From Perkinsus olseni (Eukaryota > Perkinsozoa > Perkinsida > Perkinsidae): a stretch of 64,000 bases of DNA. The position numbers were made by a program, and so were the translations under genes. The stretch covers positions 1 to 64,000 of the forward strand of contig JABANP010000015.1 in NCBI GenBank assembly GCA_013115135.1, given 5' to 3'. Below, piece after piece: positions 1 through 64,000 of this stretch (within the stretch, counting starts at the first letter, position 1; every line of letters begins with the position of its first letter). The notes beneath the pieces were generated by a model. That model searched no databases, was not told where the DNA came from, and saw only the letters and a program-made list of their open reading frames with translations.

Positions 1-931
1 TCGCACTAGCCAGGAGCTCTGCTTTGGGAGACGGGTGCAACCCGTCACGAGTTCAACCTCGGGGCTCCCTCTCATTGTCACAAGTACTGAAGTATAACTC
101 CAAGGCCCTGCTAGTAGTGTTCACCAGTGAGTACAGCCCCACATCTCTTCCTGCATATTAAGACGAATCCCGCTACACGCTGTCTACTTATTTCCGGTGT
201 CACGTTCCTACTTCGGCTGTATACGATCTCTGATGCTTCTCCGTTGTTGCTCATAGTCAACGCAAGGCGAGAAGGATTGTAAAGCCTTCTACTTTCTGCT
301 TCTAAGCTTAGTCTCTCGAGGGGAATAAGCTATGCAGGCATGCACAAGACGATCGGCGCATAATGAGTAACAATCTCACTACCTGTCCGGGACGGCCCGC
401 GGGCCGTCCCCCCACACGGAGAATGATAACGCTGTGTCCGTTTGTGGCTGACATTTGTGACTGGTTGATGCAACTGTAGCGCTTCAACCTCCCCTCCTGA
501 GTCGTCTTTATGTAGCCACTTCCTAGCCTAGGATTCCTAAGGTTACAGTGACGGAGCGAGCTCTCGCACTGGTAGACAGCAGCCTGTCTCTTCGCACCAC
601 AATTATTCAGCTGATCCGCAGCTCGTGGCAGCGCTATTAGCAGCTCTAGACATCAATAGCTTTGAACGACAGGATTCTCTTTCTCTTGAGGATAAATGTC
701 CGGGCCGTAAAACCTTTCAGCCTACCAAACCTGAACACTCTCACGCACGCAATCGTGTGAGTAGAAGGCGCATAGTGCGGCATTGGGATGGAGGCGATTC
801 GCTATGGTTCCCGGAACCCTCAGGCCCTTCCCGTGTTGCTCAAGAAATAGGGTGAAAATCACTATCGGCAGCAGTTGGACCGGTCGTCCTGTTGCCGTTG
901 AGTCTTACGACTCAGTTCTCTCATTAGTACG

Positions 932-1351
932 ATGGTATTCCGCAACATCATTCGTGGTCTCTCTATTGTGATCCTGGTGATTGGCGCTCCCCCGCCTCCT
1001 AGCGGAACCTTTTCTACGGTGATCGCTCAACAACCCTCATTCCTCTGCGTACAAACTACTTGGAGTGAAGATCCGCATGAGGACGTCAAACTGGGTGTGA
1101 AGTGCGGTATCGCCGAGATCGAGTCCGACTACTTGACTGTTGAGATCGTGGTACCCTCGGTCTATCAGCTTGATGACGCTAGCCATGAGGGACTACGATT
1201 TCTTTCGCAATTCGGTGGATTGGAAATGCCAAGAATTTCCGGCTATGCAGGTCGGCGACTTGGCTACGTTCAACTACGATAGAACTAGCCAGTCCATGAT
1301 GGTTCCGTTTCAAGGGGCTAAGCGAAACCTCACAGCCGGAGCATGCTTCTG
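932..1351 (+). pseudogene. Small secreted four-Cys protein, frameshifted copy
   Basis: This is a paralogue of the intact 139-residue protein at 8518-8937. The first frame gives the signal peptide, the PPPP motif and the first two cysteines, then breaks near 1190, where one extra G is present compared with unit B. The second frame resumes there and reaches the normal C-terminal Ala-Cys-Phe end. Two or three nearby codons also differ from unit B. It is either a young pseudogene or an assembly indel; the function of the family is unknown. Confidence 0.8.
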
Positions 1352-1674
1352 AAGCATGGAGGCGTTGCCGTACTCGACTTACAAGCGGCCCCACGATTTT
1401 TATCTCTGGTTTTGGGACTGGAAGTGCTCCCCTATCGGTATTTTTTTCACCCTCACGCTAAACTTTCGATGACAGTTTCCCTGGAACTGTTTATAATCAT
1501 TTTTTAACTTATCATCGATGTCATTGATTCAACAGGTCTTAGCCGTCCGAGGATATCTTATTTCATGTTCCCCAGTCGAGCTGCGTCGGCTAATTGGATC
1601 AGTCAGTCAATGTCAATCTCCGATTCATGATATTGCCCCTATTCGCCTGCGAGAGTGCAAGGCGCTCCTGCACT

Positions 1675-1696
1675 GATCTCTCAGAGATCATCTCTG
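1675..1696. repeat. Palindromic footprint, target octamer GATCTCTG
   Basis: The octamer is present as 7-mer, full reverse complement, then 7-mer. Compared with the copies at 24201 (minus) and about 30814 (plus) this is a 14-bp insertion. Confidence 0.85.
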
Positions 1697-2084
1697 ATCA
1701 AAGTCCTCCGGTTTCGCGACCAAGACAGAGGAGGCTAAACTATCACGTGCAGTGTGATTCACGACAGAATATACCAGCAGCAGAATGAGCTGCTAGTGAA
1801 CAAAAATAGAGCGGGATACTCGTAGGCTAGTCGAAAGAATAAGTGTTAATGGGATGAAGCCAGCAAAGGCACAGCCTCACTGTGACACTGACATGCAGAA
1901 CGTGCCAATCTCTGCGACTGAAGCGGGAGAATCCATTGATGCCTGCGGTGCACTGCTCAGTTGCTCGTCCATCTGGCAGGATCTCTATCCCCACACAACG
2001 TGAAAGTTTCTACAATGTCAATCTTGTTTGAGCAATCATACCGGCGTTGGTGAAAGCACATTAATCGCCGAAAGGTAGCCGAAG

Positions 2085-2255
2085 CCCGTGTGGGTCAGGA
2101 ACAGTTGACAAGGAAAAATGTTGCCTGTGTCTCGTTCCCATTGTCGATCACTAGTCAGCTAGACAAGGGGCCATACTGTGAGTAGAGGACCCATCGTCTC
2201 CAACGCCCAAACCCACGGGGAGGAGGAGCACACTCGCGTTCGAGTAACCGAGCAT
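2085..2255. other. Conserved non-coding block, copy 1 of 6
   Basis: About 145-170 bases are nearly identical at 2085, 9660, 16826, 23660-23790 (inverted), 28463 and 33040. No open frame is conserved across the copies. The rest of 1352-3091 shows no convincing gene apart from a short exon-like stretch near 2652-2834. Confidence 0.6.
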
Positions 2256-2794
2256 GGCAGGTCCGAGGGGAGCTGTCATAATACCTCGAGAATGCATTGA
2301 ACCCAAGTTACCGCGTCATGCATCGGTAGCTGCGTACCTCTACTAGCAATCCCCAAGTTGGCAGGCAGAATCACGCTCTCTACCTCAACCAGAGGCTCGC
2401 ATACAGTGTATGGCATACACCCTACTCAAAGCTAAAGCTTTTCAAATATTAGTTAAATAGAGCCACGCACTAGCCTACCTTCGTCCTGCTCCGTTCGCCT
2501 CTACAAGTTGACTCGACGCCGTGACACTATGGTGATGAGATGCATAGTATCTGGGTCAAATCGACCGGGTCAATCGAGTCAAGATCTCATCTATTCCCAA
2601 AACAGATCCGACAAACAATAGAGTGAATTTCGATTATGACCTTCCGCCTACGTGAAGTTACTGCCTGTGAAAATTTCAGTGTTTTCTGATAAAACATGGA
2701 GGTTTTATGCGAACATAAAGTCTCTGAGACTTGTTATTGCGGCGATATTGGTACACAAACAGTTGGGATTGGAAAACACAGCTGAGAATGTGAG

Positions 2795-2816
2795 GAGGGC
2801 CAAGCCCTCAGGTCTT
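2795..2816. repeat. Palindromic footprint, target octamer GAGGGCTT
   Basis: It shows the same 7+8+7 architecture with two later substitutions. The homologous place at about 31430 in the inverted-repeat right arm lacks the 14 bp. Confidence 0.7.
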
Positions 2817-3091
2817 GGGAAGGCTTTACAGTAGTCGTCCGTATTGTTGTGGATTTCCGAGAAGCCAACAGCCGACAGTCACCATAGCGCTCGTGGTTCC
2901 TGATCTCCGAGGCCATATGTATCAAATTGAATCGAAAGTGGCTTAGCGAGTGGAAGAGTGTACAAGGCTTAGACCCAAGCAGCGCTGCTTGATTTCTTCG
3001 TCCAGTTTGTTGCGCTGTCCTGCAGAGGCTACGGTGCTGCTCCTCGCAGTTGTTCTGAAATTTGTGTTCGTATCACTAGCGTCATCGATAC

Positions 3092-4352
3092 ATGGTCTCA
3101 CGTTTTCGTCTCGGCTTCGGAGTGACCATGCTGGCCGTAGCAGCGGGTCTCTACTATAAATTCGGTTATCTTTTGAGTCTGCACTCTATTAAGGTCAATA
3201 GAGACTGGATAGCTGCTGAGGTAAGGCCCGAGTCGCTCGTTACTTCCTCCTATGGGCTGTCATCCCTCGCAGGTCGAGAGGAATTTTTGGCTGTCGGCAT
3301 GTATTTACATGCTTGCGATGTGCCTCGATATCGGTCTCACAATACCGGGAGCGACTACGCTGTCATTCGCGGAGGGCTTTTCTTCGACCAGCCTTACGCG
3401 GCCATATTTCCTTACATGGGGTGGGTGACGAGGGCTCTTCCCAGCACCAGTCACTAAAGCCTTTTCCCTCCGTCGTGCATAGCAGTAGTCGAATATCGAG
3501 AATGTCCCAGGAATTTTCGTTGATTTCTTGCGAATACCGAGAATGTGGAAGCACAGATCATGCTCGATCATTGTCTCCCTTCCCAAGGGCTAATTGGAAG
3601 CATCGCTCTATCAAAGTCTGCGGAGGGGAGGGGGGCTTGGAGGCTTTCGCGCACGAACTTTGGAGTGCTGCCCGGGCGAGCATTTGGTATATGCTGTTTG
3701 GCAGGTATGTTATTGGAGCATGCATATCATACTTGCTGGTCCGGACAGTACTCGCAGACTTCGCGAAGTGGCTATTGAATACGGAAAGTCGGTTGTACAA
3801 GAAGTTGGAGAGAAACTTGAAAAACAATGCATTTGTCTATCTCATCGCTGCAAGATACACATTGGTCGGTCGTCGAACTCTAACGCCAGCAGCTCCGTGC
3901 CACTCGACTTTTCATTGTAGGTTTTCCCTTTCTGGTTCGTCAATGGTTTCGCGGCGCTAATTGGTGTGCCATTCACTAACTTTATGTCGGCCACCGCCGT
4001 TGCAGTGATACCGGGCTCTGTCCTCTATACCACCGCTGGCCGCGCCATGACCAACGTCCTCGCCACCCTCGACCAGGACACAAAAGTCTCTGTGACTGAT
4101 GTAAGAGGGCCGATGGCTTCAAGCTATCAAGTCCTGAGATGAGCGGCTTGGCTGCTGCAGGTTCTGATACGATCGATGGGCTCAGACGACGTGAAAGCCT
4201 CTGCAATGTCCCTCGCTGTTTGCGGTATCATCCCCGTACTGATGAAAATACGAAGCCACCGGAAGAAGATGGCCAAGGCCCACAATGAAGCTGATGGGCT
4301 TGGGAAGGCAGCGAGCAAGGACACTTCTCAGCAGCAGAAAAAAACTTCATAG
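3092..4352 (+). pseudogene. VTT/TVP38-family membrane protein, damaged copy A
   Basis: It is homologous to the gene at 10681-11943. It starts with the same N-terminal membrane segment and contains the same central helix-rich region, but the frame is lost twice relative to unit B: near 3370 and again near 3880-3960, where about twenty codons around the conserved 'FVNG' stretch are altered. The last exon (about 4160-4352), with the Lys-rich C-terminus, is intact. Unless the breaks are assembly errors, the copy is not functional. Confidence 0.65.
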
Positions 4353-5560
4353 TGCTCGTTGGAATGCATTGTCGACAGTTGCCTTTTTTGCAAATGATGC
4401 CATTTTGTCGAACGCATGTGTTGTGTCCAGAGTTGTCCCCGTGCTGCTGGGGCGTGAGATACTGGAACTGGCGTGGATACAGTCAACCCCTGAACACTAC
4501 TCTCTGTGCATGTCAGTTTAAAGTCCAACGCCGTCGCCGGAATAGTTAGACTTGATGCCGATTTGCTAGCAACTTAACGATGAGCTCTGTGTCGCGTTAT
4601 CCAGTTGGCTGCCCGAACGCTGCCACAGCGAGCAGAAGTAGCAGATCAGGCCATCTCAATCCCTTCTGGCAAAATCCACTCCTCACATCGGGGCTGTGTC
4701 CAACTACCGGAATACGAGCGCTGCCGCGGCTGACCACACGAGTTTCTTCTCCAGGACTCGAGAATTCAATGACCCAGCTGCGCCTCACTGCTCCCGTGTG
4801 CAGTCATTCCTCGGCTTCAGATTCAAGGAGGGAGCTCTCGTTCCGTAAGGCCTTAGCCTTGAATGCCATCGTTAGTTTTTTACAGACGCTCGCAACCGCT
4901 GCACATCGGCTCACACTTATTGTTATCTGCCGTAAAGTACCACCAGCGTCCGTAAACGGAGAACGTCGACGGGTCGATGTAAGATGTCGAGAGATAAAAT
5001 GGCCCATCTCCTACGCAGAGCAATCTACTTGACACTCGATCCAACGACATCCAGAGAGCTTTTGCCTTTAATGTATGCGTGTTGGCGCCCAGCGAGGCTC
5101 AGGGCTTACATGCTGTCTTTCAAGTCTTGACGTATGTAGGATTCGGCGATTTTTGAAATTGATGGACAAAGTGAGTTAGGGCGTAGTCATTTGACCGTCA
5201 AATTTTGACGCTGTTCCTATCACAATTAGGTTTGTCTTTTCTCTGGAGAATGTGAATGCTCCTGTTGATTGTACTCCAACCTTCAGAGCAAAGCTCGTAT
5301 TGGGATTCTGCGCGGATGTTCGTGAATGTGTGCTGTGGCCTGTCGTTGAGGTCATTATCTCGGCTATCTCTGTACTCCTCTCATCATTCTCCCCTCTCAT
5401 CGTCTTCTAAGAAGACTCTGCTTCTCAATCTAGGACGCGGCACGGGCATTCTCTGGCCATTTGCCGCCGACATGATTCCTTTTGTAACCGCCCTTCTGCG
5501 GCTCGTCAGTCTCTTTTCCATTTCGTCCCGCAATTCCTCCATTCGACCATTCAAAATGAC
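4353..5560. other. Conserved stretch without a recognised gene
   Basis: It is duplicated in unit B (11944-13180). Open frames of 60-150 codons exist on both strands and are shared by both units, but none shows a domain or codon pattern I recognise, and identity between recent duplicates is no proof of coding. It probably includes the 3' end of the neighbouring retrotransposon. Confidence 0.4.
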
Positions 5561-7066
5561 TCATCCTCGCTGTTCGGTAGACAGTATCAGGCCCTGAAGA
5601 CCCTTTCCGTCATTCGTAGAAACCCCTCTAAGTACCATCGCCAGATCCCGGCTTCTAGTAACAGTCTCCCCCTGAGGGGGCCACGTTAGCCCTCGCAGAT
5701 TCATTTCTCGAACTAATGCCTCCCGTTGACTTTTCCATCGCTCGCACTCGTACAGAAAATGTCTCACATCCTCCGTGACCTGAGCGTCACAGTTCGGACA
5801 TTCATCACTGCCCCCATCAATTCGGCTCAGGCAGTATCGCAGCCGGCTCTGTCCTGAAATAAAACCCCAGAGATTGCGGCAGCCTTCCAGCCCCCTGAGT
5901 ATCTTCAGAGCTGATGCGGTGAGCACGAACTCCCTGATTGACCTTCCTAGTTTCCTGACCTCGCTTTCATACAGTGTGTCCGACTGCTGCTCGACGGATG
6001 TCCTCACCCTCTCAGAGACCACCGTGCGATATACGGGTACGATGAATGGCGGGTCATCGCCGTGTAGCGACAGCAGCTTTGCCAGCTGGTCCGCTCGGCG
6101 GATCCCTACGCAGGACTTTGACCTAACGTACTGCAACTCCACATTCACTCGCAAGTCCAGTGCGCGCTGCCGGATGTACTGCACTACAATTCCACGACAG
6201 AGCCTCCGCTTGGCAAGCCCAACTAGAATGTCAATTGCCCATTGGCAGTCCGTGATGACACATTTCTCCCCGAGTCGCATCTCCCCACGGCCTGTACTAC
6301 ACGAAGGACTCCCAAGAGCTCAGCCCGTAGTGGAGTTGAATGTGCAGGCAATTTCCAGCCCCACGTATTCCGCTCCTGTGTGTGACACAAAGGAGGTAGG
6401 GGTACGTGGCACGTAATCTCCGAGCCCTCTGACAGAACCGAGCCTGTAGCGCCCTCAGCTGCTTGGCAATCCTGGCGCGAAGGGCTGCGAATCCCCAGCA
6501 GCCAACCGCGTGCAGCAGGCAGCCCGGAGCCACTGCCTCAAAGAGCACCAGCGCGACATCAGTGTCCAACCTCCATGAGCTTCGGACATGCGCATTCACA
6601 GAGTGGTAAATACCCTCCAACCGACTGAGAATGTTCGAGGCATTAGCACCCCACCTGAATTCCCGATCCAGTGCCACTCCAAGCCATCGTACTGGCGACT
6701 CCACAATCACGTGATCACTCATGTTGATGTGGCACTAATACCTCCGTGCGCCCGGCATTTAGGAAAGCACATTAACTGTGTCTTCGGCCAGGAGAGCTTC
6801 ACTTTCACTAACCCACACCATTTTTTGAGTGCAGCATGGATTGCTCGAGCGGCGTCCCGTACCTCTTCCTCGGTCTTACACTGGAAGATCACAACGGCAT
6901 CATCAGCATACGTCGCGTAGGCCTAGGGCGATAGAACGTCGCTCAGGGACAGCATGAAACATTTGAATATCCAGGGGGACAATACCCCTCCTTGCGCCGC
7001 CCCCCGCGTGAGCTCCGTCGACATCTACTGCATGGTGCAGGGAGACTCATCGGCCCCTTAGATAAA

Positions 7067-7088
7067 CAAGGTGTCACCTTGAAGGTGA
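7067..7088. repeat. Palindromic footprint in the RT, target octamer TCACCTTG
   Basis: Perfect 7+8+7 structure (octamer given in RT sense). The homologous RT copy has the plain octamer at about 26270, so units A and B carry a 14-bp insertion that breaks the RT frame. Confidence 0.85.
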
Positions 7089-7089
7089 T

Positions 7090-7114
7090 CACCCCCGAGT
7101 CGGGGGGCCCGACC
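7090..7114. repeat. Probable second footprint, octamer about GTCGGGGT
   Basis: It lies a few bases from the previous footprint. The structure agrees with the 7+8+7 rule after two substitutions and one extra G in a G run. The spacer RT copy near 26261-26268 lacks it. Confidence 0.55.
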
Positions 7115-8517
7115 CCATGGGCTTTCATCTCCTTGAGGGTCGCCCTGGGCGACTCGCCCAAGGACCCCACGTGAACGCCCCTTCAACGTCGAGAAAGATG
7201 TATCCTGCACTGTAGCCATTCTGCCAGATCTTCCTTACTTCGCTCTCAAGGTTTGCGATCGCAGTATCACACCCTTTGCCTGGAAGGTAGGCATGAAAGG
7301 AGTCTGGAAACTCTATCAGCCGTTCAACTCGCCGATATGCGAGTCGCTCGAGCACGCGAGTGAGTGCAGTCGGTACAGTTATCGGCCTCCATGACTTCAC
7401 CTCCCATGCTGGACTATCATGCCCTTTTGGCAGCGTTATAACGTAGCCACTCTTAAGATCACAAGGCAGCTGCCGATGGTGTAGGAATGCGGTGAACATC
7501 TCACAGAACACCTGAGGCTCCCTCTCTATCGTGAGCTGCATTGCGCTATCCGGAACCGAGTCTGTTCCCGGACATGATGATGCCCTTACTTCTTTCGCAC
7601 TAGCCAGGAGCTCTGCTTTGGAGACGGGTAACGCGTCACGAGTTCAACCTCGGGGGCTCCCTCTCATTGTCACAAGTACTGGTTTAGCTCCAGGCCCTTT
7701 GTAGTGTTCACCAGTGAGTACAGCCCCGCATCTCTTCCTGCATATTAAGACGAACCCCGCTACAAGCTGTCTACTTATTTCCGGTGTCACGTTCCTACTT
7801 CGGCTGTATACGATCTCTGATGCTTCTCCGTTGTTGCTCATAGTCAACGCAAGGCGAGAAGGATTGTAAAGCCTTCTACTTTCTGCTTCTAAGCTTAGTC
7901 TCTCGAGGGGAATAAGCTATGCAGGCATGCACAAGACGATCGGCGCATAATGAGTAACAATCTCACTACCTGTCGGGACGGCCCGCGGGCCGTCCCCCCA
8001 CACGGAGAATGATAACGCTGTGTCCGTTTGTGGCTGACATTTGTGACTGGTTGATGCGACTGTAGCACTTCAACCTCCCCTCCTGAGTCGTCTTTATGTA
8101 GCCACTTCCTAGCCTAGGATTCCTAAGGTTACAGTGACGGAGCGAGCTCTCGCACTGGTAGACAGCAGCCTGTCTCTTCGCACCACAATTATTCAGCTGA
8201 TCCGCAGCTCGTGGCAGCGCTATTAGCAGCTCTAGACATCAATAGCTTTGAACGACAGGATTCTCTTTCTCTTGAGGATAAATGTCCGGGCCGTAAAACC
8301 TTTCAGCCTACCAAACCTGAACACTCTCACGCACGCAATCGTGTGAGTCGAAGGCGCATAGTGCGGCATTGGGATGGAGGCGATTCGCTAAGGTTCCCGG
8401 AACCCTCAGGCCCTTCCCGTGTTGCTCAAGAAATAGGGTGAAAATCACTATCGGCAGCAGTTGGACCGGTCGTCCTGTTGCCGTTGAGTCTTACGACTCA
8501 GTTCTCTCATTAGTAAG

Positions 8518-8937
8518 ATGGTATTCCGCAACATCATTCGTGGTCTCTCTATTGTGATCCTGGTGATTGGCGCTCCCCCGCCTCCTAGCGGAACCTTTTC
8601 TACGGTGATCGCTCAACAACCCTCATTCCTCTGCGTACAAACTACTTGGAGTGAAGATCCGCATGAGGACGTCAAACTGGGTGTGAAGTGCGGTATCGCC
8701 GAGATCGAGTCCGACTACTTGACTGTTGATAAGGTGGTACCCTCGGTCTATAAGCTTGATGACGCTAGCCATGAGGACTACGATTTCTTTCGCAATTCGG
8801 TGGATTGGAAATGCCAAGAATTTCCGGCTATGCAGGTCGGCGACTTGGCTACGTTCAACTACGATAGAACTAGCCAGTCCATGATGGTTCCGTTTCAAGG
8901 GGCTAAGCGAAACCTCACAGCCGGAGCATGCTTCTGA
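8518..8937 (+). CDS. Small secreted four-cysteine protein, intact (139 aa)
   Basis: The reference member of a family with at least eleven copies here. Residues 1-18 form a hydrophobic signal peptide, followed by a short proline run (PPPP, 20-23) and a mature domain of about 115 residues. Four cysteines (39, 58, 99, 138) recur in nearly all paralogues and could make two disulphides; 'NLT' near 132 is a possible N-glycosylation site. Shared motifs are 'VTW' after the first Cys, 'LGVKC', 'SDYLTV', 'GDLATFNY' and a C-terminal Cys-Phe. The start is fixed by the signal peptide and by agreement with paralogues; the gene has no intron. I recognise no known fold or function. Secretion and copy number suggest an external or host-facing role, which is inference only. 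Confidence 0.85.
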   Translation: MVFRNIIRGLSIVILVIGAPPPPSGTFSTVIAQQPSFLCVQTTWSEDPHEDVKLGVKCGIAEIESDYLTVDKVVPSVYKLDDASHEDYDFFRNSVDWKCQEFPAMQVGDLATFNYDRTSQSMMVPFQGAKRNLTAGACF

Positions 8938-9257
8938 AGCATGGAGGCGTTGCCGTACTCGACTTACAAGCGGCCCCACGATTTTATCTCTGGTTTTGGG
9001 ACTGGAAGTGCTCCCCTATCGGTATCTTTTTCACCCTCACGCTAAACTTTCGATGACAGTTTCCCTGGAACTGTTTATAATCATTTTTTAACTTATCATC
9101 GATGTCATTGATTCAACAGGTCTTAGCCGTCCGAGGATATCTTATTTCATGTTCCCAGTCGAGCTGCGTAGGCTAATTGGATCAGTCAGTCAATGTCAAT
9201 CTCCGATTCATGATATTGCCCCTATTTGCCTGCGAGAGTGCAAGGCGCTCCTGCACT

Positions 9258-9279
9258 GATCTCTCAGAGATCATCTCTG
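9258..9279. repeat. Palindromic footprint, octamer GATCTCTG (unit B copy)
   Basis: Identical to 1675-1696, so the insertion predates the A/B tandem duplication. Confidence 0.85.
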
Positions 9280-9659
9280 ATCAAAGTCCTCCGGTTTCGC
9301 GACCAAGACAGAGGAGGCTAAACTATCACGTGCAGTGTGATTCACGACAGAATATACCAGCAGCAGAATGAGCTGCTAGTGAACAAAATAGAGCGGGATA
9401 CTCGTAGGCTAGTCGAAAGAATAAGTGTTAATGGGATGAAGCCAGCAAAGGCACAGCCTCACTGTGACACTGACACTGTCATGCAGAACGTGCCAATCTC
9501 TGCGACTGAAGCGGGAGAATCCATTGATGCGTGCGATGCACTGCTCAGTTGCTCGTCCATGTGGCAGGATCTCTATCCCCACACAACGTGAAAGTTTCTG
9601 CAATGTCTGTCTTGTTTGGGCAATCATCCCCGTGTTGGTGAAAGCACATTAATCGCCGA

Positions 9660-9830
9660 AAGGTAGCCGAAGCCCGTGTGGGTCAGGAACAGTTGACAAG
9701 GAAAAATGTTGCCTGTGTCTCGTCCCCATTGTCGATCACTAGTCAGCTAGACAAGGGGCCATACTGTGAGTAGAGGACCCATCGCCTCCAACGCCCAAAC
9801 CCACGGGGAGGAGGAAGCACACTCGCGTTC
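9660..9830. other. Conserved non-coding block, copy 2 of 6
   Basis: See the block at 2085. It lies about 700 bases downstream of the secreted gene in every unit that has one. Confidence 0.6.
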
Positions 9831-10383
9831 GAGTAACCGAGCATGGCAGGTCCGAGGGGAGCTGTCATAATACCTCGAGAATGCATTGAACCCAAGTTAC
9901 CGCGTCATGCATCGGTAGCTGCGTACCTCTACTAGCAATCCCCAAGTTGGCAGGCAGAATCACGCTCTCTACCCCAACCAGAGGCTCGCATACAGTGTAT
10001 GGCATACACCCTACTCAAAGCTGGAGCTTTTCAAATATTACTTAAATAGAGCCACGCACTAGCCTACCTTCGTCCTGCTTCGTTCGCCTCTACAAATTGA
10101 CTCGACGCCGTGACACTATGGTGATGAGATGCATAATATCTGGGTCAAATCGACCGGGTCAATCGAGTCAAGATCTCATCTATTCCCAAAACAGAGCCAA
10201 CAAACAATAGAGTGAATTTCGATTATGACCTTCCGCCTACGTGAAGTTACTGCCTGTGAAAATTTCAATGTTTTCTGATAAAAAAATGGAAGTTTTTGCG
10301 AACATAAAGTCTCTGAGATTTGTTATTGCGGCGATATTGGTACACAAACAGTTGGGATTGGAAAACACAGCTGAGAATGTGAG

Positions 10384-10405
10384 GAGGGCCAAGCCCTCAG
10401 GTCTT
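10384..10405. repeat. Palindromic footprint, octamer GAGGGCTT (unit B copy)
   Basis: Same as 2795-2816. Confidence 0.7.
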
Positions 10406-10680
10406 GGGAAGGCTTTACAGTAGTCGTCCGTATTGTTGTGGATTTCCGAGAAGCGAACAGCCGACAGTCACCATAGCGCTCGTGGTTCCTGATCTCCGAG
10501 GCCATATGTATCAAATTGAATCGAAAGTGGCTTAGCGAGTGGAAAAGTGTACAAGGCTTAGACCCAAGCAGTGCTGCTTGATTTCTTCGTCCAGTTTGTT
10601 GCGCTGTCCTGCAGAGGCTACGGTGCTGCTCCTCGCAGTTGTTCTGAAATTCGTCTTCGTATCACTAGCGTCATCGATAC

Positions 10681-11943
10681 ATGGTCTCACGTTTTCGTCT
10701 CGGCTTCGGAGTGACCATGCTGGCCGTAGCAGCGGGTCTCTACTATGAATTCGGTTATCTTTTGAGTCTGCACTCTATTAAGGTTAATAGAGACTGGATA
10801 GCTGCTGAGGTAAGGCCTGAGTCGCTCGTTACTTCCTTCTATGGGCTGTCATCCCTCGCAGGTCGAGAGGAATTTTTGGCTGTCGGCATGTATTTACATG
10901 CTTGCGATGTGCCTCGATATCGGTCTCACAATACCGGGAGCGACTACCCTGTCATTCGCGGGAGGGCTTTTCTTCGACCAGCCCTACGCGGCCATATTTT
11001 CTTACATGGGGTGAGTGACGAGGGCTCTTCCCAGCACCGGTCACTAAAGCCTTTTCCCTCCGTCGTGCATAGCAGTAGTCGAATATCGAGAATGTCCCAG
11101 GAATTTTCGTTGATTTCTTGCGAATACCGAGACTGTGGAAGCACAGATCATGCTCGATCATTGTCTCCCTTCCCAAGGGCTAATTGGAAGCATCGCTCTA
11201 TCAAAGTCTGCGGAGGGGAGGGGGGCTTGGAGGCTTTCGCGCACGAACTTTGGAGTGCTGCCCGGCCGAGCATTTGGTATGTGCTGTTTGGCAGGTATGT
11301 TATTGGAGCATGCGTATCATACTTGCTGGTCCGGACAGTACTCGCAGACTTCGCGAAGTGGCTACTGAATACGGAAAGTCGGTTGTACAAGAAGTTGGAG
11401 AGAAACTTGAAGAACAATGCATTCATCTATCTCATCGCTGCAAGATACACATTGGTCGGTCGTCGAACTCTATACGCGGGCAGCTCCGTACACCTCGGCT
11501 TCTCATTGCAGGTTTTCCCTTTCTGGTTCGTCAATGGTTGCGCGGCGCTAACTGGTGTGCCATTCACTACCTTTATGTCGGCCACCGCCGTTGCAGTGAT
11601 ACCGGGCTCTGTCCTCTATACCACTGCTGGCCGCGCCATGACCAACGTCCTCGCCACCCTCGACCAGGACACAAAAGTCTCTGTGACTGATGTAAGAGGG
11701 CCGATGGCTTCAAGCTATCAAGTCCTGAGATGAGCGGCTTGGCTGCTGCAGGTTCTGATACAGTCGATGGGCTCAGACGACGTGAAAGCCTCTGCAATGT
11801 CCCTCGCTGTTTGCGGTATCATCCCCGTACTGATGAAAATACGAAGCCACCGGAAGAAGATGGCCAAGGCTCACAATGAAGCTGATGGGCTTGGGAAGGC
11901 AGCGAGCAAGGACACTTCTCAGCAAAAGAAGAAAACTTCTTAG
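10681..11943 (+). CDS. VTT/TVP38 (DedA-like) family membrane protein
   Basis: A predicted multi-pass endomembrane protein. The frame opens with a hydrophobic N-terminal segment. The core (about 11230-11690) has the features of a VTT/SNARE-associated domain: a membrane helix with 'YLLVRTVLADF', a charged stretch, an Arg-rich 'YLIAARYTLVG', then 'FVNGCAALTGVPFTTFM' and a Gly/Pro re-entrant-like segment 'VAVIPGSVLYTTAG'. The continuous frame ends at 11733. A GT-AG intron (about 11688-11751) splices it to a final exon with one more membrane helix and a Lys-rich tail ending at 11943. The stretch 10810-11200 reads poorly and probably holds unspliced introns. Eukaryotic relatives (TMEM41/TVP38 types) act in lipid scrambling and vesicle traffic. 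The family call is fairly sure; the exon map is not. Confidence 0.65.
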
Positions 11944-13180
11944 TGCATTGCCGATAGTTGCTTATTTTTGCGAATGATGCCATTTTGTCGAACGCATGTG
12001 TTGTGTCCAGAGTTGTCCCCGTGCTGCTGGGGCGTGAGATACTGGAAATGGCGGGGATACAGTCAACCTCCGAACACTTCTCTCTGTGCGTGTCAGTTTT
12101 AGGTCCACCGTCGTCGCCGTATTAGTTAGACTTGATGCCGATTTGCTAGCAACTTAACGATGAGCTCTGTGTCGCGTTATCCAGTTGGCTGCCCGAACGC
12201 TGCCACAGCGAGCAGAAGGAGCAGATCAGGCCATCTCAATCCCTTCTGGCAAAATCCACTCCTCACATCGGGGCTGTGTCCAACTACCGGAATACGAGCA
12301 CTGCCGCGGCTGACCACACGAGTTTCTTCTCCAGGACTCGAGAATTCAATGACCCAGCTGCGCCTCACTGCTCCCGTGTGCAGTCATTCCTCGGCTTCAG
12401 ATTCAAGGAGGGAGCTCTCGTTCCGTAAGTCCTTAGCCTTGATTGCCATCGTTAGTTTTTTACAGACGCTCGCAACCGCTGCACATCGGCTCACACTTAT
12501 TGTTATCTGCCGTAAAGTACCACCAGCGTCCGTAAACGGAGAACGTCGACGGGTCGGTGTAAGATGTCGAGATATAAGATGGCCCATCTCCTAGGCAGAG
12601 CAATCTACTTGACCATCGATCCAACGACATCCGGAAAGCTTTTGCCTTTAAAGCGAGGCTGAAGGCTTGCATGCTGTCTTTCAATTCTTGACGTATGTAG
12701 GATTCGGCGATTTTTGAAATTAATGAACAAAGTGAGTTAGGGCGTAGTCATTTGACGCTGTTCCTATCACAATTAGGTCTGTCTTCTCTCTGGAGAACGT
12801 GAATGCTCCTGTTGATTGTACTCCAACCTTCAGAGCAAAGCTCGTATTGGGATTCTGCGCGGATGTTCGTGAATGTGTGCTGTGGCCTTATAGCGGTGTT
12901 GCCGGCCTGTCTTTGGGGTCGTTATCTCGGCTAACTCTGTACTCCTCTCATCATTCCCCCCGGAGGGCCTCTCATTATCTTCTAAGGAGAATCTTCTTTC
13001 TTCCCAATCTTGGACGCGGCACGGCCATTCTCTGGTCATTTGCCGCCAACATGATTCCTTTTGTAACCGCCCTCCTGCGGCTCGTCAGTCTCTTTTCCAT
13101 TTCGTCCCGCAATTCATCCATACGGTTATTCAAGATGACTCATCCTCACTGTTCGGCAGACGGCATCAGTCTCTGAAGAC
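11944..13180. other. Unit B equivalent of 4353-5560, no recognised gene
   Basis: Colinear with unit A apart from small indels. Shared open frames exist on both strands, but I see no domain in them. Confidence 0.4.
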
Positions 13181-15410
13181 CCTTTCCGTCACTCGTAGAA
13201 ACCCCTAAAGTACCATCGCCAGATCCCGGCTTCTAGTAACAGTCTCCCCTTGAGGGGGCCACGTTAGCCCTCGCAGATTCATTTCTCGAACTAATGCCTC
13301 CCGTTGACTTTTCCATCGCTCGCACTCGTACAGAAAATGTCTCACATCCTCCGTGACCTGAGCGTCACAGTTCGGACATTCATCACTGCCCCCATCAATT
13401 CGGCTCAGGCAGTATCGCAGCCGGCTCTGTCCTGAAATAAAACCCCAGAGATTGCGGCAGCCTTCCAGCCCCCTGAGCATCTTCAGAGCTGATGCGGTGA
13501 GCATGAACTTCCTGATTTGACCTTCTTAGTTTCCTGACCTCGCTTTCATACAGTGTGTCCGACTGCTGCTCGACGGGTGTCCTCGCCCTCTCAGAGACCA
13601 CCCTGCGATCTATGGGTACGATGAACGGCGGGTCATCGCCGTGTAGCGAGCGCAGCTTTGCCAGCTGGTCCGCTCGGCGGGTCCCTACGCAGGACTTTGA
13701 CCTAACGTACTGCAACTCCACATTCACTCGCAGGTCCAGTGCACGCCGCCGGATTTACTGCACTACAATTCCACGACAGAGCCTCCGCTTGGCAAGCCCA
13801 ACTAGAAGGTCAATTGCCCATTGGCAGTCCGTGATGACACATATCTCCCCGAGTCGCATCTCCCCCGGCCTGTACTGCATGAAGGACTCCCAAGAGCTCA
13901 GCCCGTAGTGGAGTTGAATGTGCAGGCAATTTCCAGCCCCGCATATTCCACTCACCGTACTGCGTCTTCAATACCGCCGAGCATCCAGCAGTTTGATCCC
14001 GCGATGCTGCCCCGTCAGTATAAAATTCCCACTTTCTGCAAGGACTTTTTCCGCCGCCACTGATGGTGAGAGGCCTAAGCTCTCTCGCCGCCGAGACTGG
14101 GGAATCGACCGGAGCACCCTCTGCTATGCGTTTGAGCTCGTCATGCAACGAGGGTACCGCGGGAAAGCCTGTCACGGACAGCCGACGTTTTATGCAGTGG
14201 GATACGCATAGGAGATCCCAGGTATCCCGTCCGCTCCTGTGTGTGACACAAAGGAGGTAGGGGTACGTGCGCTTAATCTCCGAGCCCTCCGACAGAACCG
14301 AGCCTGTAGCGCCCTCAGCTGCTTGTCAATCCTGGCGCCAAGGGCTGCGAATCCCCAGCAGCCAACCGCGTGCAGCAGGCAGGCCCGGAGCCACTGCCTC
14401 AAAGAGCACCAGCGCGACATCAGTGCCCAACCCCCATGAGCTTCGGACATGCGCATTCACAGAGTGGTAAATACCATCCAGCCGACTGAGAATGTTCGAG
14501 GCATTAGCACCCCACCTGAATTCCCGATCCAGTGCCACTCCAAGCCATCGTACTGGCGACTCCACAATCACGTGATCACTCATGTTGATGTGGCACTAAT
14601 ACCTCCTTGCGCCCGGCATTTAGGAAAGCACATTAACTGTGTCTTCGGCCAGGAGAGCTTCACTTTCACTAACCCACACCATTTTTCGAGTGCAGCATGG
14701 ATTGCTCGAGCGGCGTCCCGTACCTCTTCCTCGGTCTTATACTGGAAGATCACAACGGCATCATCAGCATACGTCACGTAGGCCTAGGGCGATAGAACGT
14801 CGCTCAGGGACAGCATGAAACAGTTGCATATCCAGGGGGACAATACTCCTCCTTGCGCAGCCCCCCGCGTGAGCTCCGTCGACATCTACTGCATGGTGCA
14901 GGGAGACTCATCGGCCCCTTAGATAAACAAGGTGTCACCTTGAAGGTGATCACCCCCGAGTCGGGGGGCCCGACCCCATGGGCTTTCATCTCCTTGAGGG
15001 TCGCCCTGGGCGACTCGCCCAAGGACCCCACGTGAACGCCCCTTCAACGTCGAGAAAGATGTATCCTGCACTGTAGCCATTCTGCCAGATCTTCCTTACT
15101 TCGCTCTCAAGGTTTGCGATCGCAGTATCACACCCTTTGCCTAGAAGATAGGCATGAAAGGAGTCTGGAACCTCTATCAGCCGTTCAATTCGCCGATATG
15201 CGAGTCGCTCGAACACGCGAGTGAGTGCAGTCGGTACAGTTATCGGCCTCCATGACTTCACCTCCCATGCTGGACTATCATGCCCTTTTGGCAGCGTTAT
15301 AACGTAGCCACTCTTAAGATCACAAGGCAGCTGCCGATGGTGTAGGAATGCGGTGAACATCTCACAGAACACCTGAGGCTCCCTCTCAATCGTGAGCTGC
15401 ATTGCGGTAA
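13180..15410 (-). mobile_element. Decayed non-LTR retrotransposon, unit B
   Basis: Same element as 5561-7590 but with a fuller RNase H region: 'FYTDGAASRDQ' (about 14045 on the minus strand) supplies the first catalytic Asp that unit A has lost. The RT YADD motif is near 14770, and the zinc knuckle with Cys-Pro-Asn-Cys is near 13370. Frameshifts and two footprint insertions (14928-14975) break the RT, so it is inactive. Confidence 0.85.
14928..14949. repeat. Palindromic footprint, octamer TCACCTTG (unit B copy)
   Basis: Identical to 7067-7088; its probable neighbour of 7090-7114 is also present at 14950-14975. Confidence 0.85.
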
Positions 15411-15783
15411 CCGGAACCGAGTGGTAGACAGCAGCCTGTCTCTTCGCGCTACAATTACTCAGCTCATCCGCAGCTCGTGGCAGCGCTAGAAGCAGGTCTA
15501 GACATGAATAGCTTTGAACGACAGGATTCTCTTTCTCTTGAGCATAAATGTCCGGGCCGTAAAACCTTTCAGCCTACAAAACCTGAACACTCTCACGCAC
15601 GCAATCGTGTGAGTCGAAGGCGCATAGTGCGGCATTGGGATGGAGGCGATTCGCTATGGTTCCCGGAACCCTCAGGCCCTGCCGGTGTTGCTCAAGGAAT
15701 AAGGTGGAAATCACTATCGACAACAGTTGGACCGGGCGTCCTGTTGCCGTTGAGTCTTACGACTCAGTTCTCTTGATAGTACG

Positions 15784-16203
15784 ATGGTATTCCGTAACAT
15801 CATTCGTGGTCTCTTCATTGTGGTCCTGGTGATTAGCTCTCCCCCACCTCCTAGTGGACCCTTTTCTAAGGTGATCGCTCAACAACCCTCATTCATCTGC
15901 GCACAAGTCACTTGGAGTGAAGATCCGCATGAGGACGTCTCACTGGGTGTGAAGTGCGGTATCCCCGAGAGCGAGTCCGACTACTTGACTGTTGATACGG
16001 TGGCACCCTCGGTCTATAAGCTTGATAACGCTAGCCGTAATGAATACAATTTCTTCCGCAACTATGTGAATCAGCGATGCCAAGGATTGTTGACTATGGA
16101 GGACGGCGACTTGTCTACCTTCAACTACGATAGAACTAGCCAGTCCATGATGGTTCCGTTTCAAGGGGCCGAGCGGAACCTCACAGCCGGAGCATGCTTC
16201 TGA
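15784..16203 (+). CDS. Small secreted four-cysteine protein (139 aa), unit C
   Basis: An intact paralogue of the 8518 protein with the same length, signal peptide, proline run and four Cys positions. It differs mainly between the second and third cysteines ('NASRNEYNFFRNYVNQRC' replaces the unit B sequence). It resembles the copies at 24553 (minus) and 32092 more than units A and B, so two subtypes coexist here. The upstream 360 bases are the same conserved 5' region as in units A and B. Confidence 0.85.
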   Translation: MVFRNIIRGLFIVVLVISSPPPPSGPFSKVIAQQPSFICAQVTWSEDPHEDVSLGVKCGIPESESDYLTVDTVAPSVYKLDNASRNEYNFFRNYVNQRCQGLLTMEDGDLSTFNYDRTSQSMMVPFQGAERNLTAGACF

Positions 16204-17044
16204 AGCATAGAGTCGTTGCCGTACTCGAGTTAGAAACGACCCCATGATTTTATCTCCGGCTTTGGGACTGGAAGTGCTCCCCTCTCGGTATCTTTTTCAC
16301 CCTCACGCTAATTTCTCGTTGACAGTTTCCCTGGCACTGCTTACAATCATTAACTTATCATCGATGTCATGGATTCAACAGGTCTTCATCGTTCGTTTGC
16401 CATCCGAGACAATCTTATTTCATGTTCCCAGTCGAGCTGCGTAGGTTAATTGAATCAGTTAGTCAATGTCGACCTGAGGTCGACGACCTCGGATTCATGG
16501 TCTTGCCCCTATTTGCCTGCGATAGTGCGAGGCGCTCCTGCACTGTTTCCTGATCAAACAAAGTAGAGCGGGATACTCGTAGGCTAGTCGAAAAAATAAG
16601 TGTTAATGGGGTGAAGCCAGCGTGGGCACAGCCTCACTGTGACACTGTCATGCAGAACGTGCCAATCTCTGCGACTGAAGCGGGAGAATCCATTGATGCG
16701 TGCGATGCACTGCTCAGTTGCTCGTCCATCTGGCAGGATCCCTATCCCACATAACGTGAAAGGTTCTGCAATGTCGGTCTTGCTTGGGCAATCATACCGG
16801 TGTTGGTGAAAGCACCTTAACCGCCGAAAGGTAGCCGCAGCCCGTGTGAGTCACGAACAGTTGACAAGGAAAAATGTTGCCTGTGTCTCGTCCCCATTGT
16901 CGATCACTAATCAGCTAGACAAGGGGCCATACTGTGAGTAGAGGACCCATCGCCTCCAACGCCCAAACCCACGGGGAGGAGGAGCACACTCGCGTTCGAG
17001 TAACCGAGCATGGCAGGTCCGAGGGGAGCTGTCATAATACCTCG
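16204..17044. other. Unit C 3' region, no gene seen
   Basis: It corresponds to the downstream part of units A and B with a deletion near 16550. It includes conserved block copy 3 (16826-16995) and the footprint at 16469-16490. Confidence 0.5.
16469..16490. repeat. Palindromic footprint, octamer TCGACCTC
   Basis: Perfect 7+8+7 structure. The plain site is seen at about 30758 and 32771, and a slightly mutated plain site in units A and B. The inverted copy at 24262-24283 shares the insertion with one substitution. Confidence 0.85.
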
Positions 17045-17160
17045 AGGATGCATTGAATAATAATATCGGCCACCGATATTATACCGACGGAATAATATCG
17101 GTATAATATCGCTCGGTATAATACCCGCCGGGTATCATACCCCAACGCTTGAGGCCGATA
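17045..17160. repeat. Cluster of AT-rich nested inverted repeats
   Basis: Right where unit C homology ends there is a run of alternating direct and inverted copies of a motif like AATAATATCGG, followed by a second motif (GGTATAATACC-like). The block can fold into several hairpins. It looks like a breakpoint that has suffered repeated palindromic insertion. Confidence 0.7.
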
Positions 17161-17640
17161 CTCAAAGCTTTTATGTTAGCACCGAGCTATCGACTTACTT
17201 ACGAACCGCGATTGGTGCTTCCGACTCGGAAGAACCATTGTTTCTGCACTCTTGCCACGAAGGTCTACAATTCACGCATTTGATGACTGTTGATGATCCA
17301 CAAATCGGAGTTTCACCCGCGATATGAAAAGACTAGTGAAAACACATTTCGCATCGCGATTTTCTTTCGGGAAACGGCCCTCCACTTACTACGGGTGAAA
17401 CTTCACTGATCCTGGCCCACTGTCCCCCTGCCCCTTGCAGCTAACGGAATCAACGAAGTGCAGAGTCATCAGAATTGGACGATCAAGGCTCAGCGTGAGG
17501 CTGCTGATCGGATAAGAAACGAGCCAAAGGGATTCTCCGGGGAGAATCGAGAATACTCGAGATGCGTTGTCGACGGTAATCTCCTTTGCAAATGAAGCAA
17601 GGTTGTCGAACGAAAACGTCTCGTCTTCGCACCTATGCCG
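17160..17640 (+). repeat. Local inverted repeat, left arm
   Basis: It matches 18640-19165 in reverse complement at moderate identity. Both arms carry the same degenerate reading frame ('PLAANGI', 'NWT.KAQ', 'SGENREYSRCV'), probably a decayed exon of an unrecognised gene. Confidence 0.75.
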
Positions 17641-18639
17641 CAGTATGTGGTCCCACCCAGCGAATGTGATTGCGTGCGAGGGAGTGCTCTGAGTCGGTGC
17701 TGTGCGCTCCCCAGTGTCCGCCGCGACATAGGTCTTGTGGCCCCGAGCGCTCCGCCGTTTATGGAAAGAAAAACTTGCGTTTCATTGCTTTACTCCCGGC
17801 TGCGGGCTATCGCAGCGCTAAATAGTCATGGGGCCGGAGACAGGCGGCTTTCTACCAGATGTTCTTAACTTCAACACTGCAACACAATAATGTGACTACA
17901 TGATGACGGCTCAGAAGAGAGGAGAGAAGCGTCGCAGTCGAGCTCATCAATCTGCAACTGGCCCAGTTGCCAGTCCCCCAGTTGAACTGGGGGACAGGTA
18001 CCGAGATCGTGCACACGAGGAATAGGAACGTGACACCTTTAATGAGTAGACAGCTCTTGGGTGACACCTGAGCAGATTACGTCCAGCTGATTGAGCTCTT
18101 CTAGCTTCATGATATTCAAGTACTGCCAACGAGCGTTGGTGTGAGCCAGGTCCTGTAAGACGATAACATCATTTATTGGGACGCCAACTGGGTCCGACCT
18201 TCTCCTCGGATAGTCTGGTACTACCCGACGGGTAGCTTGAGGAAAGGACACGGGTCAAAGGGATTCGGGGGCCTCCCTGCGTATGGTTGTCGTAATCCCA
18301 AACCCGAACCTCGTGAATTTGCTGATCTGAAGGCTAACTCATCTTCGAGTGATTGCGCGTACGCTCAAGCACACCTCGACACCTCGGATACGTCGCTCTG
18401 TCTGTGTGTAACAGGGTTGAGCGTGTACATTGGGAGCAGGACCCCATGTGGCCCAGAGGGTTTCCTTCAGCGGCCGTTATGCTTGCTAGCCTTATAGCTT
18501 CGAGATAGGGAACCCGAAGCTAGGGAGGGGGGCCGCGTCACTGGGGACCCGACTACAGTGCTTCACTCGACGCGCCCACCTGAGAACATCTTTCGGGGAT
18601 CCCAACTTGTTGAACGAGTCCTCGGTTCAGCTCGCCAAG
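17641..18639. other. Spacer of the local inverted repeat, no gene seen
   Basis: The first half resembles the upstream region of the secreted genes (compare 20710-20840 and 25380-25600) but no secreted ORF follows. It contains two strong palindromes near 17971-17993 and 18214-18234. Confidence 0.5.
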
Positions 18640-19165
18640 GGTTGGTGAACTTATTGATTGTAGTATAATCCTCAAGCTCTCGGAGCCAAGATTCTCTCGG
18701 CACAACCCAGCCGTTGGACAAACTTGCTTATCAGTGATGCAAGATTACGATCGATAACACATCTCGAGTATTCTCGATTCTCCCCCGAGAATCCCTCTGG
18801 CTCGTTGCCTCTCTGATCAGCAGCCTCATGCTGAGCCTTGACCGTCCAATTCTGATAACTTTGCATTTCGGTAATTCCGTTAGCTGCAAGGGGCATGGGG
18901 ACAGTAGACCAGAATCAGCGAGGTTTCACCCGCAATAAGTGAAGGGCCGTTCTCCCAAAGAAAATCGCGATCTGAGATGTGTTTTCCGTAGTCTTTTTCA
19001 TATCGCGCGTGAAGCTCCGATTTGTAGATCATCAACAGCCATCAGATGCGTGAATTGTAGAACCTCGCGGCAAGAATGTACAACACGGTTCTTCCAAGTC
19101 GGAATCACCAACAATCGCGGTTCGTGAGTCCATCGCTCGGTGCTAACATAGAAGCTTTGAATACT
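18640..19165 (-). repeat. Local inverted repeat, right arm
   Basis: Reverse-complement partner of 17160-17640. The shared reading frame is slightly longer here (minus strand 18896-18672) but has no recognised domain. Confidence 0.75.
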
Positions 19166-19365
19166 GGCCTCGACCGTTGGGTTACTATCGAGAGGAGCAA
19201 TCACTTTCTCCTGGGGGTAACGAAGTGATTGAAGGTTGGCTGTAGACCGATTCCGGTATCCCACGTTCCAACAGCACAGGACCAACTCTCGACACAATAC
19301 TTGCGTTCGACAAAGTGGCATCATTAGCAAAAGAGGCAACTATGGACAATGCATTCCAACGAGCA

Positions 19366-20493
19366 CTAAGAAGTTTTCTTCCGCTGCTGAGAAGTCTCCT
19401 TGCTCGCTGCCTTCCCAAGCCCATCAGCTTCATTGTGGGCCTTGGCCATCTTCTTCCGGTGGCTTCGTATTTTCATCAGTACAGGGATGATACCGCAAAC
19501 AGCGAGGGACATTGCAGAGGCTTTCACGTCGTCTGAGCCCACCGATTGTATCAGAACCTGCAGTAGCCAAGCCGTAGACCTCAGAACTCGATAGCTCGAA
19601 GGCGCTATCGGCTCTCTTACATCAATTAGCGCCGCGCAACCATTGACGAACGGTTCGCCACGAACCGGAAAGGCCCTTTCTGAAAGGAAAAACCGACAAT
19701 GGGAAGCCGAGGTGCCCGAAGTTGCTGGCGTATAGAGTCCAACCCACCAATGTGTATCTTGCAGCGATGAGATAGATGAATGCGTTGACTGAATACGTAG
19801 AGCCTCGGAGATCACGGTGTCGTCTTGGAAAGTGTGGGCGTCTATCGGTTTACGCATCACCTGAACCACGAGCGCTATGGTAACCAACACAACAGGATGG
19901 CTGGGGGCTTGTCGGGAATCCACGACAATGAGATCGACTACTCTCGGGCCTTCCGAAGCCCTTCTCACATTTTCGGCAGTGTTTTCCAACACCCACTGCT
20001 TGTGTACCAATATTGCCGAGGCTCTGGTGCAGCACCCGAGCGCTGGATCCGTGCGCATATATGTAGAAACTTTTCGGCGCCACCTGGCCATCGCCTCCTT
20101 CCCGCCACTTTGCCATCGACCGGTTGAGATCCACGAGTAGCTGACGGAAGAATCTCTCCAAGGTTTCACTACGTAAGCGCTTCCTGAAGCCTTCAGGGTG
20201 AAGGCCCGTGCCCTGCTGGCCGGGGCCGCGTGGCCACTCAGGCTGTCGAACACAGTCGTACTACTGCTAAGCCCTTGCTGCCTCAGTGTGTAAACCTCCC
20301 TCAGATCCGCTGAGTGGTGCTGAGGGCACTGAGGGAGTGGATTCCACTTTCTCCGTGCCCTCAGCACCATCGCCCTCCATAGTGAACACACGACTTCGAC
20401 TCTAAGTCTTCGAGCCACTATCAGGAAGTCGCAGCCAATGTCCTGGCAGATGTCAGCCAGTACGCTATGAATCCTCGACTCATACTCAGTCAT
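19366..20493 (-). CDS. Mosaic open frame with VTT-protein C-terminus
   Basis: A 375-codon frame. Its last about 100 codons match the final exon of the VTT gene ('KASAMSLAVCGIIPVLMKIR' and the Lys-rich tail); the middle keeps 'LVHKQ..LENTAENVRRA', also seen upstream of the VTT genes in units A and B. The N-terminal 150 residues are not recognised. Intron-like sequences appear to be read through, so the frame may be partly fortuitous. The inverted copy at 30911-32010 is broken into three frames. Best read as a rearranged VTT-gene relic; coding status is uncertain. Confidence 0.35.
   Translation of the reverse strand: MTEYESRIHSVLADICQDIGCDFLIVARRLRVEVVCSLWRAMVLRARRKWNPLPQCPQHHSADLREVYTLRQQGLSSSTTVFDSLSGHAAPASRARAFTLKASGSAYVVKPWRDSSVSYSWISTGRWQSGGKEAMARWRRKVSTYMRTDPALGCCTRASAILVHKQWVLENTAENVRRASEGPRVVDLIVVDSRQAPSHPVVLVTIALVVQVMRKPIDAHTFQDDTVISEALRIQSTHSSISSLQDTHWWVGLYTPATSGTSASHCRFFLSERAFPVRGEPFVNGCAALIDVREPIAPSSYRVLRSTAWLLQVLIQSVGSDDVKASAMSLAVCGIIPVLMKIRSHRKKMAKAHNEADGLGKAASKETSQQRKKTS
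19645..19666. repeat. Palindromic footprint, octamer GGTTCGTC (left arm)
   Basis: 7+8+7 structure with one substitution, shared with 31732-31753. The VTT gene of unit B keeps the plain octamer at about 11525. Confidence 0.8.
19667..19688. repeat. Palindromic footprint, octamer CCCTTTCT (left arm)
   Basis: It directly abuts the previous footprint and is shared with 31710-31731. The plain sequence is at 11517-11524 in unit B. Confidence 0.85.
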
Positions 20494-21578
20494 CTGACCT
20501 GCACTGTTTCGTTCTGCCGTTAAATCACACTGATACTTTGGAACTAAGCTCGTCAGATTGCGGCAACGTCACGAGAGGTACGGCTGCTTCCGCTAGTGAT
20601 GTCACATTACTCACATGTCACACCGCTCAAGAGATCAGATGCACACCAATGATTTGCATCCCATCTCTTGAGCATCACGGCACGGGTCCAGAGGAATTCG
20701 CGAACAGACACAGATCGTCTTCACAACTTTCAGCTTCGCAGCTTTGCCACGCTATGTGGTACCACGTAGGCTATGCAATTGCGTGCAAGAGAGTGCTCTG
20801 CGTCGGCGTTGTGCGGTCTTCAATGTCCGGTGTGCAACAACTGGAGCCTAGACGAGTCTCCCATCCGCCTAGTTATTCGCCTCCGTACTCACTCTCCACT
20901 CTTCTCATTCTGGGGCTTTTCTACTTCTCTCCACCGTTTTCATCTGTCCCCCGTAGGTGTCACGGGGGGAACTGCGCGCGCGTGTGTGCATGCGATTTTA
21001 GTTCGATACTTTTACTCCCGCTATTACGGCTCGTCACTGAATTGGGGATGCTTGTTTTCGTTCGGGAATATAACCGGACCGACCGGAGCACCCGCGGGAC
21101 GGGACCCCGACGGAGTCACCCCGTCGCCCGTAGCACGCCGCCACTCGGTAAGACAACGGGTTAGTTAGCGAGTCTCCAACCATACCTGCGAAGTTTGGAT
21201 GATCAGCAGCGGCCCTTTCATGAACCTGGGCAAGCACCGAACGCTACCCGGTGTCCGTCAGACACCGGCATGTGAATCGGTCAGCCGCAATCATGGCAGC
21301 GGTACGCATACACATGACACGGCGCTTGCCAGGGCATGATGGGCGAGACCTGGTCGGTAACAAACCGCACCAGAGCCTCGAACGCAGGTGTGGGTGAGAT
21401 GGGTTTAAAATCAAATAAAACTGTGAAGCCTGACGATGTGCACTGGCCAACCAGAACGGTTGCAGCACTCTGCTATCTAGCTCGCGAAGCGCCGAGCTGA
21501 GCGGACGCAATTGTGCTATTGTCTCCGCCTCGTAACTAAACGCGCCTACTACGTAACCGGTACTTACATAGTTTGTAG
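20494..21578. other. Left-arm sequence without a convincing gene
   Basis: It includes the relic of the secreted-gene upstream region, with a long imperfect hairpin around 20625-20675. The ORF-like stretches on both strands are preserved in the right arm only because the arms are recent duplicates. Confidence 0.4.
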
Positions 21579-23280
21579 GGGTGTATCTGAACTGATCCAG
21601 TACAAATTCGTCCAGTGGTCATCTCACCCAAAGGTGCAACTCGTCCATCTCTGTGCGTCCAGTATAAATTCGTCCAGTATAATTCCATCCAGCGTGACGG
21701 TTTCGACCATGTTTCATCAACCGTTTCCATGGGTTTTTTCATTTGATCCAGTATCATTTCATCCAGGCATTACTCTTTGCTCGAACAGAACACGAACTCT
21801 TGCAATTCCTCGGAACACACATCACTTCACGATCATCATCATCGGATCAAATCGGATAATAGCATTCAGCCATAAGGACGAAAAGTAACTTCATACAAAG
21901 CGAGGCATTGGGATCATTGTTGAAGTAAAGAAATGATGATGAGTATCAAAAGTGCTCGACTGATGGAATACTCCCGCCCGTGGGGACGGGTATAGCACCA
22001 AGATCATTCGTTTCATGAATAATAGAACGTCCTGAGCGTATACTTCCCCTAGCTCGAGTGAGAGCCTCGCTACAGGTCCTCAAATAAGTGATGTATTGAA
22101 CGTCTGGCAGTCGTTGAGGATTAGGATGCCAAGAAGTCCCACAATACTCTGGAACATTCGCATTAAATGATCGAGCCAAAGTCTCCTCGCACTCCTTACG
22201 GCTTCTAGTAGGCTTACGATAATTATCCCCACATTGCAGGCGGTGGAAGAGCCTATCATACTCATCGTACTGGTCAGTGATGACCAATGCAATATGGTAG
22301 AACCCAGGGTGACGGATTGACAGAGTGTTATTGAGAGTATGGTGATACGCCTCAGCTAAGTTAGACGTTCTCTAACTAGAGCCGGCGTGGTTCCACTTAG
22401 TACAAGGAAAAAGCGGTGGGCGCGAATCAGTACCAATGAACGTTTTCGTGAAATACTTCACGCGTAGAGTACTTGTACTTGCAGAGTTGGCGGCACCATC
22501 GGGATGGGTGTCCGCGGAATCATGAGGCCACTCCGAGGGAAGTTGGTCTGGAGAAACATGGAACAAATTTTGCGGTTTCTGGTGGATTACCTGAGCGTGC
22601 CCTCTTGAACGGCGGCTGAGTAGGCGCTTGAGAGCCGTTAGTCGGTGGTGGCTGCGTAGGCTGAAGTTGGGTTGGAGAAATTAAATCCAAGTCTAGAAAG
22701 ACGTAACCTGAAAGAGAGAAGCTTATAGCTAGTAGGATGTGGGAGAGCAGTGAAATCGTGCATGACCTTCATCTGCTTGTCCTTCCAGAAGAGGCAGCTC
22801 GCGGTGCGCATTCATCATGAGAATGGCGACAGTCAAAGGAACACTACGGTACATGAATTAAACGAAGGCACCCGGGCACCCGAAGCACGAACCAATTGCT
22901 ACAAGGTATGAATGGTGGCGTGGTTAAGTCCCACTGCTACTAAGCGGGCAACCCAGGTTCGATTTCTGGGGCCGTTCCCGCCGGTGGACTATGGGGGAGT
23001 CCGGCGGCGGAGCCGGCGAACTTTTTAATTTGGCATCGCGAAACGGCTTCGCGATGCCAAATTAAAAAGTTCGGTGGACGAAATGAGACATGGATGAAAA
23101 AAAACAGGGCGAATGTATGGAAGAAGTGAGACTGGATGGGCCGAGATTATATTTTATGGGCGATTTTGATGGGTGAAATGAGATGGATGGAATGGCACCG
23201 GATGAAATTATAGTGGACGACTTTACACTGGAACAGATGACCACTGGACGAAATTATACTGGATCAGTTGGGTTACCCCG
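21579..23280 (-). mobile_element. MULE-like DNA transposon with 8-bp TSD
   Basis: The element is bounded by the direct repeat GTTTGTAG (21571-21578 and 23281-23288). The right arm of the inverted duplication has a single CTACAAAC at 29000-29007, i.e. the empty site. The ends are inverted repeats: both start near GGGGT and share AACTGATCCAGTA, then TTCGTCCAGTGGTCATCT, with further CCAGT-type repeats inside. On the minus strand (about 22566-21946) a degenerate frame reads 'WNHAGSS', a stop, then 'RTSNLAEAYHHTLNNTLSIR' and 'HPGFYHI'. This resembles the region after the catalytic core of Mutator-like transposases. The frame has stops, so this copy is non-autonomous. The superfamily call is tentative. 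Confidence 0.7.
23017..23073. repeat. Perfect 26-bp hairpin inside the transposon
   Basis: Arms 23017-23042 and 23048-23073 are exact reverse complements with a 5-base loop. It is flanked by GC-rich repeats (GGCGGCGG...CCGGCG). Confidence 0.9.
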
Positions 23281-23659
23281 GTTTGTAGATAGGTGGGTGA
23301 CGTACAGCGTGAAATGCGTGACATGCGGGACTTGAGCAACCTGGACTTGCATCTTCATCAGCTATCATTTTCATGCTGCTCCAGCTCTTCGCGCCTTTCC
23401 TGTCCTTTCAGTTTTCACATACCGGAATACTCGTCTACTTTCCTGGTAAATCCTAACACGCGCAGGGTAGTCACACCCGTACGAAGGCACAGACGCACGC
23501 AGATACAAACGTGCTACGGCCCTCTGGTCTGGACAGCACTGTATTAGGGTTCCGTCCATATTAGCATCGCAACAGGGGCGTAAATGCAGGGGTGCTGCGC
23601 TTGGGATCTACTTAAAGGCTATAATGCAGGGTGTCGATCACGCTATGGGCGTCGGCGCA

Positions 23660-23790
23660 GGTTTTCTCCTCCCCGTGGGTTTGGGCGTTGGAGGCGATGG
23701 GTCCTCTACTCTCAGTATGGCCCCTTGTCTAGCTGATTAGTGAATCACTAATAGTGATCGACAATGGGGACGAGACACAGGTACGGTTAC
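23660..23790 (-). other. Conserved non-coding block, copy 4 of 6 (inverted)
   Basis: A truncated inverted copy of the block at 2085, interrupted by the footprint at 23737-23758. Confidence 0.6.
23737..23758. repeat. Palindromic footprint, octamer TTAGTGAT
   Basis: Perfect 7+8+7. The right arm has the plain octamer in inverted form at 28544-28551, so this insertion arose after the inverted duplication. Confidence 0.9.
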
Positions 23791-24261
23791 CCAATAACCA
23801 GCCTCTCAGACCCACGCGTCCCGGAGTGGGTTATTTAACGTGCTTTCACCAACTCCGGGATGATTGCCCAAACAAGACAGCATTGTAGAAACTTTCACGT
23901 TGTGTGGGGATAGAGATCCTGCCAGATGGACGAGCAACTGAGCAGTGCATCGCAGGCATCAATGGATTCTCCCGCTTCAGTCGCAGAGATTGGCACGTTC
24001 TGCATGACAGTGTCACAGTGAGGCTGTGCCTTTGCTGGCTTCACCCCATTAACAGCTATACTTTCAACTAGCCTACGAGTATCCCGCTCTATTTTGTTCA
24101 GTAGCAGCTCATTCTGCTGCTGGTGTATCTGTCGTGAATCACGCTGCACGTGATAGTTTAGCCTCCTCTGTCTTGGTCGCGAAACCGGAGGACTTTGATC
24201 AGAGATCAGTGCAGGAGCGCCTTGCACTATCGCAGGCAAATAGGGGCAAGACCATGAATCC

Positions 24262-24283
24262 GAGGTCGTCGACTTCAGGTCGA
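24262..24283. repeat. Palindromic footprint, octamer TCGACCTC (inverted copy)
   Basis: Same event as 16469-16490, with one substitution. Confidence 0.8.
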
Positions 24284-24552
24284 CATTGACTAACTGATTC
24301 AATTAACCTACGCAACTCGACTGCGAACATGAAATAAGATAACCTCGGATGGCATACGAACGACGAAGACCTGTTGAATCAATGACATCGATGATAAGTT
24401 AAAAAATGATTATAAACAGTTCCAGGGAAACTGTCATCGAAAGTTTAGCGTGAGGGTGAAAAAGATACCGATAGGGGAGCACTTCCAGTCCCAAAACCAG
24501 AGATAAAATCGTGGGGCCGCTTGTAAGTCGAGTACGGCAACGCCTCTATGCT

Positions 24553-24960
24553 TCAGAAGCATGCTCCGGCTGTGAGGTTTCGCTTAGCCCCTTGAAACGG
24601 AACCATCATGGACTGGCTACTTCTATCGTAGTTGAAGGTAGCCAAGTCACCGTCCTGCATAGCCAACAATCCTTGGCATCGCTGATTCACATAATAGCGG
24701 AAGTAAATGTATTCATCACGGCTAGCGTCATCAAGCTTATAGACCGAGGGTGCCACCTTATCAACAGTCAAGTAGTCGGACTTGCTCTTTTGGATACCGC
24801 ACTTCACACCCAGTGAGACGTCCTCATGCGGATCTTCACTCCAAGTAACTTGTACGCAGATGAATGAGGGTTGTTGAGCGATCACCTTAGAAAAGGGTCC
24901 GCTAGGAGGTGGGGGAGAGCTTATCACCAAAACCACAATAAAGAGACCACGAATAATCAT
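24553..24960 (-). CDS. Small secreted four-cysteine protein (135 aa), new start
   Basis: A paralogue of the unit C protein with all four cysteines and the C-terminal Cys-Phe. The ancestral start (24986, minus strand) is followed after eight codons by a stop, because a 14-bp palindromic insertion lies at 24951-24972. That same insertion supplies a new ATG at 24960, in frame with the rest of the signal peptide ('MIIRGLF' replaces 'MVFRNIIRGLF'). The protein is thus four residues shorter and may still be exported. The upstream region also has a larger palindromic insertion (25006-25053). Confidence 0.8.
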   Translation of the reverse strand: MIIRGLFIVVLVISSPPPPSGPFSKVIAQQPSFICVQVTWSEDPHEDVSLGVKCGIQKSKSDYLTVDKVAPSVYKLDDASRDEYIYFRYYVNQRCQGLLAMQDGDLATFNYDRSSQSMMVPFQGAKRNLTAGACF

Positions 24961-24972
24961 TATTCAATAATG
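24951..24972. repeat. Palindromic footprint, octamer CATTATTC
   Basis: Perfect 7+8+7 on the minus strand, inside codons 6-8 of the ancestral secreted ORF. The plain site is at 15798-15805 in unit C with one difference. Confidence 0.9.
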
Positions 24973-26101
24973 TTACTAAATACCATGGTACTATTGAAAG
25001 AACTGAGTCGTAACTCACGACGTTGAGTCTTACGACTCGTAAGGCTCAACGGCAACAGGACGCCCGGTCCAACTGCTGCCGCTAATGATTTCCACCCTAT
25101 TTCTTGAGCAACACGGGAAGGGCCTGAGGGTTCCGGGGAACCTTAGCGAATCGCCTCCATCCCTATGCCACACTATGCGCCTTCTACTCACACGATTGCG
25201 TGCGTGAGAGTGCTCAGGTTTTGTAGGCTGAAAGGTTTTACGGCCCGGACATTTATGCTCAAGGGAGAGGTCCTGCCGTTCAAAGCTATTGATGTCTAGA
25301 CCTGTTTCTAGCGCTGCAACGAGCTGCGGATCAGCTGAATAATTGTAGTGCGAAGAGACAGGCTGCTGTCTACCAGTGCGAGAGCTCGCTCCGTCACTGT
25401 AACCCTAGGATGTGGCTACATGAGGACGACTCACAAGGGGAGGTTGAAGCGATACAGCCGCATCAACCAGTCACAAATGTCAGTCACAAACGGTCAAAGC
25501 TTTATCAGTCTTCGTGTGGGGGACGGCCCGCGGGCCGTCCCGGACGGGTACTAAGATCGTATACAGCCGAAGTGGGAACGTGACACCGGAAATAAGTAGA
25601 CAGCTTGTAGCGGGGTTCGTCTTAATATGGAGGAAGAGATGCGGGGCTGTACTCACTGGTGAACACTACAAAGGGCCTTGAGTTGAACTAGTACTTGTGA
25701 CAATGCGAGGGAACCCCCGGGGTTGAACTCGCCCCCAAAGTAGAGCTCCTGGCATAGCCAGACTGGCTAGTGCGAAAGAAGTGAGGGCATCATCATGTCC
25801 GGGAACAGACTCGGTTCCGGTTACCGCAATGCAGCTCACGATAGAGAGGGAACCTCAGGTGTTCTGTGAGATGTTCACCGCATTCCTACACCATCGGCAG
25901 CTGCCTTGTGATCTTAAGAGTGGCTACGTTATAACGCTGCCAAAAGGGCATGATAGTCCAGCATGGGAGGTGAAGTCATGGAGGCCGATAACTGTACCGA
26001 CTGCACTCACTCGCGTGCTCGAGCGACTCGCATATCGGCGAGTTGAACGGCTGATAGAGTTTCCAGACTCCTTTCATGCCTACCTTCCGGGCATAGGGCG
26101 T

Positions 26102-26123
26102 GACACTGGCAGTATCATACTGC
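26102..26123. repeat. Palindromic footprint, octamer GATACTGC
   Basis: 7+8+7 with one substitution in the first arm. Plain octamer in unit A at about 7261-7268 (minus strand). Confidence 0.85.
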
Positions 26124-26338
26124 GATCGCAAACCTTGAGAGCGAAGTAGGGAAGATCTGGCAGAATGGTTACGGTGCAGGATGCATCTTTCTCGAAGTTG
26201 AAGGGGCGTTCGACAAGTGCAGTCCTTGGGCGACCCTCAAGGAGATGAAAGCCCATGGGGTCGGGGTGATCACCTTGTTTTACTCTCCTTTTATCTGAGT
26301 GGCCGACGGGTCTCCCTGCAGTGCAGTGCACTGCAGTG

Positions 26339-26379
26339 CATCTACTGCATGGTGCAGGGCCTGCACCATGCAGTAGATG
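26339..26379. repeat. 41-bp palindrome, 20-bp arms
   Basis: Arms 26339-26358 and 26360-26379 are exact reverse complements around a single G. Units A and B have only one arm (7021-7042, 14882-14903). The local insertion totals about 45 bp, a different size class from the 14-bp footprints. Confidence 0.9.
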
Positions 26380-26416
26380 TTTCCACGACGGAGCTCACGC
26401 GGGGGACGGCGCAAGG

Positions 26417-26438
26417 AGGAGTAATACTCCTGGAGTAT
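26417..26438. repeat. Palindromic footprint, octamer AGGAGTAT
   Basis: Perfect 7+8+7. The plain octamer is at 14843-14850 in unit B (minus strand). Confidence 0.9.
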
Positions 26439-26772
26439 TGTCCCCCCGGATATTCAACTGCTTCATCATGAAGCCTGCGAAGCCTCAAGCCTAGAAGCAT
26501 GAAGCCTTCATGCTGTCCCTGAGCGACGTTCTATCGCCCTGGGCCTACGTGACGTATGCTGATGATGCCGTTGTGATCTTCCAGTATAAGACCGAGGAAG
26601 AGGTACGGGACGCCGCTCGAGCGATCCATGCTGCACTTAAAAAATGGTGTGGGTTAGTGAAAGTGAAGCTCTCCCGGCCGAAGACACAGTTAATGTACTT
26701 TCCTAAATGCCGGGCTCACGGAGGTATTGGGTGTCACATCAACATGGATGATCGCGTGATTGTGGACTCGCC

Positions 26773-26794
26773 AGTACGAATCGTACTGTACGAT
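26773..26794. repeat. Palindromic footprint, octamer AGTACGAT
   Basis: Perfect 7+8+7. Plain octamer in units A (about 6686-6693) and B (14547-14554). Confidence 0.9.
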
Positions 26795-26935
26795 GGCTTG
26801 GAGTGGCACTGGATCGGAAATTCAGGTGGGGTGCTAATGCCTCGAACATTCTCAGTCGGCTGGAGGGTATTTACCACTCTGTGAAAGCGCATGTCCGAAG
26901 CTCATGGGGGTTGGGCACTGATGTCGCGCTGGTGC

Positions 26936-27644
26936 CCTTTTTTAGGGTCTAAGCCCATTCTACAGAACAGGCGATGGAATGATAATAGATGCAAAGATCA
27001 AGTATCTTTCGCCAAAGCTACGAACCGCGCGACATTAAGGGTATTCTAACCGACAAACTCGCATATTTCTCCCTCAGACGGAGAAGCACCAAAACAGCGT
27101 AATCTGATCTCCTCCAATCTAGGGCATTTGAACAACCTATGCTCAATATCATCAACTACGTCTACATTTGATCGTTTACACGTGGGAGAAAAAGGGGGAT
27201 TCGATCTACCTATTTCAAACAAGTAATCAAAGCACTCAGACCACTTGCCTGCGTAAATCTGGTTACAAGTAGACTGAATATATCTCAATGATACTGGTTT
27301 AATGAGCTCAAGCATCGATATGTCCTCTGGCAATTGGAGGATCAGAGTTCGTACTCTATCTCTATTAATATAGGATTCAACCGCAGATACAGGTAGTGAG
27401 CACAAAGATTGATCCATCTTAGTCCCCTCTTGTGCTAAAGAGTCAGCAAAATCATTCCAAGATATATCACAATGTGAACTAATCCACAGAAGGTCACAGG
27501 AGGCGACATACAAAGATAGTCTATATAGGGATTCCCATGCAGGAATGTGATCGGCGGACATACTATAGGGATCACCTTACAAAGCACAGAATAAGGATGA
27601 TGAACCACATACAATTAAAACCGTATGATTAGGCTCAACTATGT
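26936..27644 (-). mobile_element. Nested LINE fragment with RNase H and zinc finger
   Basis: It splits the plus-strand RT relic; GTGC occurs at both borders (26932-26935 and 27645-27648). On the minus strand one 171-codon frame (27561-27046) encodes the end of an RNase H domain ('WISSHCDISWNDFADSLA', with the conserved His and Asp). A cysteine-rich C-terminus follows ('FSPTCKRSN', 'EHRLFKCPR'). Its 3' end carries a short A-run (CCCTAAAAAAG in element sense). The frame is intact and AT-richer than its host element, so it comes from a different, younger, 5'-truncated family. Confidence 0.75.
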
Positions 27645-28250
27645 GTGCTCTTTGAGGCAGTGGCTAGGGGCTGCTTGCTGCACGCGGTTGGCTGCTAGGG
27701 ACACGCGGCCCTTCGCGCCAGGATTGCCAAGCAGCTGAGGGCGCTACAGGCTCGGTTCTATCGGAGGGCTCGGAGATTAAGCGCACGTAGTACGTGTTCG
27801 CACGTGGTCGCACGCAGCCTGCGACCGAAACGGCATAGATACCGTTTTTTCGCAAATTTCAGAAACTTTCGGGATTTTCCAGAAAAGATTCTTCGGAAAC
27901 TTTCCGCGATTTCGGGAGTACTTTTCAGACACCCTGGTCCTGACATAAGTCCCCAGAAATTTCGCCAGCCTTGAGCGTCTTCAGCCTTGAGCCCCCTGAG
28001 CATCTTCAGAGCTTATGCGGTGAGCTGACAATCAGCGGCCAGCCAGCCTTTGCTGCAAAGGCACATCCTCACTGTGACACTGTCATGCAGAACGTGCCAA
28101 TCTCTGCGACTGGAGCGGGAGAATCCATTGATGCGTGCGATGCACTGCTCAGTTGCTCGTCCATCTGGCAGGATCCCTATCCCCACACAACGTGAAAGTT
28201 TCTACAATGCTGTCTTGTTTGGGCAATCATCCCGGTGTTGGTGAAAGCAC

Positions 28251-28434
28251 GTTAAATAACCCACTCCGGGGCGCGTGGGTCTGAGAGGCTGGTTATTGGG
28301 TAACCGGCACCATAGGCCGTATGATTCATGATGAACAACATGCCTTTGCCACCGCTCGCCCGGACGACGGTTACTCCTAGTGACACAACCCGATGGCGGG
28401 CGCGCTGACGCGCCCCTGCGCCTTGTTATTTAAC
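28251..28434. mobile_element. MITE-like insertion, 184 bp
   Basis: Bounded by GTTAAATAAC (28251-28260) and its exact reverse complement (28425-28434), and inserted where other copies have a short ATTAATCG-like junction. The inverted left arm keeps only about one third of it (23787-23841). No coding potential; no clear target-site duplication. Confidence 0.45.
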
Positions 28435-28462
28435 CTGGGTTGACCAGCTAACCTTCTTCAAC

Positions 28463-28625
28463 CGTCGAAAGGTAGCCAAAGCCCGTGTGAGTCACGAAAA
28501 GTTGACAAGGAAAAATGTTGCCTGTGTCTCGTCCCCATTGTCGATCACTAATCAGCTAGACAAGGGGCCATACTGTGAGTAGAGGACCCATCGCCTCCAA
28601 CGCCCAAACCCACGGGGAGGAGGAA
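28463..28625 (+). other. Conserved non-coding block, copy 5 of 6
   Basis: See the block at 2085. The sequence after it differs from units A-C and joins the segment shared with 23640. Confidence 0.6.
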
Positions 28626-30063
28626 ACCTGCGCCGACGCCCATAGCGTGATCGACACCCTGCATTATAGCCTTCAAGTAGATCCCAAGCGCAGCACCCCT
28701 GCATTTACGCCCCTGTTGCGATGCTAGTATGGACGGAACCCTAATACAATGCTGTCCAGACCAGAGGGCCGTAGCACGTTTGTATCTGCGTGCGTCTGTG
28801 CCTTCGTACGGGTGTGACTACCCTGCGCGTGTTAGGATTTACCAGGAAAGTAGACGAGTATTCCGGTATGTGAAAACTGAAAGGACAGGAAAGGCGCGAA
28901 GAGCTGGAGCAGCATGAAAATGATAGCTGATGAAGATGCAAGTCCAGGTTGCTCAAGTCCCGCATGTCACGCATTTCACGCTGTACGTCACCCACCTATC
29001 TACAAACTATGTAAGTACCGGTTACGTAGTAGGCGCGTTTAGTTACGAGGCGGAGACAATAGCACAATTGCGTCCGCTCAGCTCGGCGCTTCGCGAGCTA
29101 GATAGCAGAGTGCTGCAACCGTTCTGGTTGGCCAGTGCACATCGTCAGGCTTCACAGTTTTATTTGATTTTAAACCCATCTCACCCACACCTGCGTTGGA
29201 GGCTCTGGTGCGGTTTGTTACCGACCAGGTCTCGCGGGCCCATCATGCCCTGGCAAGCGCCGTGCCATGTGTATGCGTACCGCTGCCATGATTGCGGCTG
29301 ACCGATTCACATGCCGGTGTCTGACGGACACCGGGTAGCGTTCGGTGCTTGCCCAGGTTCATGATAGGGCCGCTGCTGATCATCCAAACTTCGCAGGTAT
29401 GGTTGGAGACTCGCTAACTAACCCGTTGTCTTACCGAGTGGCGGCGTGCTACGGGCGACGGGGTGACTCCGTCGGGGTCCCGTCCCGCGGGTGCTCCGGT
29501 CGGTCCGGTTATATTCCCGAACGAAAACAAGCATCCCCAATTCAGTACGATTACGAGTGACGAGCCGTAATAGCGGGAGTAAAAGTATCGAACTAAAATC
29601 GCATGCACACACGCGCGCGCAGTGTCCCCCCGTGACACCTACGGGGGACAGATGAAAACGGTGGAGAGAAGTAGAAAAGCCCCAGAATGAGAAGAGTGGA
29701 GAGTGAGTACGGAGGCGAATAACTAGGCGGATGGGAGACTCGTCTAGGCTCCAGTTGTTGCACACCGGACATTGAAGACCGCACAATGCCGACGCAGAGC
29801 ACTCTCTTGCACGCAATTGCATAGCCTACGTGGTACCACATAGCGTGGCAAAGCTGCGAAGCTGAGAGTTATGAGGACGACCTGTGTCCGTTCGCGAATT
29901 CCTCTGGACCGTGCCGTGAGGCTCAAGAGATGGGATGCAAATCATTGGTGTGCATCCGATCTCTTGAGCGATGTGACATGTGAGTAGTGTGACATCACTA
30001 GCGGAAGCAGCCGTACCTGTCGTGATGTTGCCGCAATCTGACGACCTTAGTTCTTTTAGTGGC

Positions 30064-30477
30064 ATGATGCTCTCCCGTAACATCATTCGCTGTCTCTCCC
30101 TCGTGGTCTTGGTTAGCAGCAATCCTCCACCTCCAGACGGCGCCTTTTCTACGATGCCCGCTGACGATGTCTGTATACAAGTCACTTGGACTAATCGTCC
30201 GCGTAAAGAGGTCACACTGGGTGTGATGTGCGGCGGCAAGAAACAGCAGTGCTTCGACCTGACTGTTGAGAAGAACGCACTCTCGGGCTACAAGATCGAT
30301 AACGCTAGCTGGTCTTCATACAACAATTTTCGCGGTTATGTGAATGAACGATGCGGAGGATATTTGGTTATGCGGCCCGACAACTTGGCTACCTTCACAT
30401 ACAATACAGCTTTGGGGACGGTAGACGTTCAGTTTGAAGGCTTGATAGAACATTTGACACCCGACGCATGCTTCTGA
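30064..30477 (+). CDS. Small secreted four-cysteine protein, diverged member
   Basis: Codes for about 137 residues. The start follows the paralogues ('MMLSRNIIRCLS'), and a frame-compatible upstream ATG at 29980 is unlikely. It has the signal peptide, the proline run (PPPPDG), 'CIQVTW', 'LGVMC' and the C-terminal Cys-Phe, but the central part is strongly changed and has extra cysteines (residues near 9 and 62). No intron. Its upstream region can form a long hairpin (about 29930-29970). The equivalent gene has been deleted from the left arm of the inverted duplication. Confidence 0.8.
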   Translation: MMLSRNIIRCLSLVVLVSSNPPPPDGAFSTMPADDVCIQVTWTNRPRKEVTLGVMCGGKKQQCFDLTVEKNALSGYKIDNASWSSYNNFRGYVNERCGGYLVMRPDNLATFTYNTALGTVDVQFEGLIEHLTPDACF

Positions 30478-31709
30478 TTTAGAAGTTCTGAAGCACAGAG
30501 TCGTTGTCGTACTCAAATCAAAGACTACCCCACGGATTGCATCTCCGGCCTGGATACTGGAAGTGCTCCATCTTTCGCTACCTTCTTCACACTGACGCTA
30601 GAAATTCGTTGACGGTGTTCCCGGCGTAGCCCATGATCGCTAACTCATCATCAATACTAGAGATTCAATGGGTCCTCATCGGTCTTTGTCGTCCGATATA
30701 ATTTTATTTCATGCTCCGAGTCGAGCTGTGTGAGTAAGTTGGATGCGTTAGTCCTTGTCGACCTCCGATTGATGCCCTTGCTCCTAGATGCTTGCGAGAG
30801 CGCAGGGCGCTCCTGCACTGACCTCTTATCAAAGTCCTCCGTCGACCTAGGCACAGTGGAAGCCAAACTATCAGTGTGATTTGACGGCAGAACGCAACAG
30901 CGTAGGTCAGATGACCGAGTATGAGTCAAAGATTTATAGCGTACTGGCTGACATCTGCCAGGACATTGGCTGCGACTTCCTGATAGTGGCTCGACGACTT
31001 CGAGTCGAAGTCGTGTGTTCATTATGGAGGGCGATGGTGCTGAGGGCACTGAGGAAGTGGAATCCACTCCCTCAATGCCTCAGCACCACTCAGCGGATTT
31101 GAGGGAGGTTTACACACTGAGGCAGCAAGGGCTCAGCAGTAGTAGGACTGTGTTCGACAGCCTGAGTGGCCACGCGGCCCCGGCCAGCAGGGCACGGGCC
31201 TTCAGCCTAAAGGCTTCAGGAGGCGCTTACGTAGTGAAACCTTGGAGAGGTTCTTCCGTCAGCTACTCGTGGATCTCAACCGGTCGATGAATTGGCGGGA
31301 AGGAGGTGGCCGACGGCCAGGTGGTGCCGAAAAGTTTCTATATCCGCGCGGATCCAGCGCTCGGGTGCTGCCCCAGGGCATCGGCAATATTGGTACACAA
31401 GCAATGGGTGTTGGAAAACACTGCCGAAAATGTGAGAAGGGCTTCGGAAGGCTCGAGAGTAGTCGATCTCATTGTCGTGGATTCCCGAGAAGCCCTCGGC
31501 CATCGTTGTGTTGGTTACCATAGCGCTCGTGGTTCAGGTGATGCGTAAACCGATAGACGCCCACACTTTCCAAGACGACACCGTGATCTCCGAGGCTCTA
31601 CGTATTCAGTCAACGCATTCATCTATCTCATCGCTGCAAGATACACATTGGTGGGTTGGACTCTATACGCCAGCAACTTCGGGCACCTCGGCTTCCCATT
31701 GTCGGTTTT

Positions 31710-31731
31710 TCCTTTCAGAAAGGGCCTTTCC
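31710..31731. repeat. Palindromic footprint, octamer CCCTTTCT (right arm)
   Basis: Inverted counterpart of 19667-19688. Confidence 0.85.
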
Positions 31732-31753
31732 GGTTCGTGGCGAACCGTTCGTC
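31732..31753. repeat. Palindromic footprint, octamer GGTTCGTC (right arm)
   Basis: Inverted counterpart of 19645-19666; directly adjacent to the previous footprint. Confidence 0.8.
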
Positions 31754-32091
31754 AATGGTTGCGCGGCGCTAATTGATGTAAGAGAGCCGATAGCGCCTTC
31801 GAGCTATCGAGTTCTGAGGTGCTGCAGGTTCTGATACAATCGATGGGCTCAGACGACGTGAAAGCCTCTGCAATGTTGCGCTGTTTGCGGTGTCATTCCT
31901 GTACTGATGAAAATACGAAGCCACCGGAAGAAGATGACTAATGCCCACAATGAAGCTGATGGGCTTGGGAAGGCAGCGAGGAAGGAGACTTCTCAGCAGC
32001 AGAAGAAAACTTCTGAGTGCTCGTTGGAATGCATTGTCTATATGCAATGACAATCCTCAGTTCCTCTATCCTTAGTTCTTTGAATGATATG

Positions 32092-32503
32092 ATGGTCTTC
32101 CGCAACATCATTCGTGGTCTCTTTATTGTGATCTTGGTGGTCAGTCCTCCCCCACCTCCTAGCGGAGCCTTCTCTAAGGTCACCGCTCAACAGCCCTCAT
32201 TCATCTGCGCACAAGTCACTTGGAGTGAAGATCCGCATGAGGACGTTTCATTGGGTGTGAAGTGCGACGACCGGGAACAGGAGTCCGACTACTTGACTGT
32301 TGATAAGGTGGCACCCTCGGTCTACAAGCTTGATAACGCTAGCCGTAATGAATACAATTTCTTATGTGAATCAGCGATGCCAAGGATTGTTGGTTATGCA
32401 GGACGGCGACTTGGCTACCTTCAACTACGGTAGAACTAGCCAGTCCATGATGGTTCCGTTTCAAGGGGCCGAGCAAAATTTCACAGCCGGAGCATGCTTC
32501 TGA
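32092..32503 (+). pseudogene. Small secreted four-Cys protein, 8-bp deletion
   Basis: Close to the unit C protein. Signal peptide, proline run and first two cysteines are intact. Near 32365 eight bases present in unit C (between 'NFF' and 'VNQRC') are missing, so the frame shifts and ends early; the original frame resumes immediately and would reach the usual C-terminus. Everything else is well conserved, so the loss is recent or an assembly error. Confidence 0.75.
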
Positions 32504-34589
32504 GGCATATAGCCATTGTCGTACTCGACTTTAGAGACTACCCCACGGATTGTATCTCCGGCATTGGGACTAGAAGTACTTCCCCTTCGGCATCTTTTTC
32601 ACCTTCATGCTAAAATTTCGTTGACAGCGTCCCTGGCGAAGCTCATAATCATCAAGTTGTCATCAATACTATTGATTCAATAGAACTCCATCGGTCGTTT
32701 GTCATCCGAGACAATCTTATTTCATGTTTCGAATCGAGCTGCGTAAGTGAATTGAATCCGTTAGCCCTTGTCGACCTCCGATTGATGCCCTTGCTGGAAC
32801 CCAGCACACTGTGACACTGAGCGCAGGCACAACCTCACTGTGACACTGCCATGCAGAGCGTGCCAATCTCTGCGGCTGAAACGGGGGGAATCTATTGATG
32901 CCTGCGGTACAGGGCCCAGTTGCTCGTCCAGCCGTCCTGGCAGGATCTCTGTCCCCACCAGCGTCCCCCCAAAGTTTCTGCGTTGTGTCTCGTTGTTTGC
33001 GCAATCATCGCGGTGTTGGTGAAAGGACGTTCAGCGCTGAAAGGTAGCCGAAGCCCGTGTGAGTCACGAACAGTTGACAAGGAAAAATGTTGCCTGTGTC
33101 TCGTCCCCATTGTCGATCACTAATCAGCTAGACAAGGGGCCATACTGTGAGTAGAGGACCCATCGCCTCCAACGCCCAACCCGTCAGGGGGAGGAGGAGC
33201 ACACTCGCGTTTGATAACCGAGGATGGCAGGTTCGAGGGAGAATGCCATAATAGCTCGAGATTGCAATCAAGCTCCCGTTTCTGCGTCATACATCAGTAG
33301 CTGCGTATCCTAGGGATCCTCGGGTTGGCATGCAGAAGCACGCTTTCTACTCTAACCTGACGCTAGCACACACCCTACTCAGGGTTAGAGATTTCTAATA
33401 CCAGTCGAATAGAGCCACACACTAGCCTAACTTCGGCCTGCTTCATAGGCCTCAACAACTTCACTCGATGCCAACGTGTAATCGAGTTGCAATGCCATTG
33501 GCATGACATGGCACTGCCATGCCAGACTGGCATTGCCAGTATGGTCTTGAAATGCATATTAGCATTTCGGGCAATTGAGTCAGGATCTCAATATTTTTGA
33601 AACAGAGTCAACAGGTAATGGAGTGAATTCCGGTCATGTCCTTAGGCCATGCCAAGTTACAGCCTCTTAAAATGCCAGTGTTCTATGCGAGCAAGTGAAG
33701 TTTTTGAAGACGGCAATTGTGTATTATTGGCGAGGTAGCCGTCGGCGCCCTTGTGCTGAGAGACGTGGCGAATGTACCAGGTAAAGCACGACGCATAAGG
33801 ACAGCTTCAATGCCTTCTATACAGAAATGCGAAGTGGCGGCTCGCCAATAGCGGCGTTGGTGGTGGCACTCGAGGCCATGCAAAACATTCGAAGCAGAGG
33901 CGAGCGAACACAAGCAGGCCTGAGTACTTGCCCACCTCCAAAGAAGCCCTAAAACGTGAACAAATGCCTGGCAGGAAGACCAACGTCTCCATAATTCAAC
34001 GCGCTACTGCTGGGCCGTTTCGAAGCATTGTGCGCCTTGTCGTGCACCTGCAGGGATAGCGATAGTGGGGTGATAAAATACGCCACGCCGGGATCGAACT
34101 CGCGTGAACGTATGTAAGGCATGCCCGTGGGCCTGCCGTAAATTCGGAAATATATTTCGTCCTACTCGTAAGAAAACCTCATCTTTAGACAGCATGGACC
34201 TAAGTGGAACACCTCGAGCGCCATGGGCTCTCCAGACGATTGTTTGATAGCACCTCCGAGGACAGGTTATTGAGATTCTTAGTTTCGTCAACAACGGCTT
34301 ACCGAGGTATTCCCTACAACATCGGCCTTACAGTCTCTATCAAGCTCCGGGCTAGTGCATCCTGTAGGCCTGCGGAGGCAAAGGGGCACCTTCGCCCGGG
34401 GCGGTATTCTCAATGGGGGGAGGGCTCATTTGATAGGGAGGGCCGCCGGTTGTGGCGCCGATTCATGTGCCCAGTGATAGCCCTACTGGCGCCACCGAAG
34501 CTGCTCAACAGCTTCGCTCGAGCAACTCCCTGATCGCCGCTAGCGACCTCTTTCTTAGTTTGGCTTCACTCTCTCATCGACGAGCTACA
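32504..34589. other. Intergenic region before PRP19
   Basis: 32504-33400 is a diverged version of the unit 3' region and includes conserved block copy 6 (33040-33190). From 33600 to 34589 I see no gene; open frames lack any recognisable protein signature. Confidence 0.5.
33519..33540. repeat. Palindromic footprint, octamer ATGCCAGT
   Basis: Perfect 7+8+7 found without a paralogue. It sits in a palindrome-rich stretch (33485-33545); unit A (about 2520-2560) has a shorter sequence at the equivalent place. Confidence 0.7.
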
Positions 34590-37088
34590 ATGACTATCGT
34601 CTGCGCTATCTCCGGTGAAGTCCCCGATGATCCGGTGTTGTCCAAGACAGGTAGAAGGAGAGCATTCGAAGGCAGGCCTTCCATCCCCCTCTTCCAGGAT
34701 ACGTCTTTTCCCGTCGATTGATTGAGAAGGCCCTAACGGAGAATGGTGGTAAGTGTCCAGTAACAGGCCAGGACCTGGATAAGGAGACCGACCTTTACCC
34801 TATTCACGGTAGCACCAAGGCTAAGCCCGCTGCCATGACCAGCCCTGCCTTCTTCTCAGCGAACTCGGTGGTAACACCCCGCCCGGCCACGTCTTCGTCT
34901 ATATCGTCCATGCTGCATGATTTTCAAAATGAATGGGATAATCTGATGCTGGAAACGTAGTGAAGGGAAGGACTCCTCCTCTTGGGGGTCTTCGATCAGA
35001 GCACGCCTGGGCGCTTCTTTCTCCACAATATACCCGAATCGTGTTGATGGGCTATCGTTATGTAGGTATAAATTGAGGGAGTCTCTGACAACTACGAGGG
35101 CACAGCTCTCTCAGACTCTATATCAGCATGAGGCTGCCTGCCGTGTCATATGCAGGCTCGCTAAGGAAAGGTAGTAGTAGTATCGGGGTGATGCTGTGCT
35201 GGATCGCCAGCACCAGACGCTCGTAGAGACCCAGCCTTTGCATTATAAGCAGAGTCTTGTGCTGTCCGGTAGTGTTCCGTTATGCTCGTGTTGTAGGGAC
35301 GTTGCTGTATCCAGAGTGAGACAGCTGAGCACGGACCTCGCCAAAGCACGGGCCTATGCTGCTACTGGCATGGAGGCTGATGTCTCTGCCGAGGGAGGAG
35401 CCCAAGATGAGGCTGCTGAGGTCGCTGATGGTTTCATACAGGTGCTACGGGGATCTGCTGTCCATCCACATTACTGTGTGATATGTCAGGAAGCAGTGGC
35501 TGTATCGGAGAAACTCATGAGTGGCAGAAAGAAGCGTAAACACCCTAAGCTGGCTAAGGAGGATGCTGTAAAGTAATACCGTTCGTCTAGCCAATGGTTC
35601 GTATGTCGACTGGTAGGGCCTACACTGTCCAGGGCACAGCCGAGAAACTGGCGCAGGCAGACACCGCCACCCCTAGTGGTAATGATCTATGCTCCGCTTC
35701 CGTCTCTATTGGTTTCACTGGTAGGCAAGCGTCGTCGTAAGAGCGCTCCGTCTAATGCTACTGTCTCCGCCATCGACATACACTTCCAAGACAATGATAG
35801 GATGCTGGTTGGAGGTAGTAGGGGAGCTTAGGTCATGATTCCACGGCTCAGACCGCGCGGTGTTGTCCTGTATGCCGAGGTTGCTTACTGCCAAGAGGTC
35901 ATCATTCAGGTTCGGCTGGCTGTGCTACTCTCTACAATCGGGCTACCAAGACCACTGTTTGCACCGTTACCCATGTAAGACTCTCTCTCAATGCTTCTTC
36001 TAATCGTCACTTTGTGGGTTCAGAGTACTGATAAGTCCGCCGTCACTGCTGTGAAGCTCCACCCGAATGAAGAGTTGTTCGCTACTGGAGGTGCTGATGG
36101 AAACGTGAGATTGTGGAAATCAGCAAAAGAGGGCGAGTGGGAGGTAATGGTAGTGGCAGCTGCTGCTTAGGGGATGTAGACTATCCCGCGCTCGCCCGAG
36201 GTCGCTGTAGACTCCTCATTTTTCAGTGCGAGTATGTTGCCGTGGGTAACCCTGTGTCTATGGGCTCCCCTGTGAATTACCTGGAATGGCATCCCACCGG
36301 TGAGGCACTTGTTGTCTCTACTGAGTCGGGCAAGTGGGCCATTTTGAAGCTGGACAGAGAAGAGGGGCTAAGCCACATGATCGATATGAGTAAGTCTCCT
36401 TCGAAGGAGCCACTAGCTGCTAGTAGTATCCCCTACAGGTAATACCAGTGCCACGGGAGAAGCATTTGGCATGCATCCTGATGGGAGCCTCTTCGCCTAC
36501 TATAATGACAAGACGGGCTGCGTCAGTGTCTACAGCCTTCAACAGAAAGCTGAGGTGGTAGCGGCTGCCCAGTCTTCGACTGTCTTGACTTCCCAAGCAG
36601 GTCGCCAGCGCCAAGATGCCCCATGCTAACGTCACGGCCCTGGCTTTCAGTGAGAATGGTTACCATATGGCCACTGGTAATACGCTCGGTCCCTGTCGTT
36701 CGTCCGCTTGTGATATGCCTTCTTGCAGGTACCAAGGACGGCGAGATCAAGCTCTGGGACCTCCGTAAGGCTACTGATTTCGCCACGCTTACGGCTGCCG
36801 GTCCGGTAGAAGACATCAGCTTCGATCATAGTGGGCACTATCTGGCTGCTGGTGAGTCAAACGGTGGACAGAAGCAGCGAAGGGCTGTCAGGGAACCTGT
36901 TCGTGAAGGACTGTTCTTTGTTCTCAGGATCAGCGAAGGGTGCTGATGTCTACCACTTCCATGGCAAAACTTCCCTCTCGGAAGTGGCCCATTTCGACGC
37001 TGCTGGAAGCACTCTAGCTTGGCTCAATGACGCCACTGGATTAGTCCTGGCCGACGGTGGCGATGTGAAGACCTTCGGCAGTCCGTGA
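34590..37088 (+). CDS. PRP19: PRP19-like U-box / WD40 E3 ligase, about 14 exons
   Basis: Core component of the spliceosome-associated NineTeen complex, a nuclear ubiquitin ligase. The N-terminus 'MTIVCAISGEVPDDPVLS' joins across a 47-nt intron (34651-34697) to 'YVFSRRLIEKAL' and 'CPVTGQDL', forming the U-box. A Prp19-type coiled coil follows ('TRAQLSQTLYQHEAACRVIC'), then a Lys-rich linker. The WD40 repeats include 'AVTAVKLHPNEELFATGGAD', 'EIKLWDLRKATDFATL' and 'DISFDHSGHYLAA'. About thirteen GT-AG introns of roughly 45-130 nt can be placed by frame continuity. The stop at 37086-37088 falls where the family normally ends. Order and length fit full-length PRP19 orthologues; no essential part appears missing. 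Confidence 0.92.
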
Positions 37089-37752
37089 AGAAGTAGTCGT
37101 ATTGACAGAGTTACAGTACACGTGAGGTCAGTTTCTTAACGCCATACTGACTACCTGGCATAACTGCGCATTGCGTTATTTGAGTTACCTACCCGGAGGA
37201 GGGTGAACCGGGCCAGCACCCATCTCGGCATTCTAACAGATGTTAGCTCCCTTCAAAATAGAAGGCGTTGTGATGTGTACTCCCTCTTCGCGACTCGGGA
37301 GTAACGAAAGAACTGTAGCCGACCGGTGTGGATGCAGCGCCAGCAGGCCGTAAAGTTTCAAGTCGAACCCGGATGTAGCGTCGGGTGGTTGGTGATGATT
37401 CGGCCGCTCCTCCCTAAGAGGGACGAAGTCGACGACGACTCGTTAATTCATGCTGCTTTCCACTGGGGCTTTAGTGCCGAGTGTCGATTCCGGATACGCG
37501 CATGGTGAACTGATGTGTCGCAATCCTGACCTGGTATTTGATTGTACTGGTGCTACTAAGAGGTTGTGGGATGCATAGTTCACGCGGTGCGATTCCGACG
37601 GCGTAAGCCCTGGTCGAGACCCAGATGGAAGTGCGCTACATTCAACTGTTAGTTCCTCTTTGAAGCTCGCGGACGAGGGTCTAGCTTCGTCAGCCGCGGC
37701 ACTAGGCCTCGCCTTGGGTGACTCAGTACCTCAGTTCCCTCATCGTCGGGAA

Positions 37753-38160
37753 ATGGTCTCCTCTCGCCTCATCTGCATCGTCCCTCTCACGGCTAAGGTG
37801 GTCTGCCGTCCCTCAGTGCCAAGCGGATCTTAGCATTCCGTGACAGTTTGGCATCCTGCATTTATCACTTGGGACGTCTATGGCGTCGACTTGCTTGTGA
37901 GGTGCGATGACGCCAAGACAGTTGCGTCAAACGACTTGACTTATGACAAGAGGACATCTTCACGTTACGAATTCGATGAGAGTAGTCGTCTCCGGTACCT
38001 CGACTTCGGCAGTGTTGTCAATAGATCTTGCGACGGCTCGGTGACCTTCCGGCCCGGTGACACGGTGCTTATGGATTTCGGCCGAGGTGGTCTATCGATG
38101 GTGACCTCCTTTCTAGGAGTCAACATCACCTTCATAGCAGGTGATTTCCCGGTATGTTAA
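37753..38160 (+). pseudogene. Diverged secreted-family member with broken N-terminus
   Basis: The 106-codon open part keeps family hallmarks: 'ASNDLTYD', a Tyr/Phe-rich middle, 'NRSCDGSV', 'GDTVL' and a C-terminal Cys. A plausible hydrophobic start ('MVSSRLICIVPL') at 37753 runs into a stop before reaching it. There may be an undetected intron, but the sequence between (about 37820-37845) more likely contains a disabling mutation. Confidence 0.5.
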
Positions 38161-38884
38161 AACTCGACCGTTGTTACAGCCTGCAGCTAAACATTTGCCT
38201 GCTCAGACAAAGTCATTTTTATTGCGTCAGCGTAGCTTCTTCATTCGCTCACCGTTGCAAGGAGCCGAGAACGGCAGTCCTTGCGCTGTTGACTGTGATA
38301 GCGCTGCCTCGCCGCTAGCTATTCCCTTTACACAGTTATAGGCATATGCTGAGGCCTCTCGCACTTCGGAAAGGTTGCGGATGGCGTCCTCAGTGGACAG
38401 ACAATTCAGCGAAGTCGGGCCGTGCATTCGCTCGAGGCGTGGACGTGAATTTAATAGCAGCAGATGGTCCCGAGTCAGGGGCGCCGGATGATGGTTGAGA
38501 GTCCCGAGTGGCTGAATTAACTAGCTCGAGCTAGCTCTCTAGCGAAGGCCACTTTATTGAGGAACTCGACTGCCTCCGAGACCACTTTACCGCTGCCGGC
38601 CCATGCTGGCCACTCTTGAGCTTCATTTCTCTCTGCGACCCTCGCTCGCCTTGGGCTAGCCATATTACTGTCCTTCGAGCGGGGATATCTAATTCCGCCC
38701 ACCCATTATCATCTGTCCGGTAGAGAAATGGTTTGGAGCATGATGATACGCTGTATGTTTCGTCCGTATGAGTGTAACCGTGTAAACAGAAACCAGCCCA
38801 GGGAGCATCTCGCTATGTTGTATATAATAGCCAAGTTCTGGTCACAAGGCTGTCCCCATGCAGTGTTAAGGCAAATCTCCTCAA

Positions 38885-39797
38885 ATGCCGACTAAGCAAG
38901 TCATCATCTCCATCGCTGCTGCAGCCTTGGTCTCTCACGCCCTCGAAGAAGACGTAAGTACAGACGGCACTGGCCGCTTGTTGAGCACATTATTAATGTG
39001 CGAAGTGCACATTGCAGTTACCCCTTTGCGAAGGGACTCCCTTTCGAGTGCAATTATCCCGTGGTCCACTTTTAGGTGTTTCCACCGCTCTCACGCGTAA
39101 GCCTCGGTCGTAAGAGCTACACGGCTGTCTGTTTCTTAAAATGGGGAGGGGAACTTGAAGACGACGATGACTACGGGACTATGGGCTTCACAGTTGGCTC
39201 GGCGGGTAGCGTAACAATGAACTCCATCTATTGCCCAGCGTACGATGAATATGGGGCATTCCGGAGCTACTTGTAAGTTGAATCTCGATGACAGTGTGCT
39301 TGCCCCCAGCCATTTTTCTCCTTCCCTGTAGTAACTTCGACCCGAACGTCGTCGCACGATATCAGCGTAACTTACCATATCCTGATTGGCGAGGGAACGA
39401 TACCTTCGTCTTCCGCTCCCCCCCTCCTTACGGCGCCGGTCCCGACCCGTTGAGAGGTATCGAAAAGTCACCACATCTTGAGGAGCTGGCTAAGCTAGAC
39501 GAAACCGCTGGGCAGATCGACTATACAGATCTCAAGAAGAATAGCGGCCTCATCGGTGAGGACCTGTTAGAAGAAGAGTTGGGGGATGCTGGAAAGAAGA
39601 CGCTCAAGGAGCTGAAGAACGTCTGTAATGTTTTCCTGAGAACTCTAGAGAAGATGTATGACGACAACTTCGTGAAACTTTGCAAAGAGGCGCGCGAGAG
39701 CTCCGAACGAGCCGTTGCCGCCGCCGAGCAGGCCGGGAAGAAGACCAGGAAGTTTGTGGTTTCTTACGGGCGTTATGGTACCGCTTTCGTGGACTAA
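38885..39797 (+). CDS. Secreted protein of unknown function, three exons
   Basis: The start 'MPTKQVIISIAAAALVSHA' is a clear signal peptide. Exon 1 ends at a GTAAGT donor (about 38954), exon 2 runs 39076-39272, and exon 3 begins about 39332 and ends at 39797. Splicing keeps one frame of about 240 residues. The middle has an acidic patch (ELEDDDDYG) and 'GFTVGSAGSV'. The last 120 residues are highly charged and probably helical ('GDAGKKTLKELKNV', 'EQAGKKTRKF'). I recognise no domain, and it does not belong to the four-Cys family around it. Confidence 0.7.
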
Positions 39798-41371
39798 CGG
39801 CGGTTGCAGCAACCAGGTTGCTTATCGAGCGGTTGCCGTGCGAATGTATTCGATTTTTCTGTCTTTGTGTATAAGAGAACCCAAGTAGATGTTGAACGTT
39901 TTTGATGTGTGAGCTGAAAATGATATTTCAGTCCCATTGTGATGTGTGTGATACCACAAGACTTTTTGATCCATGCACGATGTTAACCAAGAAAAATTCG
40001 TGTTTGCGTGTCATGAGTGAATGAATGACGATGAGCTGTCCATAGTGGACAGCCGTATCACTGATGCTGAGCCTCGGTAAGTATGTCACATACCATATGT
40101 GGATCCTCATTGCGCGGTCACAGCCATTGACATTGTGACCAGCGCCTGATTACGATGAAGGATTCATATCAGTGCCTGAATCATACGGCCTAAGACGTGA
40201 AACCTTATCCTGATTACTAAAATCTCATTGAGAATCGCAATATCAGATGTGTGATCAGTGACTCTGATTACTGGCCCATGAGACGGCACAATTGAGTTGG
40301 CCCCGCGATCGCAGGCGCACGACAATCGCGACAACGAATTCAATTGTGCACCCCGAAATGCCCTACATCGAGAGCGAGATAGACTCTCAAGCTCTCCTTG
40401 TAGCTGCACAGGCTTACCAGATTGCCACGGGGAGATATTTTCCATTCATATACTTTCTCTGTTCTGCACTACAGCATCGCAACAGATAGTCAGTTGTGAC
40501 CATACTGATCCTATTGCCACGCTTGTCCTTTCGAGAAACATCATTATTCAAACATCATTCGCGGATGCGTAGCGGCGGCCTCCAGGCATGCTTCCTACGT
40601 AGCTCCTGCCAGCAACCCTCAACTCGCCAGGCTTTCGCTAACGGTGACCTGCACGCGAGTGCAAGAGCTATAGCAAAGTCCACCGTACAACGGGAGTGAC
40701 AGAAGACGGAATGGCCGGGAAAGCATCGTGGAAGAAGATACGAGATAGAAATGCGGTCGACGCTGCGCCGCGTAGCTCACCCACCATGCCCCTCTGCTGA
40801 ACGGAGTCTGTTCTCCATCAAAAGTGAACATCGTCGGCGCGGCCCTGGGCACGCGCGAGTGCTCAAGCTGAGAGTGCTCCGTGCGCTGTGCACGTGTTCG
40901 TTAGCGCGCGTGACCAATTCGATGGTGTCCCATTTGATGGTAATACCGTTCACAATCCCTGATACTGTTCATACTCGTTCACTTATGCCTAATTCTGCTC
41001 TAGCCACAGCAGTTACTTACAACGGTGAAGAATCAAACCATAGCAAGGAGGTATGACGCATGATGATGCACTCAAACGCGTGCGGGTTACCACTAGTAAG
41101 CTAAGTCCAGGAGCTTACGTGCGGCTACAGGCAGAGAGAGTCCTTGTGTCGCACCGATTGAGGAAGTATTTCATCGTTGCCATACAATCATCCTCCTCGA
41201 GCAATTCCTGACCTCGGGCAAACTTTCACTCGTTCGATGTCGATCGTTGGACCTCGGGTGTTAGCCTAGGGGCTGCTCAGTGCGTAGTGGGTGTTGAACG
41301 CTAGGGCCAGCCGCTGCCGCTAGACCCAGTCGTCAGTGACTCCATCGTCCAGCAGTCCCAATCACCAAGTG
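39798..41371. other. Intergenic region, no gene seen
   Basis: No supported gene. A short sequence with a TGCACGCG-type palindrome (about 40645) recurs near 44620. Confidence 0.5.
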
Positions 41372-41782
41372 ATGTCCGTTCACATCATCGCCAGTATCTT
41401 TCTCGTGGGCATGGTCGCCGGGAACCCCTCGCCGCCGCCTACTGGGCCTTATCATTATCTGGTATCGAGATACCCTTCCCCGGTATGTGGGCAGTTCACT
41501 TTGATGTTTGGCGCCGTCGTCTTGCATGTGGAGTGCGCAGGCGGTGCAAATGTCGTATCCGCCCGCTTGATTTACGATGAAGCTGTGTTTCACGGTTACA
41601 ACCTCGATGATGCCAGTCTCCCTCAGTACTGTGATTTCAGTAGTATCGTCAAACGTAAGTGCAACGCTTCGTTGGCGTTCAAGGACGGCGACCTGAATAG
41701 TCTCGCGTACGATGGTAAGACGTTTGTGGCCTTCTTTGAGGGTGTGGCGCGCACGTTCACAGCCGGTGACTGCAACGTGTGA
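41372..41782 (+). CDS. Small secreted four-Cys family member
   Basis: Codes for about 136 residues. The chosen start (41372) opens a signal peptide 'MSVHIIASIFLVGMVAGN'; an in-frame ATG 12 codons upstream would add a hydrophilic leader and is less likely. It keeps the proline run (SPPPTG), 'VCGQFTL', a second Cys, 'YNLDDAS', 'GDLNSLAYD' and a C-terminal Cys, but overall identity to the unit A-C proteins is low. The intact frame despite this divergence argues for selection. Confidence 0.8.
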   Translation: MSVHIIASIFLVGMVAGNPSPPPTGPYHYLVSRYPSPVCGQFTLMFGAVVLHVECAGGANVVSARLIYDEAVFHGYNLDDASLPQYCDFSSIVKRKCNASLAFKDGDLNSLAYDGKTFVAFFEGVARTFTAGDCNV

Positions 41783-43270
41783 GGGTTGCCGGGTGCAACT
41801 GCTGCGAATGCTTTGCTGATATGTGTGGTTGCCCTTCACCAGTATGGCGTATAGTACAAACGAATACTGTAAACGTGTGGGATGATGCCACACTGAGGAA
41901 AGATTTTCACTTACCTGAGAGATGGAGTCAATTCCATCATTTCCAACTCCATCATGACCGTACATATGGCTTCAGTGTTGTTAATAGTGTGCGGTCCAGG
42001 CCCGTGACGGGTCTTCATGAGCATCAATCGCTCCCGCAAATATTGCGCCGGTGAAAATTTGTTAGTCTCGGGTATCATGCCTTTACCAACAAGTTCAAAG
42101 CGACCAGCAAATCACAGGCGTCGCAGAAGAGCCGACTCAGAATAACAACAAATAAGAGGTTCAGCGCCGCCGAGCATTAATGTTCATTTTGCCATCTCAA
42201 AGTCATCCACGAAACTCTGGCCATTCTTGGCTCATTTTATTAATGGCTCACCTCCCACAAATGAGCGAAGCATATCACGGGGTCACTCCAATACCCACAC
42301 ATGATGTCCCGGCGTCATGATACGTGCGCCTGTCTCCGACTCTGCCGAGCCCAGCCTTTTATGGTCTTGTTATATTCGGAATTCCAACTGGATTGCGTAC
42401 AACATAAACGGGCTCTAGCTCGGCTTGTTAACCGGAAGCTGGTGTCACACTATAGTGTCAGGGGCGACACTATTCAAGTGACATGGCCGCGATGATACGT
42501 GAATGAGTGGAAACCCATAGACGCTGAGGTTGGGAGAGGCATACGCGAAACCAGAACCCGCGAGGGGACACCAGGTGTCCGATACCTCCTCGAGACCGGA
42601 TTCGCGAATGCAGACCCGGGAGTAGCTAGGGTAAGGAGATTACGTCAAGACCATCAAACTCCAAAACCCGAGCCACTCCGGGTCCCCCAACGTCAAGGGA
42701 ATGGGAGGGATGGGAAAGAGCTATAACACTTCTTTGCACATCCACCAACACCTCCATATATTACTCCACGACTAGCTCACTAGCCAGTCATCGGGTGCCA
42801 CAGCCCGCTCAAACTTTCGCGCTCGCCCGGGCCGCACACACAAGGGTGATCCTAATCACTTCGAACCACAGCTAGAGGTTTCCCCCACAAGAAATCGTTC
42901 CGCATTTCTCTACGATGGAAACTGTCAACTGGACGGGGGAAGACTTCATGATTAACTCACATTTCAAGCTGCTCGAGCTGCTGTACTACGGCACGGCAGA
43001 GAGTCTGTCAGCAAGACGAGTGGAGCGGTTGAAAAGTTCAGGGGCGTGGCGAAAACAGTTCATGGCTGCTCGAGTTGGCGGCTTTCCACTAGAAGTTCCC
43101 TGACTATAGCTTTTGATCCCTGGTTACCCGTTTCCCCATCGACCTTATCTGGCGAGTGACCCGGGCCATGCAATTCAACCGTCCGATACCAAGGCTTCGA
43201 CTTGAATACCTACCATTAGCCGACGTATCCTGCCCCCCTCGTCATTTTTTCAGGACTTCAACTCTTCAAG
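41783..43270. other. Intergenic region, no supported gene
   Basis: A 62-codon frame at 42915-43103 starts with 'METVNWTGEDF' but has no relatives in the window; I do not call it. Confidence 0.4.
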
Positions 43271-43684
43271 ATGGTCACACTCTATGTCATGAGCAGCGTC
43301 CTTCTTCTAAGTGCAGTATTCGGCCACCCGCCTCCCCCTACCGGGTCCTTTCACAAGGTCATCGCTGACGATCCCGTACCAGTATGTGCGCATGTCACTT
43401 GGAGCGACGACTCGCAAGAGAACATCTCGCTGGGTGTGAAGTGCGGCGATCTCGAGAGCGAGGTAGACTTCTTAACGGCTACTGCAGTGTCATCCAGGGT
43501 TTACAAGCTCGCCAACAACCTTGCATACCATTACTTCCGCAGTTCTGTAAATAAGGGCTGCAACGGATTGGTGGATGTGCAGGACGGCGATTTCCTCAAA
43601 CTCGACTACAATGGATATAGCCAGACGATGATGATACCCTTCATGGGTGTCGAACACAGGTTCACCGTTGGAAAATGCTTCTGA
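43271..43684 (+). CDS. Small secreted four-Cys family member (137 aa)
   Basis: Signal peptide 'MVTLYVMSSVLLLSAVFG', proline run (PPPPTG), 'VCAHVTW', 'SLGVKC', 'NKGCNGL', 'DGDF', 'MMIPFMGV' and C-terminal Cys-Phe: a complete set of family features with four cysteines in the standard spacing. It is the member of this distal array closest to the left-hand tandem copies. No intron. Confidence 0.85.
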   Translation: MVTLYVMSSVLLLSAVFGHPPPPTGSFHKVIADDPVPVCAHVTWSDDSQENISLGVKCGDLESEVDFLTATAVSSRVYKLANNLAYHYFRSSVNKGCNGLVDVQDGDFLKLDYNGYSQTMMIPFMGVEHRFTVGKCF

Positions 43685-44842
43685 GACACGGGGCCTACAA
43701 TCCTTGAGTAGCTGACCCAATCCCCCATTCCGCTGTTACATACCATTTTCCTCAACCTTCAAACGTGCATGAGACATCTTCAATTCCTCCCGAGAAACGA
43801 TGGCGCGGCACAGCCCACTTTTCAAGACTATTCTGTCGGCCTTGTTGTGTCTTTCGAGATGGCCAACTATTCTTCATAAGTTTGGTGCTGTACTGTGATT
43901 GAATAGGAGCACGAACAGTCGAGTTAGTCCTTCATAGTGTACCTACTATGATAACAAGTTGTCGTCGCAGGGACCGCATCCTTCTCGACATCCCTACGAA
44001 ATCCGGGCTAAGATGTGCGAGGACTTCTCTCTGGAGATCAAATGCGGAATTTCGGGGGGTTCAGTTGGGGCTTTCTTCTGAAGTAGTGCTTGTAGTGTCA
44101 CCCTCGGTCACCATTAATGATTCCCCAAGATTGCCACGGATAGGTGTCTTGCTTTTAACTCATCCAGCAGTTCTGTGATCGAGCATTGCAACAGATCGAT
44201 AGCCGTGGCGGTATCATCGTCACAATAAATCCATCGCTCCGAGCGGCTAATCGACAGGTCACACAGGGTGCGTTCCTCTGAGGGATGGGACTTGTGGCCT
44301 TGACTAATGAATGAACCTCCACCGAGGCTCCCCAACGGAAAATTTGTTCATCGCCGGTCGCCGAGTTTTTACTGAGCTCATGATCTGTCACCCAACACTT
44401 CGTCATCCTCGTCTACTTTGTCATCCTTGTCTACCCCGTCATCGCAACTCTCATCATCGAACTCGATAATAGTGATCATTCTCGCCATCTCGAGGTACAT
44501 CCTTCCGGTCATTTCTCGCGTGGCTTTAGCGGCAGCCCCCAGCTGTGTTCCCCACGTGGCTCGGTGCCTTGTATCAGTCATTAAAACCCAACCCTGGGGG
44601 CTCCCATTAGCGGTGACCTGCACGCGGGTGCAAATCCCTCGCTCGTCCCCAAGGATTTGGACCAAGCGGAACTTGTGGGACTTCCAACTGTACGTCCCGA
44701 ATCGGCAGGATTGGTCACTCAGACAACTAATTTTTCCAACCGCAACGCTTGTCCTTGCCGAGGTCACTTCTTCAAGGGTTGAATCACTTCCATGAGCGAA
44801 CTTGGTTATAAGCCTTGAGACCCCAGTTCTCCTTCGGGTGAT
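43685..44842. other. Intergenic region, no gene seen
   Basis: Open frames on both strands (for example minus 45007-44378) show no family features. A TCATCC / TCTAC imperfect repeat lies at 44400-44460. Confidence 0.45.
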
Positions 44843-45283
44843 ATGACGGTCGTCCCGTCTACAATCATTCAGTTCATCCCAATCATCCTTGCGTTGGTCG
44901 GCCGGACACCCGCAACCCCGCTTAGATCTTTCTACAAGGTCAGTGCTCAGCATCCGGCGTATTTCTGTGGACAAGTGACCAGGAATGATACCATTTTCCA
45001 GTTGCACGTGGTGTGCGGCTATTCGAAGAACGTCGTCTCCGCCTTGCTTCTTTATGATGAAGTGGCTCCCAGGGTGCAGAAGCTTACCGATTATAGCCGG
45101 CCCAGCTATCTTGACTTCTGCGGCACTGTCAACAGTTACTGCAAGGGGTTGATGGTACTGCCCTTCAAGTATGGCGATCTAGCTACATTGTCCTTTGCCG
45201 AGGACAATCAGTCGATGGTGAGTCATTTTCAAGGTGCCAACGACACTTTCATAATCGGGAAGTGCTTCCCGTTCTCGTCGTGA
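44843..45283 (+). CDS. Small secreted family member (146 aa)
   Basis: Signal peptide 'MTVVPSTIIQFIPIILALVG' followed by a shorter proline region. It has 'YFCGQVT', 'LHVVCGY', 'YCKGL', 'GDLATLSF', 'MVSHFQGAN' and 'GKCF', then four extra residues. The domain is intact and clearly in the family, though diverged. The PPPP motif is reduced to scattered prolines. Confidence 0.8.
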   Translation: MTVVPSTIIQFIPIILALVGRTPATPLRSFYKVSAQHPAYFCGQVTRNDTIFQLHVVCGYSKNVVSALLLYDEVAPRVQKLTDYSRPSYLDFCGTVNSYCKGLMVLPFKYGDLATLSFAEDNQSMVSHFQGANDTFIIGKCFPFSS

Positions 45284-46916
45284 TGAGGCTCATGCCCAGC
45301 TTGCGTAATGCAAGAGAACTTCTTTTTCGAACTATTGCTCTCAAAACATTCCGGGACACAAAAGCATTTCGCTCACTAAGCAATCCTAAATCTTTTGTTA
45401 CCTTGACTATTTCGACCTTCTTCTTCAACTATCTTATACCGCGAGTTCACTAAATCATGTAGAGCTGTGTTAGTCAATCAAATCCATCGTTCGATGTAAA
45501 CCTGCGCAGCAGCGGCATCGCATCGGAGTCCCACAGAATGGTCGCTACCATACAACGGTTGTATCGCGAGCAACACACGCTACGTTAGGCTCCGATCTGT
45601 ACCATTCGGAAGTGTATTCGGCCCAGGGAGAGGCCGCTATGCCAGCGCACACCGGTATAACACTAGCGAGTGAAGACAGCAGTTCGGCGTTCGGATCGAA
45701 ATAGGGACAATGTATAGGAGTTCAAAGAGGCCAGTTTAGCCGTCAGCCTCTACGAAGAGGGATATCCAATTCCCGAATGGTTTCCTCGATTTCGTGGTTA
45801 GGAGAGACATTTTCGCTGATAAGGACATCAATTTCGGTGTGGCCTCCCGTCAGTTACGACGCGAGACCGCGATACCAGAAAGGAGTTCGACCACTGATGC
45901 ACGCGTTGGCGGTGACCTCGGTTCCCTTCAGGGGAGTTCCGATATTCCTTCCATTTCTCTCACTGCCAAGCATAAAGACCTCACAGCGTGGTGCGAAGTC
46001 CTCTTTGACTTCTGAGATGCACGATACGCAAACCGTCGTGGCGTCCACTGACGAGGAAAAGATCGATCTGTACCGTGGGCCGAGACGTCTAGGTTTCAGA
46101 CGTTTCAATCCAGATTCTGGGCCGCACAGGTTGTGCGGCGGGAGTAGCATACGCGCATACGCGCGCGCACAGGAGGCAGCTAGTGGCAGCTCGCTTTGAT
46201 GGCACTTGGCCGAAATCGGGCTAGTTGTATCAAAAATGTGTTACCATGGGTTTAATCGTTCACTATAGTTGATAGCAGTCAGAAGGGTGCATATCGACCC
46301 AACGTTGGATAATCCAGCTGAGCACATCGTACCTCGAATGGACCCCGCATTACGCCGATATTCCGAGTTTGGCACCATAATCTCACAGACACGTCATAGT
46401 AGCAGCTAGAGCAGGGCGTATTACGCTCTACTCTCATCGCCGTGCGTATCTGTAACTATTTTGTGTCGTCATACTTAAGTGTGCTTCCTGCGTCTGATGG
46501 CATTGTGCGTCCCTCTGTCCCTGTACTCTGTCCCCGTATGTGGAATAGGTGGGTCGGTCACAACTAAGCTCTTCTCGACCCCGATATCTCTACCAGTTGA
46601 GACCCGTTTGAACAGCGGAGTCTATCCGAATATTAGTGGGCGTGATTCGAAGCCATAGATCCTGGGATGTGAGCTACCCCCAAACGTCTCCGCTTCCTGC
46701 TCTGCAGCAGTTCGACGAAAGAGAGGTAGCATCGAGGGCATGTCTGTTCGTGGTGTACAGGCAGTTAGGAATTCACTACCGTAAGTTAGTACTACTACTT
46801 AGTAGTTATGGTTAGAGTAGCACTTGAGTGCAAAGGACCAGCACCACCAGCCATCACCTGCTGCACTGCCAATGGCAGTCTGCCATCAATTTTGCAAGGC
46901 TTTACTCGGTTGAATT
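45284..46916. other. Intergenic region, no gene seen
   Basis: No frame shows family features or introns. A CGCGCATACGCGCGCG tract lies near 46150. Confidence 0.45.
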
Positions 46917-47368
46917 ATGAGTTTCCACGACATCATCCGTATCGTCCCTCTTATGATAATGGCGGTAGGCAGTGCCTTCAGCGGGACTTATCATGCTTAC
47001 AATAGTCGAGCCTCAATAGTCTGCGGGCAAGTTGAATGGTATGGGGACATGACGGCCGAGCTGCGTGTAATTGCCGTAACAGAGGCGTGGGGTCCAACGA
47101 TCTTACCTATACTGAGTCGAGGCCTTCGTTCTACCAGCTTACCTCTGCTAGCCATGGTAAGTACGTTGCCTTCATGTCTGCTGTCAACAATGACTGCAGC
47201 GGGAGCGTAAAGTTCAAGGAGGGCGACATGGCTACGTTCAACTACGACGGTGGCAGAAATGTGGTATACACCACCTTCAACGGGGCTAACTACACTCTCA
47301 TTGAGGGTATATGCCTTGGGAGCAGCAGGGTTGACGACTCCAAACGATGCCAGTCGCAGCACAAACAC
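46917..47368 (+). pseudogene. Small secreted family member, frameshifted
   Basis: The first frame gives a signal peptide ('MSFHDIIRIVPLMIMAVGS') and 'VCGQVEWYGDM', then loses register near 47072-47080 by about one base. The second frame continues with 'SNDLTYTESRPSFYQL', 'VNNDCSGSV', 'GDMATFNYDG' and 'FNGANYTLIEGICL'. Both halves are otherwise well conserved. Confidence 0.7.
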
Positions 47369-47977
47369 TTACTCACCTTGAGCAATGAATACGATGGGAG
47401 AGTCGGCCATATTGTAGAAATCATTTTGATGTCATTTGTAGTTTCAGAGGATATGTGGCCTATCCCTCTGGTTGACCATCAGTAGCACATATCTGTTAGA
47501 GTTGTTAGTGGAGCCGTCAGGGCATATAAATGCTCGGCAGAGATGCCTCCGATAAATCCTGATTGTGTTCGTCAATCGCAGACTGGTCCTACTATCGTCA
47601 GTGCCCCAACGACTCCCCTCACAATATCGTTCTGAGCTTACTTCAGCCTTGCCACATTGCCCTGTTGTGTCAGTCTCAGTGAAGAAGAGCTTCTCCAGAT
47701 CAACCGTATTAATTGCGAATCCCCCGGATCTCTTCGACGCCTGTAAGTGTGTACTCCGGAGTCGGAGGGCTTGCGGACATTCGTTGCCTTCTGAACTTGA
47801 TCATTATCGACAGATGTTATCCAATCGTCATTATATGGACCTCAGTCACTCACTTCCCTGCGCCCCCGATGGGCCAATCAACCTTCGCAACCCACTTGAA
47901 CTTCCTAACTCGGACCGGGTCACCAAAGTGGAAAGTATATTAAAGTCATCAAGTGTTGTGTTATGGGAGAAAGCTTT

Positions 47978-50900
47978 TCAGTCCAATAGATCATGGTCGA
48001 CTCCACGATCGCTCTTCCCCTTCGCTCGAGGCACTGGAGGCCGTGCAGGCGGACCGTCCGTGACGGTAAGACGCATCCCAACGTTCAGACTGCTCAGCCG
48101 CTGTTTGAGACACGACATCAATTGCTCGTTCGTAGACTTGTCGGGGGACCCGGGCATCGGCAATAACTTGTACGTGTTGCACTTCGGAGAGTTCTGAGGA
48201 AGAGATTCGGTCGTGTGAGCCGCCAAGCATCTTACCCTGTATAAAAATGAGATTCTGTCTGGCTGGTCTTCGGCGAAGCTGACCCGTTGAATTTGCTGCA
48301 CTCTGTGGTTGCTCTTCACCTTCAACTTGCAATCCCCGAGGTCTTCGCAAATCAGCAGCTGATTCAGCACGAGCACGATGACTCTGTCAACGGGGACTAT
48401 CGGGTCGAATGGCGCTGCTAGGGTGGAGGCGAACTTCTTGGCGTTGTTCCACCAGTTGGTGGACTCAGCCGTTTCCACAGGTTCCGGAGGAGGCCTTTTC
48501 CGGTCCAATCTGGACTGACGAGTGAGCTTCTGGCAGTTGAACTTGCGTGCTCCCAGCAGGCACCAGATTCTCCTCCCACGAGATCACATCGCCTTTCTGC
48601 AGTCGCTGTAGACTGCCGACCATCACGCTGGCGTCCCGTAGACACGACTGATATGAACTGAATGACCGGGTCAGAACAGAAAGATGCTCTTACTTGCTCA
48701 GAGGACTGATTGGCTTCCTTCTTTGGAGAGTTATCGCCCTCCGCCACGCGGCCATCGTCATCTAACTCGTCATCCGAGCTCTCATCCCCAATCTCAAAAA
48801 TGTTGTCATCCTCGTCATTCGACAGTTCGTCTTCATCATACACCCTCCCCGCTGCCCCTGCAGCGGACTTTGACTGTGGTCCCTGCGAAAAAGCAGCTGA
48901 AATGGTTAACCGAACCCCGTCAAAAGCACCTGTTTTCCCCCTCTCCCTGTCCCCTTTGCCCCAGTGGTTGACGTTGAAGCAGCAGTGCCTGGGAACCGGT
49001 AGTCGGCGGCGGCCTACAGGAAGGCCTTGTGATACTCACCACCTTGCATGGCCGCGATGATGGCTGCGGTCTCAGCTCTCTTCCTCTCTTCCTCCCGCTT
49101 CTTCTCCTCCTGCTGTTTCACGAGTTTGGTCTGCTGCTCGTGGATGAATTTGTCGCTCTTGGCGATCCACCCAGCCATGACGTTCTGCCAGTGACGTCGT
49201 TCCAGGCGGTGCTCGTCGAAGCAGCAGCCCATCATCACCTTAGCCTTATTCATGTTTCTGCGATCGCCGCCTTGTCCTGTTCAGTGAGGACAGTGTTGAG
49301 GTTCAAAGTCTGAGACGAACAGAAACGAGTTCTTTTCTCCCAGCAGCTGCTCCATTCGCGGCTACTACGGTCGGAGGTGTCCCCTGTCGGGTCAGCTGCC
49401 GGGCCCTGACTCTCTGTCGTGGTCGAATTACTCCGACGTGCAGCCGCGGCAGTAGCGGCCGCCTTTTGCTTCTGTGCGGCCGCCCCGAGATCCTTCCAGG
49501 CGCTGCTCATCTGGTAGCGGAGCGATGCACAACAACTGGCAGTTGATGATGGCCACTGCTTACGCTGCGGCCGAAGGCGTCCCATCCCTTGGCCATGTTC
49601 TTCTTGGACTCCTCCCAGTTAACCTGGAGGCTCTCCAGCGTCTCCGGCTTCAGTAGCGCACTCGCAGCGCTTGATTGAGAAGCAGAGCGCTTGGGGACTA
49701 CGACGACGAAGGTGAAGTGCAGGCGTGTTTCGAGTGCAGCTGGCTCGTCTTACTAGTTTTCTCGGAGAAGGGGCTGCAGAAGGCGACCCAGTTGAGGAAG
49801 TCTGTTGAGTTGTCCAGGTCGCAGAGAGCGGCAACCAAAGCTGGCCAACCCCCGCGTAGCACGCTGACATGCTTGATAGGAGCCAGGCACCGCGACATGA
49901 TAGAGGACCGTTGGTCGGGGGCAGGGCCTGACCAACGTGACAACACCCTTGCCGCTCTGTAACAGCCTGCCGGTGCCTTACCTTCGCCGATGATGACGAT
50001 GTGCATGTTGGAGTAGACGTCGGCCGACAGTTTCCCGAGGAGAGCCTCCCTCTCTGGCGTCGCGCTATCTGTAATAATAAGAATTGTAGCTGGTGCATTG
50101 GTTCCAAGGGCTTGGTCACCATAATCAGCATCGCCGTCTATTGTGACGGCGAATTTTCCCCGTAGGCGGTGCACCACAACAGGCCGCTCCTTGCGGATGT
50201 TCTCCAACTTGGGCTTGTCGGCAGGCTCCTCCGCCGGTGACGTCGAAGCATCGAGTTCATCGAGCTCCTTCATCCAGTCCTCGGTAGGCTGAAAGAATAG
50301 GAAGTGGAACGAAGCCGCGGGGAGGCACTCGAAGATAAGCCTACCAGCGTTGGCCGACGCTTGGGTTGAATCGTGCGTTGGATCCAGTACGCCTCCACCA
50401 CAGGTTGCAGCTCACAGCGCGCCACACAGTCGCTCCCTCGGGCATCCAAGAGGACGAAGTTGTCCCCGTTGGTCCTGCCTGATGCTGCTGTCTCGTAGAT
50501 CGGATGGCCGTCGAGGCTGTACCCGAACAGCCCGTCCACCACCGTCTCATCAGAGCTGCCCCGGACGTCTCTCTCGAATTTGTTTTGCAGAACTGTTGCG
50601 ATCAGCTTGGGCTCGACGAGCAAGGCAGCCTCTTCCTCGCCGCTGCTGCCCTCCCACTGGGCCACGAAGCTCTCCGGAACCTGGAACGCCTCCGCATTCC
50701 TCAACAGTCTTCCAACGTCGTCGGCGTCCAGCCCAGCTGAGCCGAATTCTACCACATAAGCAGCAGCCACCAGGGGAACCGCCGCGGCCGGCTGCTCCGA
50801 GAACACAAGGCTCGCCCAGAGTCGCAAGGCGGCCTTCCAGGTAGAGCACACTGACGCCAGCCCGGTGGCGACCAGTCCGTCCATCGAGGCGGCGCTCTCG

Positions 50901-51278
50901 GCGGGCATGTTGAAGTAGTTGACGACGGCCTTGAGGAGGCCGTCTTTGGAAGTGGAACAGAGTCGTCGTGTTATGTACCGAACCAGCTGCATGAGGTCCA
51001 AGGAGGGGTCCTCCTCGGTGATGTCCCCGGCACGCCGCAACGACACTGGCCAGTCCGGTGGTGTAAGGGCAGCCATAGCGACCGCAGTACTCAACGCACA
51101 GGTTCATCAAGGTCTCGTCGCCGTGGCATTCTTCAGACAAGGTGTCGTCACTGTGAAGCTTCTCACGATCCTCTGGGGTGGGTTCAGCGTTAACAATATC
51201 GGTAGTACCGCTGTCGGCTGTGAGCTTTTGACGGAGTACTTGGAGTGACCAGGCGTCTATGTCCAATGACTGTAGCAT
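47978..51278 (-). CDS. TBC1D23-like trafficking protein (TBC + rhodanese-like)
   Basis: Multi-exon minus-strand gene whose architecture matches TBC1D23, a trans-Golgi adaptor that captures endosome-derived vesicles. The N-terminal part (51278-50600) is a divergent TBC-type helical region; 'MDGLVATGLASVCSTWKAAL' aligns in kind with the TBC1D23 segment 'NWLGSLFACYC'. A rhodanese-like fold follows, starting 'FVLLDARGSD' (about 50450) and ending 'HVSVLRGGWPALVAAL' (about 49830). A low-complexity Ala/Lys/Glu-rich linker comes next, then an acidic stretch 'DESSDDELDDDG' and a C-terminal PH-like domain ('VDRVIVLVLNQLLICEDL', 48400-47978). The start is uncertain; upstream in-frame Met codons reach 51437. 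Intron borders are only partly placed. Confidence 0.55.
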
Positions 51279-51627
51279 GTATTGAAAAAGCCTGGGAAAA
51301 AGCACAGGTTTTGAATCCTTAAGAGGCGGCCTTTGGACGCAACCCCCTGATGTCGAACACCAAGGGGGCGGATAAGGAAACGTAGGACACTCCACCACAC
51401 AGTGGAGTGCCCTGTTCACGGCACCACGATGATCCACGGCGACGGGTCACACGGTCCAGTCACCACCGGTCCGTCACGGTTCACGATGAGTTCCGCTAGA
51501 GAGATGCCGCGGCCGGGATAAGCCTGCCCTCTTCCCTCATTCAAACTCCACAATCAATATCCGTTAAAGCAGCTTGAAAGGAATTGTGAATTTTGGCAGT
51601 ATTTTATTGATAAAGATACTATCACAG

Positions 51628-53016
51628 TCATCGTGCACTGACAAGGAGCTGTGTAACCCATAAAGATCCGTCACGACCGTATGCACAGCCAATGCCGCAG
51701 TGAGAGAATCCAGGGGTCAGAAGATTCTTCCGGTGGCCGGGGCTGTTCATCCAGCCATTCACGGTAGTCGCAGCGCCATCAGCAACCCCCCTACTGTAAG
51801 CCAGGTTCTCGCCGGCGCTTTGATAGGCGATGGGCAGTTGGCGACAGCGGGCATCGAAGCCGTCGTGGGAGAAGGGGGCCTCGCCAGAAGCCATCTTCTC
51901 TGCATGAGCCCGTGCCACAGCAGCAACGCCGTCGTGCCACTGGAGACGCCGTAGTTTGCCGTTCTCGTGGCGGGCGGCGTTACAGAGATCGAGTATCTTC
52001 CTACCCAAGTACTCCACGGCGGAGTATCTTTGGGTCAGCTCCGGCAAGGAGCCAGCTGGGGCAGGCCCGTGAATCATCCGGAGGTAGTCATCGGCAAAGT
52101 GTGTGGCACCAGAGTCGACCTCAAGATCCTCGATGCCGTGTATCTTACCTCTGCCGTTCTTGTTAGAGTAGATAACCCCAGAGCCCCAGCCGCCACCTCG
52201 ACCTAGCTTCTTCAGTCGCTGTTCCGTGAGTTCTGCGACGGCCTCCCGAGTCAGTTTGCCGCTAGGCGTGTAACGTGGGCCTGCGGCGGAGGAAGACGGA
52301 ACCCCTGCAGACTGCCCGGACGAACGACGATGGCTCGGCGGCGCTAGAGAAGATGTCGGCCTTAACACCGATCCATTCCTCGGGCGAAGAGATTATGTTC
52401 TCCAGTAGGGTATGGGCCTCGATGAGACGACGATCAGGCGCCTGGCGACTCCACTGCAGCGTGGCACCATTCTTGTCGTCCTTCTCGAACCCTAGCCGGA
52501 GTAGGAGACCTCCAACAAGGTCGTAAAGCCGGGCAACTTTGGGGTTGCTCAGTTTCAGAGTGCGATATTTCGAATTTTGTGGCGCATGAAGCACGATATT
52601 CCTGACGACAGTAGCCAGCGTTTTGCAGGCAAAACTTCTCTGTAGTAGATCTTCGATGCTCATCATCGCAGTGAGGACCTCCACGTCCGTCTGCCAGGGG
52701 TCTTCAGCTTCCGGGGGGTCCTCCGATAGCGTCAAGTCGATCGGCGCCCTACAGGGGAGAAACAAGTTACCCGATCAAAGAGACCAGAGGCAGCAGCTCA
52801 CATGCTGTTCTGAGCCTGACTGGCCCTCTCGGTGAGCCTCTCGAGGACCCGCTCGATGTCGACCTCCGCCGTACTGCTCTCCTTCTGTACCGAGGCCACC
52901 TCCTCGCGGATAGTGGCCTCCCTCAAAGTGGAGAACATGAGCTTCAACTCAGACAGGTAGGAGTCGATAAAACTTGACAGCAGGACCTGGGGCGCATCAC
53001 CCGATCCCGGGGACAT
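51628..53016 (-). CDS. PUB-domain / CAP-domain protein
   Basis: Three exons read in one frame. Exon 1 (53016-52799) encodes a helical segment ('FIDSYLSELKLMFSTLREAT'). It ends at a GTGAGC donor in phase with exon 2, which opens with 'APIDLTLSED', a typical SUMO-interaction motif. A PUB domain follows ('FACKTLATVVRNIVLHAP', 'KVARLYDLVGGLLLRLGF'), a fold that binds p97/CDC48 tails. A GT-AG intron of about 88 nt, in phase 1, joins it to exon 3. That exon contains a complete CAP/SCP domain ('ARHENGKLRRLQWHDGVA', 'FSHDGF', 'AGENLAYSRG', 'NGWMNSPGHRKNLLTPGFSH') with the conserved His/Glu set, ending at 51628. CAP domains are usually secreted, PUB domains cytosolic; no signal peptide is seen. Two adjacent genes remain possible. 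Confidence 0.6.
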
Positions 53017-53239
53017 GGTTGGGCGGGGAAAAACTAAGCTGTGAAGGCTTGCCTGCTCACACAACATGAGGGGAGGAGTCTCTCACTGCGGACCACACGG
53101 TCGGAGATTATTGAAAGCGCAAGGCAGGGCGAAGGGAGCATACAATGGTCGATAGTCACTGGAAAATGATGATGGTGGTGAGGGAGAAGAAACGGCAATT
53201 GAGATGCTCGCATCACTACGATGAGGTGGAGGAGTGGTA

Positions 53240-54886
53240 TCACCACATGAGGGACATTATTAACCAGTACAGGGCAATAGTCCCGGCAATGATGGTGATG
53301 GAACCAACACGAGAGTGACCGAAAGCATTGGCCAGAGGGGGACCGAGGTGGACCTGGCAGCGGAAATTATAACGGGATGGAAGGGCGTCGCTCGGGGAGC
53401 TACGTTGAGGTAAGCAATGCTTGCACCAGCGCCTGCGAGGAAGGAGAAGTTACCGAGGAGGAGGCTGGCCAGGGTTGCAAGAGGCATCGGTGCCAAGGAG
53501 TAACTGTTGCGATGCATCATCAAGGGTGGGCTAGCGTTGACACTACCTGTAGGCGGAGACGAGAGGGGCGAATTCAAGAGGCTTGGCTTCCTCGGGCCCG
53601 GGCACAGGAGCCCCCAGGGCTGGAGCATAGTATCTGAGATGGTAGGAGGGGGGACTGGGTGAGACGAAGGACGATGCTGTCCACCTCGAGTTGGGGTCGC
53701 TGACGCCGAAGTATCGCTGGAAGATGATGATGAGGAGGGGCACACCGGTCATGCCGCATATCATGATCATCGAGCCAGACATGAAGACCGCTACGGGCGT
53801 GGACAGGGACACGTTGGTAATCATCGTTACCACGGACATGGCCAACACCTGATGAAGGGACAGCAGCAGGTGGTGGTGGGCTATAGTCGCCGCAGACCTA
53901 CAGAGAGGAGTAAGATGATGCTGGGTCCAACGAGATCAGGATGCTCCATCAGTGATCGATTGGGTCCGCTTCCCGAGGCCCATCGACACTCCCTTGACGC
54001 AGTCTGGACGAGACCTAACACCCGACAGTCGGAAAAGGTAGGAGGCACTGAGCAGCTGCTGCTGTCGCCCTACTGTCTCTGGATCGGCTTTGAAGTACTG
54101 GCCGACCCCTCGGACGCCTTGGAATCTGCCCAACACTCCGACGGCGCCGCCAATCAGGCTCTGGGAGGTGTTAGAGGCGAAGGAAGGAGGACCGAACCTG
54201 ACGTCAGCGTCCGGGAGCTTCTGTCGAAGGCCATTGCCTACCGGCTGGCTGCGGCATTGCTCGCCGCGCTTCTCGAATCGCCGATCTCGAACTGTTCGAC
54301 CCCTCGGCCAATTGCTCCCTGACAGTCGGAAGGTCCGACCTTCGAGAGACGACGACGGTACCCTTACCCGTCCTAGGTTGAGACTGTTGCTGCTGTTGCT
54401 GCTGTTGTGGTTTGCCGGACAAGTTGACAGTCGCCGTAGGGTTGGGCCTGTCGTTCAGGCGCATGTCGGCCGATGCATCATCACGAGCGCTGGCCGTGGA
54501 GTCCGGCGTTCCTGAGGATCCAAAACCTCAGCAAGATGGGGCTCGAAGCACTTCACGTAGGGCCGAAGTAAACCGTCACGGGGATACATGAATTCTGGTG
54601 CTTAACGACGGATCGCGAGAATTCACTGATTCGTGCCCCGGTAAGAGCGGAGACCTCTCACCACTTGATTTTTCTCCCCGTCGGACTGTAGCAGGTCGCT
54701 CATCTGCGGCTCGCCCTCGGTTGGCCTCTCCCACTGTGTGATGCCCCTTGCAGCGCAATGATAGTATCTAAGATGCCGGTGATGGCCTTGCTCAACCTCA
54801 CTGCTTCCCATGCCGCCCTACGGCTTCCCTTCAGGAGTATGGTATTCCTTCCATCCTGCCGGTAGCGGGTTGGGTCGAGCTGGCAT
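53240..54886 (-). CDS. WW-domain, Gln-rich, predicted multi-pass membrane protein
   Basis: The start 'MPARPNPLPAGWKEYHTPEG' at 54886 splices over a 54-nt intron into 'YYHCAARGITQWERP', giving a complete WW domain with both tryptophans and the terminal Pro. A Gln run lies near 54400. Next come 'FGPPSFASNTSQSLIGG' and 'GVRGVGQYFKAD' (about 54190-54060), then membrane segments 'PSIILLLSV' / 'VLAMSVVTMI' and 'GVPLLIIIFQRYFGVSD' (53930-53690). A final hydrophobic exon ends 'IAGTIALYWLIMSLMW' at 53240. WW domains bind Pro-rich ligands. I do not recognise the membrane part, and some introns between 54600 and 54330 are unresolved. Confidence 0.55.
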
Positions 54887-55072
54887 CACTACACTGTTGC
54901 TGCTACTTCAAAACTGATAGAAAAACCGTATTCTGCTGCTGCAGACGAAGGAAGTTCCCCTGAAGTACGGTAAACTCAAGAGCCCAAACAAATTGAAAAA
55001 AAATCACTCGCCGCAGCAGCAGTAATGATGCAAGGAAGCACTCAGAGATACAGAACCGCTATGTGTGCATGG

Positions 55073-56514
55073 CTAAACGATGAAGATTGGTACGAGGCTC
55101 TTGAGGAGGACGAAGAGCAGGAGGACGATAATGACAATGGTCACTACGTAGCACACGTACCAGTACCTGCAAGGCACTTGGTCGGGCAACAGGAGGCGCT
55201 GCGGACTGGACGGGAAACACGGGTGTACATGTTTTTCCGAACTCTTTCGTTAGCGATGGCGAAGCTCATGATTGGCCTGCCCTGTACGGAGGGCGGCCTG
55301 CCCCATGTTGGTCTCTATGTTGTCTAGGACCTGCCACACCGACAATGCCCCCTCCACAGTGGGGTGGACTGGCAGACCTGGCCCTGCTCTGACACATGCC
55401 AAGGCAACCTCTTGAAAGAGGCCTCTGATGGCTACGATATCAGAGTGTATGCTCCTGATACCCTCCTGCCGCTCACGGATGATATCCTCCTGAATCAAGG
55501 CAGTCTCGCCTTGCTATGTAGTACTTAGCAGCGGCCCACTTGAAGATCTAGCTCGGCCATGCTGAGCAGCAAGGCATCTGTTGGGTCCTCCGCCTCCTGC
55601 TGCTGGCCCTGAGCACGCTCAGCGGCGGGGTCGACCATCCCAGTGTGAGAGGTGGAAGCATAGGACGCTGAGGCGGTCGCCATCAAGTTGCCACAGTCCT
55701 ACTGGTAGCGTACGGTATTTCTGGGAGCTCGCTCGGATGCCTTCGTCGATCTGGTCCGCCCTAACTTTCTCCCTCTCTAATGTACGTTCCTCTGACACGA
55801 GGAAGGAGGAGAGCAGCTGGTCAAGGGACGATAGGAGGGAGCCTGGAAGGAAAGGAAGGCCCAGAGGGCCTCAATCACTGAGCTGAAGCTGTACCCAGAT
55901 TGTCTCGGAGTCTCTGCTCCTCTAGCTGTTTATCAGCCTCCCCGCCGGCCAGCTGCCGCATCCTGTCCAGCATTTGCCGTACTGCCACACCGGAGCGGCG
56001 AACCTTGTGAGCTGCTTCTGTGATAGGAGGCTCGGGTGCAGACTACCTTATCGATGCTAGCGTGAATTCGCTTCTCCTCCTGCTTGGGGGATGCTGACGA
56101 GGCCGATACCGTCCGTCGGGCCTGCCGCCAGCAACAGCCGTCCACAGGCTATCTCGGTAGTGGCCATCTGGGTTACCTTGCCAACCTCCCGATGCATGTC
56201 CTGGAGCTCACGGTTTGACCGCATCTCGCAGAGTGTCGAAGGATGCGGCTTTAAGACCACTGCTCATCTCAGGATCCTCACCACCACCTGGCCAGATATG
56301 AACCAAGGCCGTCCTCGCGATCAGCCCCACCCTCGTTCCCTTCTTCCGGCGTCAAAGGCTCGGTCGGGTACCCTCCCAAAAGTGGCAAGTCTGCATCGCT
56401 CCGCCGTTGCTCCCGTCGGCCAGGGGGAGTCTGAGAGGCTATCGGCCCCCGATGGGTATGGGACAAGGACTGTGAGGACGTAGACGATGGCATCAAACAA
56501 CTAACAAGAATCAT
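55073..56514 (-). CDS. Qa-SNARE (syntaxin), apparent frameshift in SNARE motif
   Basis: A tail-anchored membrane-fusion protein in several exons. The N-terminal region has helical repeats ('NRELQDMHREVGKVTQ', 'VRQMLDRMRQLAGGEADKQL'). The SNARE motif reads 'IIRERQEGIRSIHSDI' and 'LFQEVAL', then 'HVSEQGQ' and, after a 47-nt intron (55331-55377), 'VLDNIETNMGQAA'. The C-terminal exon is a single membrane span 'YVCYVVTIVIIVLLLFVLL' ending at 55073. Between 'VAL' and 'HVSEQGQ' the frame shifts by one extra base in a GG pair at about 55399-55400. Removing it gives the exact family spacing around the zero-layer Gln, so a sequence error is likely. The subtype (endosomal versus other) is not resolved. 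Confidence 0.8.
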
Positions 56515-56626
56515 AAAACCACCAGCTGACGGTCCCCCAACTCAAGCTCTCTGGACTAGCGTAAAACGTAGGAACCGAAACGGCTGTACAGGAATGGGGG
56601 ACAGGAGGGGGGCACTGATTACTTCC

Positions 56627-58518
56627 GCTTGCCCTTAGTGTGCTTGAAGTTGCCCCTATTGGGGTTACGACGGCCATAACCAGCTTCAACTCTTAGGAGC
56701 GCTGGAGGAATCCTGAGCCACAACAACACGATGGAGCTGTATAACCGAGAGGATCCCCGCCGCCAACCTACTCCCAATAAGGCGTTGCCTCTGGAGTTGG
56801 TACTCCTTGCACACCAACCCATCAAGGGGTCAGCCTGGTAGAGGGAGTCCGAGGCGAAGGGGTTGTGCAGCTGTCGCTCCTTCTCGAACCTGAGCATGGA
56901 TCATTGGTAGTGGGTATGCAGACGCCGAGGACCTACTGGTTGCACTTCCGTCGGTACTCCCTATCCCGACCGGACATGAGGAGCTCGTCCTCCGCCAGGA
57001 TCAGAGGGATTACTTTGCCGACCTCCACGGTTCTTCGGTATCGACCAACTGATTCAGGAAGGACGACAATGCTACACGGGGATGGGTCGCTTCTCGAATG
57101 CAGGTAGCCTACATCGAGCCCTTGTTCCTCTTGGCCGTCATCTTCTCCCATCTACGACTCCTCGTCACTGTCAACTCTCGTGTCTCAGAGTCAACATAGA
57201 CAGGCACTCGATATACTGTATCGTTACCACACTTACTGCAGAAGACCTGGAGACAGAAGAAGGTGTCCTTGCCAGAATGTTCCGTATGGCTAGGAATGAA
57301 ACCCGTTCAACTTTAAGTGATGAGCGAATGCAGGCCATCTCAGTGACAGAACCACCTTAGAAGTATCCCTAGTAACCTTATGGCATGCGGTACAGAGTAG
57401 AGCCCACAGCTTCACCGAGCGGATCATGAACCCACCGAAGGACAGCACCTAGCAGACCGACGACAATCCCCAGCAACGGCGGGTACGACCATGCGTACAT
57501 CAACCCCCATCTGCATCATAACGTTCTGAACACTGTAGTCAGCGGACATGATGGAGACCTCGGAGATGGTCTCCTCCTCGCCATCCTTGGTGGAGGACTC
57601 ATGGTTGTCCCGGGCGTACCTACCCAGCGGCATCATCACAGCAAGCCCTCATCATCAGTCGATCACTACTTTCTGAAGTTGCTGGCTGTGATCCATCCAC
57701 CATCATCCTCATCCTCATCGTCACCATTCTGTGCCACGTCAGCGGCAGGCGACTCTTCGACTTCTCTCGCCGCGGACTCTTCGGGAATAGTGCCTGAATA
57801 CGGAGGCACTCCCCTCATCCGTCCATAGCCCCCCTGGTACTCTCTGTGTTCTCCGGCTGCGCAGCGACGGCAGGCTCTTCCTCCTCCTCCTTCTGCTGCT
57901 GCTGGGGCCCCTTAGATTCCTCTGGGCGCCAGCTGAAGGCCTTACGCCCCTTGGCACCTAAAAGTGATGGTCCACAGAGGTACAAGATAGGGCCAGAGAA
58001 AAGGTCGTGGTGGAAACAAAGATCCGCCTAGGGCGCGTCTTATGTTCCACCAGCGAGCGAGATCTCGATTCATACTCCACCCTTGCTACTCCTCTATTAC
58101 CTTCCTCAAACCTGGCCATAGAGGGCGCCGTGCAGAGTGCCTTGTCACAACCGCTCTCGCCATACAGCATCACTGCCAGGGCCATAACCTCCATATCATT
58201 GACAGACAAGAACCCAAAGTCGCCTGTCTTCCTAGCGAACTCCTGAACAGTCCGCATCGACTCCGTGTCCGGGCTCCTGACCTTGAGCTGGGCCGGCAGG
58301 TTGGCCAAGTGCTGCCGGGCCTGTCTGTCCCGGATCTCCCCCAGTATCCGAGGAGTGGTGTAAAGCTCCTTGGCGAAGTTGTCAGCCCTCTGCAGCTTGA
58401 TGATGGCACCAGCATCCAGTACCAACCTCTTGGCACGGTGAGCGAAGTGGACCTCTTCCTTCGAAGGCTCAGCGGTCGGGGTGGCGACCTCTGGCGTGGG
58501 GTTGGAGGGTTCAGTCAT
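56627..58518 (-). CDS. NOB1: NOB1, PIN-domain endonuclease of 18S rRNA maturation
   Basis: Cuts the 3' end of 18S rRNA in late pre-40S particles. Exon 1 (58518 to about 58104) has the PIN domain: 'LVLDAGAIIKLQ', 'ELYTTPRILGEIRD', 'EFARKTGDFGFLSVNDMEVM' with the catalytic Asp/Glu set. After an acidic linker come 'GGWITASNF' and 'VSIMSADYSVQNVMMQMG'. The zinc ribbon is split by an intron into 'LCTACHKVT' and 'VFCSKCGND' (about 57390 and 57240), with all four Cys. Then come 'VIPLILAEDELLMSG', 'HNPFASDSLYQADPLMG' and the basic C-terminus 'YGRRNPNRGNFKHTKGKRK'. At least seven short GT-AG introns; order and length fit full-length NOB1. The start codon lies only about 125 bases from the last supported codon of the upstream gene. 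Confidence 0.93.
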
Positions 58519-58642
58519 GGTACAACTGATGTGGAATGATTACGCAACGTACCGAGTAGGCCAGAGATCCTCCTGTACTTGAAACGCAAAGGCTGGAAGG
58601 CAGGAAAGAACATCGGCAGGAGGGCTGCAACAAGCTCCATGA

Positions 58643-60690
58643 CTAGAATGCCTTGTGAGTCCCAAAGAGGGCATCCCAGAGGGTATCGAGATCCCTGAAT
58701 GGGACAGGAGCTCGGCGGCCTGCTAGGCACTGGCAGAACCACAGACGTACAAGAGACCAGCGTAGAAGAAGTAGGCTGCGTGGTGCTACTAGCTCTCCAC
58801 CGTACAGCAGCTCCCTACCTGTCCATGGCATAGCCTTCATCAACGGCAAGGGCACCATCGACGTCAGCCTTGTCGCCACCCTCACGACCGTCTCTACAAT
58901 CCAAGTGCATGCGGCCAAGGGTCCGACACAGGCTCCACGGCAACAACTATAACCTCAGGACTCGGGTATTTTCCCGGTCATAGTGCCTTCGAGCCTCCTT
59001 CAACACTCCTGCGTCGAGCAAGCCGCGGACGCGGCTCGGGTGATTCTCAGACACATCGGAGTCGATGAGTCTGTCGAACTCGTAGAGTAGATCTGTCGGA
59101 AGCCGTTGCCGGCCTAGTGAACCTGCAACTAGCCCCAACTACCTTTGCATGTCTCTATATCCACAAAACTCCTCTTCTCCTTGCGGCGAGATCTGCGGTA
59201 GGGCAGGTGCCATCGAAGCGGAGCGTCACGTGTACTACCGAGGGAGCTGCTGCAGGAAGGTGATGTAGGCTTGCCATGACCGTGCTCGCAGCCTTTCCAG
59301 CTCCTCCCCGTCTGCTGGATCGACACCTGCAGATCGACTACGAGGAGACTGGGGATTTGAGAGAGGGTGCATGCCGATGCTGCTGCATCATACTGGGAAT
59401 GGGAGACAGTAATTCCAACAGCCACACACAAGGCCTCTGTACGCAAGGCGCCTTACAAAATCCTACCATTCCACGATCACCACTAGGCCCAATACTCGTT
59501 CATCAACCCACTACAGGGAAATTGGGAGGCTCCGACACCAAGGGCCTCAGAGCAAGACAGTGTGCTTCACAGCAGCGTCTCCAGGTCACTGGATGTGAGA
59601 GAAAGGGAAAAGGTGGTACTACCCGCAGCTAGACGGCTCCCTATCATTTCCTCAAATTCTTGCACGAATCCCTCGTCAACCTGAGCGAGATGGTGCAGCA
59701 GAGCTCAGAGACAAGATTTCAGCTGAGCCCGAATCCGAAACCGTGGACGCGGTAGTGCCACCTCCGCATTCGTCTCAATGGCTTCTCGTCGATAGTTCTC
59801 CAAGCCTCGGCAGAGGACGCTGCTAGGTTGGGTCTCCAGTCTCAATCTTGACCTCAAGATACGCCAACCTTCCTGGATGCGTCGAGCTGCAAGCTCCTAT
59901 CCAAGAATGGCATTCAACCCCGCACTTCCACCCAACAATCACCCTCCTCCTGTCCCTAGCCATAAGCTTGGCTTCAGCTATTGAGAAACGGCCCCGCCAC
60001 CAGTCCTGAATCCTGCAGAGGCGAGCTCCAACGTGACCCAAGACCTGGCCTACTTCCTAGCAGCTTCCCACTCTATCCGTTCATGGTACGCCCATACCTA
60101 CGATGAGAGCAGACCGAAGAGAGCAGCTACTGGGTCGAAGCCGAGCAGGACCTGTCGGGCGCCAGAAGGCTCCTGCAGGAGCTTGGCCATCATGGCTAGT
60201 TCACGCCGCTTAGTGGCGAGGCGGTTACTCAGCTTGGCATGCTCCTTGACATACCTACAGTCGCTGTGTCCTATCCGAGTAGCTGATGATGGCGGTGACG
60301 TGAGAGCACCTTTCTTGGTCCTTGATTCTCCTCAACAACGCCTTCAGTCTCCTACGCCTCAGCCAGCTCCGTACACGCCTAATGAAATGGTGCTTTCCAA
60401 GTGGAAACTGAATCATACCCGTCTGACATGGTAAGTTATAGGAAACACAAGTGAGGCGTCTAGCAACCCTTATCCAGCCAAACAGACTAGCAACGACGGT
60501 GAGCAGCAGCCTTTGAGAAGCACTTAGAATGGCATATCTTCTATAGAGAGACTGGCGTACAGCCTGGCCGGATATCCGAGGTGCCCGGCCGGCAAGAGTA
60601 CTTCTGAATCCTCCTTGCCGCGGCTTTCGAGTCTTCCTCATCAATTGCTGCTCGGAGTCTGCTCTCAGGCGGCATATCCTTAGAACTCAT
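58643..60690 (-). CDS. Multi-IQ-motif protein, function unknown
   Basis: Likely starts 'MSSKDMPPESRLRAAIDEED' at 60690. Several IQ-like, basic, amphipathic calmodulin-binding candidates occur in order: 'KAAARRIQ', 'AVRQSLYRRY', 'FIRRVRSWLRRRRLKALLRR', 'LCRIQDWWRGRFSIAEAKLM' (60010) and 'AARRIQEGWRILRSRLRL' (59880). C-terminal exons read 'EELERLRARSWQAYITFLQQ' and 'DLLYEFDRLIDSDVSENHPS', ending 'RDLDTLWDALFGTHKAF' at 58643. Some exon joints are not fixed. Role unknown; calmodulin or centrin binding is inferred from the IQ motifs. Another short frame continues to 58515 and overlaps the NOB1 start as ATGA; I do not count it. Confidence 0.6.
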
Positions 60691-61250
60691 CGAGTGTTCA
60701 AGAGAACTTTGCTTAGCGCCGAGAGCAGGATGCTCCAGTTCAACTCGCGCGCTCTTGAAAGCCGGGATAATCCCACTGTTGAGGTCAAGATTGACGCGAA
60801 TATGGCATCGAATCTTGCAAACTTGCGCACTCTTGCAAAAACTCAACTCTCCTCTTCAATGATGGCGTTGGGGTGATGAATCGATCATAGTCCTTTATAT
60901 ACATCCTTAACCCTCCTCTCAGGCTCGTATAACAACCCTCTCATCTCCCTTGTGTGGCTGCTGTGGCTCGAGCGTCTTATCGTCCAATAAACCCCACGCA
61001 TGTGATAAAACTGCCGTAGCGTGCCATTTGCCGTTACCTGCTGCAGTGCTCTTCTTGAGTACTCTCCCGGTCGTTCCCATCACCAGCGCTTGGACGAGCC
61101 TCCTCCCGCCGAGCCAGCTGCGTGTTCAGTCACCTCCTTCGTAGGCCTTCTCCTGTCTGAGGCTAGGGGGAGCTCCATTGGGGGGTCGGGGTGTAACCAC
61201 AGTATAATTTGGCAGTAGAAGGCCCTTTACTTTCGGGTCTGCATGAATAG
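60691..61250. promoter_or_regulatory. Divergent promoter region between IQ gene and TPS
   Basis: 560 bases separating two head-to-head genes. It must contain both promoters; no specific motif is recognised and the open frames inside look fortuitous. Confidence 0.5.
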
Positions 61251-64000
61251 ATGAATCCCACAACAACAGCATCATCAGCAGCTGATAACCCCATAGTGGG
61301 GGAGGCACCGGAGAAGGCTCCCAGCCTTGACGACAGCGATGACCTCCAGTCGCCGGTCCCTGCCGGAGAGCGAGTGCTCTACACCAGGGTATTTTTTAGG
61401 TAGGCAACGACAACAAGGACGCCTACTGCCAATCGCCTGGATCGCTATTTCCCGTGTCTCAGGTGTGTAGTGCCGCAGGAGTATGCGTCTAAGTTGAAGG
61501 AAGGCAATGGCAAAGTAGGACTGTGGGCGTGGGTGAGTCGACAGTAACGGTGATGGCAACAGGTGGTCGTGGTGGGAGACTGCGCGTCGCTGGGCCACTG
61601 GGACCATCGGCAAGGGATTGAGCTATTCACCCAGGAGGATATGTTCCCGTGCTTTTACACGGTGGAGCCGGTGAAGTTCCAAACTAAGTAGTGGAGGCGT
61701 CTGGGCTTAGTGCTCCGTGAGGGGGTTTCCGCTGCCACTTCGCTGCTTGTTAGGGTCCGCGTGTCGTATCAATACGCCCTCGTGAGCCAGGATAGCAATC
61801 TATTCGCCTACATAGATAGCGATACACGGACTATGATACCAACAGGAGGCGAGATGACTGTGAGTTGGCCACTGGAGATTCGGCTGGAGGGAAGGGTTCT
61901 CTTGGCAGGTGGAGGATGACTTCGGGATGTACCGAAATGCTTTGCACCCTGAGGATGTCTCATCGTTATCGTTTGATGATCGCCCGAGCTCGGAGGCAGC
62001 CAGCCAGACCTCACAGACGCCAGAGACCACTGCGCATACGGTAGGTCGTGGGGGCGCTTATCGGTGCAACATACTCGCATCCCGCCACAGCTGTTCGAGC
62101 AAAGGATGGCGGCCATTCGGTCTCTGGACTCCTTCCCTCCCCTCGAGAGCAACAACGGCGTCATCATGGTCAGCTTTGAGCTGCCAGTGAAAGTTGAAAA
62201 AGTCCACGGTAAGTCTGCTCCTGCTGTTGGCGGTGGGCTGAGATATCTTCGATGATGTAGGTGAATGGCAAGCTAGGGTGTCAGAGTCTGGTAATGTGAT
62301 GCCGTCAATGTACCAACTGCGACATCAATACCCAGTGAGGGTCATGTTTGTTGGGTGGCCAGGAGTTCATGTTACCGACTACGGAGACCAGCGAGAGGTG
62401 AGGTCCTCCGTGCTGCTATTTTGCGGTTTTTCCATCAGAAGAGCTGGTCTGATCAGATCCGCGACTTGCTCTTGGATTATGACTGCATACCTGTTTTTCT
62501 TGCCGAGGATCTCTACAATAACTTCGTCAGCTTCTGTGACAGGTGAGGATCCCTCCTCCATCAGCTCCCGATCGATCCTATTCGCCTGGCAGGTTCCTGT
62601 GGCCAATATTTCACAGCGTCGTCATGTCTTTCGTGTACGATGACAATCCGCGCCCCTTTGACCTGCAGCAGTGGGCCGCATATCAGACTGTTAACCAGAA
62701 GTTCTCGGAGGTCGTGTGGGCATCCTGTCGCGAGGATCAGGATATGGTCTGGATTCATGATATATATCTACTTCTCATGCCGATGTACTAGTACCACATT
62801 CGCCCACATCCTCTTTCAGTTGATGGGTGCTCAGGCTCGTTGGAAGGAAGCTCCGGACTGCTAATGTTGGCTTATTCCTCCATACGCCCTTCCCGAGCTC
62901 GGACCTCTATAAGTGTCTGCCTGTGAGGGAAGAGCTTCTCAAAGGGATGCTCTGTGCGGATCTAGTAGGATTCCAGTTCTTTGAATATGAGAGGTAGGAA
63001 GGGTCACGGAGGTGCCCCCTTCGGAAGAGGAACGCTTTTTGTGGTAGGCACTTCCTTACGTGCTGCAAGAGGATACTAGGACTTGACTATCACTTTAAGA
63101 AGGGAGGATTTGTCTCAGTCGAGTAGGTCCCAGCACGGCATATGGGGTGTCATTGCCTTGTCCATCCAGCTACTTGGGAAGGGAGGTTGCTTTACGAGTT
63201 GGCCATGCCTGTATGCACTATGACTACAGTATGCAGAAGATGCAGGAGCCCGCGGTATGATGGTGGCAGGGGGCCAGTGTAGATCATAACTGTGAAGCTT
63301 TAGGTGGTGGAACGAGCTCAGGCCCTGCGAGACCACTACGGCGACAACGTCATCGTCTATGCATCTGTCGATCGGTGAGTGTTGTATGGACCGCTTCGCT
63401 CCGCTCTCTTTTTATCTCGGCCTCTGGGGTAGGTGTGATCGCCTGTCTGGCATCGGTTTGAAGTTCCGAGCATGGCGACTGTTCCTCGAACAGCATCCTA
63501 ACGTTGTGGGACGGGCCGTACTCCGCCAACATGCGTATGTGCCCAAGACTCACTCGGTCACACTCGCCTATAAACTGTAAGTGGTGGTTGCCAAGGAGGA
63601 GCTCTCTCGGAACTCTGGTCCTCAGGGCAAGCGAACTGACGCAGATCGCTGAAGCAATTAATGAACAGTTTGGATGCGAAGGTAGCTTCCGTCATTGTGA
63701 GACTTCCCGTAGTGCCACTACTTGCTGCTCTGTCATCAGTTATCCACTTTGAGTCTGGCCCTCTGAGCGCGGTTGATCGGATGGCATTATTGCGCGTTGC
63801 GGACGTCCTGCTGGACACCAGTGTGAAGTCTGGCCTTAACTTGGGTACGATCACCGCCCTTTGATGGCTGCCATGGAGTAGTGTGTTTCAGTCCCCTTCG
63901 AGTACTATGTAGCCCGAGCTGCCTTGCCACCGACTAGCCCCACTAATCTCAGAGGGGCGGTCATTTGCAGTGAATTCTCGGGCTGTTCTAGAGTACTCAT
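61251..64000 (+). CDS. CBM20 + trehalose-6-phosphate synthase, 3' end outside window
   Basis: Exon 1 begins 'MNPTTTASSAADNPIVGEA' at 61251. A CBM20-type starch-binding region follows ('VPQEYASKLKEG', 'VVVVGDCASLGHWD', 'VSYQYALVSQDSN'). The GT20 synthase domain starts near 62330: 'VGWPGVHVTDYGDQRE', 'DYDCIPVFLAEDLYNNF', 'FCDR|FLWPIFHSVV', 'VWIHDIYLLLMP', 'HTPFPSSDLYKCLP' with 'GMLCADLVGFQFFEYER', then 'RLSGIGLKFRAWRLFLEQHP', 'INEQFG' and 'ICSEFSG' at the window edge. These are the ordered sugar-nucleotide and glucose-6-phosphate binding blocks of TPS (UDP-glucose + glucose-6-P to trehalose-6-P). Many short introns. A C-terminal phosphatase domain may follow outside the window. Confidence 0.88.

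Follow-up and report, generated by a model that had tools for sequence, protein, structure and literature searches.

Uniform 22-bp palindromic insertions in the Perkinsus olseni genome as probable excision footprints of hAT-type transposons

The 22-mer form in the window

Perkinsus olseni is a parasite of molluscs. The stretch of its DNA analysed here (64 kb, hereafter the window) harbors many short insertions of one form, in which an octamer S is replaced by S(1-7)+revcomp(S)+S(2-8), so that 8 bp become 22 bp, a gain of 14 bp. A first-pass annotation had proposed this palindromic +14 rule for at least 13 insertions; the rule was confirmed, and the form holds in the window and extends past it. 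In the window scan, 15 perfect 22-mers were counted, only 12 of which are distinct because three pairs are duplicated copies (1675 and 9258, 7067 and 14928, 7139 and 15000). When S was given other lengths, no perfect instance of the analogous form was found in the window at 7 or at 9-13, none at 5 and one at 6. A control scanned solely at k=8, consisting of 640 kb simulated with a first-order Markov model of the window, contained no instance at 0-1 mismatches, 2 at up to two and 28 at up to three.

Eight of the 13 octamers first listed are perfect (GATCTCTG, TCACCTTG, TCGACCTC, TTAGTGAT, CATTATTC, AGGAGTAT, AGTACGAT and ATGCCAGT), and of the others, said to fit with one to three changes, GATACTGC carries one mismatch and GAGGGCTT, GGTTCGTC and CCCTTTCT two each. 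The site described as about GTCGGGGT has the form, with one mismatch, but not the position first given, the best register being 7092/14953. Perfect sites at 5189, 7139/15000, 32662 and 46865, as well as several near-perfect ones, had been overlooked. The window sites, to which no strand is assigned, are as follows, footprints being putative.

520..541, footprint of ATCCTAGG, 2 mismatches; 14-bp gap versus copy at 25500-25314
1675..1696, footprint of GATCTCTG, perfect; 14-bp gap versus 24311-24111 and 30739-30892
2399..2420, footprint, CCATACAC form, 1 mismatch; paralogue at 33284 has a 10-bp gap within the site, not a clean 14
2795..2816, footprint of GAGGGCTT, 2 mismatches; 14-bp gap versus 31382 and 20018
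5189..5210, footprint of ATTTGACG, perfect, new; 14-bp gap versus 12664-12847
5402..5423, 22-mer, GTCTTCTT form, 1 mismatch; no empty copy, paralogue at 12977 resembles a decayed version
7067..7088, footprint of CAAGGTGA (= TCACCTTG), perfect; single octamer in the 26320 paralogue, poor alignment
7092..7113, footprint of about ACCCCGAC (= GTCGGGGT), best register CCCCCGAC, 1 mismatch; 15-bp gap versus 26320
7139..7160, footprint of GTCGCCCA, perfect, new; 14-bp gap versus 26265
8106..8127, duplicate of the 520 footprint; form and alignment
9258..9279, duplicate of the 1675 footprint; form and alignment
9988..10009, duplicate of the 2399 footprint; form and alignment
10384..10405, duplicate of the 2795 footprint; form and alignment
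14928..14949, duplicate of the 7067 footprint; form and alignment
14953..14974, duplicate of the 7092 footprint; form and alignment
15000..15021, duplicate of the 7139 footprint; form and alignment
16469..16490, footprint of TCGACCTC, perfect; 14-bp gap versus 30671, 13-bp gaps versus two other copies
18214..18235, 22-mer, TCGGGTAG form, 1 mismatch; form only
19645..19666, 22-mer, GGTTCGTC/GGCGAACC form, 2 mismatches; form only, inverted copy identical, no empty copy in the window
19667..19688, 22-mer, CCCTTTCT form, 2 mismatches, abuts the 19645 site; form only, no empty copy in the window
20183..20204, 22-mer, CCTGAAGG form, 1 mismatch; common to the inverted copy at 31199
23737..23758, footprint of TTAGTGAT, perfect; 14-bp gap versus five of five paralogues
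24262..24283, inverted copy of the 16469 footprint, 2 mismatches; form and alignment
24951..24972, footprint of GAATAATG (= CATTATTC), perfect; 14-bp gap versus three paralogues
25748..25769, footprint, TCTGGCTA form, 2 mismatches; 14-bp gap versus 7712-7511
26102..26123, footprint of GATACTGC, 1 mismatch; 14-bp gap versus two paralogues
26417..26438, footprint of AGGAGTAT, perfect; 14-bp gap versus two paralogues
26773..26794, footprint of AGTACGAT, perfect; 14-bp gap versus two paralogues
30471..30492, footprint, CTTCTAAA form, 2 mismatches; 14-bp gap at 30472
30990..31011, 22-mer, CTCGAAGT form, 1 mismatch; its inverted copy at 20393 has decayed, no empty copy
31710..31731, inverted copy of the 19667 site; form and alignment
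31732..31753, inverted copy of the 19645 site; form and alignment
32662..32683, 22-mer of ATCAATAG, perfect; paralogues diverged, of similar length, no 14-bp gap
33519..33540, footprint of ATGCCAGT, perfect; form only
39801..39822, 22-mer, TGGTTGCT form, 1 mismatch; form only
42566..42587, 22-mer, GGACACCT form, 1 mismatch; form only
46865..46886, 22-mer of ACTGCCAT, perfect; form only

Eight of the 13 insertions first reported showed a 14-bp gap against one or more empty paralogues in the window. Two were less clean, namely 7067, which aligned poorly to a paralogue holding the octamer once, and 7092, with its 15-bp gap; for GGTTCGTC, CCCTTTCT and ATGCCAGT the window offers no empty copy, and form is the sole basis for these three. 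In some empty window copies the leftover octamer has changed by one or two bases (AAGGGCTT, GAATGATG and GACCTCTT). In the paralogue alignments, all 17 merged sites with a 14-bp gap (14 distinct 22-mers) had the 22-mer form with at most two mismatches, in a test of form possible at even gap lengths only. At positions paralogous to footprints, 63 of 67 comparisons, which are not independent of one another, presented one of two states, the bare octamer (31) or the 22-mer (32); here 11 pairs whose gaps spanned 4.5-7.9 kb were regarded as tandem-repeat artefacts and set aside, pairs beyond -50 or 8000 were left out, and four others (three at gap 0, one at gap 8) were likewise put aside. Since the paralogues of 32662 show no 14-bp gap, this site would be either an old shared footprint or no insertion at all relative to them.

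Abundance, length spectrum and octamer preference

The excess that the first-pass annotation anticipated beyond the window was found: 28 other loci (225 kb) contained 59 perfect 22-mers (43 from 20 stretches of 10 kb, the other 16 from eight loci fetched for hAT matches), which brings the count to 74, of which 70 are distinct, in 289 kb. Extrapolation from the 20 stretches, a non-random sample, gives about 12,000-13,000 perfect 22-mers genome-wide; 19 of the stretches come from the first 20 contigs, at the same offset in each, and one (C18, L026) was picked for its hAT match and holds 5 sites. Without these five, 38 sites in 190 kb correspond to about 12,300, and the bootstrap interval with L026 included is 6,800-20,300. 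By mismatches, the sites number 74 with none, 36 with one and 49 with two, a spread indicating that the scars differ in age.

Scans of related classes covered octamer lengths 5-14 at offsets 0-4, and then middles of 5-25 with arms of 5-9. The distribution of palindrome lengths was not smooth, and octamer length 8 with offset 1 stood alone among arms of 6-9. At length 8, offsets 0, 1, 2, 3 and 4 gave 0, 74, 0, 1 and 4 perfect instances in the 289 kb, those at offsets 3 and 4 being short-armed. In the matrix, the cell of middle 8 and arms 7 held 74, all cells with arms of 6, 8 or 9 held none, and the arm-5 cells held 0-4 each (21 in all); the other occupied arm-7 cells had middles of 10 (eight cases), 12, 21 and 23 (one each). 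Middle 10 with arms 7 was rejected as a second kind, as seven of its eight cases are perfect 22-mers one base longer at either end, and L009:1175, the eighth, likewise extends a 22-mer with one mismatch. The single case at middle 12 also extends a 22-mer, and those at 21 and 23 resemble, by eye, a 22-mer with a further insertion. Cells with arms of 3-5 reached up to 98 matches, the level expected of short arms by chance.

Stop-to-stop frames of 200 aa or more make up 22% of the bases but contain only 2 of the 74 perfect 22-mers, a depletion (p=3.7e-6) that fits the frameshift a +14 insertion would cause. The octamers favour T at position 2 and A at position 7 (nTnnnnAn; 55 of 140 half-sites versus 33.7 expected, p=4.5e-5), which was the strongest of 16 position/base tests, and weaker biases were found for G4 (p=0.002) and in the depletion of T1 and G2 (p=0.003). 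The target duplications of a resident hAT-type family show the same T2/A7 signature in 16 of 36 cases, and nTnnnnAn is the stated preference of the 8-bp target duplications of Hermes (PMC10368747). Moreover, the 22-mers are odd-centred palindromes, with offset 1 and not 0. A nick at the base flanking the element has been inferred from work on Ds (PMC1978519), and odd centring fits such a nick, which supports hairpin closure one base into the flank. The 8-bp unit, the offset-1 centring and the nTnnnnAn preference thus all match a hAT excision footprint.

Resident hAT-type elements

The hAT dimerisation domain (PF05699) has 21 matches in the genome, and one open frame of at least 595 aa combines DUF4371 with PF05699; the match to solved Hermes chains is weak (E=0.7-1). 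As the excision reading of the first-pass annotation demanded, hAT-type elements with 8-bp duplications occur in this same genome. In 20 fetched copies of the TAGAGCTGGGC family, the 8-bp duplication next to the terminal repeats was exact in 13, had one mismatch in six and was absent in one; since the boundary with the best score near each end was used, these figures lean towards a match. Nine copies of the CAGGGTCGTTGG family examined at both ends comprised seven with exact 8-bp duplications (two at the same site), one with one mismatch and one without a left end. We take the terminal sequences of both families and of the element in L004 to be hAT-type. Among eight candidate end pairs with 8-bp duplications in the 289 kb, three are hAT-type by their ends (L004, L020 and L022), one of them in a locus chosen for its hAT match, and the other five resemble chance or a long inverted repeat (L026); 74 perfect 22-mers therefore stand against three such elements. 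Two repeats were rejected as source elements: a 142-bp repeat (window 231-372) that by eye has duplications of about 5 bp and TG..CA ends and is LTR-like, and a 277-bp block (C161 and others, window 6375) that by eye has neither terminal repeats nor an 8-bp duplication.

Among the sequence and element sites checked, few of which were informative, none carried an element in one copy and a 22-mer of the same octamer in another. The joined flanks of eight element sites gave at least 49 genome matches (40 of 74 candidates scored), and 15 stretches were fetched, 13 unoccupied and two filled; those of 18 element sites gave 56 matches, and six stretches were fetched, three of which align on one side only. 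The 13 and 3 unoccupied relatives that align on both sides hold one octamer, exact or changed, and the 22-mer in no case, and none of the six relatives from the 18-site search has a 22-mer at the element site. Genome searches with footprint-rich stretches, their tables viewed by eye, revealed no site with an element in one copy and a scar in another. At C622:23896-24002 a gain of 14 bp proved to be a perfect footprint (GTGTAACA), but it lies 12 bp off the element-site octamer.

Excision of hAT-type elements and its alternatives

These results altogether make it very probable that hAT-type DNA transposons left the 22-mers as excision footprints, the flank hairpins having been unfolded and annealed in register across the target duplication; the excess, the length spectrum and the elements with 8-bp duplications are all as this reading, advanced in the first-pass annotation, requires. 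The element would lie between two copies of the octamer, its 8-bp target duplication, and the transposase would nick one base into each flank, each flank then being closed as a hairpin (left N1..N7-N8'..N1', right N8'..N2'-N1..N8). Once unfolded, the N8'..N1' of one 3' overhang would exactly complement the N1..N8 of the other, and in-register annealing, gap filling and ligation, presumably by host microhomology end-joining, would give N1..N7 + N8'..N1' + N2..N8, that is, 22 bp or +14, independently of the exact nick positions if the opened stretches overlap. The resident hAT-type elements or their relatives presumably made the scars, and joint unfolding and annealing of both hairpins would account for them.

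The excess of 22-mers over elements, the lack of a filled/scarred pair and the few ordinary scars count against the hAT-footprint reading. Ordinary hAT scars (near-tandem duplications of 7-8 bp) were by eye one of seven gaps of 7-8 bp, and the lone candidate (L012:2961) lies in a tandem-repeat tract; such uniformity would require a strong host preference for one product. The idea that classical end joining was lost, which might explain this uniformity, is unsupported and cannot be relied on, because matches to a Ku domain (28.3 bits, 43 positions) and to DRMBL (Artemis/Pso2-type) are present in the genome.

Target duplications of 8 bp are not unique to hAT, and another superfamily with such duplications and flank hairpins (Kyakuja-Dileera-Zisupton, Merlin or an undescribed one) might have left the scars. 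By eye, the element at L022:8014-9725 has no terminal inverted repeats and is flanked by the octamer CAGAGCAC twice, so that not every 8-bp duplication here is hAT-like. However, hAT domains are plentiful, the T2/A7 preference is that stated for Hermes (PMC10368747), and the genome gave no match to the KDZ transposase domain, which is weak evidence as the control matched nowhere, and none to the Merlin-type domain (DDE_Tnp_IS1595), whose control matched in 1 of 14 genomes; another superfamily is therefore unlikely. Somewhat less likely still is a domesticated hAT-like transposase, comparable to Kat1 of Kluyveromyces lactis, with regulated, near-quantitative excision and a programmed uniform joint. 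The scars are indeed uniform and far more numerous than the elements, and one domesticated hAT hairpin-former is known (PMC4763223), but their ages are mixed, and the diverse octamers show the weak preference also seen in the duplications of resident elements. Polymerase template switching or fold-back at breaks does produce palindromic insertions, mostly of about 5-34 bp, in yeast (PMC11724301); such insertions vary in length, whereas the single sharp class of the length spectrum makes this origin highly improbable. Chance, low complexity or assembly artefact, for which no supporting point was found, is extremely unlikely given the empty Markov control and the 70 distinct 22-mers of the window and the 28 other loci, many of them aligned to empty copies.

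Returning to hAT excision, the claim that known footprints are mostly short and heterogeneous holds broadly, but Ac/Ds footprints can include long arms, microhomology and dominant products. Ac/Ds footprints in yeast and Arabidopsis involve microhomology in about 85-100% of cases, with palindromic arms of up to 20 nt in yeast (PMC5873905), and at one Ds site in Arabidopsis 11 of 17 excisions left an identical footprint (PMC1978519). As in Ac/Ds of Saccharomyces cerevisiae, Arabidopsis and Candida albicans, where hairpin opening is invoked (PMC5873905), the palindromes here are centred on the complement of the element-adjacent base. Ac/Ds collections are mixed, however, as in Candida albicans, where 128 footprints were of 28 kinds and two predominated, whereas here one product dominates, a pair of overlapping palindromes joined across the full 8-bp duplication, and this class stands out over about 70 different octamers and, by extrapolation, 12,000-13,000 places. 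Hermes shares the 8-bp nTnnnnAn duplications (PMC10368747) and forms hairpins on flanking DNA (PMC4763223), as we infer here; the passages cited do not describe its joint in vivo. In the part of the literature searched, hAT footprints with palindromes and microhomology are known, and a single product at this scale was not found.

In V(D)J recombination, off-centre opening of flank hairpins yields P nucleotides, palindromic additions that are short and even-centred, unlike the odd-centred, full-length and double palindromes described here. The parallel between V(D)J and hAT hairpins was drawn in PMC1978519.

The evidence leaves evenly balanced the broader proposal that this lineage has essentially one lasting imprecise outcome of hAT excision, in which full unfolding of the target duplication and 8-bp in-register annealing, coupled to the transpososome or due to a host pathway undescribed elsewhere, would make each scar a readable and datable 22-bp record of a single former insertion and its excision, about 13,000 by extrapolation. 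If true, the genome would archive its excisions in such a way that sequence, with no need of the elements, suffices to count, place and date them, and hAT hairpin opening and joining in a living cell would become testable; a single product would imply that unfolding spans the duplication and that annealing is in register. As a recurrent source of frameshifts and palindromes, the +14 insertion also bears on gene decay in this genome.

A single palindromic class in the window and the genome

The first-pass annotation had proposed that an octamer S is converted into its first seven bases, its reverse complement and its last seven bases, 8 bp becoming 22 bp (+14). This rule was borne out by a window scan for S(1..k-1)+revcomp(S)+S(2..k), where k is the length of S, which returned 15 perfect cases at k=8 and a single one at k=6, whereas k=5, 7 and 9-13 stayed empty. 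A tandem duplication of ~7.6 kb in the window accounts for the repeated cases, leaving 12 distinct ones. A first-order Markov model of the window, used to generate 640 kb of sequence, never produced the k=8 form even with one mismatch allowed. Eight of the 13 octamers originally listed between 1675 and 33540 proved perfect, while two carried one mismatch and three carried two; further sites outside that list were found, some of them past 33540 (39801, 42566 and 46865).

The window covers 64 kb of contig C57 in a genome of 61.5 Mb and 968 contigs. A NOB1-like protein encoded in the window has two matches, one unnamed (88% over 78%) and one to Perkinsus olseni 'Nin1 binding protein, partial' (97% over 48%), so that the source is probably P. 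olseni or a near relative. The genome was sampled at 28 other loci totalling 225 kb, namely 20 stretches of 10 kb and eight loci taken for their hAT matches. Perfect 22-mers numbered 59 in these loci, the 20 stretches contributing 43, and no case occurred at k=7 or k=9. Window and loci together (289 kb) thus contained 74 perfect 22-mers, 70 of them distinct. At length 8, centre offsets of 0, 1, 2, 3 and 4 gave 0, 74, 0, 1 and 4 cases, offset 1 being the odd-centred class. When middles of 5-25 bases were combined with arms of 5-9, 74 cases fell at middle 8 and arms 7, eight at (10,7) and single cases at (12,7), (21,7) and (23,7), with 0-4 in each arm-5 cell and none in the arm-6, arm-8 and arm-9 cells. 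The (10,7) and (12,7) cells were rejected as separate classes, all eight cases and the single one being extended 22-mers. Extrapolation from the 20 stretches (43 in 200 kb), a non-random draw in which one stretch was picked for its hAT match, gave ~13,200 perfect 22-mers genome-wide (bootstrap 6,800-20,300), or ~12,300 without that stretch.

Insertions relative to paralogues and other features of the window

The 22-mers are insertions relative to their paralogues. Among the listed octamers, the claimed 14-base gap was recovered for eight of 13 against in-window paralogues, in at least one copy each; the empty copies of these eight sites hold the octamer once, exact or with one or two bases changed. 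Two further sites, 7067 and 7092, are less clean. GGTTCGTC, CCCTTTCT and ATGCCAGT, with no empty copy in the window, are assigned by form alone.

Paralogue alignments at 70% identity or more yielded 50 merged sites with gaps of at least 5 bases and good flanks. The commonest gap length was 14 bases (17 sites), followed by 5 bases (seven sites), and all 17 of the 14-base gaps, representing 14 distinct 22-mers, fitted the form with at most two mismatches. The fit can be scored at even gap lengths only. Of 14 other even-length sites, three of 6 bp and one of 8 bp fitted with a single mismatch over the 6 or 8 bases compared, as short arms easily do, and the remaining ten did not match the form (36-55% mismatches). 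The 19 odd-length sites lie outside this test and include 7096 and 14957, which correspond to the 7092 footprint and its duplicate, aligned with a gap of 15 bp. A second comparison located the flanks of 159 footprints, each with at most two mismatches, in other copies and gave 67 usable, non-independent pairings: 31 with the bare octamer, 32 with the 22-mer, three with gap 0 and one with gap 8. Eleven long gaps were set aside as tandem-repeat artefacts.

Sites with 0, 1 and 2 mismatches numbered 74, 36 and 49 in the 289 kb, as expected for scars formed over a long time and then decaying. Of the 74 perfect sites, two fell within stop-to-stop frames of 200 aa or longer, which cover 22% of bases, a marked depletion (p=3.7e-6).

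Some 22-mers abut with no base between them, as at window 19645-19688 and 31710-31753, which are inverted copies of each other, and at 808-851 of the sampled locus L009. Other close pairs are 7067/7092, separated by 3 bases, and the overlapping 5226/5245 of locus L020; nearby insertions may promote one another. At window 17955 and L020:315, a 22-mer-like form holds a further insertion (middles 23 and 21, arms 7), perhaps because elements inserted and excised there more than once. When the window is aligned with a paralogue, two insertions of 45 bp (26300-26390 and 26430-26540) stand out that contain many nested inverted or direct repeats, and neither obeys the 14-bp rule. A 142-bp high-copy repeat at 231-372 begins and ends with TGTTGC...GTAACA, the window copy having TGATGC, and shows ~5-bp duplications by eye. 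The repeat is LTR-like, resembling a solo LTR or a short non-autonomous element, and the window's other copy at 25560 lacks it. The first three frames below lie in the left-half tandem repeats and look like remnants of a non-LTR-like element; the other four form one family by eye, in which the signal-like start is mostly followed by a proline-rich stretch.

Open frames in the window
5561-6319, minus strand, possible non-LTR-like remnant, no Pfam match
7125-7643, minus strand, possible non-LTR-like remnant, open frame
14986-15573, minus strand, possible non-LTR-like remnant, RVT_1 (reverse transcriptase) at E=4e-6, under the curated cut-off
29977-30477, plus strand, short similar frame with signal-like start, no Pfam match
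41324-41782, plus strand, short similar frame with signal-like start, by eye
43220-43684, plus strand, short similar frame with signal-like start, by eye
44819-45283, plus strand, short similar frame with signal-like start, by eye

Evidence bearing on a hAT origin

The 22-mers are probably hAT-type excision footprints, a known kind of scar. The palindromes are odd-centred, their arms pairing round one unpaired base. This agrees with nicking one base into the flank, as inferred from published Ds footprints (PMC1978519). Moreover, the octamers favour T as their second and A as their seventh base (T2/A7; 55 of 140 half-sites against 33.7 expected; p=4.5e-5). This was the strongest signal among 16 position/base tests, and it is the target preference stated for Hermes (PMC10368747).

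The hAT dimerisation domain has 21 matches in the genome, one of which, together with DUF4371, is encoded by a single open frame of 595 aa or more; this frame matched solved Hermes chains weakly (E=0.7-1). The genome gave no match to a Merlin-type domain, nor to the KDZ transposase domain, for which the control found nothing either.

Two element families whose ends, CAGGGTCGTTGG and TAGAGCTGGGC, are of hAT type carry 8-bp target duplications. In the CAGGGTCGTTGG-ended family, both ends were examined in nine copies: seven had exact duplications (two of these copies sharing a site), another differed by one base and the last had no left end. The TAGAGCTGGGC-ended family comprised 91 candidates, 40 of which were scored; among 20 fetched copies, 13 had exact duplications (two of them sharing a site), six had one mismatch and one had none. 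T2/A7 made up 16 of 36 half-sites in the duplications of this family. In L022:8006-9733, another sampled locus, a 1.7-kb element without terminal inverted repeats (8014-9725) lies, as read by eye, between two CAGAGCAC octamers; numerous relatives with internal deletions occur elsewhere in the genome.

Several observations weigh against a hAT origin. Genome searches with the joined flanks of element sites (first 8, later 18) revealed no site at which one copy holds an element and another the scar. Unoccupied relatives aligned on both sides (13 plus 3) carried one octamer, exact or changed, and in none a 22-mer, and three more aligned on one side only; such relatives could be older than the insertion. 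Scars outnumbered elements by 74 to 3 in the same sequence. Ordinary hAT scars were scarce among the gaps, as only one of seven gaps of 7-8 bp was, by eye, a near-tandem octamer, and this one (L012:2961, in a further sampled locus) sits in a tandem-repeat tract.

Proposed mechanism and comparison with known footprints

The 22-mer could arise from an element lying between two copies of S=N1..N8 if each flank were nicked one base in. The left hairpin would then read N1..N7-N8'..N1' and the right one N8'..N2'-N1..N8, primes denoting complementary bases. Once unfolded, their 3' overhangs would be complementary over exactly N8'..N1', and annealing over this segment followed by filling would give the observed 22-mer. 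Any opening positions that leave overlapping overhangs would yield the identical product, provided that annealing is in register, so that a single length would need no precise opening enzyme. The annealing derivation of the first-pass annotation agrees with ours, hairpin unfolding and annealing being steps that we infer. The genome has a Ku match and a DRMBL match, so the uniformity cannot be put down to a simple lack of classical end joining.

For Ac/Ds in yeast and Arabidopsis, PMC5873905 describes the ingredients of this proposal, namely palindromic arms of up to 20 nt and microhomology at ~85-100% of joints. Several to many products per site are reported for Ac/Ds, although one can dominate (11 of 17; PMC1978519). 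Unlike in those collections, one form recurs here across some 70 different octamers. In titles and the opening lines of abstracts, the open literature on hAT footprints or Perkinsus yielded no description of this 22-mer class; one paper, PMC3706591, names Perkinsus, palindromic and hAT together. The set is thus distinguished from known hAT footprints by its single form and its large number, which are what is unusual about it.
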